From contig CP021231.1 in assembly GCA_003999685.1 (NCBI GenBank), forward strand, positions 992,001 through 1,056,000: a stretch of DNA of 64,000 nt, in the 5' to 3' direction. Positions 1 to 64,000 of the stretch are shown here, one piece after another. Position 1 is the first letter of the stretch. Each line of letters begins with the position of its first letter. The stretch comes from Taiwanofungus camphoratus. Lineage: Eukaryota > Basidiomycota > Agaricomycetes > Polyporales > Taiwanofungaceae. The notes below the pieces were generated by a model. That model did not search any database and was not told the DNA's origin. It saw only the letters and a program-made list of their open reading frames with translations. The translations under genes and the position numbers were made by a program.

Positions 1-134
1 ACCACCTTGAAGTCTAACTGCCAGATTTTGTTCTTCCATATGGCCAGTTGCTCTGTTGCGTCGTCTACCGCTCCTAGATATTGTAGCCTAGTGTCGATGT
101 ACTCTCCGAATGCCTCTTGTTCATCCTGGTTGTT

Positions 135-482
135 TCACGTGTTTGGTAGAGACACAAGTAGTCGTGCAATGTCCCTCGAGTGTCGAACCAGGATGTCGAG
201 GAGGACGGGGTCCACATCGTAGATGCAATGCGGGTAGTAGATGACGTCGGCTTGTCGGGGTAGGGTGCCTTCTCCCGGTATGGGGTTGCGAAAGTGTGCG
301 GCAGTTTGAAAGCCAAAGAGTGGGCCGTGACCAGAAGACGTCAAGGATGCCGATGACGAGGATTGTACTGCCGTAGGAGAGGTGGTCGTCTGAGGTGTGC
401 GGGTAGCACGTCGAGTGGCGAGGAAGGCGCGGGCTCGGCCACGAGCGGCAGCTTGGGCGGTGGTGTTAGACTGGTGAGGCAT
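135..482 (-). other. Open frame downstream of the chromovirus pol
   Basis: A 115-codon open frame lies 3' of the integrase/chromodomain and before the expected 3' LTR. It is rich in Ala, Arg, Thr and Ser at its start, with a more ordinary C-terminal half (DVDPVLLDILVRHSRDIARLL). An overlapping frame is also open here. It may be an accessory ORF of this family or chance coding capacity in the 3' non-coding region. I do not recognise the product. Confidence 0.3.
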
Positions 483-525
483 GTTGCGAGCGGGTGGTAG
501 TTTGTCCGACGGGAGTGAACTGGAC

Positions 526-3500
526 TTAACTCAAGTTCTTTCTCCCCTTATATGCTCCCAGGAGTTCCTTCGCAGTACCGGCTAAATTTGCTTCTGGTTC
601 CCATGAGTCATCCGCCGAAGAATATCCTTTCCACCTGACCCTGTACTCGCGGCGGTTCTTCCGTAAGTTCTCCCGATGTCCGATGATAGCTTCGACTTCG
701 TAGTTATCTTTGCCTTTGATAAGTTCCGGGGGTGGTCTCGTGTAATTCTGGCCATGGATCTCCATCTCTGTATATGGTGATAGGAGGGTAGCGTGGAAAA
801 CGGGGTGTACCCGCCATGTCTCCGGGAGTTTTAGTTTGTATGACACCGGGCCTAGGACTTCAATGATTTCGAAGGGTCCCTCTCTCTTGAGTGCTAACTT
901 CCTGGAAGGGTACGGCAGTTTTAGGTTCTGAGAGTCGAGCCAAACCTGCTGTCCTTTACGAAAACCTTTCCCTCGTGGTTTGATCCGTTTCGCGAGTACT
1001 GCCTGGGCTAGCTCCATCGCCATGTGTGCTTGTTCTCTTATCTTCTGGAGGTTCTTCAAGCGATAAGCTGCGCCGGGTGTGTCCGATCCTTTGTGTACGA
1101 CGGGAATTCCTCACGGTTCGAAGCCCATCATGACTTTGAACGGCGACGTCTTGATCGTCGAATGTTCCCTGGAGTTGTGAGCGAATTGTGCCGCGCTGAG
1201 TAAGGAAGACCACTTGTCCGGGTTGTTGCTCGTGAAGCATCGAAGGTATACTTCGAGCTCCTGATTGACCCGTTCCGTTTCTCCGTCCGTTTGAGGGTGG
1301 AAAGCCGTGCTCATGGTGGATTGCACCCCTGTCATGCGGCATAGCTCTTGGAATATCTTTGATGCGAATTGTGGTCCACGATCGCTGATCACCTTGTCTG
1401 GGAGTCCAAACCATTTGTAGACCTCGTTGTAAAGGAGTTTCGCCGTTCCTTGCGCGTCAATAGTTTTGTTGCATGGAATGAAAATTACCCCTTTACTAAG
1501 GTCGTGGTCCACTACGACCAAAATTGAATCGTAGCCCCCCGAAGTTGGCAAATCCGTAATGAAATCGCAGCAGAATGTACTGAACGGAGTGGCGTGCTGC
1601 GCGGACTTGATCGGGAGTAGGGCTGGTCGGGTAGGGTGCGTGTTAGTTTTCATTTGTTGGCATGTGCCGCAACCTTTGACGTATTGCGTGACGAAGTCCG
1701 CCATACCGGGCCACCAGTAGTCCCGTCAGATAGACGAGAGCGTCTTCTGAATTCCAGGGTGGCCGGCAGAGGGGAGGTCGTGATAATTCGAGACCATTTG
1801 TCGTCGTAGATCCTTGTCTAGGGGAATATACACCCGATTGTCATAGAGGAGGTCTCCGTCCTGAATTGTCCAGTGGTCACTTGAGCCTTTTTGTGCATTG
1901 TGCATCCCTTCCAGATACATTGAATCATTTACGCCTGCTTCCGCGATGGAAGCCCTGAGACTCGTGTCTATGGCCGCTGCCCATACTTTGTCCGGTAGGA
2001 CAGTTACATCCTGGTTGTCGGATGAACCGTCATCGTGGTCGGGGCGTCGGGAGAGTGCGTCGCTTTGCACCATTTGTGTGCCTGGCACATGAACCAACCT
2101 GTAATCGAATTCAGATAGGCGTAGAGCCCATCGTGCTTGTCTCCGATTCAGATTCCGTGCCGTCTTCCAGTATGTCAGATTCTTATGATCGCTGTATATC
2201 ATGACTGGGTATGGGCTCCCGATGAGGAGGTGACTCCACTCGTTGAGTCCCCTTATGACTGCCATAAGTTCCCGATCGTAGACGTCATAGTTTCGTTCCG
2301 CTAGCGTCATGCTTTGGGAGATATAACCGCATGGATGCCAATCTCCATTGTCGTCCTTTTGTTTTAGGACAGCGCCCGTGGCAAACTTCGATGCATCCGT
2401 TTCCAACGCGAACGGCTTTTCAGGGTCAGGCATCAGTAGGACCGGTTGTTCCAGGAAGGCCTTCTTCAGTGCCTCGAAAGCTTCTTGTTGTTCGTCGTCC
2501 CAGTGCCATTTGACGTCCTTTCGCGTGAGCGAAACCAGTGGTTGGGCCAGGTGCGAGAACCAATGTATGAACCGATGGTAGAAGTTCCCGAATCCAACGA
2601 ACGACCTAACCTCCTTGAGGTTCTTGGGTATCGGCCAGTCCTTGATGCCTGCTACCTTGACCGGGTCCATGGCGAGTTGTCCGGGTCTGATGATCATGCC
2701 TAGGAATTCGACTTCTTGCACGTCGAATTTGCACTTCTCCGGTTTGAGATATAGGTCGTTATCTCGAAGTCGCTCGATAACTCGCCGTGTTCGCTTCTTA
2801 TGCTCCTCGGGGTCCATCGAGTAGATAAGGATGTCGTCCATGTAGATTGCCAACCATCCTTCCTTGAGCATGTCTGCGAAGACCGTGTTCATTATCCGTT
2901 GGAACGTCGCCGGTGAGTTGCACATCCCGAAGAACATTACCAGGGGTTCGTAGAACGAGGGAGGTCCTTCCTCAGCTGCTGGAACACCGAAAGCCGCCTT
3001 CCATTCATCACCTTCTCGGATCCGTATATTGTTGTATCCTTGTCTGAGATCCATTTTGGTGAAGATGGTCGCTTTGTTCAACCGTTCCAAGAGTTCCGAT
3101 ATAAGGGGGAGTGGATAACGATCCTTGACTGTTCCCTCGTTAAGCTCTCGATAATCCTGACAAGGTCGATATCCCCCATCTTTCTTTTCTACAAAAAAGA
3201 ATGGACTGGCTAGTGGTGATTTCGACGGTCGAATATATCCCTTTTGGAGGTTTTCTTCCAAGAATTTGTCTAGCTCCTCTCGTTCCTCTCGATTGAGCGA
3301 ATAAGTGGATTGCTTGAATTCTTTGAAATCTTCCTTCAGGTTGATCTTGTGGTCGTGTTCTGTATGTTTAGGGAGTCGGGCTGCTTTTTGCTTGTCAAAT
3401 ATAGGTAAGAGGTCGTGGAGGTATTCTGGTACAAGTTCCTCGACGGATTTCTCTCTCTCCTTGGCGTGTTCCTTGACCGCTAATTTTGTTGCCGTTGTTA

Positions 3501-5852
3501 ACCGTTTTATGTCGTGGGTGACTTTCCAGATTTTGCCGTTATTCAAGCGTTGGTACGTCTGGGATAGAGGGTACTTGGCTTCCGTTAACGGGGCATCTCT
3601 GTATGCTAGGTGAGAGTCCCGTTTGTACGTGGTGATTCAATTGTCTCCTTCGATGAACGCTATGACCAGCTCATCGTCGTCGATCGTCTCCATGGCCTGT
3701 TTGAGCGTGATGCCGTTTACCGAGTTTTCTTCCGAGTTTGAGACTAGCGAGTCTCAGCGCGTTATTTGATAAGGAGTTTCCACCATTGGTAGGATTGGGG
3801 ACATGGTATCCACGACTTCCCCGTCCCCTTCGTCCTCAATTTCTTCGACTGAGGGTTGGCGAGCTTTTATGATTTCTCTAGAGAGCGATTCTGTCGCTAA
3901 TCTCTTGATTTCCAATCGTTTGGCTCTGGTTTCCAATAGGTTTCTCTTCCATTCCCTAGATTCTTCCAGAGTCATACGGTGTTTAAGCTCCACCCATCCC
4001 GTCTTCCAATCGATGTCTGGGTTTTCCAACTTGAGCCAGGTATGCCCGAAGATAATATCTTCATTCCCTATGCTGGCCACATAGGCTTTAACGAATCGGG
4101 GTTCTCCTCCTATTTTGTACGAGAGAAGGGCCCTTTTTGTGATGGTAGCCTGTTTGTTAGCCGTTCCGTCCACGTTGAATACGGGCATTGGGCGGGGTAG
4201 GGCCTCGGTGCGAATGTTGTGTTCTTTAACAAATCTGGGGTGTATGAATATCCCAGAGGCGCCGCTATTAATGAAGGCGCGCGCTTCGACGTCTTTTCGT
4301 CCCACAGTAATCAGAATGTGTAAGGCTCTTTCATTCCGAACTACTAGTACAACACGGGACAGTGAAACTGAAATGGGCAGTGGTTGCGTCGACTCACCCT
4401 GCCCCTTTAAAAATCCTCTGCGGCCAATTCTTCCATGACCTCTCTTTTCTCATCGGCCGATAGGCTTTTGATGTAGGAGCGATAATCCGTTGGGCGCGTG
4501 TCTTGCGCTTTGGGCGTGTTCTTCGTCCTTGTTGCCGCCTTCTTTCGACAGTCTCGTGCTGAATGTCCCCTATTGTGGCAATAGAAGCATAGGTTGTTGT
4601 CACGGTGGTATTTCCTTTCGCTTTCGTTTAAGGAGCAACCGTCCGTCCATTGCTTTCTGTTAGAGACGGACGAAGAGGTGCGTGTTGGGCGTGTGACGAC
4701 TGCATCCACGTCCATGGGTTCCCCATAGTTGACTGAAGTGGTAATGTTGGAGATCTGGTCGATCCCCCTGTAGATTGCGTCCAAGGATAGAACGTCTCTG
4801 TACCATTTTTCCATGGTGTCTGGCCTTTCGGATATGGCCCTTCCGGCTAACGTGGCATAGATCTGGTGGTCTAGCCTCTTGATGAATATCGCCCTGAGGG
4901 TAGGATAGTCGTTTTCGGTGCGGTTCCCATTCGCATCGATGGACGCGTTCTTCAACTTCGCCTTCTCGGCCAGAAGTCGGAATCTCTCCACATACATTTT
5001 GGTAGTGGCCCTCGTTTTCTTGTTAAGCTGCTTGACTGGCAACTCCATGAGCACCTGATGTGCTCACTGCACTCCCTCGTGTTCAGGGAATGCCAACTTG
5101 AGGGATCCCTTGAACAGGTCCCATGTCCTGTAGGGTGCTTGGCCCCCTGCTGCTCGTTCGTAGAACGTGTCGCGCCATATACGTGCGTCCTGCCCTCCTT
5201 TCATGAGGGCGACCGCGAATGCGATCTTTGCGTCGTCGCTGAGGTTGGTGTTGTTCGTGGCGGTGAAGTAGTGTTCCACCCACTGGATAAATCGATCCAG
5301 ATCTTCTTCTTGCCCGGTGAATGGGTCCGATGCAGGAATGTCGAGCTTAAGAGCTCGAGCTCCTTGCTGCTGGGTGCTGAGGCGGGCAATGAGTGCCTCC
5401 AGCTGTTGTTGGGTCATGTTCCCAATCGTGGCCATCGTGATTCGTCGAGGTGTGGGTGCGGATATCAGAGGGATGGATGCGGAAGGGGATGGAGTGGGAG
5501 TGGGGGTTTGGGAAGTGGAGGCGGTGAACGAGCCTTCAGTTGGTTCGATGGGTGTGGTCTCTTGCGATCCTCCTGTGAATAGGATGGTGATGTCTTTTCC
5601 TTCGTCGACAGGGTTTCGCTGGAAGTAAGTAGCGAGGTTGGCCTGTGCTTGTTGGATTGGTCGTCTGGATGTTGTCCTAATCCAGGTAAGCGGTGAACTC
5701 GGATAGATTGGGTTCCGGTTCGCATCTACGAACACTCGTTGTTCGATGTCGTAGAGAAGTGGTTCCTGTCCTCGTGTAGGTAACCCCCAATAGTCAGGAT
5801 CGACGGTCCTGAGGTAAGACGTGGTAATGGATGTATGCCCGCTAGATAGCAC
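526..5852 (-). pseudogene. Chromovirus gag-pol region with chromodomain
   Basis: Parts, from the right: gag about 4407-5852, ending in a zinc knuckle (CFYCHNRGHSARDC); protease about 3754-4305, with an active-site-like block and a GHTWL motif; reverse transcriptase plus RNase H about 1726-3546 (YMDDILIYS, TDAS, SDALSRRP); integrase about 1111-1704 ([25 protein letters not shown]); and integrase C-terminus plus chromodomain about 526-1059 (YRVRWKGY, DSWEP). In chromoviruses the chromodomain is known to steer integration toward marked chromatin. The region is broken in several places. Confidence 0.9.
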
Positions 5853-5882
5853 TAGGGGCGGCTTAGCGGAAGTCTGATCTTT

Positions 5883-6359
5883 TGATACAAATTGGTATCT
5901 CGGATCCTATACGTTGCCTCACACGTGAGGGCCTGACCACGATAGAAGGTGGCGAGGTCTTATGGTCGATATGGACCGAGTGTCGTGAAGTCCGTAGACT
6001 CGAGCGAGTATCACTCAGATGTGAGCGAGAGGATACAAGACACAAATATAGTGGTAACAAGATCAGACTTAAGGTCCGACCTAAGCTAAGTACATGGTAT
6101 ATATACAAATACCAATCATGAGCACGGACCAAGAACTACTCTAGGGCAGGAGGTCCGTTAATGTGGTACGACTATAGATAAATAGAAAGTGGTACGATCC
6201 GGGTGTATTAGCAATACGTATAAGTGATGAGGAATGTGGTAAGCGGCCCGGATATGAGTCAGAGTCCTATGTGTAAGCGGGGCCGAACCGGGGCCCGTAC
6301 AGTAATAGTCCATGTGTAAGCAATGACCGTGGTAATGACAAGAAATAGAAATTGTATCA
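5883..6359 (-). repeat. 5' LTR of the chromovirus
   Basis: The ends are TGATACAA and TTGTATCA, an 8-bp terminal inverted repeat with the TG...CA rule of LTRs. The right edge is set by comparison: homology with the uninterrupted KDZ copy resumes at 6360 with CATGGGGCAGG. The partner LTR and the second target-site copy lie outside the window. The sequence just inside the LTR is not an ordinary TGG-starting tRNA primer site, so priming is unclear. Confidence 0.8.
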
Positions 6360-7010
6360 CATGGGGCAGGCACTCCCCTTGTGGCCAAGCTGGATACATG
6401 CTCCCATGTCTTGCAACCAAGCTGGGGCAAAGAAGGTGTTATGGGTCCATTTCTGGATTCTGTGGAATGGTAGCCTGGCATGTTCCAGTTTGCAGCACTC
6501 CATATAAAACATGGGTTTGGCCAGGCAGTCCAGACAGCGCCAGAGCACCCCCTTTATGCTGCACCAGGTGCAAGAATGACTGAAAGAAGGGTGTGATCAT
6601 GGAGAGGGTTCTGTGTGGTGGGGGGCACCCTCATACATGTACAGTCTATTTAAATAATGCTCTTTGCTCTCCAGCCACTTCCTTATGAGATCAGGTTGAG
6701 ACTGTGAGAAGAATGTGAGCTGTGATGCCATTCCAGTCCCATTGGCTCAGATGATGCCCACCTGAGTGGATGGAAACACAGGCTGAGAAATATGATCCTC
6801 ATAGACAGGTGGATCATATCCTGCATTGGCATGTCTGCTTGTTCTTGGAGTTCAGAGAGGGGTGCTCCTGGTAGGAGTGCTGGGCAAGGATGAGCCAGGC
6901 TTATCTTTGATCTGCACCAACTGAGAAATCACACCTCTGAAAGTCTTTTTCTGCTTTCATTTGGCCTCCTGGATGATGGGCAAGCTCAATCTTCTTTTTC
7001 TTTTTCATAT
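6360..7010 (-). pseudogene. KDZ transposase, 5' fragment (copy A)
   Basis: This matches exons 1 and 2 of the transposase of copy B (46092-50190). Exon 1 is a basic N-terminus. Exon 2 carries the CxC2 cysteine cluster: CRDCLAKP-like CxxC pairs, then PFHRIQKW, then FFAPAWLQD and the GSACP end. The initiator ATG of copy B reads ATA here (near 7010). A codon that is CGA in copy B is TGA here (plus strand 6597-6599), a CpG transition. The chromovirus cuts the gene just after SACP. It is clearly a pseudogene. Confidence 0.88.
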
Positions 7011-7212
7011 CAGGTTCACCTGTTTTGTGATGAAGAGCAGAAACACAGGGAATGCACTCAAATATGTGTATTGAAGCTTGAGTGCACATTTGCATAACAA
7101 CAGGTGTGACCCATTGGGTTGGAGCAACTTTAGCAAAAGTGCGCAACAGCTGAAGCACGTCAAACTAGGGATCTGCCTTGTCTCACTGCTCTGCTGCTCA
7201 CTCACTTAAGCC
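7011..7212. promoter_or_regulatory. Shared divergent promoter region, copy A
   Basis: About 200 bp separate the start region of the KDZ gene (-) from the start of the HMG-like gene (+). The same spacing and sequence recur at 50191-50408. No TATA box is obvious on either strand. A bidirectional promoter is inferred only from the head-to-head arrangement. Confidence 0.45.
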
Positions 7213-9885
7213 ATGCCTAGAAACTCCATCCCTCAGACTCACAAGAATGCCATTGATGCTTTGTTCTCTGAAAAGAACCAGGCAGACAGAGCAGCGCGAG
7301 CACAGTTCCTGCAGGATGTGTACGAGGATCTGGAGGAATTGGAGAACAGGAAGCTGACAGATGAGGAGAAAGAGGTGAGAGGTGCTGCTCTACATGACAG
7401 AGGACATGCTCATGATCATCTCCATGCAGGCATTGAAGAAGTATGCAAGGAACAAGCAGGAGAAAAAGGCAGAGAGGAAAGAGTTTGATCCGAAATCATC
7501 ATACACCTGGAGGAGTGTGGTGGTGACCCATGGCAAGGAGGAACTGATGCGCAGGATGGCCATTCTGACTGGGGGTGCCAAACCAGGCAGCTCTCAGTGG
7601 ATCACCCATTATCAGACCATGAAAGCACAGTTGTGCACTGCTGTGTCAGAAGAGCAGAAGGCTGCCTATGTGAGGGAAGCTGAGATATGGAACACAGAGG
7701 GAGCTCCTGCAGATGTCCAGATGGCCAGGGTGGAGAAGCATGAGGAAAAGGCAGTCAAGGAGTTTGCCCAGTATGTCTTCAAGATGATGGGCATGAGGGT
7801 GTATGTGCTGGGCACGTACAGGGGAAAGAATGCCAAGATCTACACCACAGAGTGAGCATGCAGTCCTCAATCATCCTCTCCTCTCTCACCTCCAAGCCCC
7901 AGTTTTAATTTCAATGACCAGTTGGGTGGTGGGGACAAGGTGGAGGACAAGATGGCAGACTGGAACTCAGAGGAGTATCTGAGGTTGTTCAAGAGATATG
8001 CAAACACCCAGTTCAGTGAGTGTCAGAGCCCATATTGTCCACCATCCTGGTAGCCGTTGACACTGGGACAGCACTGGAGCAGGAGGTTGATGGGGAGGAG
8101 GAGCCAAAGAAGAGGAAGAGGAATATGGAGCTGGCACTGGAGCTGGACACCACAGAGGATGGGAAGCCCCTTCTTCCATCTCAGGAGGTCATCTCAGCAG
8201 TGAGCTTGAATCAAAAGAAGCAGTTGATAGCACAGTTTGTGTGCATGCATTATGGTACGTCCCCCATCCCTGTGGCTGAGCTGCCAGGCTGACTGGCAGA
8301 TTGTCTGGGATGTCCCATAGTCAAGTGCTGTGGCAAGCCAGAGACGAAGGTGCCTTGGTGGGTGTTGCAGTTGGAGCAGGACAAATACATCTCAGTGGTG
8401 TATATGCCAGAGGACATCACCCTGAAGGACTGCACCAAGATGATTCAGGCAGATGTGGATCAGCTTCTGAACTTTTGGTCTGACTGGCAGGAGTGGATTA
8501 CACCTTCAAATTCAAGGCATGGAAGGGCAGGGACAAGGAACCTCAGCTGCTGGTGAAGAGGGTCCCATCTCAGCCTAATCATCCCAAGCAGGCAGGCTGC
8601 AAGAACAAGGGCAAGGGAAAGGCAGTGACACCACCTCACCCTGAAGATGAGGAGAACACCACCAAATTGGACAAAGACAGTAGCTGTCACGATGAGTCAA
8701 GTGACATAGAGAATGGGAATGAGCCAGGGCCTAGTGAACCACATCAGTCAGGTCGCACACAAAGACCCAGAGTGGTGGGCAGAGGTAGAGCACCACTCAC
8801 AGGAGATGCGGCAGCAGCAGGGCCAATGGGCGCAAGCACGGCATCAACGGGTGCAAGTGCGATGCCCACAGCAATGAGTGCAGCGCCGATGGGTGCAAGT
8901 TTGGTGCCAGCAGGCAGAGGTTGGCCCACTGGTAACCCTTTATCTCAACATACCCAATCTCCATCACTGGCACATGCTGGAGGACAGCCAGTGGCCAGTC
9001 ATGTGGAGGATGAAGAAAGTGCATCAAGGACTCTTGTACTGGCCATATCCAGGAGCAAGTTCAAGTCACTGGCAATGGTCTAAGACAGTCCTGAGACAAG
9101 ACAGACCTATCTGCTTAGTCTGTCCTGACAGATGCCATATTGCAACTTCATCAAGGCCATCCCCAAACTGGTGTGTGATTGTTCTTTTCATATTCATCAT
9201 GGCAGCCTCAACATCCCTTGCCCAGGCTCACATTATTGTTTCTGACAATTGGTCTCATCAATGGGCCTGGGGGGAATGGAAGTACACCTCCTCCCACTGT
9301 ACTAGAGCCATCCACAGCAATATGGCCACAGGCTCCAAGTTCACCCAGTGGCTGTCCTCGAAGCCCTATTACACCAGCAGGGGAGACAATTTCAAGCTGG
9401 ACATGGTGAAGACCCAGAACATGGTGCTGGTGATTGGGCTGATGCTCAGGGACTTGAAGGAGGCCCAGGTGGCCAATGAAGTGGAGGGTGAGCCCACTGA
9501 CTTGCCTGACTATGTTCTCAACTCAGTGCTCAGTGAGGACATGGTGGAGAATGTCCTGCTGCCTGCATGTGATGAGATGAGGGTAGGCATAGAGGCGGTA
9601 TCAGAAGACACTGAGGTGATGGGGGACAGCTTCAGACTGACCAGATCGGCTTCAAGGCATCCCCAGACACAGCCTGATAAGTCTGGTGGACCTGATGTGC
9701 TATCTGTGCCAAAGAAGAATGGTGCTGGTTCAAAGGAGGTGAGCTGAAAGAGGAAAAAGAATGAGTTGGGGCCTGTGGAGGAGGAGGATGAGGTGGAATC
9801 ATCATCTAGAAAGAAGGGCAAGAGGGTGCCTGGATGACCCAAACCCAGGCCGGCCAACAGGGGTGGGAGGAGGACTGCAACTTAG
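7213..9885 (+). pseudogene. HMG-box-like KDZ-associated protein, copy A (broken)
   Basis: Starts MPRNSIPQTHK. Exon 1 is 7213-7374 and exon 2 is 7430-7851, with clean GT-AG borders; later exons follow the plan of copy B at 50409. The middle has an HMG-box-like helix block (SEEQKAAYVREAEIWN), a GMRVYVLGTYRGK block and the PKKRKR-type basic signal region. Copy A has lost about 10 bases relative to copy B at about 8488, shifting the frame, and has in-frame stops near its C-terminus. From memory it resembles a large family of uncharacterised Agaricomycete proteins. A nuclear DNA-binding role is inferred. Most of it is about 90% or more identical to copy B by eye. Confidence 0.75.
8815..8925 (+). 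repeat. 21-bp minisatellite inside the HMG-like gene, copy A
   Basis: About four imperfect units of 21 bp with GGTGCAAGT and GGTGCC cores read in frame as 7-residue repeats rich in Gly, Ala, Ser and Met. The equivalent block of copy B (about 52025-52100) has fewer, altered units, so the array length varies between copies. Confidence 0.7.
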
Positions 9886-9914
9886 GTTGCATTGAGAGGA
9901 GGAAGTTGAGGGGT

Positions 9915-10150
9915 GCGGTGCTGACAGCGATGACCATGGTGCTGGCCACAATGATTACAGCACCAGTGGTGATGAGTGCGGTGCTGGTGGTGATGAGTGC
10001 AGCACTGGTGGCGATGACTATGGCACTGACAGCAATGAGTGCGGCACCGGCGGTGATGAGTGCGGCACTGGCGGCAATGACTACAGCACTGGCAGTGATG
10101 AGTGTGGTGCCGGCAGTGATGGGTGCAGTGCTGAACCTGAGTGTTGTGGC
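9915..10150 (+). repeat. 21-bp minisatellite after the HMG-like gene, copy A
   Basis: About ten units of 21 bp carry the core AGTGCGGTGCYGG followed by GGTGATG. They begin right after the HMG-like stop codon. The same array follows the copy B gene at 63785-63975. Open frames that run through it on both strands (for example a His/Cys-rich minus frame) are by-products of the 3n period. Confidence 0.85.
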
Positions 10151-10268
10151 ACCAGTGGTGTTTCTGCCTTATTATTTTCTGTTTTATTTTCACCCTGAGA
10201 TAGCCTAGATGGAAATATAAAATTACTTGAAAACTACTATGTAGAGTGCTTGTACATGCAATGGTACC

Positions 10269-12665
10269 CTACTGTTCAATGTCCATGACATCATCCTCAT
10301 CCTCCTCATCCCCATATCCACTCAACATTGCACTGACACCATCCTCTCCCTTCCCAGTGGACACCTCCATCACCTGTGACTGAGGCTGGGCACAAGCAGA
10401 GATGACAGCAGGAGTTTCACCAGGTCCTTGTACCTCAGGATGTATCACCGGCACCCTATCGCCGCTGACCAGCACCGGATAGTAGATGACCAGCACTGCA
10501 AGTGGGTGGACTGGTGCTGGATCCTGCAACAGCAGCACTGGGGTGTCAGGAAGGGGGACCAGTGAGACAGGGGATGATGTGGGCGACACAGAGGGCACTG
10601 GATTGATGACAGGAGGTGAGTAAACCCTGCTTACCCTTCTCTCCATGTCTGGCAGGGAGAACCAGACTACCGGCTCCTGTTCCCGGTCACGCAGACCAGT
10701 ATTCAGGTGAACCATTGCCGGATCACTTGCATCTGATGCTGTAATATACAGAGCTGGAGCCAGGTTGTCCTGAGGCAGAGCTGGGTCATCCTGAGGCAGA
10801 GCCAGGTCATCCTGGGGTGGAGCTAGGTTGTCCTGTGGAGGTGCCGGGTCACCTCCGCTGATCTCCTAGTCCATCAGACCAGAATCGTGGTCCATTAGAA
10901 CCTCTTCCTGAGGCCCGGTAGATGGCCCTATGAGTAAATGGAAACCAAGGTCAGCCAGGGTGTGAATAAAGGAACAGGGACCTATCTGGCAGGTTCAAGA
11001 TGTCTGGTCCCACCAAGCCCTTCACTGCTGCCCTCAAAGTCTCCACCATGAGCTCCGTTGTGGCCAGTCAGCAGTGCAGGGCCAGGTTCTTGTACTCGAG
11101 CAGCTCCACCCACCCTCTTAGATCCTCTGCAGGCACGTCCTATGGTCGCACAAGTGTGTCACCAAGCCATGGCACATGAAGCATCCATGCCGGTGGGACC
11201 ACAATGTCTACATATGCCATATCTGGCCATCAATGAGGAAGGATCTAAAGCAATAAACAAAAAACTTACTGCACCACTTTGGTGGCATAGATGCCACCAT
11301 CCCCTCTCCACCTGACCCAGATGGCTCATCAGCAGGAGGAGAAGATGATCTTCTCCTTGAGACTGCTGTCTTCCCTGTCTTCAGCACTGGAGTGCACTGC
11401 CCCACCAGCTCCATGGCCTGTGCCCTTCTGGTCTTCTTGCCTGTTGAGGGCCGTCTGGAGGAGGCAGTGGCATTGGCCACTTTGGCAGTGGCTTGGCAGC
11501 GGCATGTCATGGGAGGTGGCTGGGTGCATTTTGCCTTCGCAAAATGGCACCTGTCGCAGGCTGTGACCTTGCCTGTGGGTGGCTGATCGGGGTGGGTCAA
11601 TATGATGCACTCACCTAGCTCGCACCGGGTGCAAGGGGGGTCCTATACAAATGTAAGTGTGAATTGGAGCAAAGAGAGAGCAATGACTCACCATTGGCCA
11701 TGCCCATTTGTCTGAGCACATTGCCCCCAGCTTTCAGGATGGCCTCCCCTGCTCACTCAGTGCCGCAAACACTGACCGTGACCACGATCATGCCTGGCTG
11801 CTCCTCAGTGGCCACCCCCACTCATCCTCTGATGGAACCAGTGTTGTCGGCTTCAGGATCCTCTTCAGCTTGTGGGGCATCCTGGGCAATGGGCGTGGCA
11901 GCAGGGAGACAGTTGCTGGTCACCTGGTCAGTTTCTTCTCCTCACGGTGCCATCCTCTCTCAACCGGGCTCATCCCCTCCATCTTGACATCTTCCTCAAC
12001 CATCCCCTCCTCCCGGCTCACATCATCCACCTCCACCCTCTGTGGCACCTCCACAGTTTTGCGGGACTTGTGCGGTGCTGCAACCTCTGGTTTCATTCTC
12101 ACCTTCTTCCTTCTCTGGCTCTCCTCTTCCACCTCAACCTTCACTGATGTCTCCCAGGTCCTCTTGGCATCTGCAACAGCTAGGGAATAAAAAGAAGTCA
12201 GTGTAAGTCATGTAAACAACATGCAGCTACTCACCATCTGCCTGCCACCAAGTGTTCTCTATACTCTCCTCCTCCACCTCTGACACAGCACCCTCCAGTG
12301 GCTCTGAGTACCAGAGGTTGGCCTTGACTTTGGAATCGTCAGCTGACATAACCTCCAAGTGTGCCAGCACACTGTGCTGAGCAGCACGTGTAAACTCACC
12401 CACGCTGCTTAGGACAATGGCAGGCACATATGACCACTCACCAGCAGTGGAGGCCGTGATGAGGAGGTTCCAGAGGAGATGCTGAAATGGATGTGTATAT
12501 AGTTAGCATGTAATGAGATAGTGGAAAACTTACCAGCTCCTGCTCCAACCTCTTGTCAAACCAGGTCTGGCATGAATGGTTGGGGCCAGGCAAGTGAGAG
12601 AGGGCCAGATGCACTCAGTTTGCCATCAGATAAAGGCTTTCTTGCATGGACAGAGTGGAGGACAT
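10269..12665 (-). pseudogene. C6-type zinc-cluster gene of the KDZ element
   Basis: A multi-exon minus-strand gene starting near 12665. The 5' exons encode a Trp/Leu-rich segment (WFDKRLEQEL, then HLLWNLL) and an acidic, Lys/Glu-rich middle (about 11920-12430). The key part is at about 11540-11640: CTRC and, across a short GT-AG intron, ACDRCHFAKAKC, a C-x2-C-x7-C-x2-C-x6-C cluster of the fungal Zn2Cys6 style. A serine/basic stretch and a Pro/Val-rich tail ending in an acidic DEEDEDDVMD follow. There is a TGA in the first exon and further interruptions in the middle, so this copy is probably dead. By motif it is a nuclear DNA-binding protein; its target is unknown. Confidence 0.6.
10750..10855 (-). 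repeat. 21-bp repeat in the zinc-cluster gene
   Basis: About four to five units of 21 bp (plus-strand core GGTCATCCTGAGGCA) encode a 7-residue Pro/Gln/Asp/Leu-type repeat on the minus strand. The sequence differs from the GGTGCC family but the period is the same. Confidence 0.65.
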
Positions 12666-13804
12666 ATTTAAAGCAGGTTTCAATAGTGAAATGCAGCTAG
12701 AAACACATGAAAGGAGAGTGTCATGATGGTGGTGTCAATGACCGATGGATGAACAACAGTGAAAAAGATCATGGGATGATCACGTGATCGGCACGTTCAG
12801 ACACATCATGTGACTGAAACTTACTGATGCCTGCCTGATTCCTCATGTTCAATCCCAGCTCTGTTTCCGTGCTGATCTTGAGCTTCAAATTCATCATTTC
12901 TGTGACCCATATACAATGTCCAGCACATCCAAGAGTGAGTGCTTTCAATATTCCTCTATTTGTGATACCAATGGCCCTGTTACAGACACTCAATCCAAGG
13001 GAAAGGGCACCACCAGGCCTTCTCAGCCTCTGCAGGCATCCACCATCTCTCCCTTCTCATCTGATCAGCCCAGTGAGCACCAGAGGACAGGGCAGGATCC
13101 CTCCATGTGGAATTTGCCTCCACCACCCCCCAGAAGGATGGCCTCAGAGATGGCCAGAGAAGGGACAGAAGGAGGGAGAGGCCAGGGAGGAAGAGAAGGG
13201 AGTAGGAGGGGCCCCTCACAGTCAGTCAATCCCAGTCCTGTTTCCTCCAGACAGTCCTCCAGGACCTCATCCCAACCTCCGGAGTGGACTGTGCTTCCCC
13301 CTCCCCTCCATCACCAGTCACCTGGCATCCATCTCAGAACACATCTGGATCACTGGACTGGATGCAGCTTCCTCCCCCACCTCTTCCATCAGCAGGCCAC
13401 TCATTGATGGCACAGGCAGGGCCCTCACCCTCAACATCAGCTGGCCAGTCAGCCCGGCTGCCATCTCAACCATCCGACTGAATAATGCTGCCACCACCGC
13501 CAGCGTCCTCTGCAGGTAGATCCTGGCCTCCTCCATTTGAACAGTCAGGGTGGACAACTCTACCACTGTCACCCCCATCCCAGTCAGGCCCATTGGCCCA
13601 GGCTGCATCACAAGTGCCGGAGTGGACCCAGCTGCCTCCCCCCCCTCCAACATTGGCCAGACCGCCATGGGGTGCAGCACCAGTGGGTCGTGCACTGGTG
13701 CCATTGAGAAGCAAAGGAGGAGCAGCATCATTTGCCAGTGTAGTGGGGCTGTCAGGAGCAGGTGGACCGGTATCAGGGCATGCAACGGCACCACCAGGCT
13801 CAAG

Positions 13805-14022
13805 CACGACACTGTCAGATCATGGTTCAGCACTGACAGGTCCTAGCACAGCACCATCGGGTCCTAGTACAGTGCCATTGGGTTGTGGTTTGGTGCCGTC
13901 GGGTTGTGACATGGTGCCATCAGGTTGTGGCATGGCACTGTCGGGTCCCAGCATGGTGCTGTCGGGTTGTGGCATGGTGATGCTGTCAGGTCTCAGCACA
14001 GCGCCATAGGGTTGTGGTTCGG
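13805..14022 (+). repeat. 21-bp minisatellite in the Pro-rich gene
   Basis: About nine units of 21 bp with a GGTGCCATCGGGT-type core encode a 7-residue repeat (GPSTAPS, GCGMVPS). The array resumes on the far side of the solo LTR at about 15790-15830, so the LTR landed inside the array. Confidence 0.8.
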
Positions 14023-15785
14023 TGATGAGTTCTGTAGTCTTCTGGGCTCTGAATTGTGATTTTAGGAACTTTTTAATCCCCTCACAGACCATTCTATGAC
14101 CCTTCTACAGCCTACAACAGGTAGAATAGGTCCCTATGATGTTCCTAACACCTCCTTTGTCTCCTAAACCCTTCTAACACCCTACAAAGTCCTGCAAAGT
14201 CACACGAGGCGCTACAAAGTTTCAAACGCTAGCCACAATGTCCCTAACTCCTACTAATTCCACTATCGGACACTGCCGGCCCTCTCATATTGTTCTATTG
14301 GGTCCAGGCCCCAGCTACTACGTCACTCATCACGGGTTTAGCTAAGAAGGCTTAGCTAAGTCTCTCCATTCTCTTGTGACTGCAGGCACCTCCGATAGGC
14401 TCCAAAATGGTCTGAAGTTTTAAAGGCTGGACTCAGGAAGCCTTGTGCACCCCCTGGGTCTTGATCCTATGTCATAAGGTCCTTCTATGGCACATCCATA
14501 TGATCCTTCACCCATTTAGGGCATTTTCTACCTTGATTAGAACAAGTCCCACTGCTAAGAAACTTTGTATGCTCTTAGCCAACTAAGACAGTTGATCATG
14601 GTGCATGGCTGCTCTCGAATAGTCATCCTGCCCTCATGGATGGACTTGGTCACCTTTCTACCATACATAGTTCCCCTGTTTCAGTTCCTATTTAGTTTCT
14701 ATCCTTCTTGTGTTCACTTCAGAGCCCATGCACTTGAGTACACATTTCGGACTTGTAAGAATCACTTCGTGCCAGAATAGTTCACCTCACTCTCTCCTAT
14801 TTAGTCAGAGGTAGTTTACCATGTATCAGAGAGACTCCTCAGTGCATGCTTCTTCCTTTAGAATACAAGTCCCCTATAGCTCTGACCTCAGAAAGTGCCA
14901 CGAGTGCAGCCTTAGAAACAGTCCTAAGCCCCTAAAGTCTTCACCCTAGCTCCGTTTCAGTATCTTTGAACTACATCTATGCTCACGATATATTTACGAA
15001 CTACGTCTATGCCCCTCGAACTGTGCACTACGATCCATGAAGCCGATGTGACTTTGCACCCTTCAGTACATCCTATAGCACCTATCTGGTGGGCCTCCAC
15101 CTTAGTTATATCCAAAGGCTCACGTTGTGTCATCCCTACATCCCACGATAGTACTACAACTCTCCTATAACCTCCATTTCAGGTCATAGTACATTCCCCT
15201 ATACCCTCGAACTCTCTGACCTATGCCCTGAAGCCAACAGACATTTTGGAACTTCCAGCGACCTTGTTCTCCCATCCCTACTCCAAGTATTGACTCTCTG
15301 AACCATCTGACCTCTTCTATAGGTCTCCTACGCTAGTCAAATCTCGCACACCTCACTCTAACAAACTTCGAAGCATTACACCCTTTAGCTAACTCTAGTT
15401 AAAGACTTCAGAGCAGTCTTGTATTCTTTGCCGATTAGTTGAACCCATATTCCGTTGACTTATTGCTCCCTAACTCTATGCAGCCTATGAAGTGAGCTAG
15501 TGCGCTTTAGCTAAAACTTCAAAGGCCTCCGCAGAACTTTGAAGGACTTCACACACTTCAGAGGGCCTCGCAAGGTCTTTGGGATTGTCTAGCACATAGG
15601 AGCAAGATCCTGTTGTGCAGGACCCTTGACCCCTTACTCCCTTGCTTATATAAAACAAGACATACAGGTCTTCTGATATCATACAGGTTGTATCTCCTCT
15701 CCTCACATCCCCACAGTTTATCCCACTACTTCTTAGCCACATTATGGAGCACTCTCTAGGTACCAGGGTCCCCTAGGTCATATCA
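14023..15785 (+). repeat. Solo LTR, 1.76 kb, family with 4-bp target duplication
   Basis: Begins TGATGAGT and ends ATATCA. A second copy in reverse orientation lies at 38641-40249. Flanks are TCGG on the left and TCAG on the right, a likely 4-bp duplication with one change. A TATA-like box (CTTATATAAAA) at about 15650 suggests the LTR reads rightwards with a long U3. No gene is visible in it. The parent retroelement is not in the window. Confidence 0.75.
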
Positions 15786-16354
15786 TCAGTGCTGTTGGGT
15801 CATCCAGTGATGCCATTGGGAGCAGACACGGCACCTGCAGCCACAAACACATCTGCAGCAGGGAGTGGGACAACCCCGGTGCTGAAGAAGAAGGGCAAGA
15901 AAACCCACCTTCTGTCCACTGTCTCCCTCCCCCCCTTCATGTATGACAATGACGTGGAGGTCATCCCTCTCACTGAAAATGTGAAGAAGTATCATGAGTC
16001 CCACCCCATTCCTTCTGGGTGCTTGATGTCCACCATCTATGGCACCATCATTGACATCAAAAGGCCCATCAAGCCCCACCCCGACCTCACCCCCTTTGAA
16101 AAGAGGAGGCATGATCTCTTTGGCCCCAGACGTCTCACTATGACCTCCACAGGCTACAGGGAGATGATGGCCATCAGGTGTCGGGAGTTCTTTGCTGATG
16201 AGGAGTTTATGGCAGTGGGATTGAGCCCCAGCCAGAGGAGATTGCCTCTCCCTCCTTCTTCATCCTCCTTTTCTGATAGTGGCTCTTCTGGGGATGGATC
16301 TGGCAGTAAGGGACAGAGCTCTGGAGGGGGGTTGCAGTATGAGACAGATAGTGA

Positions 16355-16356
16355 TG

Positions 16357-16387
<31 letters not shown>

Positions 16388-16425
16388 GGAGGAGGAGGAG
16401 GAAGAGGAAGATGAGGAGGGGCAGG
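16355..16425 (+). repeat. GAT/GAG triplet microsatellite
   Basis: A run of GAT triplets passes into GAG/GAA triplets and encodes the Asp/Glu tract of the Pro/acid-rich gene. A short GGGGCA hexamer run follows at about 16420-16440. Confidence 0.85.
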
Positions 16426-16557
16426 GGCAGGGGCAGGGGGACGTTATAGAGCTCAGCTCTGATGCTGGGCAGCATGCAGATCAGATAGAGGTGGATGAGG
16501 GCCAGGCTCAGGTAGGTAAGTTCTTTTTCCCCTTTTCCATGGTTCTAATAGTACATG

Positions 16558-16969
16558 TGTTGAAGTCTGACTTACATGTCAAAATATCGGACTAATGCAC
16601 TGCATTGTAATGCTGTGCTTAGTTACCTTAGATACCATCACTACACAGCATTACTATGGACACTGCCTCATCTTAGTTACAATCACTGTACAGCCTTGTT
16701 GGGATCAATCTGCACAGCCATGCAGTGCACACAGCCTTAGTATCCTAGTTACTGTAGCACTGCATAGCCTTACTGTAGATGTATATAAACCCTAGAGTCC
16801 CAGTCCTGGATCCCCAGTGACTTACATTGGACTCTAGGTATGTTTTGTATATTTTCTTGTTAATATATGAGTGACTTACATTGGACTCTAGCTCTTCTGT
16901 CCCAGCAAGTCATCTCTGCTTGCATATATCTTGGAGTGTAACTCCTTGTGATATTGTCTGAACTTAACA
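16558..16969 (+). repeat. 5' LTR of the copia element
   Basis: Runs from TGTTGAAG to CTTAACA. A TATA box (GTATATAAAC) lies at about 16774-16783. Downstream, a 22-bp direct repeat (core GACTTACATTGGACTCTAG) occurs at 16816-16837 and 16870-16891; the first copy is followed at once by GTATGT. Confidence 0.95.
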
Positions 16970-16981
16970 GGTTATGAGCCC
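16970..16981 (+). other. Primer-binding site, half-tRNA type
   Basis: GGTTATGAGCCC directly follows the LTR. It is the complement of the anticodon stem-loop sequence of initiator methionine tRNA (GGGCTCATAACC). Drosophila copia and yeast Ty5 are known to prime from this internal part of a cleaved tRNA. Confidence 0.8.
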
Positions 16982-17366
16982 TGTACTCTGAACCTGGTCC
17001 ATTACTTACTTTTACTTACTGTACTCTTCTACCCTCTCTTACAAGAGGCAGATTGAAAGTGACAGTCAGGGCATAGACCCAGTCACTATATCCCCCTAAG
17101 CACATAGCCACTAGATCCAGGACGAACTCTTGGAGGGTTGCTCTTCAGTGGGTGCCCTCTTCCTAGGTTGACTAGGAGGCAGGCTAGTAGGACTCGGCCT
17201 GTGCTTACAAACCAGGTGAAATCCCCTGCTCAACTGCGAACTGGACTAGAATCTGGGGCTCCTAGTTATCATACTAGTTGTATAGCAGTACTTTACTATA
17301 CTACCTGGACCAAGGTTCAACTTCCTCCCCTCTGGTGGTTGTGTTCAAAGGCCCACACTTGGCTAA

Positions 17367-20300
17367 GTGTGTGAGAGTATTCACTTGCACACCACTACGG
17401 ACTTCAAATCAGACAATACACACCCATTATACTCCATCATGTCCAACTCACTTCCTACCTTCTCTAAACTCAACTCCTCCAATTATCCCACCTGGAAAGG
17501 AGAGATGATGGCTGCACTTCGCTCTGCAGGTCTATGGCGCATTGTCTCAGGCACCTCCAAAATGCCCACTGCCAGTACACCTATCACACCTGAAGAAACC
17601 AAGGCCAGAGAGGATTGGGAGCTTAAAGTGGACAAAGCAGCTGGATGGCTCTATCTCATGATTGAGCAAGATCAAAGGGTTCATCTTGATGGGATATCTG
17701 ATGATCCTGTTAAGATATGGGCTGCTCTTGCAGATGCTCATCAGCAAAAGCGTCCTGGGGCCAGATTCAATGCTTATGATGACTTGTTCTCCATCAGAAA
17801 GCATGACAATGAATCCCTCCAAATGCTGATGAACAGGGTCAATGCTACTATGCAAGGCATCCAGAACCTCAGACCAGACAAGTTCACTCTGGATCAGCTG
17901 GATGAAGAGCTTACATCCATGGCCATGATTCGTGCTCTGCCAGAGGAGTACTCTGCCTTCACCTCCAACTTGCTTCTGCAGAATGATCTGTCCAAATCAA
18001 AGGTTCAGGCTGCCTTTATTACTGAAGAGAATCAGAGGCGTCATCGGTCCACAGTCTCCAGTGACCAAGCCTTATCCACAACTACCACTGTTAACTGTGA
18101 ATTCTGTGGTATCAAAGGCCATACCAGGGACAAGTGCTTTGCTTATCAGAAGGCACAAAAAGAGACAAAGGACAGGGTACAGGCACGCAAAGGCCATGGA
18201 AAGCGCTATCAGGCCAACCAGGCTCAGGACAGTACCAAGACCACAGACACTGCTGCAGTTGTTACTGAAACTGCTGGAAATGCAAGTCTCAATTCTGATC
18301 CCAATCCACCACTTCAGCTTGATGCTAACTTCAACTGGAATGCAGACACAGGTGCCACTTCTCATATGACACCCCATCGCCATTGGCTGCACAATTATAA
18401 GCCTCTGCAAATTCCTATAAAGTTGGCAGACAACACCATTGTCTACTCAGCTGGAGTTGGATCTGTGGTATTTAAACCAGTCATAAAGGGCAGAGAGGTT
18501 AGAGCTGTAGAATTCCAAAGAGTGTTGCATGTTCCCAGACTGAGAAACAACCTGCTCTCATGTCTGTATTTAACTAGAAAGAAGGGCTTTCAAATCCATA
18601 TCTATTCTGATTCAATGCACTTCATTCATGGTGACAAAAGCATATTCATTGCATCCATTGATGATAACAATGCTGCCTATCTGGATGGAGTCACAGAAGC
18701 CTCTCTTGAACATGCTCAACTGTCTGCCACTCTTCCTTTAGATCTAAACCTCTGGCATCGTCGTCTTGCACACCACAGTTATGCTGATGTCCAGAAAATG
18801 ATCAAGGAAGATCTGGTCACTGGTCTTGTCCTGGAGTCCAAGCAGCAGCCAGATCCTATCTGTGAGCCATGCCTTGCTGGAAAAATGCATGCCAATTCAT
18901 TCCCATCTTCCCTACAACGTGCTACTCAGCCCTTGGAGCTTATTCACTCTGATATTCATGGTCCTTTACCTGTGCGCACACACTCTGGTTATCGCTACTG
19001 GATCACCTTTATAGATGATTACACCAGATTCAGAGTTGTGTTGCTGCTCAAGGAAAAGAGTGAAGCCTTTGATGCATTCAAGAGGTTCAAGGCTTATGCT
19101 GAAAATCATCTGAATGTCAAAATCAAGGCACTTCAGGATGATAAGGGAGGGGAATACATGTCCCATGCATTCATCAAGTACACAGATGATGCTGGGATTG
19201 TACGCAGGCATACCACCAGAAATAGGCCTCAGCAGAATGGTGTAGCAGAGAGAGCTAATAGGGTCATGCAGGATGATTGTTCAGCCATGCTTGCAGAAGC
19301 TAAGCTGCCACTTTCATTTTGGGGAGAATGTCTTGCCTCTATGGTGTATGTATGGAATCACCTTCCTACCTCTGCAGTTAAAGGAGCCACCCCATTTGAA
19401 TTGTGGTTTAAGCGCAAGCCAGATGTCAGTCATCTCAGAGTGTGGGGGTGTACTGCCTATGTCCATATACAGAAGGATCAGAGATCAGCTCTTGGACCTC
19501 ATATGCAGAAGTGTGTCTTTATTGGATATCCTGATGGTTATAAGGGATGGAAGTTTTATAATCCCACCACCAAAAAGACCATTATTTCAGAGCGAGCTGA
19601 CTTTGATGAGCGCTACTTTCCTGGTCTGAAGCACACTTCTTCTATCCATCCTCCTGCTGCTGCTGTTGCTCCTGAATCTGTCCCTGTACCGGATTTTGGG
19701 GGGGATAATGATCCTGCACCTGTTGATGCAGCTCCTGTTCCAAATCCACTTCAGGTACCAGTTGCACCACCTCCAAATTCACCCATAGTAGCTCAAAGTC
19801 CTTCACCATCTCCTGCTCCTTCTGCTCCCACTGCATCTCCTGATCCTGCACCTCAGACTTCCAATGATGATAGGCCCATTGCTCTTAGACGTACACCTCG
19901 TAATGTACGTCCTCCAACCAACTGGTGGGTCATCAGAGAACCTACTCCAGCTGTAAAGGAGGAGAGCAGTGAAGATGAGCTTGATGTCATAGATGCAGAT
20001 GCTGATTTTGTGGAGGTTCAATTTGCTGGTCTATCTGCTGGTGCAGACCCTCATACCTTTAAACAGGCAATGAGTGGTCCTGATGCCAAACACTGGTATG
20101 ATGCTGCAAATCAGGAGATCATGGCATTGGTGGGCAATCACACTTGGGACATTGTAGAGCTTCCTCCTGGAAAGAAGGTCATTGGTTCTGGCTGGGTCTT
20201 CAAAATCAAGCGCAATGCAGATGGCTCTATTGAGCGCTACAAGGGCAGAGTGGTTGCAAAGGGATATAGTCAGAGACCTGGATTTGATTACACTGAGGTC

Positions 20301-21641
20301 TTTGCACCCACATTCAGGCTTGCATCCCTGCGACTTATTCTTGCTCTTGCTGCCATTGAAGACCTAGAACTGCGCTCTGTAGATATCTCCTCTGCCTTTC
20401 TAAATGGAGACCTTGATGAGGAGATCTATATGAAGCAACCAGAGGGCTTTCATGAAGGAGGATCTAGTCATGTCTGTCGTCTCAGAAGACCCATCTATGG
20501 ACTGAAGCAAGCCCCTCGTCAGTGGAACAAGAAACTCCGTGCTACTCTTGAAAGCATGAGCTTCAAATGTCTCTACTCTGACAGAAGTGTCTATCTGTAT
20601 GTCAAGGATGATGTGCGCATCATTGTGCCAGTCTTTGTGGATGACATGACCATTGCCACCAAGTCTGTTGCTGCAGCTGACAATGTGGTCAAGCAGTTGT
20701 CCCAGCACTTTAAACTTCGGGATTTAGGGCCTACTACATTTCTATTGGGTATAGAGATCACCAGGGATCGCTCAGAGCGCTCATTGTCACTGTGTCAGCA
20801 TCAGTACATTATAGACATGCTAGAGCGCTTCAATCTGTCAGACTGCAAACCAGTCAAGACTCCCATGACATCTGGTCTTGTACTCACAAAGGAGATGGGT
20901 GCCCAGTCTCAAGAGGACATTGAGTTTATGCACAATGTTCCTTATCTCAGTGCTGTTGGTGCACTCATGTACTTGGCCATCACCACTCGTCCTGACATCC
21001 AGTTTGCTGTGTCCTTCTTGGCACGCTTCAACTCCAATCCTGGACCTGCTCATTGAAATGCTGTAAAGCACGTGTTTCGGTATTTGCAGGGCAGCAAAGA
21101 TTTCAAGCTGACTTACAAACCTGACTCTGCACAGGAGATGTTTGTCACTTACTCAGATGCTGCTCATGCAGATTGTAGAAACAGTGGTCGGTCAACTGGA
21201 GGATATGTAGTCAAGGTTGGGACTGGGGCTATCAGCTGGAGCAGTAAATTGCAGGGCATTGTCACACTCTCCACCACTGAAGCAGAGTACATTGCAGCTG
21301 TTGAGGCTGGCAAGGAGATTCTGTGGATGCGCAATATCCTTACTGAGTTTGGCTACACCATAGACATGCCCTCCACCCTCTATATTGATAATCAGTCATC
21401 TCTGAGTGTGACCAAGAATCCAGAACATCATGGACGAATGAAGCACTTGGATCTTCGATTCTATTGGCTCAGGGACACTGTAGAAACTGGCATTATTACT
21501 ACTGAGTACATGCCCACCAAGCTTATGGTTGCTGATGTGTTGACCAAAGCACTCACAATACCTCAACTTGTGTGGTGCAGGCAGATGATGGGGGTGCATG
21601 GAGTAGTTGAGTCAGATGATGCCGCAACAGAATCTGCATAG
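17367..21641 (+). pseudogene. Copia gag-pol polyprotein region
   Basis: Parts in order: gag (about 17440-18200) ending in a CCHC knuckle (CEFCGIKGHTRDKC); protease (about 18330, DTGATSHM); the GAG-pre-integrase block (LWHRRLAHHS); integrase core (about 18940-19270, HSDIHGPL and RPQQNGVAERAN); a long Pro/Ala-rich linker (about 19640-19880); reverse transcriptase (about 20180-20680, YKGRVVAKGYSQ, SAFLNGDL, FVDDM); and RNase H (about 21130-21350, YSDAAHAD, TTEAEYIA). About one break separates it from a whole frame. In this family the polyprotein is cut by its own protease and assembles in cytoplasmic particles. Confidence 0.93.
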
Positions 21642-21737
21642 TTGAGAGTCACGTGACCTTCAAAGTCCGCCTCGGCAGTTACCGAACAGGGCTGTCTTGA
21701 CACGTCACAGTCTTGCATCTCTTCTCAAACAACCATT

Positions 21738-22115
21738 ATGTTACCAACCAGCAGCATCATCATCATTGCACTGGTCTCAATAGGCTTTATTGCCTTTCTG
21801 GTCTTCTGCATCTGGACCACCTATAAAATCTCTTCTACCAACTCATCCTCTGTCCAAGACATTGAACTTCAGACCATGCCGAACGACCTTTACTCCACCT
21901 CATCACACATGGGCACCCCTATTCAATTTGCACGTGTTTTGGCAGCCATTCAGCTAGACAGTCAGCGTCGGTCATCTGCTGATGTAATCCAAGTCCCACC
22001 TGTGGCCTTCCATCGTGCACAAGCATCTGGGTCAGTCAGACGGTTTGAGGCAGAGGTTGATGAGTTGCTGGAAAGGATTAGTGTGATTGAAAAGGAGGGT
22101 GGGGACTGGAACTAA
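21738..22115 (+). CDS. Small membrane-protein ORF between copia pol and 3' LTR
   Basis: A 125-codon frame starts at ATG 21738 and stops shortly before the polypurine tract. Residues about 3-27 form one strong hydrophobic helix (IIIIALVSIGFIAFLVFCIW), followed by a polar tail with a C-terminal stretch that could form a coiled coil (FEAEVDELLERISVIEKE). It lies where env-like or accessory ORFs sit in LTR elements, but it lacks the size, signal-peptide cleavage region and cysteine pattern expected of an envelope protein. It is intact. Function unknown. Confidence 0.6.
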   Translation: MLPTSSIIIIALVSIGFIAFLVFCIWTTYKISSTNSSSVQDIELQTMPNDLYSTSSHMGTPIQFARVLAAIQLDSQRRSSADVIQVPPVAFHRAQASGSVRRFEAEVDELLERISVIEKEGGDWN

Positions 22116-22184
22116 TAAATACTATGGACTTATGCCGTTTGTAATTGATTTTCAATTATTGTGACATGTCAGATCAGGGGGGTG

Positions 22185-22596
22185 TGTTGAAGTCTGACTT
22201 ACATGTCAAAATATCGGACTAATGCACTGCATTGTAATGCTGTGCTTAGTTACCTTAGATACCATCACTACACAGCATTACTATGGACACTGCCTCATCT
22301 TAGTTACAATCACTGTACAGCCTTGTTGATATCAATCTGCACAGCCATGCAGTGCACACAGCCTTAGTATCCTAGTTACTGTAGCACTGCATAGCCTTAC
22401 TGTAGATGTATATAAACCCTAGAGTCCCAGTCCTGGATCCCCAGTGACTTACATTGGACTCTAGGTATGTTTTGTATATTTTCTTGTTAATATATGAGTG
22501 ACTTACATTGGACTCTAGCTCTTCTGTCCCAGCAAGTCATCTCTGCTTGCATATATCTTGGAGTGTAACTCCTTGTGATATTGTCTGAACTTAACA
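22185..22596 (+). repeat. 3' LTR of the copia element
   Basis: Same length and sequence as the 5' LTR apart from two adjacent bases. It is preceded by a purine-rich tract ending in a run of G, the expected plus-strand primer. Confidence 0.95.
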
Positions 22597-23040
22597 AAGA
22601 GATGGGTGACCATCATGAGCTGTGAGCTGGAGGATGAGAAGGCAGTAAGGAAGCACATAAAACAGAAGTATGCACAGCTGGGGAGTGGGGCAATCTCCTT
22701 CAAAAAGGTTAAGACGGCATGGAAGGAGGCCGCTAACTACTTTGGAAGGTTTAGTAAAACAAAATAAGAAGACTAGTGAAGGGATAGGAGATGTACTAGA
22801 ACTAGAGAATGTGATATGGGTTGCAAATAGAATGACTTAGAGGGGTACAAGATTGTAATATCAAAGAGTGAGCTGAGAAACAATGGGTGAATTGAAGGTT
22901 TAGAAGTGTAGGGGTGTGATGCTGATGATAGAAAATTATTGTTCAATCACGCTGTTGAATATGGACTACAAAATAATGACAAAGGCAATAGCCAAACAGT
23001 TGGGAGAGGTGGCAACCGACATAATATTTAGAAGTTAATG
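22597..23040 (+). pseudogene. LINE (non-LTR) reverse-transcriptase scrap
   Basis: At about 22943-23030 the plus strand reads SITLLNMDYKIMTKAIAKQL, which matches the conserved block [IV][ST]LLNxDYKIxxKxxAxRL of non-LTR reverse transcriptases. Upstream, 22597-22767 is an open stretch rich in Lys and Glu that ends in a stop and may be part of the same relic or of the disrupted gene left of the copia element. Stops follow at once. It is a small, old fragment. Confidence 0.5.
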
Positions 23041-23080
23041 ACATAGTTATTGTTGACCTGAAAAGTCAAACAATATGAGT

Positions 23081-23566
23081 CTAAATAAATTGTAAGCTAA
23101 ACTGGGCATAGGTATAATAAATCATAGCTTCATTATTCTCCAAAAACTCTTTTTCATAGTGTTCTTTTGTTTTCTGGTTTTTCTTTGACCCTATGGTCTC
23201 ATAAGATGTATAATGAGACAGATGGCTTTTTCTTGTACTTATTTGAGGCAATTCTATTGTTTTGAAGGGTCTGGGTGCAATCCTGAACCTTTGATCTAGA
23301 CTTATTGCCCTCTTTCTGGCTTTTTCATCAATTAGTTTATACCTGGTCTTAAGCATTGTCAGCACTGCAGTGACATTGTTATCATCTGTGTGGTTAGGTG
23401 CCCCATCTATTGCATCTTCCACACATTTCCATGTCACAATAATGTGCTCTGCCACAGTCCCTTGGTCAAGCTGGAGTGCTGCCGGACTTGGAGTGGCCAC
23501 AGTAGACTGTGGGCCACTTACAACATTGGTGGCGGAGCTATTGGACTGGAGTTGAACACAGGCCAC
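23081..23566 (-). CDS. Unrecognised 161-codon frame
   Basis: An open minus-strand frame with a Ser/Thr/Gln-rich start and a more ordinary middle (VAEHIIVTWKCVEDAIDG, then VTAVLTMLKTRYKLIDEKARKR). There are no motifs I recognise, no splice context and no second copy in the window. It lies among relics and could be a decayed transposon gene or chance. Confidence 0.25.
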   Translation of the reverse strand: MACVQLQSNSSATNVVSGPQSTVATPSPAALQLDQGTVAEHIIVTWKCVEDAIDGAPNHTDDNNVTAVLTMLKTRYKLIDEKARKRAISLDQRFRIAPRPFKTIELPQISTRKSHLSHYTSYETIGSKKNQKTKEHYEKEFLENNEAMIYYTYAQFSLQFI

Positions 23567-23793
23567 ATTAGTTTTGTGGCTGGGTCATATGTTTGTATTG
23601 TTCCCTTTTTGATGGACTCTATTGTTCTGTGGTGGAGCCCTTTGTTCTCACCAGCATAAATAGTGCCCTGTAGTCTGGAGTAGCCCCCATCTCTGTGGCT
23701 TACTTCGGACTCCAGGTATGTAGTAGAGTACATCATTTGAATTGATCTCTGTGGCTTACTTTGGACTCCAGCACTTAGTTGCTGTTCCCTGCA
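23560..23793 (+). repeat. Relic of a copia-like LTR
   Basis: A TATA-like CATAAATAG (about 23654) is followed by two copies of GTGGCTTACTTYGGACTCCAG, ending at 23715 and 23771; the first is followed by GTATGT. This is the same arrangement as in the young copia LTR (duplicated GTGACTTACATTGGACTCTAG, first copy followed by GTATGT), at clearly diverged sequence. It appears to cut the Tc1 element that starts at about 23794. Its left edge is uncertain. Confidence 0.5.
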
Positions 23794-24643
23794 TCCCATT
23801 TCGATATTTCCATGCCCATTTCCTTCCATCTGATCCCAGATGATTGATTTTGGTCTCATCAGACCATATAACCTTTTTTCAATCATCCACAGTTCAATGC
23901 TGATAACTTACAGCAAAGTCCAACCTCTCCTTCTGATGACACTTTGATAGTAGTGGTTGTTTCTTCTTCACCACAGCCTTCATACCTGTTTTTTTTCAGA
24001 GAACAACAAATGGTCTGTGGGGATATAGGTGTGTTCTTAATATCCTAAAGTGTTTTAGACACTTGAACAGCACTTTCAGCCTAATTAAGCAAATAGCATG
24101 ACAAATATCAGTGGAGGAAAGCTTGGCTGGACAGCCACCAGAGGACTTGAAAAGGGTAGGATGAATTTAGAGCGTATCCTGGTGATAGTACACCAGTAGA
24201 GCTGGATATTTGGTGAGCAAATTGATCTAAATCAAGCAGAGAAAGAATTTGATTGATAATGTCTGTAGAGAGGGATTTCATGATGATGAAAGTGTGGTTC
24301 AATGTGATATTATTGCTTGTTTGTGCTATGTTGAACTTCTCTTAAGGTTACATGACTTGCACAAAAAGATTCAAGCCCAGCAAGCATGATGTCCTGCCAC
24401 TGTCTGCCAATATTTGATCTGCAAAATGTCAGCAACAAAACTGTTGCAATGAATTGTCTGAAAGAATGATGAATAACTTCACATATACTTGTCCATTTTT
24501 TATGATGGATACCACGTTGAAAAGCCATGATGCAGGGCTTGCTAATGGTCCAACATTTGAAGCTATTGCATATCTGGTTGCTGAGATATAGGTCAAACAG
24601 TCAGAAAGTGACAAACATTGCAACAGTTTTGTGAGTCACTGTA
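23794..24643 (-). mobile_element. Tc1/mariner element, truncated and decayed
   Basis: The minus strand begins TA-CAGTGACTCACAAAACTG at 24643, a Tc1-type inverted-repeat end beside its TA target. Transposase pieces follow: a helix-turn-helix stretch (IINQILSLLDLDQ, QISSSTG), then ENAVQV-like VQVSKTL, then GMKAVVKKKQPLLSKCHQ, and the first catalytic block SDETKINHLGSDGRKWAW. Several stops and frame changes separate these. The rest, including the other catalytic residues and the far end, is missing where the copia-like LTR relic begins. Confidence 0.85.
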
Positions 24644-25130
24644 TATGCTCAATATTGGATTTAGTGTGCTTATATTGCTTTTGCTTGAGCAAAGGCATGT
24701 CTTAGGAATACGTTGTGATCAATGACCTGATTTCAGATAATGAGTTGTTGGTGTACATCAAAACGTACATGAATACTATACAGGCAAGAGATTACGTGAA
24801 GAAGATAGAAGAGGCATCTTGTGTCTCACTTACTAGCTTACTCATGATGTTGACCTCCCGAGGACAAATGGATGAGTGTGCAATCTCAGACAGTGAGTTA
24901 TCCTGATAGAGCAGCCCTGCCATGTTGATTTAATCACGTTCTGAGACATTGATTTGCACTTCTAGGTGAGTTTGAACATTTGTTCTGTGTTTCCATTAAC
25001 TCTAGCTTTAGTCAGGTTTGCTCCCCATGCCACTATACAAACCTCGCACTGTTGCATTTTCAAACATTACATGCTACATATTTCAACAACAGCAATCAAG
25101 AAATCTTCTCTATTCAGAGACTACTGTTAC
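24644..25130. other. Unassigned spacer
   Basis: A/T-rich sequence between the Tc1 end and gypsy copy 1. The only open frame of note is 63 codons (24715-24906), with no recognisable motif. I see no gene, repeat or RNA here. Confidence 0.5.
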
Positions 25131-26026
25131 TGACAGATAGAACTAGAACCTTAGTCATGGCTTCAACGCCACTCGACATGTCTGATACAGCCTGAAAAGC
25201 CACCACGAAACTCTCTGATAGCTTCAAACCACACCACAGCCACTCTGCCAAGTTCGGTCTGACGTTTCAGCACACTGTTCTCTCTACACACAAGACGACA
25301 CATACAGGCCCTCACACATGACCGGTCATGCCATCCCGATATTGCTCGATCAGCTTCAACGCACCACTCAATGTGCTCGATAACACTACAGCCACAGGTT
25401 TCGTCCTAGTCTATGTACGTTCCTTTATCTCAGCCTTTCTAGTGATGTCAGTACAGTAGCCACTCCCTCTACAAGCTACTCCGTAGTTTATAGTACGCAA
25501 GTAGTTAGGATGCCACTCGTACTACACCACTCATGATGTGCCTTACATTATAGTACAGTAGTATAAATGTGATGTATGATGTCTTGAAACAAGGCAGAAG
25601 TTTTCCTCATCCTGTAAAGCTCAAGAAGAGCACCTTCGAGTCAGTCCTCTACTGTGTTCTACTGCATTCTTCCATCTTCAATTATGTTCAAAGAGTTGTG
25701 TTTACTATCCACCTTCTACAGTATCTTGAAGGGTTGCATCTAGTCATATGGCCACCTTCAAGTCACATTGAAGGGTTGCGTTCAGCTAAGTCCTCCCGTT
25801 TAGCCTCCTCTTAGTACAGTACTGCATAGTAGCACATCGAAGCTACATTGAGCAGTCATGACACACATCATAGTTTATCGAAGACCTTCATAGATGTCTC
25901 TTGATCCATTTGAGATCAGGAACCCTTTGCTGCTGACTCTCCCCTAGCACACTAACTAAGTACTATAGCCTTCCAGCTTCTCTTAGGTTGTACCCAGTTG
26001 GGGTTGGAGTGTTATAGTGCGTATTA
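25131..26026 (+). repeat. 5' LTR of gypsy copy 1
   Basis: It matches the LTRs at 34054, 34636, 52784 and 62455 (some in reverse). The left end resembles TGATAG but is shortened relative to the 3' LTR. The right end is fixed by the start of the leader, TTTCTGGAGCCCACC, shared with copy 3. Confidence 0.8.
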
Positions 26027-26040
26027 TTTCTGGAGCCCAC

Positions 26041-29000
26041 CATGAGAGGATTTCAGGCAAGGAATCCGCATACCACAACTCTACCCTCATCCCAGCAGAC
26101 CATTACTCCGCATGTTCTTCCCAGTTCTTCGGACCATCCCGCACCAGTCACCGTTAATCCTCCTACTCAAGTTATAATGAATCAGAATGCAGCAACTACG
26201 CCATTCATGTCCTCTTGAGGCCACTCAACAGCCCCCACCTTCAATCCAACAGAAGTCTGATCGCTTTGATGCTACTTCCAAGACGTCGAGGTCTTATTCA
26301 CTCAGTGTAGAATTACCGATGACACAGAAAAGAAGTCATGGGCCATTCGTTACCCCTCGATTGATGTTGCAAACCTATGAGAAACCCTCAAATCCTTTTC
26401 TGATCAGACCAAGACGTATGCACAGTGGAAAGCCAACATCCTGGCACTCTATCCAGGTACCAACAACACCAGAAATGGTCCCTCACAGATATGGACCAAC
26501 TGATTGGGGAGCATGCGCATATTGGGATCCACAATGCCGCAGACCTCAGAAGCTACTACTGCAACTTCGTATCTATCACAAAGCACCTAATCGTGCAACA
26601 ATGACTCTCTGACATCGAACAAAGTTGAGCGTTCCTACGAGGGTTCCAGCCTTCTCTACTTGTGCAACTCAAGGCCCGACTTCACCTGAAGCATTCTGAC
26701 CACTATCCCAATGACCCCTATCCACTTTCTGACATTCATGCAGCTGCAACGTTCATTTTACACGGTACTTCAAGTACGCTGACAGTCGCAGCACCACAGA
26801 CAACAGCTTCATCAACTACTCCACCCGGCATGATTAAGACCAAAGACATCTCGACGATCATCGAGAGTCTATCGAAGACCATTGTCACCCTTATTCAGCC
26901 CAGTAGTAGGCTCCTGTCAACTCAAGATGGTACAGAACAGACTTGCCACTTTTACAGTGACCAGAACCACAGCATTTGAAGCTGCCCGCACGTAGAAGCA
27001 GACATAGCTGCTGGAAAATGCAAGCGTAATACCGAAAGAAAAGTCATACTCCCGAACAGTCTATTCATCCCGCGTAGTATCCCAGGCATTACAATCCATG
27101 ACCACCTCTACGAGTGGATTCATCACAACATGCCAGCAGCACCTAGCCTGCTCTATGGCATCGATGACCAAGCTAGTGTCCAGACCTTCATGCTCAACAT
27201 GGAAGGCAGGATCGAAGCGCTCAAAAGGGAGCTTCTACAGCTGCAAAAGTGTAGGGAAGTCTTCGATGGCATCAAGATTATACAGCGCAAGAAACCTACT
27301 ACAACAGCATTGCAGACTACAGAAGTTTCTGATATAACCCCCATCTCACGCAGTACCAACAACCCAGCATCTGACACAGCCAAGTCAGCCACTCCTACTG
27401 CAGTCCCAGTCCCAGTGACCCCAGCCAAACCTTCGACAAGTACCTCTGCACCTTCGATGATTTCTGCAGCTATAGTTCCCCCACCTGCTTCATCGAACAT
27501 ACCTTCGACACAGTCCACCACTGCATCTACTCCATCAGTGCCCCCAGTCCATCCCTTCACAAATGCTTGAGACGTGACCTATGCTCCGCTGAATCTTCGA
27601 AACTTCGCTACTTCGCCCAAGTCTTCGAACGATAAGGGCAAGGACCCGGTGTACAAGACTATAGTTCCCATACACCAATCCAAGATAGTCAATGAAATCT
27701 TTGCATGCTCAATGAGGTCCCCTCTCATCACATTAACGTCAGAAGAACTCCTTTCGATCTTGCCCGACGTATGCAACAGGTATCGAGAAGCAGTTACACC
27801 CAAGCGAGTCTCAGCAGAACCTATCACTTTGGTGCACATCGTAGAGCTCACCGACAAAGATGAGGTAAAAGAGATACACCAACTATCTTCTTCAGGTGCA
27901 GCACTACAGCCAGGGGCTACTGTTGTACCCAACCCCTATGAAACCTATCTCAAGCACGTCCCACATGGTGAGCATCCCGCTCATATCACAGTCGCTTGTG
28001 ACTCAAACACTATCCGCTCGATCTATGCTCTAGTCGACAATAAAGAGCAGATCAAATGCATTGTAGACCCAGGTTCACAAATTGTAGCAATGTTGGAGGA
28101 AGTCTGTTTAGGCCTGAAGCTTCTCTTTGACCCTATGATACAGTTAAACATGCAATCAGCCAACAGTGAAGTAGACCGATTGCTAGAGCTTGTACACAAT
28201 GTATCCTTCCAGATTGGTGAGGTAGTATTATATCTTCAGGCTCACATTATTCAAAACACAGCATACAACATTCTTTTCAGACGACCCTTCAACATTCTTA
28301 GGCAAAGCATCGTAAAGAACTTCACGAACAAAGAACAAACCATCACAATAGTATGTCCCAACTCCAGTGAAACTCTCACAATTTCTATGTATCTGTGTGG
28401 AAAACCATGCTTTCAACCGCAACATCATAGAAGCTGCCCACATGTGGATTTTCACGCTTCAAGGATTTGATACCTCATCATCAAGGAGAAGCAGCCCTAG
28501 TCATTGACTATGATGGGGCAAAACCTATTTCCTTCGTTGCTTTGATTAATTCTTCGATCCCCGGTGCAGTCCAGTCTCTTTACCTCTCTGCTTGTTCTTC
28601 AGTCTCCTCACATTCACAATCTCTCTATATCACAGACGCCAAAACATCCAGTAAGGCTGCATCGAATGCTTTGATGTGGGCTTCAACACTTCTATTTTCA
28701 GCCCCATTTGCTTCACTTCCTAATCCATCCTCTCTGAATTCTTCGACTTGTGCTCTGACCTCTCAACTTATTAATTCTATTCTTCTGACATCTTCTACTC
28801 CAACTCATGAAAGCTACGCAGCTATCAAGAAAAAGTACAAGCCAGTTGTGCTCAAGACTTATCCTGTTCTAGGAGCAGTCCCTGAGTGGTTTTGAATAGT
28901 TTGAGACATCAAGGGTGACCCCCTATCCATTATGTCAGTACTCTCAACCAATCCCCCACCCTTCGAACCTACTGGCCAATATACGCATGAATGCTTTGAC

Positions 29001-31680
29001 ATTGCAGAAAAGCTTCACAACAGCAACTTCCTGCTCCCCAATGAGCATCGAGTCCTTCACCACTTTATGTGCTTGCACAATGAAGCCTTTGCATGGACCA
29101 ATGAAGAAAGGGGATGCTTCAAACCAGAATACTTTCCTCCTGTCAATTTCCCCATCATACCACATATGCCCTGGGTACAGAAGAATATCCCAATTTCACC
29201 CGGGATCTACAATCAAGTCTGTGCAGTGATCAAGTGAAAGATTGACACAGGAGTCTATGAGCCTTCAAACTCATCATATCGATTGTGCAGGTTCTGCGTA
29301 GTAAAGATAGACAGGAAATCTCATTGACTTGTACACTCTCTTGAGCCCCTTAATGCAGTTACTATACAGCACTCCAGTGTACCATCTACACCAGAATATC
29401 TCGCAGAACAAATTGGAGGAAGACCATGCGGTGGCATGCTCAACCTCTACGTAGGCTACAACGAATGACTCATTGTGGAGCCTTTGAGAGACCTTATGAC
29501 ATTCCAAACTTTCTACAGTGCCATGCAACTTGTCACCCTTCCAATGGGTTGAATGAACTCAGTTCCTATATTTTATGACAACGTCATGTACATTCTACAA
29601 CCTGAAATCCCACACTTGACAGTACCCTACATCGATGATGTTCCTGTCAAAGGCCCTGCATCAGACTACAACGACAAGCAGCTGCTCTCGAACTCTGGAA
29701 TTCAAAGATTCATGTGGGAACGCTTCAAAAACTTGAATCGAATAGTCACCCAAATGCGATATGCAGGAGGAACCTTCTCCAGCATAAAAAGTGTTCTAAT
29801 CTTGTGCAAAATCATGGTCATAGGACACCGGTGTACTCCTGAAGGACGGTTGCCTGACGACTCTCGAGTCTCGGCAATACACAACTGGGGCCCCTGCACT
29901 ACGCTCTCTGATGTTTGAGCATTCTTAGGAACCATTGAAGTTGTTCAAATATTCATATGCAACTTTGTCCATCGCGCCAATGCCCTCATACATCTTATGA
30001 GGAAGGACATAGAATTCGAGTTCAGTCCTAAGCAAATTGCAGCACAAGAAGACCTCAAGGATGCTCTACTCTCATTCCCCACACTACGAGCTATCAACTA
30101 CAATTCTCCATCCCCCGTAATCCTTGCAGTCGACACCTTGTTCATTGCAGTCAGATATCATCTTTGCCAGTGTGACAAGGCAAACACTCGAATCTGCTAC
30201 TACAACTGCTTTGGCTCTATCACGCTGAACGATCGTGAGTGAAGGTTCTCTCAACCTAAACTTGAGATCTACAGGCTATTCCACACCCTTCAATCCCTTT
30301 GACTTTATCTTATCAGCGTTCAAAACCTCATCATAGAAGTCGATGCTCGCTACATCAAAGGCATGCTCAAGAACCCAGATATCGCCCCTAGTGCAAGTAT
30401 CAACTGCTGGATAATAGCCATCCTCACATTCCACTTCACGATAGTACATGTCCCTGGTATAATGCATGGCCCCAACAGTCTCTCCTGATGTATGCCACAG
30501 TCAGGCGACACTGTCGTAGAAGAAACTGATGAAGACTTCAATGACTGGATTGATCATATGCACTCCTTCGTCCATCGGATACTACCTCCCTTTTCTACCC
30601 CTGCAATGTCCATTCTAACCAATGCAGAAGCCAAGGATGGCTCCAATTTCAAAAAGGAAGAGGATAGCTACAAAATCATCCTGCATTCAGAGCAAGCACA
30701 GCTTGCAGATGCAAGACTCGATGAGGTCCTCAAGTTTCATTGAACACTTTTGAAGCCAAAAGGCATTTCAGATGGTGAATATGAAGGTTTTCTCAAGTAC
30801 TGCATGCTGTTCTTTCTGGATAATCCATGGCATGCACAAGTTGGTCGTCAAGCCTGGTGATCGACTTTGAATACTTCGAGAATGTCACGATCACACCGCC
30901 TATCAGGGCATCTATGCAATAAAAGTCTTCATCAACGAACAATTTTGGTGGCCATTCCACTATGCAGATATAGCATGGTTCATATGAACATGTCATCTAT
31001 GCCAGTCTCGTCAAGTTCAGCAGATTCTTATTCCCCCTACCGTTGCAATGCCCACTCCTATCCTCACCAAGATACATATTGATATGATGCATATGCCCAC
31101 ATCTGACAGATACAAGTATCTTGTACAAGGAAGATGCTCTCTCACAATGTACCCAGAATTTTGAATGCTTCAAAAAGAGACAGCATCAGTGCTCACTGAC
31201 TGGATCTTCAAAGACATCCTTTGTCGATGTGGTGTGCTCAGCAAGATTGTTACAGACAACAGCGCAGTGTTTATCAAAGCGACAGAATATCTTTCGAAGA
31301 AATATCACATCAACCACATTTGAATCAGCAGCTACAACTCAAGAGAAAATGGACTCGTCGAACGACCACACTTCAGCACAAGACAAGCTTTGTTCAAAAC
31401 TGCTGATGGAGATGAGAAGAAATGGTCTCATACGGCGTACTTTGTATTCTGATCTGAACGCATTATGACGCACTGACACATGGGTTGCTCACCGTACTTT
31501 GCGGTCACAGGCACTCACCCTCTCATTCCTCTTGATATCGTAGAAGCCACGTACCTTCAGCCCCCCCCCACTTCAATTCTTTCTATGACAGATCTCATAA
31601 CACGTAAAGCAATTGCACTCCAGAAGCACATAGAGCAAGTAGCTGAACTCAGCTTGAAGGTCTATGAAGTGCATTAGACA
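26041..31680 (+). pseudogene. Gypsy copy 1 gag-pol remains
   Basis: Recognisable parts: gag (about 26041-26980) with a zinc-knuckle start (CHFYSDQNHSI); a spacer plus aspartic protease (about 27130-28470; IVDPGSQIVAM, then NILFRRPFN); reverse transcriptase (about 28930-29920; YIDDVPVKGP); RNase H (about 30000-30500); integrase H2C2 and core (about 30840-31680). All parts can be aligned by eye to copy 3 at 56600-62439. It is too broken to be active. Confidence 0.88.
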
Positions 31681-32439
31681 GCAGCACTTCACTTCAAAAG
31701 GGAACATGAGCACTTGATCAAGGACTTCAATTTCAAATGTGGAGATTTAGTGCTTGTACAAAACATGAAGATCGAGAAGTCCCTGAATAGCAAGATGTGC
31801 CCCCACTATCTAGGCCCCCTCATCGTTGTGTCATGCAACAAGGGTGGTGCGTACATTGTTTGTGAATGGATGGCACAGTCCTTGACAGGCTCATTGCAGC
31901 ATTCCAGGTCATCCCCTACTTTGCTCAACAATCTATCCCCATCTCAGACAACCTAGAAGACGTCTCAATGGAGCGTCTTTGAGAACTTGAACAATCCAAT
32001 TCACTCGGTGATGACAACAATGACATCGTTGAAAACATCAAAGAAAGCGATCACTAGAAGCCCCTCTACTTGTACTATTATGATGCGTATTTTCTACAGT
32101 CTCTTTTCTCTTACGACACACTTGATTTAATCTCTTTTTTTTCATTTTGAGCTAGTGTCATGTTACTTGTACCATACACGATTCAACTTGACTAAGTCGT
32201 GATATCACCTCAACATTCTACAAACACTTTGATTCAAACATTGTGCGGAGGCTCACATTCTATGAGTCCTCGTAGGCAGTGATGACATACTGAGCCTACC
32301 AATGTCACCAATTTTTTTACTAAGTCCTTTGATATGCTCTTTTTCTTCGAAAGCTTCTGTTTCCTTCTATCACACAGTTTTACAATTGGAATGAAGAATG
32401 TTGAGTTTTTCTATAGTACAAGAGACCACAATCTGCCAC

Positions 32440-33815
32440 AAGACAATGACTACTCCTCGTCACCCGACTCCCAACTACAAATCCACCACCTGCAATCACC
32501 TCTTGCTTCATATACATCAGTTCTATGTCGACATTGTGGAGCATGGTGTGATGAAATGCAATGTTCGTGCGCTCCACCCAAATTATGCAGATGGTGGCAT
32601 CAGACTGCTCATCAAGATTGAGCAAATCCAGGTCATCTTATTTCAGGCCAAGGCAACTGCTGCCATCCAAGGGGACCTTGACTGCAGGATGAGGTGGCTG
32701 GACCACTTGCTTCAATCTGCTGGCCTCACCTGTTGAAGGCCCGGATGAAGGAGGGGGGGCTGTAGAGAAAGACAAGTCAGGCACAAATGCAAGAACAAAA
32801 GAAAAGAGAGACTCACCCTGCTTTTTCGCACTGCCACGAGTCTTCTTCATATGACCCAGGACCAAAAAACCACTGAAATAGCAGCTCTGTGCCACCTGGA
32901 TGCACTGCTCGCATGCAATGGCATCCTCCACCCAGACACACTCGATGGTCTGAGTGCAGGTTTGACATCAATTGCACTATGAAGAGGTGTTAGCCCAAGA
33001 AAATAACAAAGGCCATAGATCACATACCTTTTCACCAGCCTGTTGCTTCATGTGTGCAACGTGCACCCAGTCAGTCTTGGGCACCGCCGAGATATCACGA
33101 TCACCTGTCGACAGCTTCTAAAATGTGGTCAGTGACAAGGAAAAAAAAGGAACAACTAATTAATCACTTACCTTCGCATCACTGCTGTTGTCCAGCTGAG
33201 CCCGCTTCTTGCCCTTTGAAGAAGGAACAGTTCCCTCCACATGCTCCTCGGTGTCCTCGACCATTGAAGAAGCTGCATTGCAAGCCAAGTGCACCACCTC
33301 CTCGGCCTCCTGCACAAGACGAGTGGCCACTTCCTCCTCCCTGACCAAGCGCTCGGCCTTCTCCTGTTGATGCTCCTTCTCCACACAATGAACTTCAGTG
33401 GCAGCAGCATGTGCCTTTTCTTCCAAGTGCCGCTCCTCCTTCACATGACACACAATGGCAATATTAATAGCTATGGTGAGTGCGGGCCACTCGTTGCAGG
33501 CCCAGTGAACCCACGACTCAGCTGCATGCTCGGTGAGATCCTTGATGAGCACAGTGATGTGCCCATCAACCTCAAGATCTTCGGCAGCCCCACATATCTT
33601 ACGATAAGCATTCTACAGTAACCACTGGTTAGTCAAAAACAAACGAAGAGGAAGATGGAACTTACCAGAAGGTCGGCCACATCCTGAGCCCAGACCTCTG
33701 CCTCTTCAGCGGGCATGGCATTGGCGTAAGGAGCATCGAGGGCTGCAACCAAGCGGTTGTGAGCACATTGTGCATGTGAAACCATGACAGCGGGGGTAGC
33801 AGAACGAGAAGGCAT
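32440..33815 (-). pseudogene. Antisense accessory gene of gypsy copy 1
   Basis: It lies between integrase and the 3' LTR, on the strand opposite to pol. It starts MPSRSATP and has exon-like segments with GT-AG borders at the same places as in copies 2 and 3. Its parts are a WVHWACNEWPAL block, a long Glu/Arg/Ala-rich stretch that looks like a coiled coil, a cysteine cluster (CTQTIEC, then CEQCIQVAQSC) and a C-terminal helix block. It is much less damaged than the sense genes of the same element. Function unknown. Confidence 0.6.
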
Positions 33816-34053
33816 TGAAAAAGTGGATAAGGACGAAGTAGGGGGGGGAGCATGTTGAATGTGGAACGATGAGTGAAGAGAAAACAGCTAAGTCGCCCCA
33901 GCTTAAATCCTCTTCAACGGCATGTGATCGGCACGAGTAACAAGAAGGTCAGAATTGCACAGGTCTCTGTAGCACTTCGATCCAGTTATGCCCATTGAGC
34001 TTCTAGATGTCACGTGTGAACCAAGGATGGTTCAAATTTCAAAAAGGAGGAGA

Positions 34054-34635
34054 TGATAGGTGCCAGACCCTTCTAGGTCCCACAGAGCGCCCTCACTCAA
34101 CTCTAGGACCTTAGTCATGGCTTTGATGCCACTTGATGTGTTTGATACAGTCTGAAAAGCCGCCACAAGACTCCCTGATAGCTTCAAATCATGCCACAGC
34201 CACTCTGCCAAGTCCGGCCTGACGTTCCAGCACACTGTTCTCTCTACACACAAGACGACACACACAGGCCCTTGCACATGACCAGTCATGCCACCCCAAT
34301 ATCGCTTGATCAGCTTCAACGCACCACTCAATGTGCTCGATAACACTACGGCCACAGGTTTCATCTTAGTCTATGTACGTTCCTTTATCTCAACCTTTCT
34401 AGTGATGTCAGTACAGTAGCCACTCCCTCTACAAGCTACTCCGTAGTTTATAGTACGCAAGTAGTTAGGATGCCACTCGTACTACACCACTCATGATGTG
34501 CCTTACATTATAGTACAGTAGTATAAATGTGATGTATGATGTCTTGAAACAATGCAGAAGTTTTTCCCATCCTGTAAAGCTCAAGAAGAGCACCTTCGAG
34601 TCAGTCCTCTACTGTGTTCTACTGCATCCTTCTGT
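34054..34635 (+). repeat. 3' LTR of gypsy copy 1, interrupted
   Basis: Starts TGATAGGTGCCAGACCC and follows the family LTR until 34635, where the LTR of copy 2 begins in the opposite orientation. The remaining several hundred bases of this LTR are not found after copy 2, so they were deleted. Confidence 0.85.
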
Positions 34636-35608
34636 TGATGCACGCTATAGCACTCCAACCCCTACAGGGTTCGACCTAGAGAAGCTGAAAGGCTATAGTA
34701 CTAGTTAGTGTGGAGGGGAGAGTCAGCAGCAAAGGGTTCCCGGTCTCAAATGGGTCGAGAGATGTCTACAAAGGTCTTTGATGACCAACGACGTGCATCA
34801 TGGCTGTTTGACGTAGCTTCGATGCACTACAATGTTGTACTATACTAAGGAGAGGCCTAAATGTGAGAACTTAGCTGATACGCAGCCCTTCAATTCCTGT
34901 AGAAGGTGGACTTGGGTTAGAGAGAGATGCTAGCACAACCCTTCAATGTGACTCGAAGGCAGATGTAGGACTGAACACAACTCTTCGACGGATGTCGAAG
35001 ACGGACAAGATGCGACCCTTCAAGATACTGTAGAAGGCGGATAGTAGATGCAACTCTTCGAACGTAATCAAAGATGGAAGGATGCAGTAGAACACAGTAG
35101 GAGACTGACTCAAAGGTGCTCTTCTTGAGCTCTGCAGGATGGGGGAAAACTTATCTGTTGTTTCGAGACACCATACATTGCATTTATACTACTGTACTAT
35201 AATGTAAGGCATATCGGGAGTGGCATAGTACGAGTGGCATTCTAACTACTTGCGTACTATGAACTACGGAGTGGCCTGTAGAGGGAGTGGCTACTTGTTG
35301 TCACTAAAGAGGCTGAAACAAAGGAACATATATGAACTATACTAAGACAAGACCTGGAGCCATAGCATTATCGAGTACATCGAGTGGCGCGTTGTAGCAG
35401 ATCGAGCGATATCAGAGTGGCAAGACCAGTCATGTGCGAGGACATTGAGTGGCAACTGCGTGTGGCGTATTGTGCATAGAGGGAACAGTACACCGAAACA
35501 TCGGACTGAAACTGGCAGAGTGGCTGTGGCGTAATTTGAAGGTATGACTAAGGTCCTAGGGTCAAGTGAGGGTGCTCCGTGGGGCCTAGAAGGGTCTGGT
35601 GCCTATCA
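34636..35608 (-). repeat. LTR of gypsy copy 2
   Basis: Begins TGATGCACGCTATAG and ends GCCTATCA on the plus strand; 973 bp. It matches 52784-53763 over its whole length. Differences are mostly CpG transitions. Confidence 0.88.
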
Positions 35609-35857
35609 TCTCCTCCTTTTTGAAATTTGGACCATCCTCAGTCCACATGTGATGTCTAGAAGCTTGATGGATGTGACTGGATCGAAGCTCTATAGAGACC
35701 TGCGTGGTTCTGACCTTCTCGTGACTCGTGCCAATCACGTGCTGTCAAAGGGGATTTAAGCCAGTGCGACTTAGCTGTTTTTCTTTGCTTGTCGTTCCAC
35801 ATTTGACACGCTCCCCCCTCTTCGCTCTAAACTGCTCCACATTTTCATCCTGCTTTA

Positions 35858-37168
35858 CAATGTCAGCCCACTCTGCGACTCCTGTTCTCACCTCATTGCG
35901 TGCACAATGCACTTGTGGCTGCCTCATCGCCACGCTGGACACGCCTTGTGACACAGTCGCCTCTGTCGGAGAAGTGGAGGAGTGGGCTCAGGAGGTTGCA
36001 AACCTCTTGGTAAGTAACTTAGTCCTTCCTTGTTGTACAACAGCTGATCTTATTGTAGAGTACATATCGTAAGGCCCAAGGCATCGTCGAAGATCCCGAG
36101 GTCAAGGGGCACGTTGCTGTGCTCATCGAGGACCTCACCGAGTATGCAACTGAGTTGTGGGTCCACTGGGCCTGCGACGAGTGGCCTGCGCTCTCTGTGG
36201 CCATCAACATCGCCATTGTGCACTGTGTGGAGGAGAAGCAGCATTTGAAAGAAGAGGCGTATGCTGCCGCCACCGAAGTTCATCGTTTGGAGGAGGAGTG
36301 TCGTCAGCAGGAGGAGGCCAAGCGTTTGGCCAGAAAAGAGGAAGCGGCTGCCCATCTCGCACAGAAGGCCAGAGAGCTGCTTGAAGGGGCCGCCGCTCCT
36401 TTGAAGGGTAAGAAGTGGGCTCAGGAGGAGGAGGGGGTAAGTGCGGCTGTAAGTGGCTTGGTCCTCCTATCTTTCTACTGACTGATTTGTGAAAAGGCGT
36501 CGAAAGGTGATCATGACAGCTCAATGGTGCCCGAGACTGACTGGGCACAAGTTGTGTGTCAGAAGCAGCAGGCGGGGGAGAAGGTACATCTTCGATATGC
36601 TGTGTGCCTTTGACTTGACTAACACTTTTTTTTTGTAGTGTGATCGATGTTGCACCTGTACCCAGACCATCGAGTGCACCTGGTTGGAGGGTGCTACAGT
36701 GTGCGACCGCTGCATACAGGCGGCGCAGGGGTGTTACTTCGGTGGCGTCTCGGTTTTGGGGAAGACAAAGAAGATGCGTGGTGGTGGGAAGAAACAAGGT
36801 AAGTGCCCTCTTGTTAGTTTACAACTTTGTTTCTAACCCTTCTTTTTCCAGCGCACACCCCTTCTGCTGGCCCTTCGATGGGGGAGGCCAGTGGATCAAA
36901 GTGTCATCGAGTGATGCAGCCACCTCGTCCCGCTGTCAAGGTCCCTCTGGATGGCAGTAGTCGCCTGGGCCTCGAGCAGGATGACCTGGACTCGCTTGAC
37001 CTTGACAAGCAGTCCTGCGCTGCCATCCACATGATTCAGGCAGAGTGTGCAAACATTGCGTTTCACCACGCCATGCTCCATGACCTCGACCTGGAGCTGA
37101 TTCGCATAAAACAGGAGACGATTGCGGGCGGCAGCTTTGTAGTTGAGCTGGAGTTGGGTGACGAGTAG
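35858..37168 (+). CDS. Antisense accessory gene of gypsy copy 2 (looks whole)
   Basis: Plus-strand gene lying antisense to its host element, starting MSAHSATP at 35858. Five exon-like segments are separated by four short GT-AG introns of about 50-60 bases. Segments carry, in order: an N-terminal block (VEEWAQEVANLL); WVHWACDEWPAL plus a Glu/Ala/Arg-rich coiled-coil-like stretch (about 36120-36430); a short linker; a cysteine cluster of the pattern C-x2-C-x6-C-x-W-x6-C-x2-C-x6-C (about 36640-36800); and a C-terminal block with conserved His and Leu (HDLDLELIRI). The cluster resembles fungal C6 zinc domains, so a nuclear protein is inferred. The same gene is in copies 1 and 3, so it belongs to this gypsy family. 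Confidence 0.65.
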
Positions 37169-37599
37169 TTGTCGTCTTGTGGTGGGTCGTGGTCTTGTAG
37201 TATAGAAAAAAATTAATTGTTCTTCCTCCCAATGTGAAAATGTGTGATAGAAGAAAATAGAGGTGTTCAAAGAAAAAGAACACATTGAAGGACTTGGTAA
37301 GAAAAATGGTAGCATTGGTAGGCTCAGTTTGTCATCACTGCCTAGGAGGACTCATAGAATGTGAGCCTCCACGCAACGTTCGAATCAATGTGTTCGTAGA
37401 ATGTCAAAGCAATATCGTGACTTAGTGGAGTTGAATTGGATATGGTACAAGTAGAATGACGCTAGCTCAAATAGAAAAAGAGATGAAATCAAGCATATGG
37501 TAAGAGAAAGAGATCATAGAAAGTATGCATCGTAGTAGTACAAGTAGGGGGACGGGGGCTTCTAGTGGTCGCTTTCTTCAACATCTTCAATGATGTCAT

Positions 37600-40500
37600 C
37601 ATCATTGTCGCCGAGCAAATTGGATCATTCAAGTTCTTGAAGACGCTCCGTTGAGACGTCTTCTAGGTTGTCTGGAATGAGGATGGATTGTTAAGCGAAG
37701 TAGGGAATGACTCAAAATGCTGCAATGGGCCTGTCGAGAACTGTGCTGTCCAGTTTGCAGACGATGTATGCGCTGCCCTTGTTGCGCGAGACAACAATGA
37801 GGGGGCCTAGGTAGCAGGGGCACATCTTGCTATTCAGGGACTTCTTGATCTTCGTGTTTTGTACAAGCACTAGGTCTCCACGTTTGAAATTAAAGTCCTT
37901 AATCGAGTGCTCGTGCTCCTTTTCAAAGTGAAGTGCTGCTGTTCAACGAGCTTCGTAGACCTTTGAGCTGAGTTCAGCTACTTGCGCTATGCACTTCTGG
38001 AGCGCGATTGCTCTGCATGTAATGAGATCTGTCATAGAAAGAATTGCAGTGGGAGGGGGTTGAAGGTACATGGCTTCTACGATGTCGAGAGAGATGAGAG
38101 GGTGAGTGCCCGTGACTACAAAGTACAGTGAGCAACTCATGCGTCGTTGAGTCATAATGTGTTTGGACCAGAATACAAAGTACGCCATATGAGACCACTT
38201 CTTCTCATCTTCGACGGCGGTTTTGAACAAGACTTGTCTCGTGCTGAAGTGCAGTCGTTCAACAAGTCCGTTCGCTCTAGAGTTGTAGCTGCTGATTTGA
38301 ATGTGGTTGATGTGGTATTTCTTCGACAGATAGTCTGCTGCTTTGATAAACGCTGCTACGTTGTCCGTAACGATCTCGCTGAGCGCATCCCATCAACAGA
38401 GGATGTCTTCGAAGATCCAGTCAGCGAGCGCTGATGCTGTTTCTTTTTGAAGCATTCAAAACTTCGGGTACATTGTGAGAGAGCATTTTCCTTGTACAAG
38501 ATACTTGTATCCACCTGATGTGGGCATATGCATCATATCAATATGTATCTTTGTGAAGATAGAGGCCAGTATTGCGATGGTAGGAGGAATAAGGATTTGC
38601 TGAACTTGACGAGACTGACATAGATGGCACATTCATACGATGATACGACCTAGGGGACCCTGGTACCTAGGGAGTGCTCCGCAACGTGGCTGTGGGGTAG
38701 TGTGATAACTGTGAGGATGTGAGAGTAGGAGCTACAACCTGTATGATACCGGGAAACCTGTATGTCTTGTTTTTGTAAGTAGGGGAGTAAGGGGTCAAGG
38801 GTCCTGCACAACAGGATCTTTGTTCCTAAGTGCTATACTATTCCTAAGGCCTTGCAAGGCCCTCCGAAGTACGCGAAGTTCTTCGAGATTTTGCGAAGTC
38901 CTTCGAAGTTTTAGCTAAATCGCATGAGCTGACTTCGTAGGTGCTGCAAAGTCCTTTTAGCTAGAGTTAGCTAAAGGGCGTAAGGCTTTAGAGGTTTGTT
39001 AGAGTGAGGTGGGCGAGGTTTGGCTAGCGTAGGAGACCTGTAGGAGAGGTCGGAGAGTTCGAGGGCGTAGGGAGATGTACTATAGCCTGAAACTAAGGCT
39101 GTGGGAGAGTCGTAGGGCTATTTGTAGGACATAGGGATGACACAACGTGAGCCTAAGGGTATAACTAAGGCGGAGGCCCACCGGGTAGATGTTATATGAG
39201 GTGCTGAAGGGTGCGAAGTCACGGCAACTTCGTGGATCGTAGTGCATAGTTCGGGAGGTGTAGACATGGTTCATAGATAGATTGCGAGCGTAGACGTAGT
39301 TCAAAGGTACTGAGACGGAGCTGGGGTGGAGACTTAGAGACCTTAGGACCGTTCCTAAGGTTGTACTCGTGGCGCTTTCCTGAGATCGGAGCTACAGGGG
39401 AACTGGTATTCCAAAGAGAGAAGCGTGCACTGAGGGGTCTCTGTCGTACATAGTAAACTACCTCTGACTAAATAGAGGAGCGTGAGGTGAACTATTCTTG
39501 TGCAAAGTGATCCTTATGAGTCCGAAATGTGTACTAAAGCGCATGGACTCCGAAGTGAACACGAGGAGGATAGGAACTAATTAGGAACTGAAACAGGGGA
39601 ACTACGTACGGTAGAAAGGTGACCAACTTCATTCACGAGGGTGGGATGACTATCCGAGAGCAGCCATGCACCGTGATCACCTATTTTAGTGGGCTAAGAG
39701 TGCATGAAGTTCTTAGCAGCGGGACTTGGCCTAATCGGGGTAGGAGGTGTCCTAACTGGGTGGAGGGCCATATGGATACGCCCTAGGATGACCTTATGGC
39801 ATAGGTTCGAGACCCATGGGGGTGCACAAGGCTTTCTAAGTCAAACTTCCAGAACTTCGGACCATTTCGGAGCCTATCAGAGGTAGCTGCAATCACAAGA
39901 GCTAGGAGAGACTTAGCTAAGACTTCTTAGCTAAGCCCGGGATGAGTGACCTAGTAGATAGGACCTAGATCCAATGGAACAGTATGGGAGGACCGGCAGT
40001 GTCCGATAGTGGACTTAGCAGGAGTTAGGGACTTCGCGTCTAGCATTCAAAATCTCGTAGCACCTCGTGTGACTTCGCAAGACTTCATAGGGTGTTAGGA
40101 GGGTTTAGGAAGGAAAGGGGGTGTTAGGAATATTATAGGGACCTATCTCTCCTGTCGTAGGCTGTAGGAGAGTCTTAGAGTGGTCAGTTGGGGGATTAGA
40201 AAGCTCCTAAAATCACAATTCGGGGCCCAGGAGGCTACGGGACTCATCAACGAACCATGCTATGTCTGCGTAGTGGAATGGCCACCAGAATCATTTGTTG
40301 ACAAAGACTTTTGTTGCGTAGATCCCCTGATGGGCGGTGCAGTTGTGATATTCTTGAAGGATTTGAAGTTGATCGCCAGGCTTGACAACCAACTTGTGTG
40401 CACCGTGGCTGTCCTTTCATCATAGAGTGTCATTATCCAGGAAGAACAGCAAGCAGTACTTGAGAAAACCTTTGTATTCACCGTCTGAAATGCCTTCTGG

Positions 40501-41415
40501 CTTCGAAAGTGTTCGATGAAACTCGACAACCTCGTCAAGTCTTGCATCTGCGAGCTGTGCTTGCTCTGAACATGGGACTATTTCATAGCTATCCTCCTCT
40601 TTTTGAAATTGGAGCCATTCTCAGCTTCTGCATTGGTTAGGACGGACATCACAGGGGTAGGAGGGGGAGGTAGTATCTGATGGACAAAGGAGTGCATGTG
40701 ATCAATCCAGTCGTCAAAGTCTTTGTTGAATTCTTTTACGACAGCGTCACCTGGCTGTGGCGTTCATCGTGAGAGGCCATTGGGGCCATGCATGGTACCA
40801 GGAACATGTACTATCATGAAGTGAAATGTGAGGATGGCTACTATTCAGCAGTTGATACTTGCACTGGGGGCAATATCTGGGTTCTTGAGCATGCCTTTGA
40901 TGTAGTGAGCGTCGACTTCTACGATGAGGTTTCAAACACCGATAAGATAGAGTCGAAGGGATCAAAGGGCACAGAATAGACCGTAGATCTTGAGCTTAGG
41001 TTGAGAGAACCTTCATTCGTGATTGTTGAGCATGATAGAGCTGAAACGATTGTAGTAGCGGACTCGAGTGTTGGCTTTGTTGCACTGACAAAGGTGGTAC
41101 CCGACCGCAATGAATGAAGTGTCAACTGCGAGGATTACGGGGGATGGGAAATCATAGTTGATAGCGTGAAGTGCGGAGGATGAGAGTAGAGCATCCTTGA
41201 GGTCTTCTTGTGCTGCAATTTGCTCAGGACCAAATTTGAACTCTACATCCTTTCTCATTAGACGTACGAGGGCATCGGCGTGATGGGTGAAGTTGCGTAT
41301 GAATATTCGAACGACTCTGATGGTTCCTAGGAACACTCGAACATTTGAGAGTGTAGTGCAGGGGCCCCAGTTGCATATTGCTGAGACTCGAGAGCCATCG
41401 GGCAACTGTCCTTCC
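37600..41415 (-). pseudogene. Gypsy copy 2 integrase and RNase H remains
   Basis: Integrase C-terminal and core parts lie at about 37700-38640 (TGTHPLISLDIVEAMYLQ) and resume beyond the solo LTR at about 40250-40440. RNase-H-type and connection parts are at about 40740-41415. They align with copy 3 at 56240-58270. Broken in many places. Confidence 0.8.
38641..40249 (-). repeat. Solo LTR, 1.6 kb, second copy of the 14-kb family
   Basis: In reverse orientation it matches 14023-15785. It is flanked on both sides by ACGA, a clean 4-bp target duplication, and the flanking sequence joins up to match gypsy copy 3 near 57300. Ends are TGATGAGT...GTATCA on the minus strand. No coding capacity is visible. 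Confidence 0.85.
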
Positions 41416-41431
41416 ACACAATCCAGTAAGA

Positions 41432-42360
41432 AAACCCCATTGCAATGGGCCAATAAACGCTGAGTTTGGCCCATTGTGAATGGGCTGTCCAACATCAGCC
41501 GACCATTGAAACAAGCCTCGTTGCAACCAGTCAGCTGGGCGTGAATATATTCCCGTTGCAACGGGTCAGCCAGTCATAAAACCTACCCATTGCAATGGGT
41601 CGGCCGGGGATGGGACCATCCCGTTGAAACAGGTCAGCCAGGCAGGGTACCTATCCCGTTGCAATGGGTCAGCTGAGGATGGGACCATCTCGTTGCAACA
41701 GGTCGGCTGGGCAGGGTACCTACCCGTTGCAACGGGTCGGCCAGTGATGGAACCATCCCATTGCAATGGGTTGGTCGGGGATGGGACCATCCTGTTGAAA
41801 TGGGTCGGCCGGGCAGGGTACCTACCCATTGCAACGGGTCGGCCGGTGATGGACCCATCTCGTTGCAATGGGTCAGCCGGGCAGGGTACCTACTCATTGC
41901 AACGGGTCAGCCGGTGATGGAACCATCCCGTTGCAACGGGTCTGCCAGGGATGGGACCATCCCGTTGCAACGGGTCGGTCGGTGATGGAACCATCCCATT
42001 GCAACGGGTCGGCCAGGGATGGGACCATCCCATTGCAATGGGTCGACCGGTGATGGAACCATCCCATTGCAACGGATCAGCCAGGGATGGGACCATCCCG
42101 TTGCAATGGGTCGGCCAGTGATGGAACCATCCCATTGCAACGGATCGGCCAGGGATGGGACCATCCCGTTGCAACGGGTTGGCCGGTCATGAAACCCCGT
42201 TGCAACAGATCAGCTGGCCGTGATACCATCCTGTTGCAACAGGTCAGCTGGGCAGGGTACCAGCCTGCAGTAATGGGTTGGCCAACAATGGAACCAGCCA
42301 GCTGCAATGGGTCAGCGGGCAATGAACCCAACCTGATGCAATGGGTGAGGCAAGAGTGGG
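41432..42360. repeat. 34-bp satellite with the palindrome CCCGTTGCAACGGG
   Basis: Roughly 27 units of about 34 bp. Each has a 14-bp perfect palindrome (CCCGTTGCAACGGG or its CpG-decayed form CCCATTGCAATGGG) plus a spacer of about 20 bp of three types: GGTGATGGAACCAT, GGGATGGGACCAT or GGGCAGGGTACCTA. Spacers are repeated, not unique. The array starts exactly where gypsy copy 2 stops and ends about 200 bp before the TET/JBP gene. It may be a sub-terminal region of the KDZ element or a local satellite. Confidence 0.85.
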
Positions 42361-42571
42361 TCAGCTGAACTGGGTTCAACCTGTTTCTGCCCATGTTTTG
42401 CTGATTTTGTCTATTACATACATATATTTTTTATTGGCTTTTATTTACAGTCATTGTCATATTGTTTGTCATTGTATACATGCATTTGGTCCATGTCAAT
42501 CATTTTTTTTTTCACTTGCCAATTTCAACTGTACCTCAGACTCATCACCTTTGATTTTGAATGAAACTGTC

Positions 42572-43860
42572 ATGAGCACACCTATGGCCAATCACTTTGA
42601 ATATACTGAGAATGTGGCATCTTACCTTCATCAACTTTTCTTGCATCACCTGTCTCAAATGTCCCTTGATCCCCCTCCACCTCCTTCTTCTATATACCCC
42701 AGCTTGAGCTTCTCATTGAGATTTGTTCAGAATGCCTATCAGATATCTGCCAAGTTGGCAGAAGCCTATATGACCCGCTGTGAGCCAGAGACAGTTGTTT
42801 TGATGTCTCCATTGCTGATGTTGTATGATTGAGCAGTGACAGTGCCCTGGGACATCAGAGCCTATGCTGAACAGCTGACCCCTCAAATTTCTGGGTTCAA
42901 CAAGGCTCAAGAGGCCAGGATCTCTGAACAGTTCCCTCCATTGTTTGAAGATCCCATGCCAGTCATCAAAACCCCAGTGACTGTAGTGGATCAGCATGGG
43001 AAGATTCTGGTATGGCATCTACCTGATGTGCTGAGCCCAGAGCATCAGGTGAGTTTGATCTGATTTTTGCTTGTGATGATGAGCATGATGTTTGAGATGG
43101 TCAGCACCAGATATGGGATGATTCAGTGATGCTGAACCAGATGTTGAAATCCCATCATCCCCAGTCAGAGGGCAACTGGAGGATGAAGTCTGAGTATTAC
43201 ATGAATGAAGACCAGTGTGAGCAGTTCCTCCCTGGATGCATCAACCTGTCCCCAGCATGGTTTCAACAAGGACATGAGGTGAGTGACAAGGGATTTCATG
43301 CTCACATCAGTTCTGAGATGAGGTCAACACCCAGAGCATGAGTTTCAATCCAGAGGTTTGCAGTGTGCTGAAGAAGCCAGACTCTGTGAGCAGAGTATGG
43401 CTGCAGAGGATGAGGGAGACCTCTGCGTTGATAGGGGGAATAATAAGCATCATTCACCCTGAGCTTTACAGGTCTGGCCTCATTGAGAGGGACGCAATGG
43501 CTTCCAGGGGTGGATGAGGTGCTGAAGGAATGGCATTCGCCCTTCAATGCGATGAGCTTCATTGCCAACAGGGAAAGTCCCAGTCACAGAGACTGGAAGG
43601 CCATGGCATGCTGGTATGACATCTTGGTGACCATTGGGAACTCTCAAGATTTGACCTTGGATCTGGAGGGGGTGGGGGTGAGACTGGCCTATCCTAGTGG
43701 GACCATCACAGCCCTGTCTGGGAGGACCATTTTGCACAGGGTGGTGGGGAAGGAGGAGGAGAGGATATGTCTAGCCTACTATATGAGGACCAAGATACAT
43801 GAGAGAGCAGAGGTGTCGTTGGCTGGTTGGATGAGTGTAGATACATATGATGGAGTGTAA
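42572..43860 (+). pseudogene. TET/JBP-like 2-oxoglutarate/Fe(II) dioxygenase
   Basis: Family members oxidise 5-methylcytosine (or thymine) in DNA. Exons 42572-43048 and 43105-43278 have clean GT-AG borders and keep frame; a third starts at about 43335. The catalytic double-stranded beta-helix lies at about 43480-43830: SPSHRDWKAMACWYDIL supplies the H-x-D iron ligands (His codon 43585, Asp codon 43591), GRTILHRV the distal His (codon 43735), and CLAYYMR the 2-oxoglutarate-binding Arg. WYDIL and the YPSGTI block fit fungal TET/JBP proteins. One in-frame TGA follows LLMLYD in exon 1, and there is an apparent frame change near 43480, unless an unusual intron lies there; this copy is therefore probably inactive. 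The catalytic residues themselves are intact. Confidence 0.78.
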
Positions 43861-43959
43861 TATGCAACTTGACATGCCCACACTCTCAGACATTGATCCA
43901 ATGACCAAGCTTTGAGACATCAAAGGACTCCATCCATCATCCCTCTGCCCACAGGCACT

Positions 43960-44420
43960 GGACCTTACCCAATGGCACCAGTCCTGACCTGACAGCACTG
44001 TACATCTTTGCACCGGCACCGAACCTTCTATTTCAGGTGCCGTGCAGTGCCGTGGCTCTGCCCGATGGTGCCGGACCTGACCTGATGGTACCGTACCTCT
44101 TCCCACCAGTGCTGGACCTGACCGGACAGTGCTATACCTCTTCCCGCTGGCACCGCACCAACCCTGATGGTGCTGGACATCTGCCTGACAGTGCTGTTCC
44201 TCTGCTAACCGGCACCGGACCTGACCCGACAGTGCTGTATTTTTTCCCATCAGTGCTGCACCAACCCTGACGGCACCGGACATCTGTCTGACAGCACCGT
44301 TCCTCTGCCAACTGGTGCCAGACCTGACCCAATGGTGCCATACCTCCTCGGTCCAGTGCCAGACCTCCGCCCATCAGCACTGCACCTGTCTCCACTGGTG
44401 CACCTCTTGCTGCCAGTGCT
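43960..44420. repeat. 20-21-bp minisatellite between TET/JBP and the 293-aa gene
   Basis: About 20 units of 20-21 bp alternate two types with the cores GTGCYGGACCTGACC and GTGCYGTACCTCTTCC. It is non-coding here. It begins about 100 bp after the TET/JBP stop. Core and period relate it to the other arrays of the element. Confidence 0.8.
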
Positions 44421-44632
44421 GCAATCCATCAATGAGTTTGATAGACATCATGGATGTGAAATTCTGTAACTTGTTTGGCATCTGTGATTGCCATGCCCAT
44501 GGGCAGAGGTGCTGATCTTGAGTCCATCAGTGGCATGTCATGTGACCTTTAAGGTTGAAATGATGCATCTGATATCAACCTCCCCATCTCCATCCCATTC
44601 ACCTCCCTGTCCATAAGACCTCTGTGACCTCA

Positions 44633-45691
44633 ATGGCATCTGCTGCTACCATTTCCCTGCTTGACTCTATGGAGGCACATCTGGTCCTCTCTGTCCATCT
44701 GGAGATCATAAGGGCCAACACCTTTCCTGAGGATGCAGAGGTGCAGATGGTCATGGCCAAGGGAGTGGTGAGTACATGATGGACCCTTGGTGCCATTGTC
44801 TGAAGGACTCACACATTCACATCCCCTGTTGTAGCTCTAGGCTGCTATGACCATTGGCCTGAGAGCCATTGCAGGCTTGGATCTTCACATCCCTCCTAGC
44901 CTTGAGGACTTGGTGAAGAGTGATATGCAGGGGCTTCTCCATCAGGTGAGTGTCATCCTGAACTCTTCCATTGCCTGGAGTTCATGGTCCTCCATAGACC
45001 CAGCTGGCTCCAGCATTGCCCAGGGAGTCTGAGAGTGTGGTGGACACAGGGCCCACTGAGCTTCAGACCCCATCAGAGGATGTCCAGCACCCTGCTGTTG
45101 AGAAATCCAGATCACACCCCAACCTGAAGCTGTGCAGTGCCCCAGGTCCCAGCATCTCCCAAGATCATGCCATCAGGATAGGCAACTGGTGGAAGGCCCA
45201 GATGGGTGATGTCCCTCCTCCCTGTCATCCAGAGATCCTTGATCTCTTGCAGTTTGTCCAACAGATCTTTCAGGGGAATGACAGGTATCTGAGGCAAGGA
45301 ATGGTGCTTGCTGTCAAGCACAAGATGGAGGCTGATGCTAATGTGAGAGGCATAAAGAGAAAGGTGAGTGCTCTCTAAGTGCCTCTTGTCCCCTTCCATC
45401 TTGAACCAGACCACACAGATCAATGAATGGAGAGCCCATGTGGAGGAGCAGCAACATCCTGCTGTCTTGGCTGTTCCAGCATATGAGGGGCCTGGTCTGG
45501 ATGAGTTGGCCAAGAAGCTGTCTGCTCAGATGGACAAGTCCATCTTGGAGTACTTGAAGGGAGTGCAGGCTCACATGCTGCATGTGAATCAGCAGCTGGA
45601 GTATGAGATTGGGGTGAGGGTCAACATGCTCAGGGAGATTGACATGATTGCCAAGATATGGGACCTGGAGAAGGAGCCTGTGCTTCTGTAG
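44633..45691 (+). CDS. Intact 293-aa gene of unknown function in the KDZ-TET element
   Basis: Four exons, 44633-44767, 44841-44945, 45004-45363 and 45410-45691, join in phase without stops; all three introns (46-73 bases) are GT-AG with GTGAGT donors. The start is the first ATG of the open stretch (MASAATISLLDSMEAH). The N-terminus is helical, followed by IPPSLEDLVKSDMQGLL, a Ser/Pro-rich linker, then IGNWWKAQMGDVPPPCHPEI and a C-terminal helical part (LAKKLSAQMDKSILEYL, YEIGVRVNMLREI). No signal peptide, membrane segment or known catalytic motif is seen. It lies between TET/JBP and the convergent KDZ gene and is the best-preserved gene of the element. I do not recognise the family. Confidence 0.78.
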
Positions 45692-45864
45692 TTGTCATGT
45701 GAACTTATCTGTAGCTTGTCCACACAATGATATCAATTTCTTTCCTGAAGGCTTGAACTGATGTGCGGATGTCACAGTAACAGTCCCAGCATAAAGTTGC
45801 AGTCCCAGGTTCAGTTCCAGCCATTGAAGTAATGATGTTGACAGTGAAAGGTGCATAAGGTGAC

Positions 45865-46030
45865 CAGGCCAGCAGGTAAAGTTGTGGTGCCGGTGGGTGA
45901 AGTTGCAGTGCCGGTGGGCAAAGTTGCAGCGCCAACGGGCAAAGTTGTGGTGCTGGCGGGTGAAGTTGTGGCACTGGCGGGCAAGGTTGTGGTGCTGGTG
46001 GGCAAAGTTGTGATGCCAGCAGCCCAAGAG
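45865..46030 (+). repeat. 21-bp minisatellite between the 293-aa gene and KDZ
   Basis: About eight units of 21 bp with the core GCAGTGCCGGTGGGCAAAGT lie between the convergent ends of two genes. The plus strand reads as a 7-residue Val/Gly/Lys repeat, but no start or splice context makes it a gene. Confidence 0.85.
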
Positions 46031-46091
46031 TCACCCCATAGTATTTATGTGATGTTGACATAGGCTGTGGGCATGCATGAATACAAACATC

Positions 46092-49000
46092 CTACAGTAC
46101 ATGGGCTACTTGCTCCACCCATTGACATAGCCTCTCTGCATCTCTTGCCAATGCCAAGTACAAGGATGCCTGTTGAGCACCATATGCCCTATGACCCATC
46201 TGGTCCCTGTCTGTGGATTCCTGCATGAGCCTCACCCACATCTCGCTCTGGTGGGCAAAGTAGTTGGCAGCAAACCTCATCTCATACCTCAGCTGCTTCT
46301 CTTCTTCCACCACCCTGTCATACCTGGACTTTGCCCTAAACCAATTCACCCTATAAACTGTCACCCCCAGCCATTCATGAGACACAGCCCAAGGGGTGAT
46401 GGCACTCACATTCCTGCATATATGAGTCCGTGTCGCTTTCCCCTTGAATATCCATGGTCCAGAACCATGAAAGAGATGTCCCCCTCTCTCCTCTTTTATT
46501 GGGATCCACCACTGCAGTGCTCACCTTCAGGTGCTCTCTGTGCAGAACCTGATACTTGGCCAGGAGGCCAGCTGGGGCCTCAAGAAGCACCAGGGCCTTC
46601 CGGGCCTTGCTGTACACCCTGGCATGATGCTGCAGGGTTTTGTCTATGGTGTTGACATCCTGCCATGCCCTGGTCTTCCTCTGCTGGGACTTGGCATGGC
46701 GCACTTTGGTGCGGAACAAGAATGACTTTTGCCTGATGGCGATCCAGATCTGATGAAGGGCATCGTTGGCCTGACCTTCCCTGAGATCCATCTCCTGCTG
46801 CAGAAGCACTTGAAGGCCTGCCCGGTGGCACCTGTCCACTCCGGTGGTGGATGGAAGGGAGAGGGATGAGTATTTGGCCTCCACCTCAGGGTTGACCCCT
46901 TGTGAACTGGGCACCTCAAAGGGATTGTCCATCTTGGTGACATCCCACTCCTTACCCAGATCCTGGTCTGGTGGTAAAACCTCATCTTCCCACTCCTCCC
47001 TATTGTCATCCATCAGGCTGGCCATGTACCTTAATCTTTGGGACTCAAAGCTGTCGATCCTCATTTGCAGCTTCCTCCTCTTTTCCACCAACTGGATCTT
47101 TTGCTGGATGGTCAAATTCTGGCCCATGGATCTGACCTCAGTGGCCAAGGAGATTCTGCGCCCATCATGAGAGGATGAGGATGTCATGATACATGGCGCC
47201 ACTCACTGTGTCTCCTGCACCTTCAGGCCCTGAGTCAACCATCCAACAGCCCCTCGGGACAAACCCAGGTGGGGCTCCTTCTCGGCCAGCCTCAGTTAGA
47301 TGTCGGCCTGGCTCGGTGCTGAAGAATGAAGGCCGATGTTGAAAAGGGATGATTCCAGCTGCATGCCGATGCACTTACCTTTCCTGAGCTCCACATCAAA
47401 GACATCCATGGCTTTTTCATCCTTCAGCCTGTGTCATTGAGCCTTTCCCATCTGCAGTTTCCACTGAACCAGCAAAATGGGATCGATGCTGGCCTCCATG
47501 GCCTGATATGACCTTTTGGTGTCTGTCAGTATGGGCTTGATGTTCTTGTACTTCCTCTGCAAGGAAGACACTGTGTGGGATGCCCTGCAGCCAAATCCAC
47601 TCATCGTCGGGACGGGACCCTCATACTGGTGTTGATGATCTTCTTCCAGTTGGAGTCATTCATGTGCCGGTTGAGAACCTCCTTCCGGTGAGAGGTGGCC
47701 ATGCCTTTGGTGCTGCTGGACACCTTGTTCAGAGAAGACCAAAGAGTCTCGAGGATCTCCCCATCCACCAGGCCGGCACCAGAGATGAAGCTGGGTGAGT
47801 ATCGAATGAAGCAGGCATTCTGGTGCCCATGCACATGGAACAAGCCGATGCCCTTGACAATTTTGAGACCTTCGGGCATCTGAAGATAGGGATTTTGCTG
47901 GAACTGCTTCAGCAAATACTGACCATACTGGCAGTTGATGTCATAAAGCAGGAGCATCCTGCCAATGTCCTTTGTGTTGTACCCAATGGCATTGGACAGG
48001 GAGTAGTCCATGTTCATCTGTCTCTCCCCCTTTTGAAAGTCCATGACGGAGTGTGGAACAAAGCAGCCATGCTGAGGACAGGCAGTGGCTCTGATCCCGG
48101 TGAACTCCAGCTTGTGTCGGTCAGCATTGGCCAGGTTGACGGCCTTGTGGTTGTGACAGGTGCCTGGCTGTGCAATGGGAAAAAAGACACATGGGATCAT
48201 GGGCATGGGGATCAGTGGGATGGGAACCTACCCCCTTGAGCTCTTTGGCCACCTGGAGATGGGCCTTGTACCTGCCATTGGCCACAAAGAAGCCGGTGCC
48301 GTCAGTGATCTCCACATCATTTTTGGACCTCCTCATCTTGAGATGTTCTGCAGAGAAGTTGCCATCCATCATGAACCCTCGGGTGTACACTGATCTGGAC
48401 ATGGTCAGACCGGGCACAGCCAGACCAGGGTCAGATCGCTTACTGGTCAGAATGTTCCTTCCAATCTGGGTCCAGATTGACTCCAGATTGTGGGCAGGCA
48501 GCGCAGAAAAAGGCAAGGTCACCTTCTCCAGGCTGCTGTCTGAATGGGTATCCAAACTCATGTTGCATGAGGTCCTTGAGATGAGACCACTGTCTGGTGA
48601 CCCTGAGGAATTGCTGATACCGGTCCTTGACGGTGGGGTACCCCATGAGCATTGGCAATCTCCTTATGGGTGGCAGCGGGAGCACTCACTGGCACAGCTT
48701 GAGGGAAAACGGGATTGGTCACCCTCCTGAGCCGGCTGTAGAAGTTAAGGGCAGAGGTCTTGCATTCGAGGTTCTCCAGCAGGAAGTCATTGAGGACCTT
48801 GAAAGTGAAACATGTTTTGATGTGCCTGTGGCTGTCCGGGTAGAGGCCCATGTCCAGCAGCTGGTCTTCATGATGAGGGGCATTCACACACCTGCACCAG
48901 TGAATGGTAAGTTGGTGAATGCCAGAGGTATCGACCACAACCATCATTTGATGGTTGCTTCTGGTGCCAAATGCCACAAAGGCATGATTTCTGTCAATGT

Positions 49001-50190
49001 ACTCTGAAGGCGATCCCAATGTTGCATGAGGTATGCCCTGTGTCTCACTAATGGCACCACTATCTTCACCGACAGCACCAAGATCATCGCTGACGGTGCC
49101 GCAGTCATCACCGATGGCACCGCAATCATCGCTGACGGCACTGCACTCATTGCTGATGGTGCCGCGCCCATCACCGACGGCGCTGCACCCATCGCCGATG
49201 GCACTGCACCCATTGCCAACGGTGCCGCCACCATTGCTGCCAGCACCGTGACCATCGCCGATGGTGCCGTGACTATTTTGGATGGTACTGTGTTCATTCC
49301 TAACAGTGCCATTGGTATCATTGTGTGGTAATTTCCAATTATCTAGTTTTTGAATGAGCACACACAAGATGCTGTTCTTGAGCACACCTCTGAGGGCACC
49401 ACTCACTCGGCATGTCATCTGGCCCTGGGTTTGTGAAGACCAGAATGTCATCCGGCACCTCTCCCCCCTCCTCTTCCAACACCCAGTCATCCTTGGCCTC
49501 TTCCTCATCAGAGGATATCCCATCCTGTCTGTCCAGGGTCATGGGGCAGGCACTCCCCTCATGGTCAAGCTGGATACATGCTCCCACGTCTTGCAACCAA
49601 GCCGGGGCAAAGAAGGTGTTATGGGTCCATTTCTGGATCCTGTGGAATGGTAGCCTGGCATGTTCCAGTTTGCAGCACTCCATACAAATCATGGGTTTGG
49701 CCAGGCAGTCCAGACAGCACCAGAGCGCCCCCTTCATGCTGCACTGGGTGCAAGAATGACTGGAAGAAGGGTGTGATCGTGGAGAGGGTTCTGTATGGTG
49801 GGGGGCACCCTCATGCATGTACAGTCTATTTAAGTAATGCTCTTTGCTCCCCAGCCACTCCCTCATGAGATCAGGTTGAGACTGTAAGAAGAATGTGAGC
49901 TGTGATGCCATTGCAGTCCCATTGGCTCAGACGATGCCCACCTGAGTGGATGGAAACACAGGCTGAGAAATATGATCCTCATAGACAGGTGGATCATATC
50001 CTGCATTGGCATGCCTGCTTGTTCTTGGAGTTCGGAGAGGGGTGCTCCTGGTAGGAGTGCTGGGCAAGGACGAGCCAGGCTTATTTTTGATCTGCATCAA
50101 CTGAGAAATCACACCTCTGGAAGTCTTTTTCTGCTTCCATTTGGCCTCTTGGATAATGGGGGAGCTCAATCTTCTTTTTCTTTTTCCCAT
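46092..50190 (-). pseudogene. KDZ-family transposase with CxC2 domain, two stops
   Basis: DDE-type transposase, ten exons: 50190-49942, 49899-49407, 49342-48690, 48625-48444, 48394-48232, 48167-47627, 47570-47379, 47318-47207, 47155-46410 and 46357-46092. Together they give about 1,198 codons in phase, normal for the family. Exon 1 is basic (GKRKRR). Exon 2 has the CxC2 zinc cluster (CTQC, CLDC, CMECC, PFHRIQKW, GSACP). Exon 3 has FLLENLECKTSALNFYSRL. Catalytic acids: Asp in MMDGNFSAEHLKM, Asp in LLLYDINCQYG, Glu in VDGEILETLWSSLN. The C-terminus has LREGQANDALHQIW, TSLSWFWTM and FYRVNW. Two in-frame stops lie in exons 7 and 8 (KAQ*HRLKD and QADI*LRLAE), so the product would be cut after the catalytic core. 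Convergent with the 293-aa gene, divergent from the HMG-like gene. Confidence 0.92.
49046..49325 (-). repeat. 21-bp minisatellite within KDZ exon 3
   Basis: About 13 units of 21 bp, minus-strand core GACTGCGGTGCCATCGGTGAT-like (first 20 bases GACTGCGGTGCCATCGGTGA), encode a 7-residue repeat (SAVGDGC, GAIGDDC) between the CxC2 domain and the catalytic part. Read on its own strand it is nearly the same unit as the array after the HMG-like gene. KDZ proteins I know of have no such repeat here. Confidence 0.85.
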
Positions 50191-50408
50191 CAGGTTCACC
50201 TGTTTTGTGGTGAAGAGCGGAAACACAGAGAATGCACTCAAATATGTGTATTGAAGCTTGAGAGCAGATGCGTGCGAGTGCACATTTGCATGACAACAGG
50301 TGTGACCCATTGGGTTGGAGCAACTTTAGCAAAAGTGCACAACAGCTGAAGCACGTCAAACTAGGGATCTGCCTTGCCTCACTGCTCTGCTGCTCACTCA
50401 CTTAAGCC
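50191..50408. promoter_or_regulatory. Shared divergent promoter region, copy B
   Basis: 218 bp between the KDZ start codon (-) and the HMG-like start codon (+), conserved with 7011-7212. It has no clear TATA box; it includes GTGCACATTTGCAT and a CTTAAGCC just before the HMG-like ATG. Regulation of both genes from here is inferred from layout. Confidence 0.45.
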
Positions 50409-52783
50409 ATGCCTAGGAACTCCATCCCTCAGACTCACAAGGATGCCATTGATGCTTTGTTCCCTGAGTGGAACCAGGCAGACAGAGCAGCCCGAGCGCA
50501 GTTCCTGCAGGATGTGTACAAGGATCTGGAGGAATTGGAGAACAGGAAGCTGACAGATGAGGAGAAAGAGGTGAGAGGTGCTGCTCTACATGACAGAGGA
50601 CGTGCTCATGATCATCTCGATGCAGGCATTGAAGAAGTATGCAAGGAACAAGCAGGAGAAAAAGGCAGAGAGGAAAGAGTTTGATCCGAAATCATCATAC
50701 ACCTGGAGGAGTGTGGTGGTGACCCATGGCAAGGAGGAACTGATGCACAGGATGGCCATTCTGACTGGGGGTGCCAAACCAGGCAGCCCTCAGCGAATCA
50801 CCCATTACCAGACCGTGAAAGCACAGTTGTGTGCTGCTGTGTCAGAAGAGCAGAAGGCTGCCTATGTGAGGGAAGCTGAGATATGGAACACAGAGGGAGC
50901 TCCTGCAGATGTCCAGATGGCCAGAGTGGAGAAGCATGGGGAAAAGGCAGTCAAGGAGTTTGCCCAGTACATCTTCAAGATGATGGGCATGAGGGTGTAT
51001 GTGCTGGGTGCGTACAGGGGAAAGAATGCCAAGATCTACACCACAGAGTGAGCGTGTAGTCCTCAATCGTCCTCTCCTCTCTCACCTCCAAGCCTCAGTT
51101 TTGATTTCAATGACCAGTTGGGCGGTGGGGACAAGGTGGAGGACAAGATGGCAGACTGGAACTCAGAGGAGTATCTGAGGTTGTTCAAGAGATATGCAAA
51201 CACCCAGTTTGGTGAGTGTCAGAGCCCATGTTGTCCACCATCCTGATAGCCATTGACACCGGGACAGCACCGGAGCAGGAGGTTGATGGGGAGGAGGAGC
51301 CAAAGAAGAGGAAGAGGAATACGGAGCCGGCACTGGAGCTGGACACCACAGAGGATGGGGAGCCCCTTCTTCCATCTCAGGAGGTCATCTCAGTGGCAAG
51401 CCTGAATCAGAAGAAGCAGTTGATAGCACAGTTTGTGCGCATGCATTATGGTATGTCCCCCATCCCTGTGGCCGAGCTGCTGGGCTGACTGGCAGATTGT
51501 CTGGGATGTCCCATAGTCAAGTGCTGTGGGATGCCGGAGGTGAAGGTGCCTTGGGGGGTGTTGCAGTTTGAGCAGGACAAATACATCTCAGTGGTGTATA
51601 TGCCAGAGGACATCACTCTGAAGGACTGCACCAAGATGATCCATGCAGATGTGGACCGGCTTCTGAACTTCTGGTCTGACCGGCAGGATGACCCAGAGGT
51701 GGACTACACCTTCAAATTCAAGGCATGGAAGGGCAGGGACAAGGAATCTCAGCCGCCAGTGAAGAGGGTCCCATCTCAGCCTAATCATCTCAAGCAGGCA
51801 GGCCGCAAAAACAAAGGCAAGGAAAAGGCAGTGACGCCACCTCACCCTGAAGACGAGGAAAACACCACCAAATTGGACAAAGGCAGTAGCTGTCACGATG
51901 AGTCAAGTGACATAGAGAATGGGAATGAGCTGGGGCCTAGTGAACCACATTGGTCAGGTCACACACAAAGACCCAGAGTGGTGGGCAGAGGTAGAGCACC
52001 ACTCACAGGAGATGTGGCAGCGGCAGGGCCAACGAGTGTACATATGGCGCTGGCGGGTGCAAGTGCGGTGCCGGTGGGTGCAAGTTTGGTGCCGGCAGGC
52101 AGAGGTCGGCCCACTGGTAACCCTTTATCTCAACATACCCAATCACCATCACTGGCACATGCTGGAGGACAGCCAGTGGCTGGTCATGTGGAGGATGAAG
52201 GCAGTGCGTCAAGAACTCTTGTGCTGGCAGTACCCAGGACCAAGTTCAAGTCACCAGCAATGGTCCAAGACAGTCCTGAGGCAAGACAGACTTATCTGCT
52301 TAGTCTGTCCTGACAGATGTCATATCGCAACTTCATCAAGGTCATCCCCAAACTGGTGTGTTGTTGTGCTTTTCATATTCATCATGACAGCCTCAACATC
52401 CCTTGCCCAGGCTCACATTATTGTTTCTGGCAATCGGTCTCATCAATGGGCCTGGGGGGAATGGAAGTACACCTCCCCCCACTGTACTAGAGCCATCCAC
52501 AGCAATATGGCCACAGGCTCCAAGTTCGCCCAGTGGCTGTCCTCGAAGCCCTATTACACCAGCAGGAGGGACAACTTTAAGCTGGACATGGTGAAAACCC
52601 AAAACATGGTGCTGGTGATTGGGCTGATGCTCAGGGACTTAGAGGAGGCCCAGGTGGCCAATGAAGTGGAGGGTGAGCCCACCGACTTGCCTGACTATGT
52701 TCTCAACTCAGTGCTCAGTGTGGACATGGTGGAGAATGTCCTGCTGCCTGCATGCAATGAGATGAGGGTAGGCATAGAGGCGG

Positions 52784-53763
52784 TGATGTGCACTATAACA
52801 CTCCAACTCCAACTGGGTACAACCTAGAGAAGCTGGAAGGCTATAGAACTAGTTAGTGTGGAGGGGAGAGTCAGCAGCAAAGGGTTCCCGATCTCAAATG
52901 GGTCGAAAGACATCTACGAAGGTCTTCGATGACCCTCTACGTGTGTCGCGACTGCTCGACATAGCTTCGATGCGCTACTATGCTGTACTATACTAGGGAG
53001 AGGCTTAAACATGAGAACTTAGCTGATATACAGCCCTTCGAATTTCTGTAGAAGGCGGACTTGGGTTAGAGAGAGATGCTAGCGCAGTCCTTCGATGTGG
53101 CTCGAAGGCGGACGTAAAACTGAACGCAACTTCTTTGACGGATGTCGAAGATGGACGAGACGCAAGCCTTCAAGATACTGTAGAAGGCAGATAGTAGACG
53201 CAACTCTTCGAACGTAATCGAAGACGGAAGGACGCAGTAGAACGCAGTAGGTGACTAAATCGAAGGTGCTCTTCTTGAGCTCTGCAGGATAGGGGAAAAC
53301 TTCTCTGTTGTTCCGAGACACCATACATCGCATTTATACTACTGTACTATAATGTAAGGCGCATCGGGAGTGGCATAGTACAAGTGGCATCCTAACTACT
53401 TGCGTACTACGAACTATGGAGTGGCATGAAATATACTAAGACAAGACCTGGGGCCGTAGCGTTATCGAGTACATCAAGTGGCGCATCGTAGCAAATCGAG
53501 CGATATCGGAGTGGCGAGACTGGTCACGTGCGAGGACATTGAGTGGCAACTGCATGTGGCGTATTGTGTGTAGAGGGAACGATACACCGGAACATCAGAC
53601 CGGAACTGGCAGAGTGGCTGTGGTGTGATTCGAAGCCATCGGAGAGTTCCGCAGTGGCTTTTCAGGCTGTATCGGACACGTCGAGTGGCGTCGAAGGTAT
53701 GACTAAGGTCCTAGGGTCGAGTGAGGGTGCTCCGTGGGGTCTAGAAGGGCCTGGCACCTATCA
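52784..53763 (-). repeat. 3' LTR of gypsy copy 3
   Basis: Begins TGATGTGCACTATAACAC and ends CACCTATCA on the plus strand, 980 bp. It is the downstream LTR in element orientation because the accessory gene and integrase side lie next to it. Confidence 0.9.
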
Positions 53764-54035
53764 TCTCCTCCTTTTTGGAATTTGGACCGTCCTCAGTCCA
53801 CACGTAATGCCTAGAAGCTTGATGGATGTGACTGGATCGAAGCTTTATGGGGACCTGCGCAGTTCTGACCTTCTCGTGACTCGTGCTGACCTTCTCGTGA
53901 CTCGTGCTGATCACGTGCCATCAAAGAGGATTTAAGCCGGTGCAACTTAGCTGTTTTTCTTCGCTCGTTGTTCCACATTCGACATGCTCCCCTTTCTTCA
54001 TTCTAAACTGCTCCATATTTTCTTCCTGCTTTGCA

Positions 54036-55833
54036 ATGTCAGCCCGCTCTGCGACACCCGTTCTTGCCTCATCGCATGCACAATGCACTCACGGCCACCT
54101 CATCGCCATGCTTGACGCACCTTGTGACGCGTCTGCCTCTGTTGGAGAGGTGGAGGAGTGGGCTCAGAAGGTTGCGGGCCTCCTGGTAATGTTACTGGGG
54201 GGTTCACCCTGGTAATGCTGCAGAAGCTTGGAGCGGTGTGCAGCGAAGGGTCGAGGAGGAGCGGCAGTGATGACGAGTCATGATCCTCAGTAGTCTTCAA
54301 CTACAAGCCCCTATGTAGTCGCGATAGTCTTTACGGGCTTCTTGAGGTGTGAGAAGATGTGTAAAGAAAAGTATGTATTGGTACTAGTGCATAGTACACT
54401 TTGGAAAGAATGAACGAAGAGAATATGACTAGGGGAACCTCCAGCAGTGGGTCCCTCCTTTATACGGCCACCGCCAATCCCCAGGTATACTAGCAGCCCC
54501 CCCAGAGACCGCATAAGGCAAGAGGAGTCAGCAGCCCAAAAGTACATAACTACCATGGCGTAAGCGGGGACAGTCGGCCCGTCAGTCAATCTGGGTAAGT
54601 AAGGTGTGGAAGGGATGCTGCACGTCCATGGTGTGACAAACAAAGGGAAAGAAAAAATGAACAAGTCTCTAGTCCTACTCGACGGTAACAGGTAAGTGAC
54701 TTAGTCCTTCCTTGTTATACCACTGCTGATCTTATTGTAGAGTACGTATCGTAAGGCCCGAGGCACCATCAAAGATCCTGAGGTCGAGGGATGCATCGTC
54801 ATGCTCGTCAAGGACCTCACTGAGCGTGCAGCTGAGTTGTGGGTCCACTGGGCCTGCGACGAGTGGCCCGCACTTTTCGTGGCCATCAACATCACCATTG
54901 TGCGTCATGCGGAGGAGGAGCGGCATTTGGAAGAAGAGGCACACGCTGCCATCGCCGAAGTTTGTCGTTTGGAGGAGGAGCATCGTCAGTGGGAGGAGGC
55001 CGAGTGTTTGGCTAGAGAGGAGGAAGTGGCTGCCCATCTCGTGCAGGAGGCCGAGGAGCTGCTTGAAGGGGCCGCCGCTCCTTCGAAGGGTAAGAAGCGG
55101 GCTCAGAAGGAGGAGGGGGTAAGTGCGGCTGTAAGTGGCTTGGTCCTCCTCATCCTTCTACTGATTTGTAAAAAGGCGTCGAAGGGTGATCGTGATGGCT
55201 CGACGATGCCCGAGACTGACTGGGCATAAGTTGCACATCGGAAGCAGCAGGCGGGGGAGAAGGTACGTCTTTGTTATGCTGTGTGCCTTCGATTTGACTA
55301 ACACTTCTTTCATAGTGCGATCGATGTCGCACCCGTACCCAGACTGTCAAGTGCACCTGGTCAGAGGGTGCTACGGTGTGCGACCACTGCATACAGGTGG
55401 CACAGGGGTGTTACTTTGGTGGCATCTCAGTTTTGGGGAAGACGAAGAAGACGCGCGGCGGTGGTAAGAAGCAAGGTAAGTGTCCTCTTGTTAGTTTATG
55501 ACTTTGTTTCTAACCCTTCTTTTTCCAGTGCACGCCCCTTCTGCTGGCCCTTCGACGGGGGAGGCCAGTGGGTCGAAGCGTTGTCGAGTGATGCAGCCAC
55601 CTCGTCCCGCCGTCAAGGTCCCCCTGGATGGCAGTAGTCACCTGGGCCTCAAGCAGGATGACCTGGACGAGCAGTCTCGTGTTGCTATCTGCATGATTCG
55701 GGTGGAGTGTGCAAACCTAGTGTTTTGTCGCACCATGCTCCACGACCTCGACCTGGAGCTGATTCGGATAGAGCAAGAGGTGATTGTGGGCGGCGGCTTC
55801 GTAGTTGAGCCGGAGTCGGGCGACAAGGAGTAG
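54036..55833 (+). pseudogene. Antisense accessory gene of gypsy copy 3
   Basis: Same plan as 35858-37168: start MSARSATP, VEEWAQKVAGLL, WVHWACDEWPAL, a Glu/Arg-rich coiled-coil-like stretch, a cysteine cluster (CDRC, CTW, CDHCIQVAQGC) and a C-terminal block ending GGGFVVEPESGDKE. Exon-like segments keep GT-AG borders. A solo LTR (54190-54690) lies exactly at the first donor site, within what would be the first intron. Function unknown. Confidence 0.6.
54190..54690 (-). repeat. Solo LTR, 501 bp, with perfect 5-bp target duplication
   Basis: Ends are TGTTAC...GTAACA; GGTAA is present at both 54185-54189 and 54691-54695. A TATAAAG on the minus strand at about 54460 suggests minus orientation. 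No other copy of this LTR is in the window. Confidence 0.9.
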
Positions 55834-56239
55834 TCATTGTCTTGTGGTGGGTCGTGGCTTTCTTGTATTAGTAGAAAATTAAAAGTTCTTCGTTCCATGT
55901 GAAAAAGTGTGATAGAAGAAAATAGAAGCATTCGAAGAAGAAGAACATATTGAAGGACTTGGTAAGAAAAATGGTAGCGTTTGTAGGCTCAGTTTGTCAT
56001 CACTGCCTAGGAGGACTCGTAGAATGTGAGCCTTCGTGCAACGTTCAAATTGAAGCGTTTGTAGAACGTCGAAGCGATATCGTGACTTAGTCGAGTTGAA
56101 TCGTGTATGGTACAGGTAAAAATGTCACTAGATCAAATAGAAAGAGAGGTGAAATCAAGCATATGGTAAGAGAAAAGAGACCGTTGAAAGTACGCATCGT
56201 AGTAATATAAGTAGAGAGACAGGGGCTTCTACTGCTCGC

Positions 56240-59200
56240 TTTCTTCAATGTCTTTGATGATGTCATCATCATCGTTGCTGAGTGAATTGGATCGTTCAAG
56301 TTCTCGAAGACGCTCAGTTGAGATGTCTTCTAGGTTGTCCGGGATCGAGATGGATTGTCGAGCGAAGTAGGGAATGACTCAGAATGCTGTGATGGGCCTG
56401 TCGAGGACTGTGCCGTCCAGTTCGCAGATGATGTACGTGCCGCCCTTGTTGCGCGAGACAACAATGAGGGGGCCTAGGTAGTGGGGGTGCATCTTGCTAT
56501 TCAGGGACTTCTCTATCTTCATGTTTCATACAAGCACTAAGTCTCCACGTTTGAAATTAAAGTCCTTGATTGAGTGCTCGTGCTCCTTTTTGAAGCGAAG
56601 TGCTGCTGTTTAATGGGCTTCGTAGACCTTCGAGCTGAGATCGGCTACTTGCTCTACACGCTTTTGGAGCGCAATTGCTCTGCATGTGATGAGATCTGTC
56701 GTAGAAAGAATTGAAGTGGGAGGGGGCTGAAGGTACGTGGCTTCTACAATGTCGAGAGGGATGAGGGGGTGAGTGCCTGTGACCACAAAGTATGGTGAGC
56801 ACCCCATGCATCGTCGAGTCGTAATGTGTTCGGACCAGAATACGAAGTACGCCATGTGAGACCATTTCTTCTCATCTCTGTCGGTGGTTTTGAACAAGGC
56901 TTGTCTCGTGCTGAAGTGTAGTCGTTCGACGAGTCCGTTCACTCTAGAGTTGTAGCCGCTGATTTGAATGTGGTTGATGTGGTATTTCTTCGACAGATAG
57001 TCTGCCGCTTTGATAAACGCTGCACCATTGTCTGTAACTATCTCACTGAGCACACCCCATCAACAGAGGATGTCTTCAAAGATCCAGTCGGCGAGCGCTG
57101 ACGCTGTTTCTTTTCAAAGCATTCAAAACTCCGGGTACGTCATGAAAGAGCATCTTCTTTGTACGAGGTACTTGTATTCACCTGATGCGGGCATATGCAT
57201 CGTATCGATATGTATCTTTGCGAAGATAGAAGTGGGCATTGCGACGGTAGGGGGAATAAGGATTTGCTGAACTTGACGAGACTGGCATAGATGGCACGTT
57301 CGAACGAACCATGCTATATCTGTGTAGTGGAACGGCCACCAAAATCGTTCATTGATGAAGACTTTCATTGCGTAGATGCCCCGATGAGCGATGTGGTTGT
57401 GACATTCTCGAAGGATTCGAAGTCGATCGCCAGGCTTGATGACCAACTTGTGCGCACCATGGTTGTCTTTTCACCATAGAGTGTCGTTATCCAGGAAGAA
57501 CAGCATGCAGTACTTGAGAAACCCTTCGTATTCACCATCCGAAATGCCTTCTGGCTTCAAAAGTGTTTGATGAAACTCGAGGACCTCGTCGAGTCTTGCA
57601 TCTGCAAGCTGCACTTGCTCTGAACGTGGGACGATTTCATAGCTATCCTCCTCTTTTTGAAATTGGAGCCATCCTCAGCTTCTGCATTGGTTAGGATGGA
57701 CATCACAGGGGTAGGAGGGGGAGGTAGTATCTGATGGACGAAGGAGTGCATGTGATCAATCCAGTCGTTGAAGTCTTCATCAATTTCTTCTACGATAGTG
57801 TCGCCTGGCTGTGGTGTACGTCGAGAGAGACCATCAGGGCCATGCATTGTACCGGGAACATGTACTATCATGAAGTGGAATGTGAGGATGGCTACTATCC
57901 AGTGGTTGATGCTTGCGCTGGGGGTGATATCTAGGTTCTTGAGCATGCCTTTGATGTAGCGAGCATCGACTTCTATGATGAGGTTTCAAACGCCAAATGA
58001 AGTGTTGACTGCGAGGATTACGGGGGACGGGGAATTGTAGTTGATAGCTCGTAGTGTGGGGGAGGAGAGTAGAGTGTCCTTGAGGTCTTCTTGTGCTACA
58101 ATTTGCTCAGGACCGAATTCGAACTCTACGTCCTTCCTCGTAAGGTGTACGAGGGCATCAGTGCGATGGGCGAAGTTGCATATGAAGATTCGAACAACTC
58201 TGATGGTTTCTAGGAACGCTCAAACATTGGAGAGCATAGTGCAGGGGCCCCAGTTGCGTATTGCTGAGACTCGAGAGTCGTCGGGCAATCATCTTTCAGG
58301 AGTACACTGGTGTCCTATGATCATGATCTCGCACGAGATTAGAATGCTCTTTACGCCGGAGAAGGTTCCTCCTGCATAGCGCATTCGAGTAACGATTTGA
58401 TTCAAGTTTTCGAAGTGTTCTCATACAAATTTTCGAATCCCATGGTTCGAAGGCAGCCGCTCGTCGTTGTAGTCAGATGCGGGGCCTTTGACTGGAACGT
58501 TGTCGATGTAGGGGACTGTAGAGTGTGGGATTTCGGGTTGTAGAATGTACGTGACATCGTTGTGGAATATAGGGACTGAGTTCGTCCAACCCATCGGAAG
58601 GGTGACAAGTCGCATGGCGTCATAGAGAGTTTGAAACGTCGTAAGGTCTCTCAAAAACTCCGCAATGAGTCATTCATTGTAGCCTACGTAGAGGTCGAGC
58701 ATGCCACCGCACGGTCTTCCTTCAAACTGTTCTGTGAGATATTCTGGCATTGGTGGTACCCCAGAGTGCTGTATAGTAACTGCATTAAGGGGCTCGAGGG
58801 AGTGTACAAGTTGAAGAGATTTCCCGTCCTTCTTTACTACGCAGAACCAACACGATCGGTACGATGAGTTCGAAGGCTCATAGACTCCTGCGTCGATCTT
58901 TCGCTTGATTATGGCGCAGACTTGATTGTAGATCCCGGGTGGAATTGGGATATTCTTCTGCACCCAGGGCATATGTGGTATGACAGGGAAATCTACAGGA
59001 GGGAAGTACTCTAGTTTGAAGCATCCCCTTTCTTCGTCGGTCTATGCGAAGGCTTCGTTGTGCAAGCACATGAAGTGATGGAGGACTCAACGCTCGTCGG
59101 AGAGCAGGAAGGTGCCATCATGAAGCTTCTCCAAAATTTTGAACCGTTCACACGTATAGTGGCCAGTAGGTTCAAAGGGCGGGGGATTAGTTGAGAGTAC

Positions 59201-62200
59201 TGGCATAATGGAAAGGGGGTCCCCCTTAATGTCTCAAACTATTTGAAACCGTTCGGGGACCACTTCTAGAACAGGACGAGTCTTGAGTGCGACTGGCTTG
59301 TACTTCTTCTTAGTGGCTGCGTAGGTTTCGTGAGTCAATGTAGAAGATGTCGGATGAATGAAATTAAGAAGCTGAGAGGTCGAAGTGCGAGTCGAAGAGT
59401 TCGAAGAGGACAGATTAGGAAGTGAAGCAAAAGGGGCTGAAAATAGAAGTGTCAAAGCCCACGTCGAAGCGTTCAACGTGGCCGTACGGGATGCTTTTGT
59501 GTCTGCGGTATAAAGGGACTGCAAATGTGAGGAGACTGAAGAACAAACAGAGAGATAAAGAGACTGGACTGCACTGGAGATCGAAGAATTTATCGGAGTG
59601 ATGAAAGAAATACTTGGCTTTGCCCCATCGTAGTTGATGACTAGGGCTGCTTCTCCTTGACGATGGGGTATCAAATCCTTGAAGCGTGAAAACCCGCATG
59701 TGGACAGCTTCTATGATGTTGCAGTCGAAAGTGTGGTTTTCTGCGTGGATACGTAGGAATTGTGAGGGTTTCGCTGGAGTTGGGACATACTATCGTGATG
59801 GTTTGTTCTTTGTTTGCGAAGTTCTTTACGATGCTTTGCGTAAGGACATCAAAGGGTCGTCCGAGAAGAATGTCGTATGCTGCGTTTCGAATGACGTGGG
59901 CCTGAAGATATAATACTACCTCACCAATCTGGAAGGGTACGTTGCGTATGAGCCCTAGAGATCGGTCTACTTCACCGTTGGCGGACTGCATGTTTAACTG
60001 TATCGTAGGGTCAAAGAGAAGCTTCAGGCCTAAACAGACTTCCTCCGACATTGCTACAATTTGTGAGCCTGGATCTATGATGCATTCGATCTGCTCTTTA
60101 TTGTTGACGAGCGTGTAGATCGAATGGATAGCGTTCGAGTTGCAGGCAACCGTGAGATCGACGGGATGTTCGTCATGCGGGACATGCTTGAGATAGGTTT
60201 TGTAGGCGTCAGGGATGATAGTAGCTCCTGGCTGTAGCGCTGCACCTGAACAAGATAGTTGGTGTACCTCTTTTGCTTCGTCTTTGTCAGTAATCTCTAC
60301 AATGTGTGCCGAAGTGACGGGTTCCGCTGATACTCGCTTGGGTGTAACTGCTTCTCGATACCTATTGTGTACGTCGGGCGAGATCGAAAGGAGTTCTTCT
60401 GGCATCAGCGTGATGAGAGGAGATCTCATTGAGCACGCAAAGATGTCGTTGGCTATCTTGGGCTGATGGATGGGAACTATGGTCTTGTAAGCTGGGTCCT
60501 TGCCCTTGTCGTTCAAAGGCTTAGGCGGCATAGTGAAGTTTCGAAGGTTCGGCGGAGCGTAGGTCGCATCTCGAGCATTTGCGAAGGGATGGACTGGGGG
60601 TGCTGATGGAGTAGATATGGTAGCAGGCTGTGTCGAAGGTACAGACAGCGAGGGAACTATAGCTGCGGAAATCGTTGAAGGTGCAGAGGTACTCATCGAG
60701 GGTTTGGCTGGGCTTGCTGGGATCGGGACTGCGGTAAAAGTGGCTGACTTGGCTGTGTCAGGTGCTGGGTTGTTGGTACTGCGTGAGATGGGGGTCATAT
60801 CAGAAACCTCTGTGGTCTGCTGCGGTGTCGTAGTAGGTTTCTTGCGCTGTAAAATCTCGACGCCATTGAAGACCTCTCTACGTTTTCGAAGCTGTAGGAG
60901 CTCTCTTTCGAGGGCTTTGATTCTTCCTTCCATGTTGAGCATGAAAGTCTGGATGCTGGCTTGTTCGTCAATGCTGTAGAGCAGGCCAGGTGCTGCTGGC
61001 ACGTTGCAGCAAATCCACTCGTAGAGGCAGTCGCAGATCGTAATGCCAGGGATACTACGCGGGATGAATAGACCGTTTGGGAGTACGACCTTTCCTTTGG
61101 TGTTATGCTTGCATTTCCCGGCAGCTATGTCTGCTTCTACGTGCGGGCAGCTTCAAATACTATGGTTCTGGTCACCACAAAAGTGGCAGGTCTGTTCTGT
61201 ACCACCTTGGGTTGACGGAAGCCTAGCGGCTACGTTCAATTTGTTACTACTGGGCTGAATAAGGGTGGCGATGGTCTTCGATAGGCTCTCAATGATCATC
61301 GAGATGTCTTCGGTCTTAATCATGCCAGGCAGAGTAGTTGTCGAAGCTGTTGTCTGTGGTGCTGCGACTGTTGGCGTACTTGAAGTATCGTGAAGAATGA
61401 ACGTGGCTGCTGCGTGAATATCAGAAAGTGGATAGGGGTCATTGGGATAGTGGTCAGAATGCTTCAGGTGAAGTCGGGCCTCGAGTTGTGCGAGTAGAGA
61501 AGGCTGAAAGCCTCGCAGGAACGCTCGACTCTGTTCGATGTCGGAGAGTCGTTGTTGCATGATTAGGTGCTTCGTAATAGATACGAAGTCGCGGTAGTAG
61601 CTTCTGAGGTCTGCGGTGTTGTGGATTCCAATACATGCGCACTCCCCAATCAACTGGTCCATGTCTGCAAGGGACCATTTCCTGGTGTCATCGGTACCTG
61701 GGTAGAGTGCTAGGACGTCAGCTTTCCACTGTGCATATGTCTTGGTCTGATCGGAAAAGAATTTGAGGGTTTCCCATAGGTCTGCGATGTCGATCAAGGG
61801 GTAACGAATGGCCCATGACTTCTTTTCTGTGTCATCGACTATTCTGCACTGAGTGAATAAGACTTCGATGTCCTGAAAGTAACGTCGAAGCGATCGGACT
61901 TCTGTCAGATCGAAGATGGGGGCTGTCAAATGGCCTTGAGGGGGCATAAATGGCGTAGGTGCTGCGTTCTGATTCATTGTAGGTTTAGGAGTAGAGGGAT
62001 TGACGATGGCTGGTGTGGGATGATTTGAAGAACTGGGAAGAATGTACGGAGTAACGGTCTGCTGGGACGAGGGTAGAGTCGTAGTAGTAGGGATAGCGGT
62101 ATGCAATGTTGATTCTACTGGGTCCTCTGGCTCAGGTGATGAACCGGACTGTTCGTAGGGATCGGGGGACGAGAGGTTGACTTCTGGCATAGATAGCCCT

Positions 62201-62439
62201 AGAAGCTTGAGAGATGAAGTACGTTCATCGGAGGTTGAAGGAAACTCTAGCTCGTGATCTACAAGGTCTTCTTCCTCATGGTCAAAGGTGTCAGGAGTTG
62301 TGAAAAGGGTGGTAGAACTGTTGTCGAGGTTTTCACTTGTGCTACGACTGGCAGCCTCATATGCTTGTGAACGGGTGAATACTGGAGACGTTTTCAGCAA
62401 ATCTGAAAGCGGTGGATTCCTTGCCTGAAATCCCCTCAC
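56240..62439 (-). pseudogene. Gypsy copy 3 gag-pol region
   Basis: Parts from the right: gag 61153-62439 (starts MRGFQARNPP; LEARLHLKHSD; zinc-knuckle start CHFCGDQNHSI); spacer plus aspartic protease about 59671-61002 (CIIDPGSQIVAMS, YDILLGRPFD); reverse transcriptase about 58040-58980 (VVKKDGKSLQLVHSLEPLN, YIDNVPVKGP); RNase H region and connection (VHVPGTMHGPDGLSRR) about 57557-57950; integrase about 56610-57450 (H2C2 and VTDNGAAFI). The family is Ty3/gypsy without a visible chromodomain. Broken in several places, though gag and protease each remain as long open stretches. Confidence 0.9.
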
Positions 62440-62454
62440 GGTGGGCTCCAGAAA

Positions 62455-63466
62455 TGATGCGCACTATAACACTTCAACCCCAACTGGGTACAACCTAGAG
62501 AAGCTGGAAGGCTATAGAACTAGTTAGTGTGGAGGGGAGAGTCAGCAGCAAAGGGTTCCTGATCTCAAATGGGTCAAGAGACGTCTATGAAGGTCTTCGA
62601 TAACCTTTGACGTGTGTCGTGACTGCTCGATGTAGCTTCAATGCATTACTATGCTGTACCATACTAAGGAGAGGCTCAAACGTGAGAACTTAGCTGATAT
62701 GCAGCCCTTTGAAATACTGTAGAAGGCGGACTTGGGTTAGAGAGAGATGCTAGCACAACCCTTCAATGTGACTCAAAGATGGACGTAAGACTGAATGCAA
62801 CTCTTTGATGGATGTCGAAGACGGACAAGATGCAACCCTTCAAGATACTGTAGAAGGTGGATAGTAGACGCAACTCTTTGAACGTAATCAAAGATGAAAG
62901 GATGCAGTAGAATGCAGTAGGAGACTGAATCGAAGGTGCTCTTCTTGAGCTCTGCAAGATGGGGGAAAACTTCTCTGTTGTTCCCAGACACCATACATCG
63001 TGTTTATACTACTGTACTATAATGTAAGGTGCATCAGGAGTGGCATAGTATGAGTGGCATCCTAACTACTTGCATACTACGAACTACGGAGTGGCATGAA
63101 ATATACTAAGACAAGACCTGGGGCCGTAGCATTATCGAGTACATCGAGTGGCGCGTCATAGCAGATCGAGTGATATCAGAGTGGCACGTCATAGCAGATC
63201 AAGCGATATCAGAGTGGTGAGACCAGTCACGTGCAAGGACATTGAGTGGCAACTGCATGTGGCGTATTGTGCGTAGAGGGAACGGTACACCAGAACATTG
63301 GACCGAAACTGGCGGAGTGGTGGTGGCGTGATTCGAAGCCATCAGAGAGTCCCACAGTGGCTTTTCAGGCTGTATCAGACACGTCGAGTGGCGTCGAAGG
63401 TATGACTAAGGTCCTAGGGTTGAGTGAGGGTGCTCTGCGGGGCCTAGAAGGGCCTGGTGCCTATCA
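62455..63466 (-). repeat. 5' LTR of gypsy copy 3
   Basis: Begins TGATGCGCACTATAAC next to the gag leader and ends GCCTATCA, followed by GCGG. 1,012 bp; a short internal duplication (ATCAGAGTGG region, about 63170-63215) accounts for most of the length difference from the partner LTR. Confidence 0.9.
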
Positions 63467-63784
63467 GCGGTATCAGAAGACACTGAGGTGATGGGGGACA
63501 GCTCCAGACTGACCAGATCGGCTTCAAGGCATCCCCAGGCACAGCCCGGTAAGTCTGGTGGACCTGATGTGCTATCTGTGCCAAAGAAGAATGGTGCCGG
63601 TCCAAAGGAGGGGAGCCAGAAGAGGAAAAAAAATGAGTTGGAGCCTGTGGAGGAGGAGGATGAGATGGAATCATCATCTAGGAAGAAGGGGAAGGGGGTG
63701 CCTGGACGACCCAAACCCAGGCCGGCCAACAGGGGTGGGAGGAGGACTGTGGCTTAGGGTGCATTCAGAGGAGGAAGACCAGGG

Positions 63785-63975
63785 TTCCAGCACTGGCAGC
63801 GATGGATGTGGCACTGGTGGCGATGAGTGCGGTGCCAGCAGCGATGATTGCAGCGCCGGCGGCGATGATTGCAGCGCTGGCGGCGATGATTGCAGCACCG
63901 GTGGCGATGAGTGTGGCGCCGGTGGTGATGACTGCGGTGCTGGTGGTGATGGGTGCAGTGCTGAACCTGAGTGTT
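63785..63975 (+). repeat. 21-bp minisatellite after the HMG-like gene, copy B
   Basis: About eight units of 21 bp, cores GAGTGCGGTGCCAGC and GATTGCAGCGCCGGC, in the same position relative to the HMG-like stop as 9915-10150 but with a different unit number and order. The array is followed by the same GCTGAACCTGAGTGTTGTGG sequence in both copies. Confidence 0.85.
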
Positions 63976-64000
63976 GTGGCACCAGTGGTGTTTTTGCCTT

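What the first reader, a model, noticed from the sequence alone, without database searches (positions are those of the whole stretch)
41432..64000. A large KDZ-TET/JBP composite transposon with at least four, probably six, genes
A KDZ transposase, a TET/JBP-like dioxygenase, an intact unknown gene and an HMG-like gene sit together. Copy A (6360-16557) adds a zinc-cluster gene and a Pro/acid-rich gene beyond the HMG-like gene. Seen: both copies share the KDZ/HMG-like divergent pair and the array after it. Known: KDZ and TET/JBP genes are linked in basidiomycetes. Inferred: one mobile unit of 16 kb or more that carries its own DNA-demethylation enzyme and chromatin-type proteins.
Basis: partly seen in the sequence, partly recalled or inferred. 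Interest (0 to 1): 0.82.

Follow-up and report, generated by a model that had tools for sequence, protein, structure and literature searches.

The report
Six-gene mushroom transposon carrying TET enzyme
This stretch of a medicinal mushroom's genome holds a large jumping gene of about 18,000 bases that travels as one unit with six genes, one of them an enzyme of the family that can remove DNA methylation, so it may carry its own tool against being silenced by its host.

Summary
The central point of the finding holds. The host is Taiwanofungus camphoratus, very probably strain W1. A KDZ transposase gene, a TET/JBP dioxygenase gene and four orphan genes form one mobile element of about 17.7 kb without later inserts. 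This copy spans 41415-70934 in window coordinates, 6.9 kb past the window. A 10.7-kb LTR retrotransposon (52785-63466) and two smaller repeats interrupt it. It sits in a gypsy element that resumes beyond it, with a 7-bp target duplication (GTCCTTC). Of 5 tested pairs of left- and right-type ends, 3 have exact 7-bp duplications; 4 tested pairs with two left-type ends have none. All six genes keep one order at six loci, two of them probably one segmental duplication. Both ends carry inverted arrays of a CpG-dense 34-bp palindromic repeat. Copies show about 5- to 18-fold excess C-to-T change at CpG, a methylation footprint that fits a role for the TET gene but shows that it did not prevent decay. 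TET-carrying KDZ elements are published; the six-gene cargo and array-built ends may be new. The HMG and zinc-cluster labels fail profile tests. Transposition and demethylation are inferred, not shown.

The parts
41415..42360 (+). Left end of copy B (CACACAATCCAGTAAG...) and array of a 34-bp unit with the palindrome CCCGTTGCAACGGG; matches the inverted right end over 526 bp at 79.8%
42572..43857 (+). TET/JBP dioxygenase gene with three introns; frameshifted by a 5-bp deletion near 43480 in this copy, open in copy A
44068..44349 (.). GC-rich tandem repeat between the TET gene and the unknown gene
44633..45691 (+). Unknown gene, 296-aa spliced model, open; no CpG in 44500-45700
45878..46017 (.). 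21-bp tandem repeat between the unknown and the KDZ genes
46095..50325 (-). KDZ transposase gene; KDZ domain in 47604-48227, CxC2 cluster at about 48714-48959; exon limits at both ends uncertain
49084..49261 (.). 21-bp tandem repeat inside the KDZ gene
50409..52784 (+). Orphan gene called HMG-like (564-565 aa to the stop at 52308-52310; 789 aa in NCBI protein P0001); its end is cut by the LTR retrotransposon
52785..63466 (-). LTR retrotransposon inserted in the element (LTRs 52784-53763 and 62455-63466, 87.7% alike); not part of the element
63467..63754 (+). C-terminal part of the HMG-like gene after the insertion
63796..63956 (.). 21-bp tandem repeat after the HMG-like gene; the element goes on beyond the window to 70934 (L025) with the zinc-cluster-like gene, the Pro/acid-rich gene and the right array
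6358..16555 (+). Part of copy A: end of the KDZ gene region, HMG-like gene, zinc-cluster-like gene (-, about 10269-12680), Pro/acid-rich gene (about 12920-14010 and 15790-16511, split by an insert at 14015-15787); the copy begins at C12:978630, left of the window

Best explanation
One DNA transposon of the KDZ superfamily, about 17.7 kb without later inserts, that carries six genes: TET/JBP dioxygenase, unknown protein, KDZ transposase, and three further orphan proteins (HMG-like, zinc-cluster-like, Pro/acid-rich). Shown: common ends, terminal inverted repeats built of a CpG-dense 34-bp palindromic array, exact target duplications, one gene order, a TET frame with its metal-binding motif, and CpG decay. 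Inferred: the transposase acts on the terminal arrays by cut and paste; host CpG methylation silences the element; the TET enzyme oxidises 5-methylcytosine on the element and so helps to reopen it; accessory proteins may bind the arrays. The family looks old and several copies seen are damaged.
For: Copy B interrupts a gypsy element whose homology resumes on the far side, with GTCCTTC on both sides; related gypsy copies run through this point. Exact 7-bp duplications also at C13:229429-255314 and at the 4-kb C11:1183977-1187980: 3 of 5 tested left-right pairs. Six loci hold all six genes in one order (tabulated in 76). PF12851 E 3e-16 and CcTET structures E 4e-32; KDZ E 2e-41, CxC2 E 7.6e-24. 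C-to-T per site at CpG 0.23-0.29 against 0.013-0.051 elsewhere in four element regions. NCBI proteins of T. camphoratus at 91-93% identity support two gene models.
Against: 2 of 5 left-right pairs lack an exact duplication (5 of 7 and 3 of 7 bases), and 4 of 4 tested pairs with two left-type ends have none. The TET gene of copy B is frameshifted, the C13 copy lacks ATG and the usual stop. CpG loss in genes and in the arrays shows that the enzyme, if active, did not keep copies unmethylated. No expression, methylation or activity data were seen. In Cryptococcus neoformans KDZ elements are mostly unmethylated and methylation does not explain their mobility (PMC12810828, passages).
Confidence: 0.6

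Rival explanations
1. The TET and accessory genes are neighbours that gathered beside a KDZ transposon in a repeat nest and are not moved by it.
For: The region is a nest of LTR elements, and single genes or fragments occur alone at several loci.
Against: One pair of ends with a target duplication encloses all six genes in copy B, the gypsy flanks show the insertion as a whole, and the order recurs at six loci.
Confidence: 0.04
2. The family is extinct here: the TET and accessory genes are relics, and the CpG decay is what is left after lasting methylation.
For: Copies differ by about 5-9% in most comparisons, several genes are broken, copies hold nested inserts, genes are CpG-depleted.
Against: Copy A keeps an open TET frame; NCBI holds open proteins for two genes; in the HMG-like gene the coding frame has fewer stops and amino-acid changes than the other frames in most exons. 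Not exclusive of the best explanation for the past.
Confidence: 0.45
3. The TET enzyme does not demethylate in favour of transposition but makes a lasting mark (oxidised mC) or acts on 6mA, or acts on all repeats without targeting.
For: CcTET, the nearest solved relative, also acts on 6mA, and oxidised mC co-localises with 5mC over transposons of Coprinopsis (as told by Kojima 2025).
Against: Of the two CcTET residues tied to 6mA, Gly331 is Ala here, while Asp337, needed for 5mC, is kept (alignment; roles as told).
Confidence: 0.3

Closest known systems
TET-positive Kyakuja DNA transposons of Agaricomycetes (Kojima 2025, PMC12730594)
   Same: KDZ transposase and an AG-like TET/JBP gene in one element; 7-bp target duplications; 5' end CA; Polyporales among the hosts; same proposed role against methylation
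   Different: Kojima reports CA..TG ends without TIRs for Laccaria families; here the right end is ..GGGCTC or ..GCTT and there are long inverted arrays. Four accessory genes are not mentioned in the text read; Table S1 and Data S1 could not be read
KDZ1 of Cryptococcus neoformans (PMC12810828, passages read)
   Same: KDZ transposase with a cysteine cluster; long TIRs
   Different: About 11 kb, 241-bp TIRs, 8-bp duplications, CxC1 instead of CxC2; the passages read name no TET gene
VANDAL elements with VANC anti-silencing proteins, Arabidopsis (PMC10398659, abstract and outline read)
   Same: A transposon that counters its own DNA methylation; tandem repeats in noncoding DNA
   Different: VANC is a sequence-specific binding protein; here an eraser-type enzyme is encoded, and targeting to the repeats is not shown
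CcTET of Coprinopsis cinerea (7vpn, 8jkk)
   Same: Nearest solved relative, E 4e-32, with the HxD motif and Asp337
   Different: Gly331 is Ala here; activity not tested

Membership tests
KDZ superfamily | KDZ transposase domain PF18758 | tested here: met
   E 2e-41, 142.5 bits, cutoff 26.6
KDZ superfamily | cysteine cluster of the CxC series | tested here: met
   CxC2 PF18803, E 7.6e-24
KDZ superfamily | target duplication of 7 or 8 bp | tested here: met
   3 of 5 left-right pairs exact at 7 bp; 0 of 4 pairs with two left-type ends
Kyakuja | 7-bp duplication (8 in Zisupton and Dileera) | tested here: inconclusive
   The C11 4-kb copy fits 7 only; in B and C13 an eighth base also agrees
Kyakuja | 5'-CA..TG-3' ends without TIRs, as in Laccaria | tested here: not met
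   Right end ..GGGCTC or ..GCTT, inverted repeats of 526 bp at 79.8%
Kyakuja | transposase branch in the KDZ tree | not tested
   No reference set of the three groups was at hand
TET/JBP dioxygenase | PF12851 above the curated cutoff | tested here: met
   59.5 bits, cutoff 34.9, copy A
TET/JBP dioxygenase | HxD and a downstream His | tested here: met
   HRD and ILH aligned with CcTET
AG-type TET (Kojima) | Asp337 kept; Gly or Ser at position 331 | tested here: inconclusive
   Asp kept, Ala at 331 (rule)
HMG-box protein | HMG profile match | tested here: not met
   No Pfam family at E up to 10 for P0001 and P0002
Zn(2)-Cys(6) cluster | PF00172 above cutoff | tested here: not met
   13.6 bits, cutoff 21, 16 of 39 positions, P0004; 7.0 bits for P0005
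Composite transposon | cargo between two complete insertion elements | tested here: not met
   One pair of ends, one transposase gene

The most novel reading that the evidence does not exclude
The element is a self-contained methylation switch. Its genes have been largely stripped of CpG (none in 1.2 kb of the unknown gene, 6 in 1.5 kb of the TET region), while its ends are CpG-dense arrays of the palindrome CCG-N6-CGG. Host methylation would then act mainly on the ends, and an array-binding protein of the element, perhaps the zinc-cluster-like one, would bring the TET enzyme there to license transposition: a transposon with its own targeted DNA-methylation eraser.
Probability: 0.15. Interest if true: 0.8.

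Novelty: new variant of a known kind. Interest (0 to 1): 0.5.

Why it matters
Why fungal transposons carry TET/JBP enzymes is open; Kojima 2025 says the function has not been tested experimentally. This family has defined ends, an open TET frame, a clear CpG footprint and a cultivable host with four sequenced haploid strains (PMC8865532). That makes direct tests possible: are the terminal arrays methylated, and does the enzyme act there? It also shows four orphan genes travelling with transposase and enzyme.

Tried and rejected
Rejected: a composite transposon (one pair of ends). HMG box and full Zn2Cys6 cluster (nothing above cutoff). A separate seventh gene after the stop at 52308-52310: the NCBI protein P0001 runs through as one 789-aa protein, and 3 of 13 copies are open there. 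RIP-like mutation with a TCG preference (no such preference). Protection of the arrays by TET: their CpGs are decayed too.

Led nowhere: structure models of the unknown protein (mean pLDDT 41.5) and of P0002 (36.3), so no fold search was made. Protein searches found 2, 1 and 5 hits, each in T. camphoratus, among 3763, 1274 and 7996 scored candidates (the last scored only those sharing most words). The right end of copy A was not found. Iyer et al. 2014 is not held; supplements could not be read.

Rows dropped: of 21 right-end hits I used the 13 with AGCYCATCCAGTGA and dropped 8. Three left-right pairs (C4:2531174-2548885, C5:1860580-1864579, C5:1777028-1800230) were not tested for duplications. 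C5:1508051-1521344 was set aside, since its flanks are exact inverted repeats. The two C9 loci may be one duplication, so six loci may be five insertions. The search tool calls its repeat counts lower bounds.
Full report
SOURCE. The window is C12:992001-1056000 of a 33.2-Mb assembly with 15 contigs. Searches with three of the proteins hit only Taiwanofungus camphoratus (Polyporales). P0005, named AcW1_010180, lies on a contig of 1,741,554 bases, the length of C9, so the assembly is very probably strain W1 of PMC8865532. Of that paper I saw passages and one section; 'KDZ' does not occur in its main text.

THE UNIT. A self-comparison shows copy A (from 6360) and copy B, 92.8% alike over 3.3 kb. 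B stops at 52784 in an LTR and resumes at 63467, so 52785-63466 is a later LTR retrotransposon; one of its frames has protease domains. The adjoining stretch L025 holds the rest of B up to window coordinate 70934. Two further repeats in B, at 66268-66840 and 69858-70403, are missing from the copies that could be compared there; the second matches both ends of an 8-kb insertion near by (C12, 92062-100088 of the joined stretch), so I take it for a solo LTR. Without these inserts B has 17,719 bases.

ENDS. The left end is CACACAATCCAGTAAG. The right end reads CACTGGATGAGCTT in B and CACTGGATGGGCTT in the C11a copy; TGGGCTC was read at C13 and at the 4-kb C11 copy. Both ends lead into arrays of a 34-bp unit with the palindrome CCCGTTGCAACGGG, inverted to each other: 24 cores left and 14 right in B, alike over 526 bp at 79.8%. 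The left 16-mer has 35 hits in the genome with up to one mismatch, against 1 for the reversed pattern; the right-end pattern has 21 hits against 4.

TARGET DUPLICATIONS. The left flank of B matches gypsy sequence up to 58288 of the window's other gypsy (86.7% over 293 bp) and the right flank resumes at 58292 (84.0% over 1119 bp), while gypsy copies at two other loci run through this point. GTCCTTC stands on both sides. C13:229429-255314 has AATATCC twice, and the 4-kb C11:1183977-1187980 has CTGGACT twice. C11:843727-870658 has AAATAGG and AAACAGC, 5 of 7 alike. C9:1158883-1175735 has TGGAATG and TGTCTTG, 3 of 7. So 3 of 5 tested pairs with one left-type and one right-type end are exact; a chance match of seven bases has probability 6e-5. 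Four tested pairs with a left-type end on both sides have no duplication; they may be recombined copies. In B and C13 an eighth base also agrees, so 8 bp is not excluded there; the 4-kb copy fits 7 only.

GENES AND ORDER. Six DNA queries against the genome and the two end patterns, tabulated, give the order left end, TET, unknown, KDZ, HMG-like, zinc-cluster-like, Pro/acid-rich at six loci: two each on C9, C11 and C12. The two C9 loci repeat each other's surroundings and are probably one segmental duplication. C13 shows five of the six, with the unknown gene inverted between GC-rich repeats; C5:1679418 shows five. The other loci in the table hold up to four, and many are fragments or bare ends.

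ENZYME CALLS. The TET protein of copy A (374 aa, three introns) matches PF12851 at E 3e-16 and CcTET (7vpn, 8jkk) at E 4e-32, with HRD and the downstream His. Copy B has a 5-bp deletion in this gene; the C13 copy has ATA for ATG and no stop at the usual place. KDZ scores E 2e-41 and CxC2 E 7.6e-24. The unknown, HMG-like, zinc-cluster-like and Pro/acid-rich proteins match no Pfam family above cutoff; the best hint is Zn_clus at 13.6 bits over 16 of 39 positions. Comparing copies, the proposed frame has relatively fewer amino-acid changes and fewer stops than the other two in most windows of the HMG-like gene (14 other copies). For the other genes the same test (2 to 11 other copies or pieces) gives a weaker and mixed picture, weakest for TET.

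METHYLATION FOOTPRINT. In four element regions (15, 5, 6 and 12 sequences or pieces) C-to-T per site at CpG was 139/488, 41/176, 94/407 and 69/286, that is 0.23-0.29; at C before A, C or T it was 0.013-0.051. G-to-A after C mirrors this (0.18-0.29). The base before C made little difference, except for one small class (GCG in KDZ, 1 of 19). A gypsy gave 0.20 against 0.047-0.063 (all). Related copies are counted more than once, so these are not event rates. CpG observed/expected is 0.07 in the TET region, 0.00 in the unknown gene (no CpG in 1201 bp), 0.17-0.42 in the other genes, 0.66 in both terminal arrays, 0.49-1.06 in the 21-bp-type repeats and 0.87 in the gypsy inserted in B. In 2-kb steps the element copies lie mostly at 0.1-0.5, while young gypsy stretches lie near 1; other old repeats, such as the copia element, are low too (0.18), so depletion is not special to this element. 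The array palindromes are decayed as well: at least 31 and 27 of 92 units keep CG in the left and right arm (twelve commonest classes; units chosen by their core). In the HMG-like gene 10 of 13 copies have TGA where two have CGA and one CAA.

MECHANISM. Shown: unit, ends, duplications, gene set, enzyme family, CpG decay. Inferred: the transposase acts on the arrays, host CpG methylation silences the element, and the TET enzyme counters it. The decay says that methylation, if it is the cause, acted for long and that the enzyme did not keep these copies free of it. That a zinc-cluster-like protein might read CCG-N6-CGG is a guess from recalled binding habits of Zn2Cys6 factors.

KNOWN AND NEW. 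Kojima 2025 (PMC12730594; parts 1-5 of 7 and the figure legends seen) describes TET-carrying Kyakuja elements in five orders including Polyporales, with 7-bp duplications, CA..TG ends and no TIRs in Laccaria, and proposes the same role. In Pleurotus ostreatus the intact KDZ elements were all preceded by a CxC2 region (PMC7641404, passages), as here. 'HMG' and 'zinc' do not occur in Kojima's main text. The listings showed me no description of the four accessory genes or of array-built ends, but Iyer et al. 2014 and all supplements were out of reach, and this very family may be in Repbase. I therefore call it a new variant of a known kind, of moderate interest.

Noticed in passing
44068-44349, 45878-46017, 49084-49261, 63796-63956: GC-rich tandem repeats, mostly of period 21, sit between or inside several genes of the element; some match each other in inverted orientation at 69-75% and keep more CpG than the genes.
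   Followed up: partly
L033, C13:232705-233894: In the C13 copy the unknown gene is inverted relative to its neighbours; the breakpoints lie near GC-rich repeats on both sides.
   Followed up: partly
L051 and L052, C5:1508021-1508070 and C5:1521325-1521374: Two left-type ends 13 kb apart have flanks that are exact reverse complements of each other: an inverted duplication, or an assembly artefact.
   Followed up: no
G000 C9:1158883-1207675 and C9:1247462-1290657: The two stretches repeat the same series of element parts and look like a segmental duplication.
   Followed up: no
52308-52310: A stop shared by 10 of 13 copies (TGA, CGA in two others) shortens the HMG-like protein; a CpG-type change.
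   Followed up: yes
16556-22596: A copia-type LTR element (RVT_2 E 2.7e-71) with LTRs 99.5% alike and a long open frame, next to the end of copy A's Pro/acid-rich gene; looks recent.
   Followed up: partly
14015-15787: Insert that splits the Pro/acid-rich gene of copy A; it matches 40257-38639 in inverted orientation.
   Followed up: no
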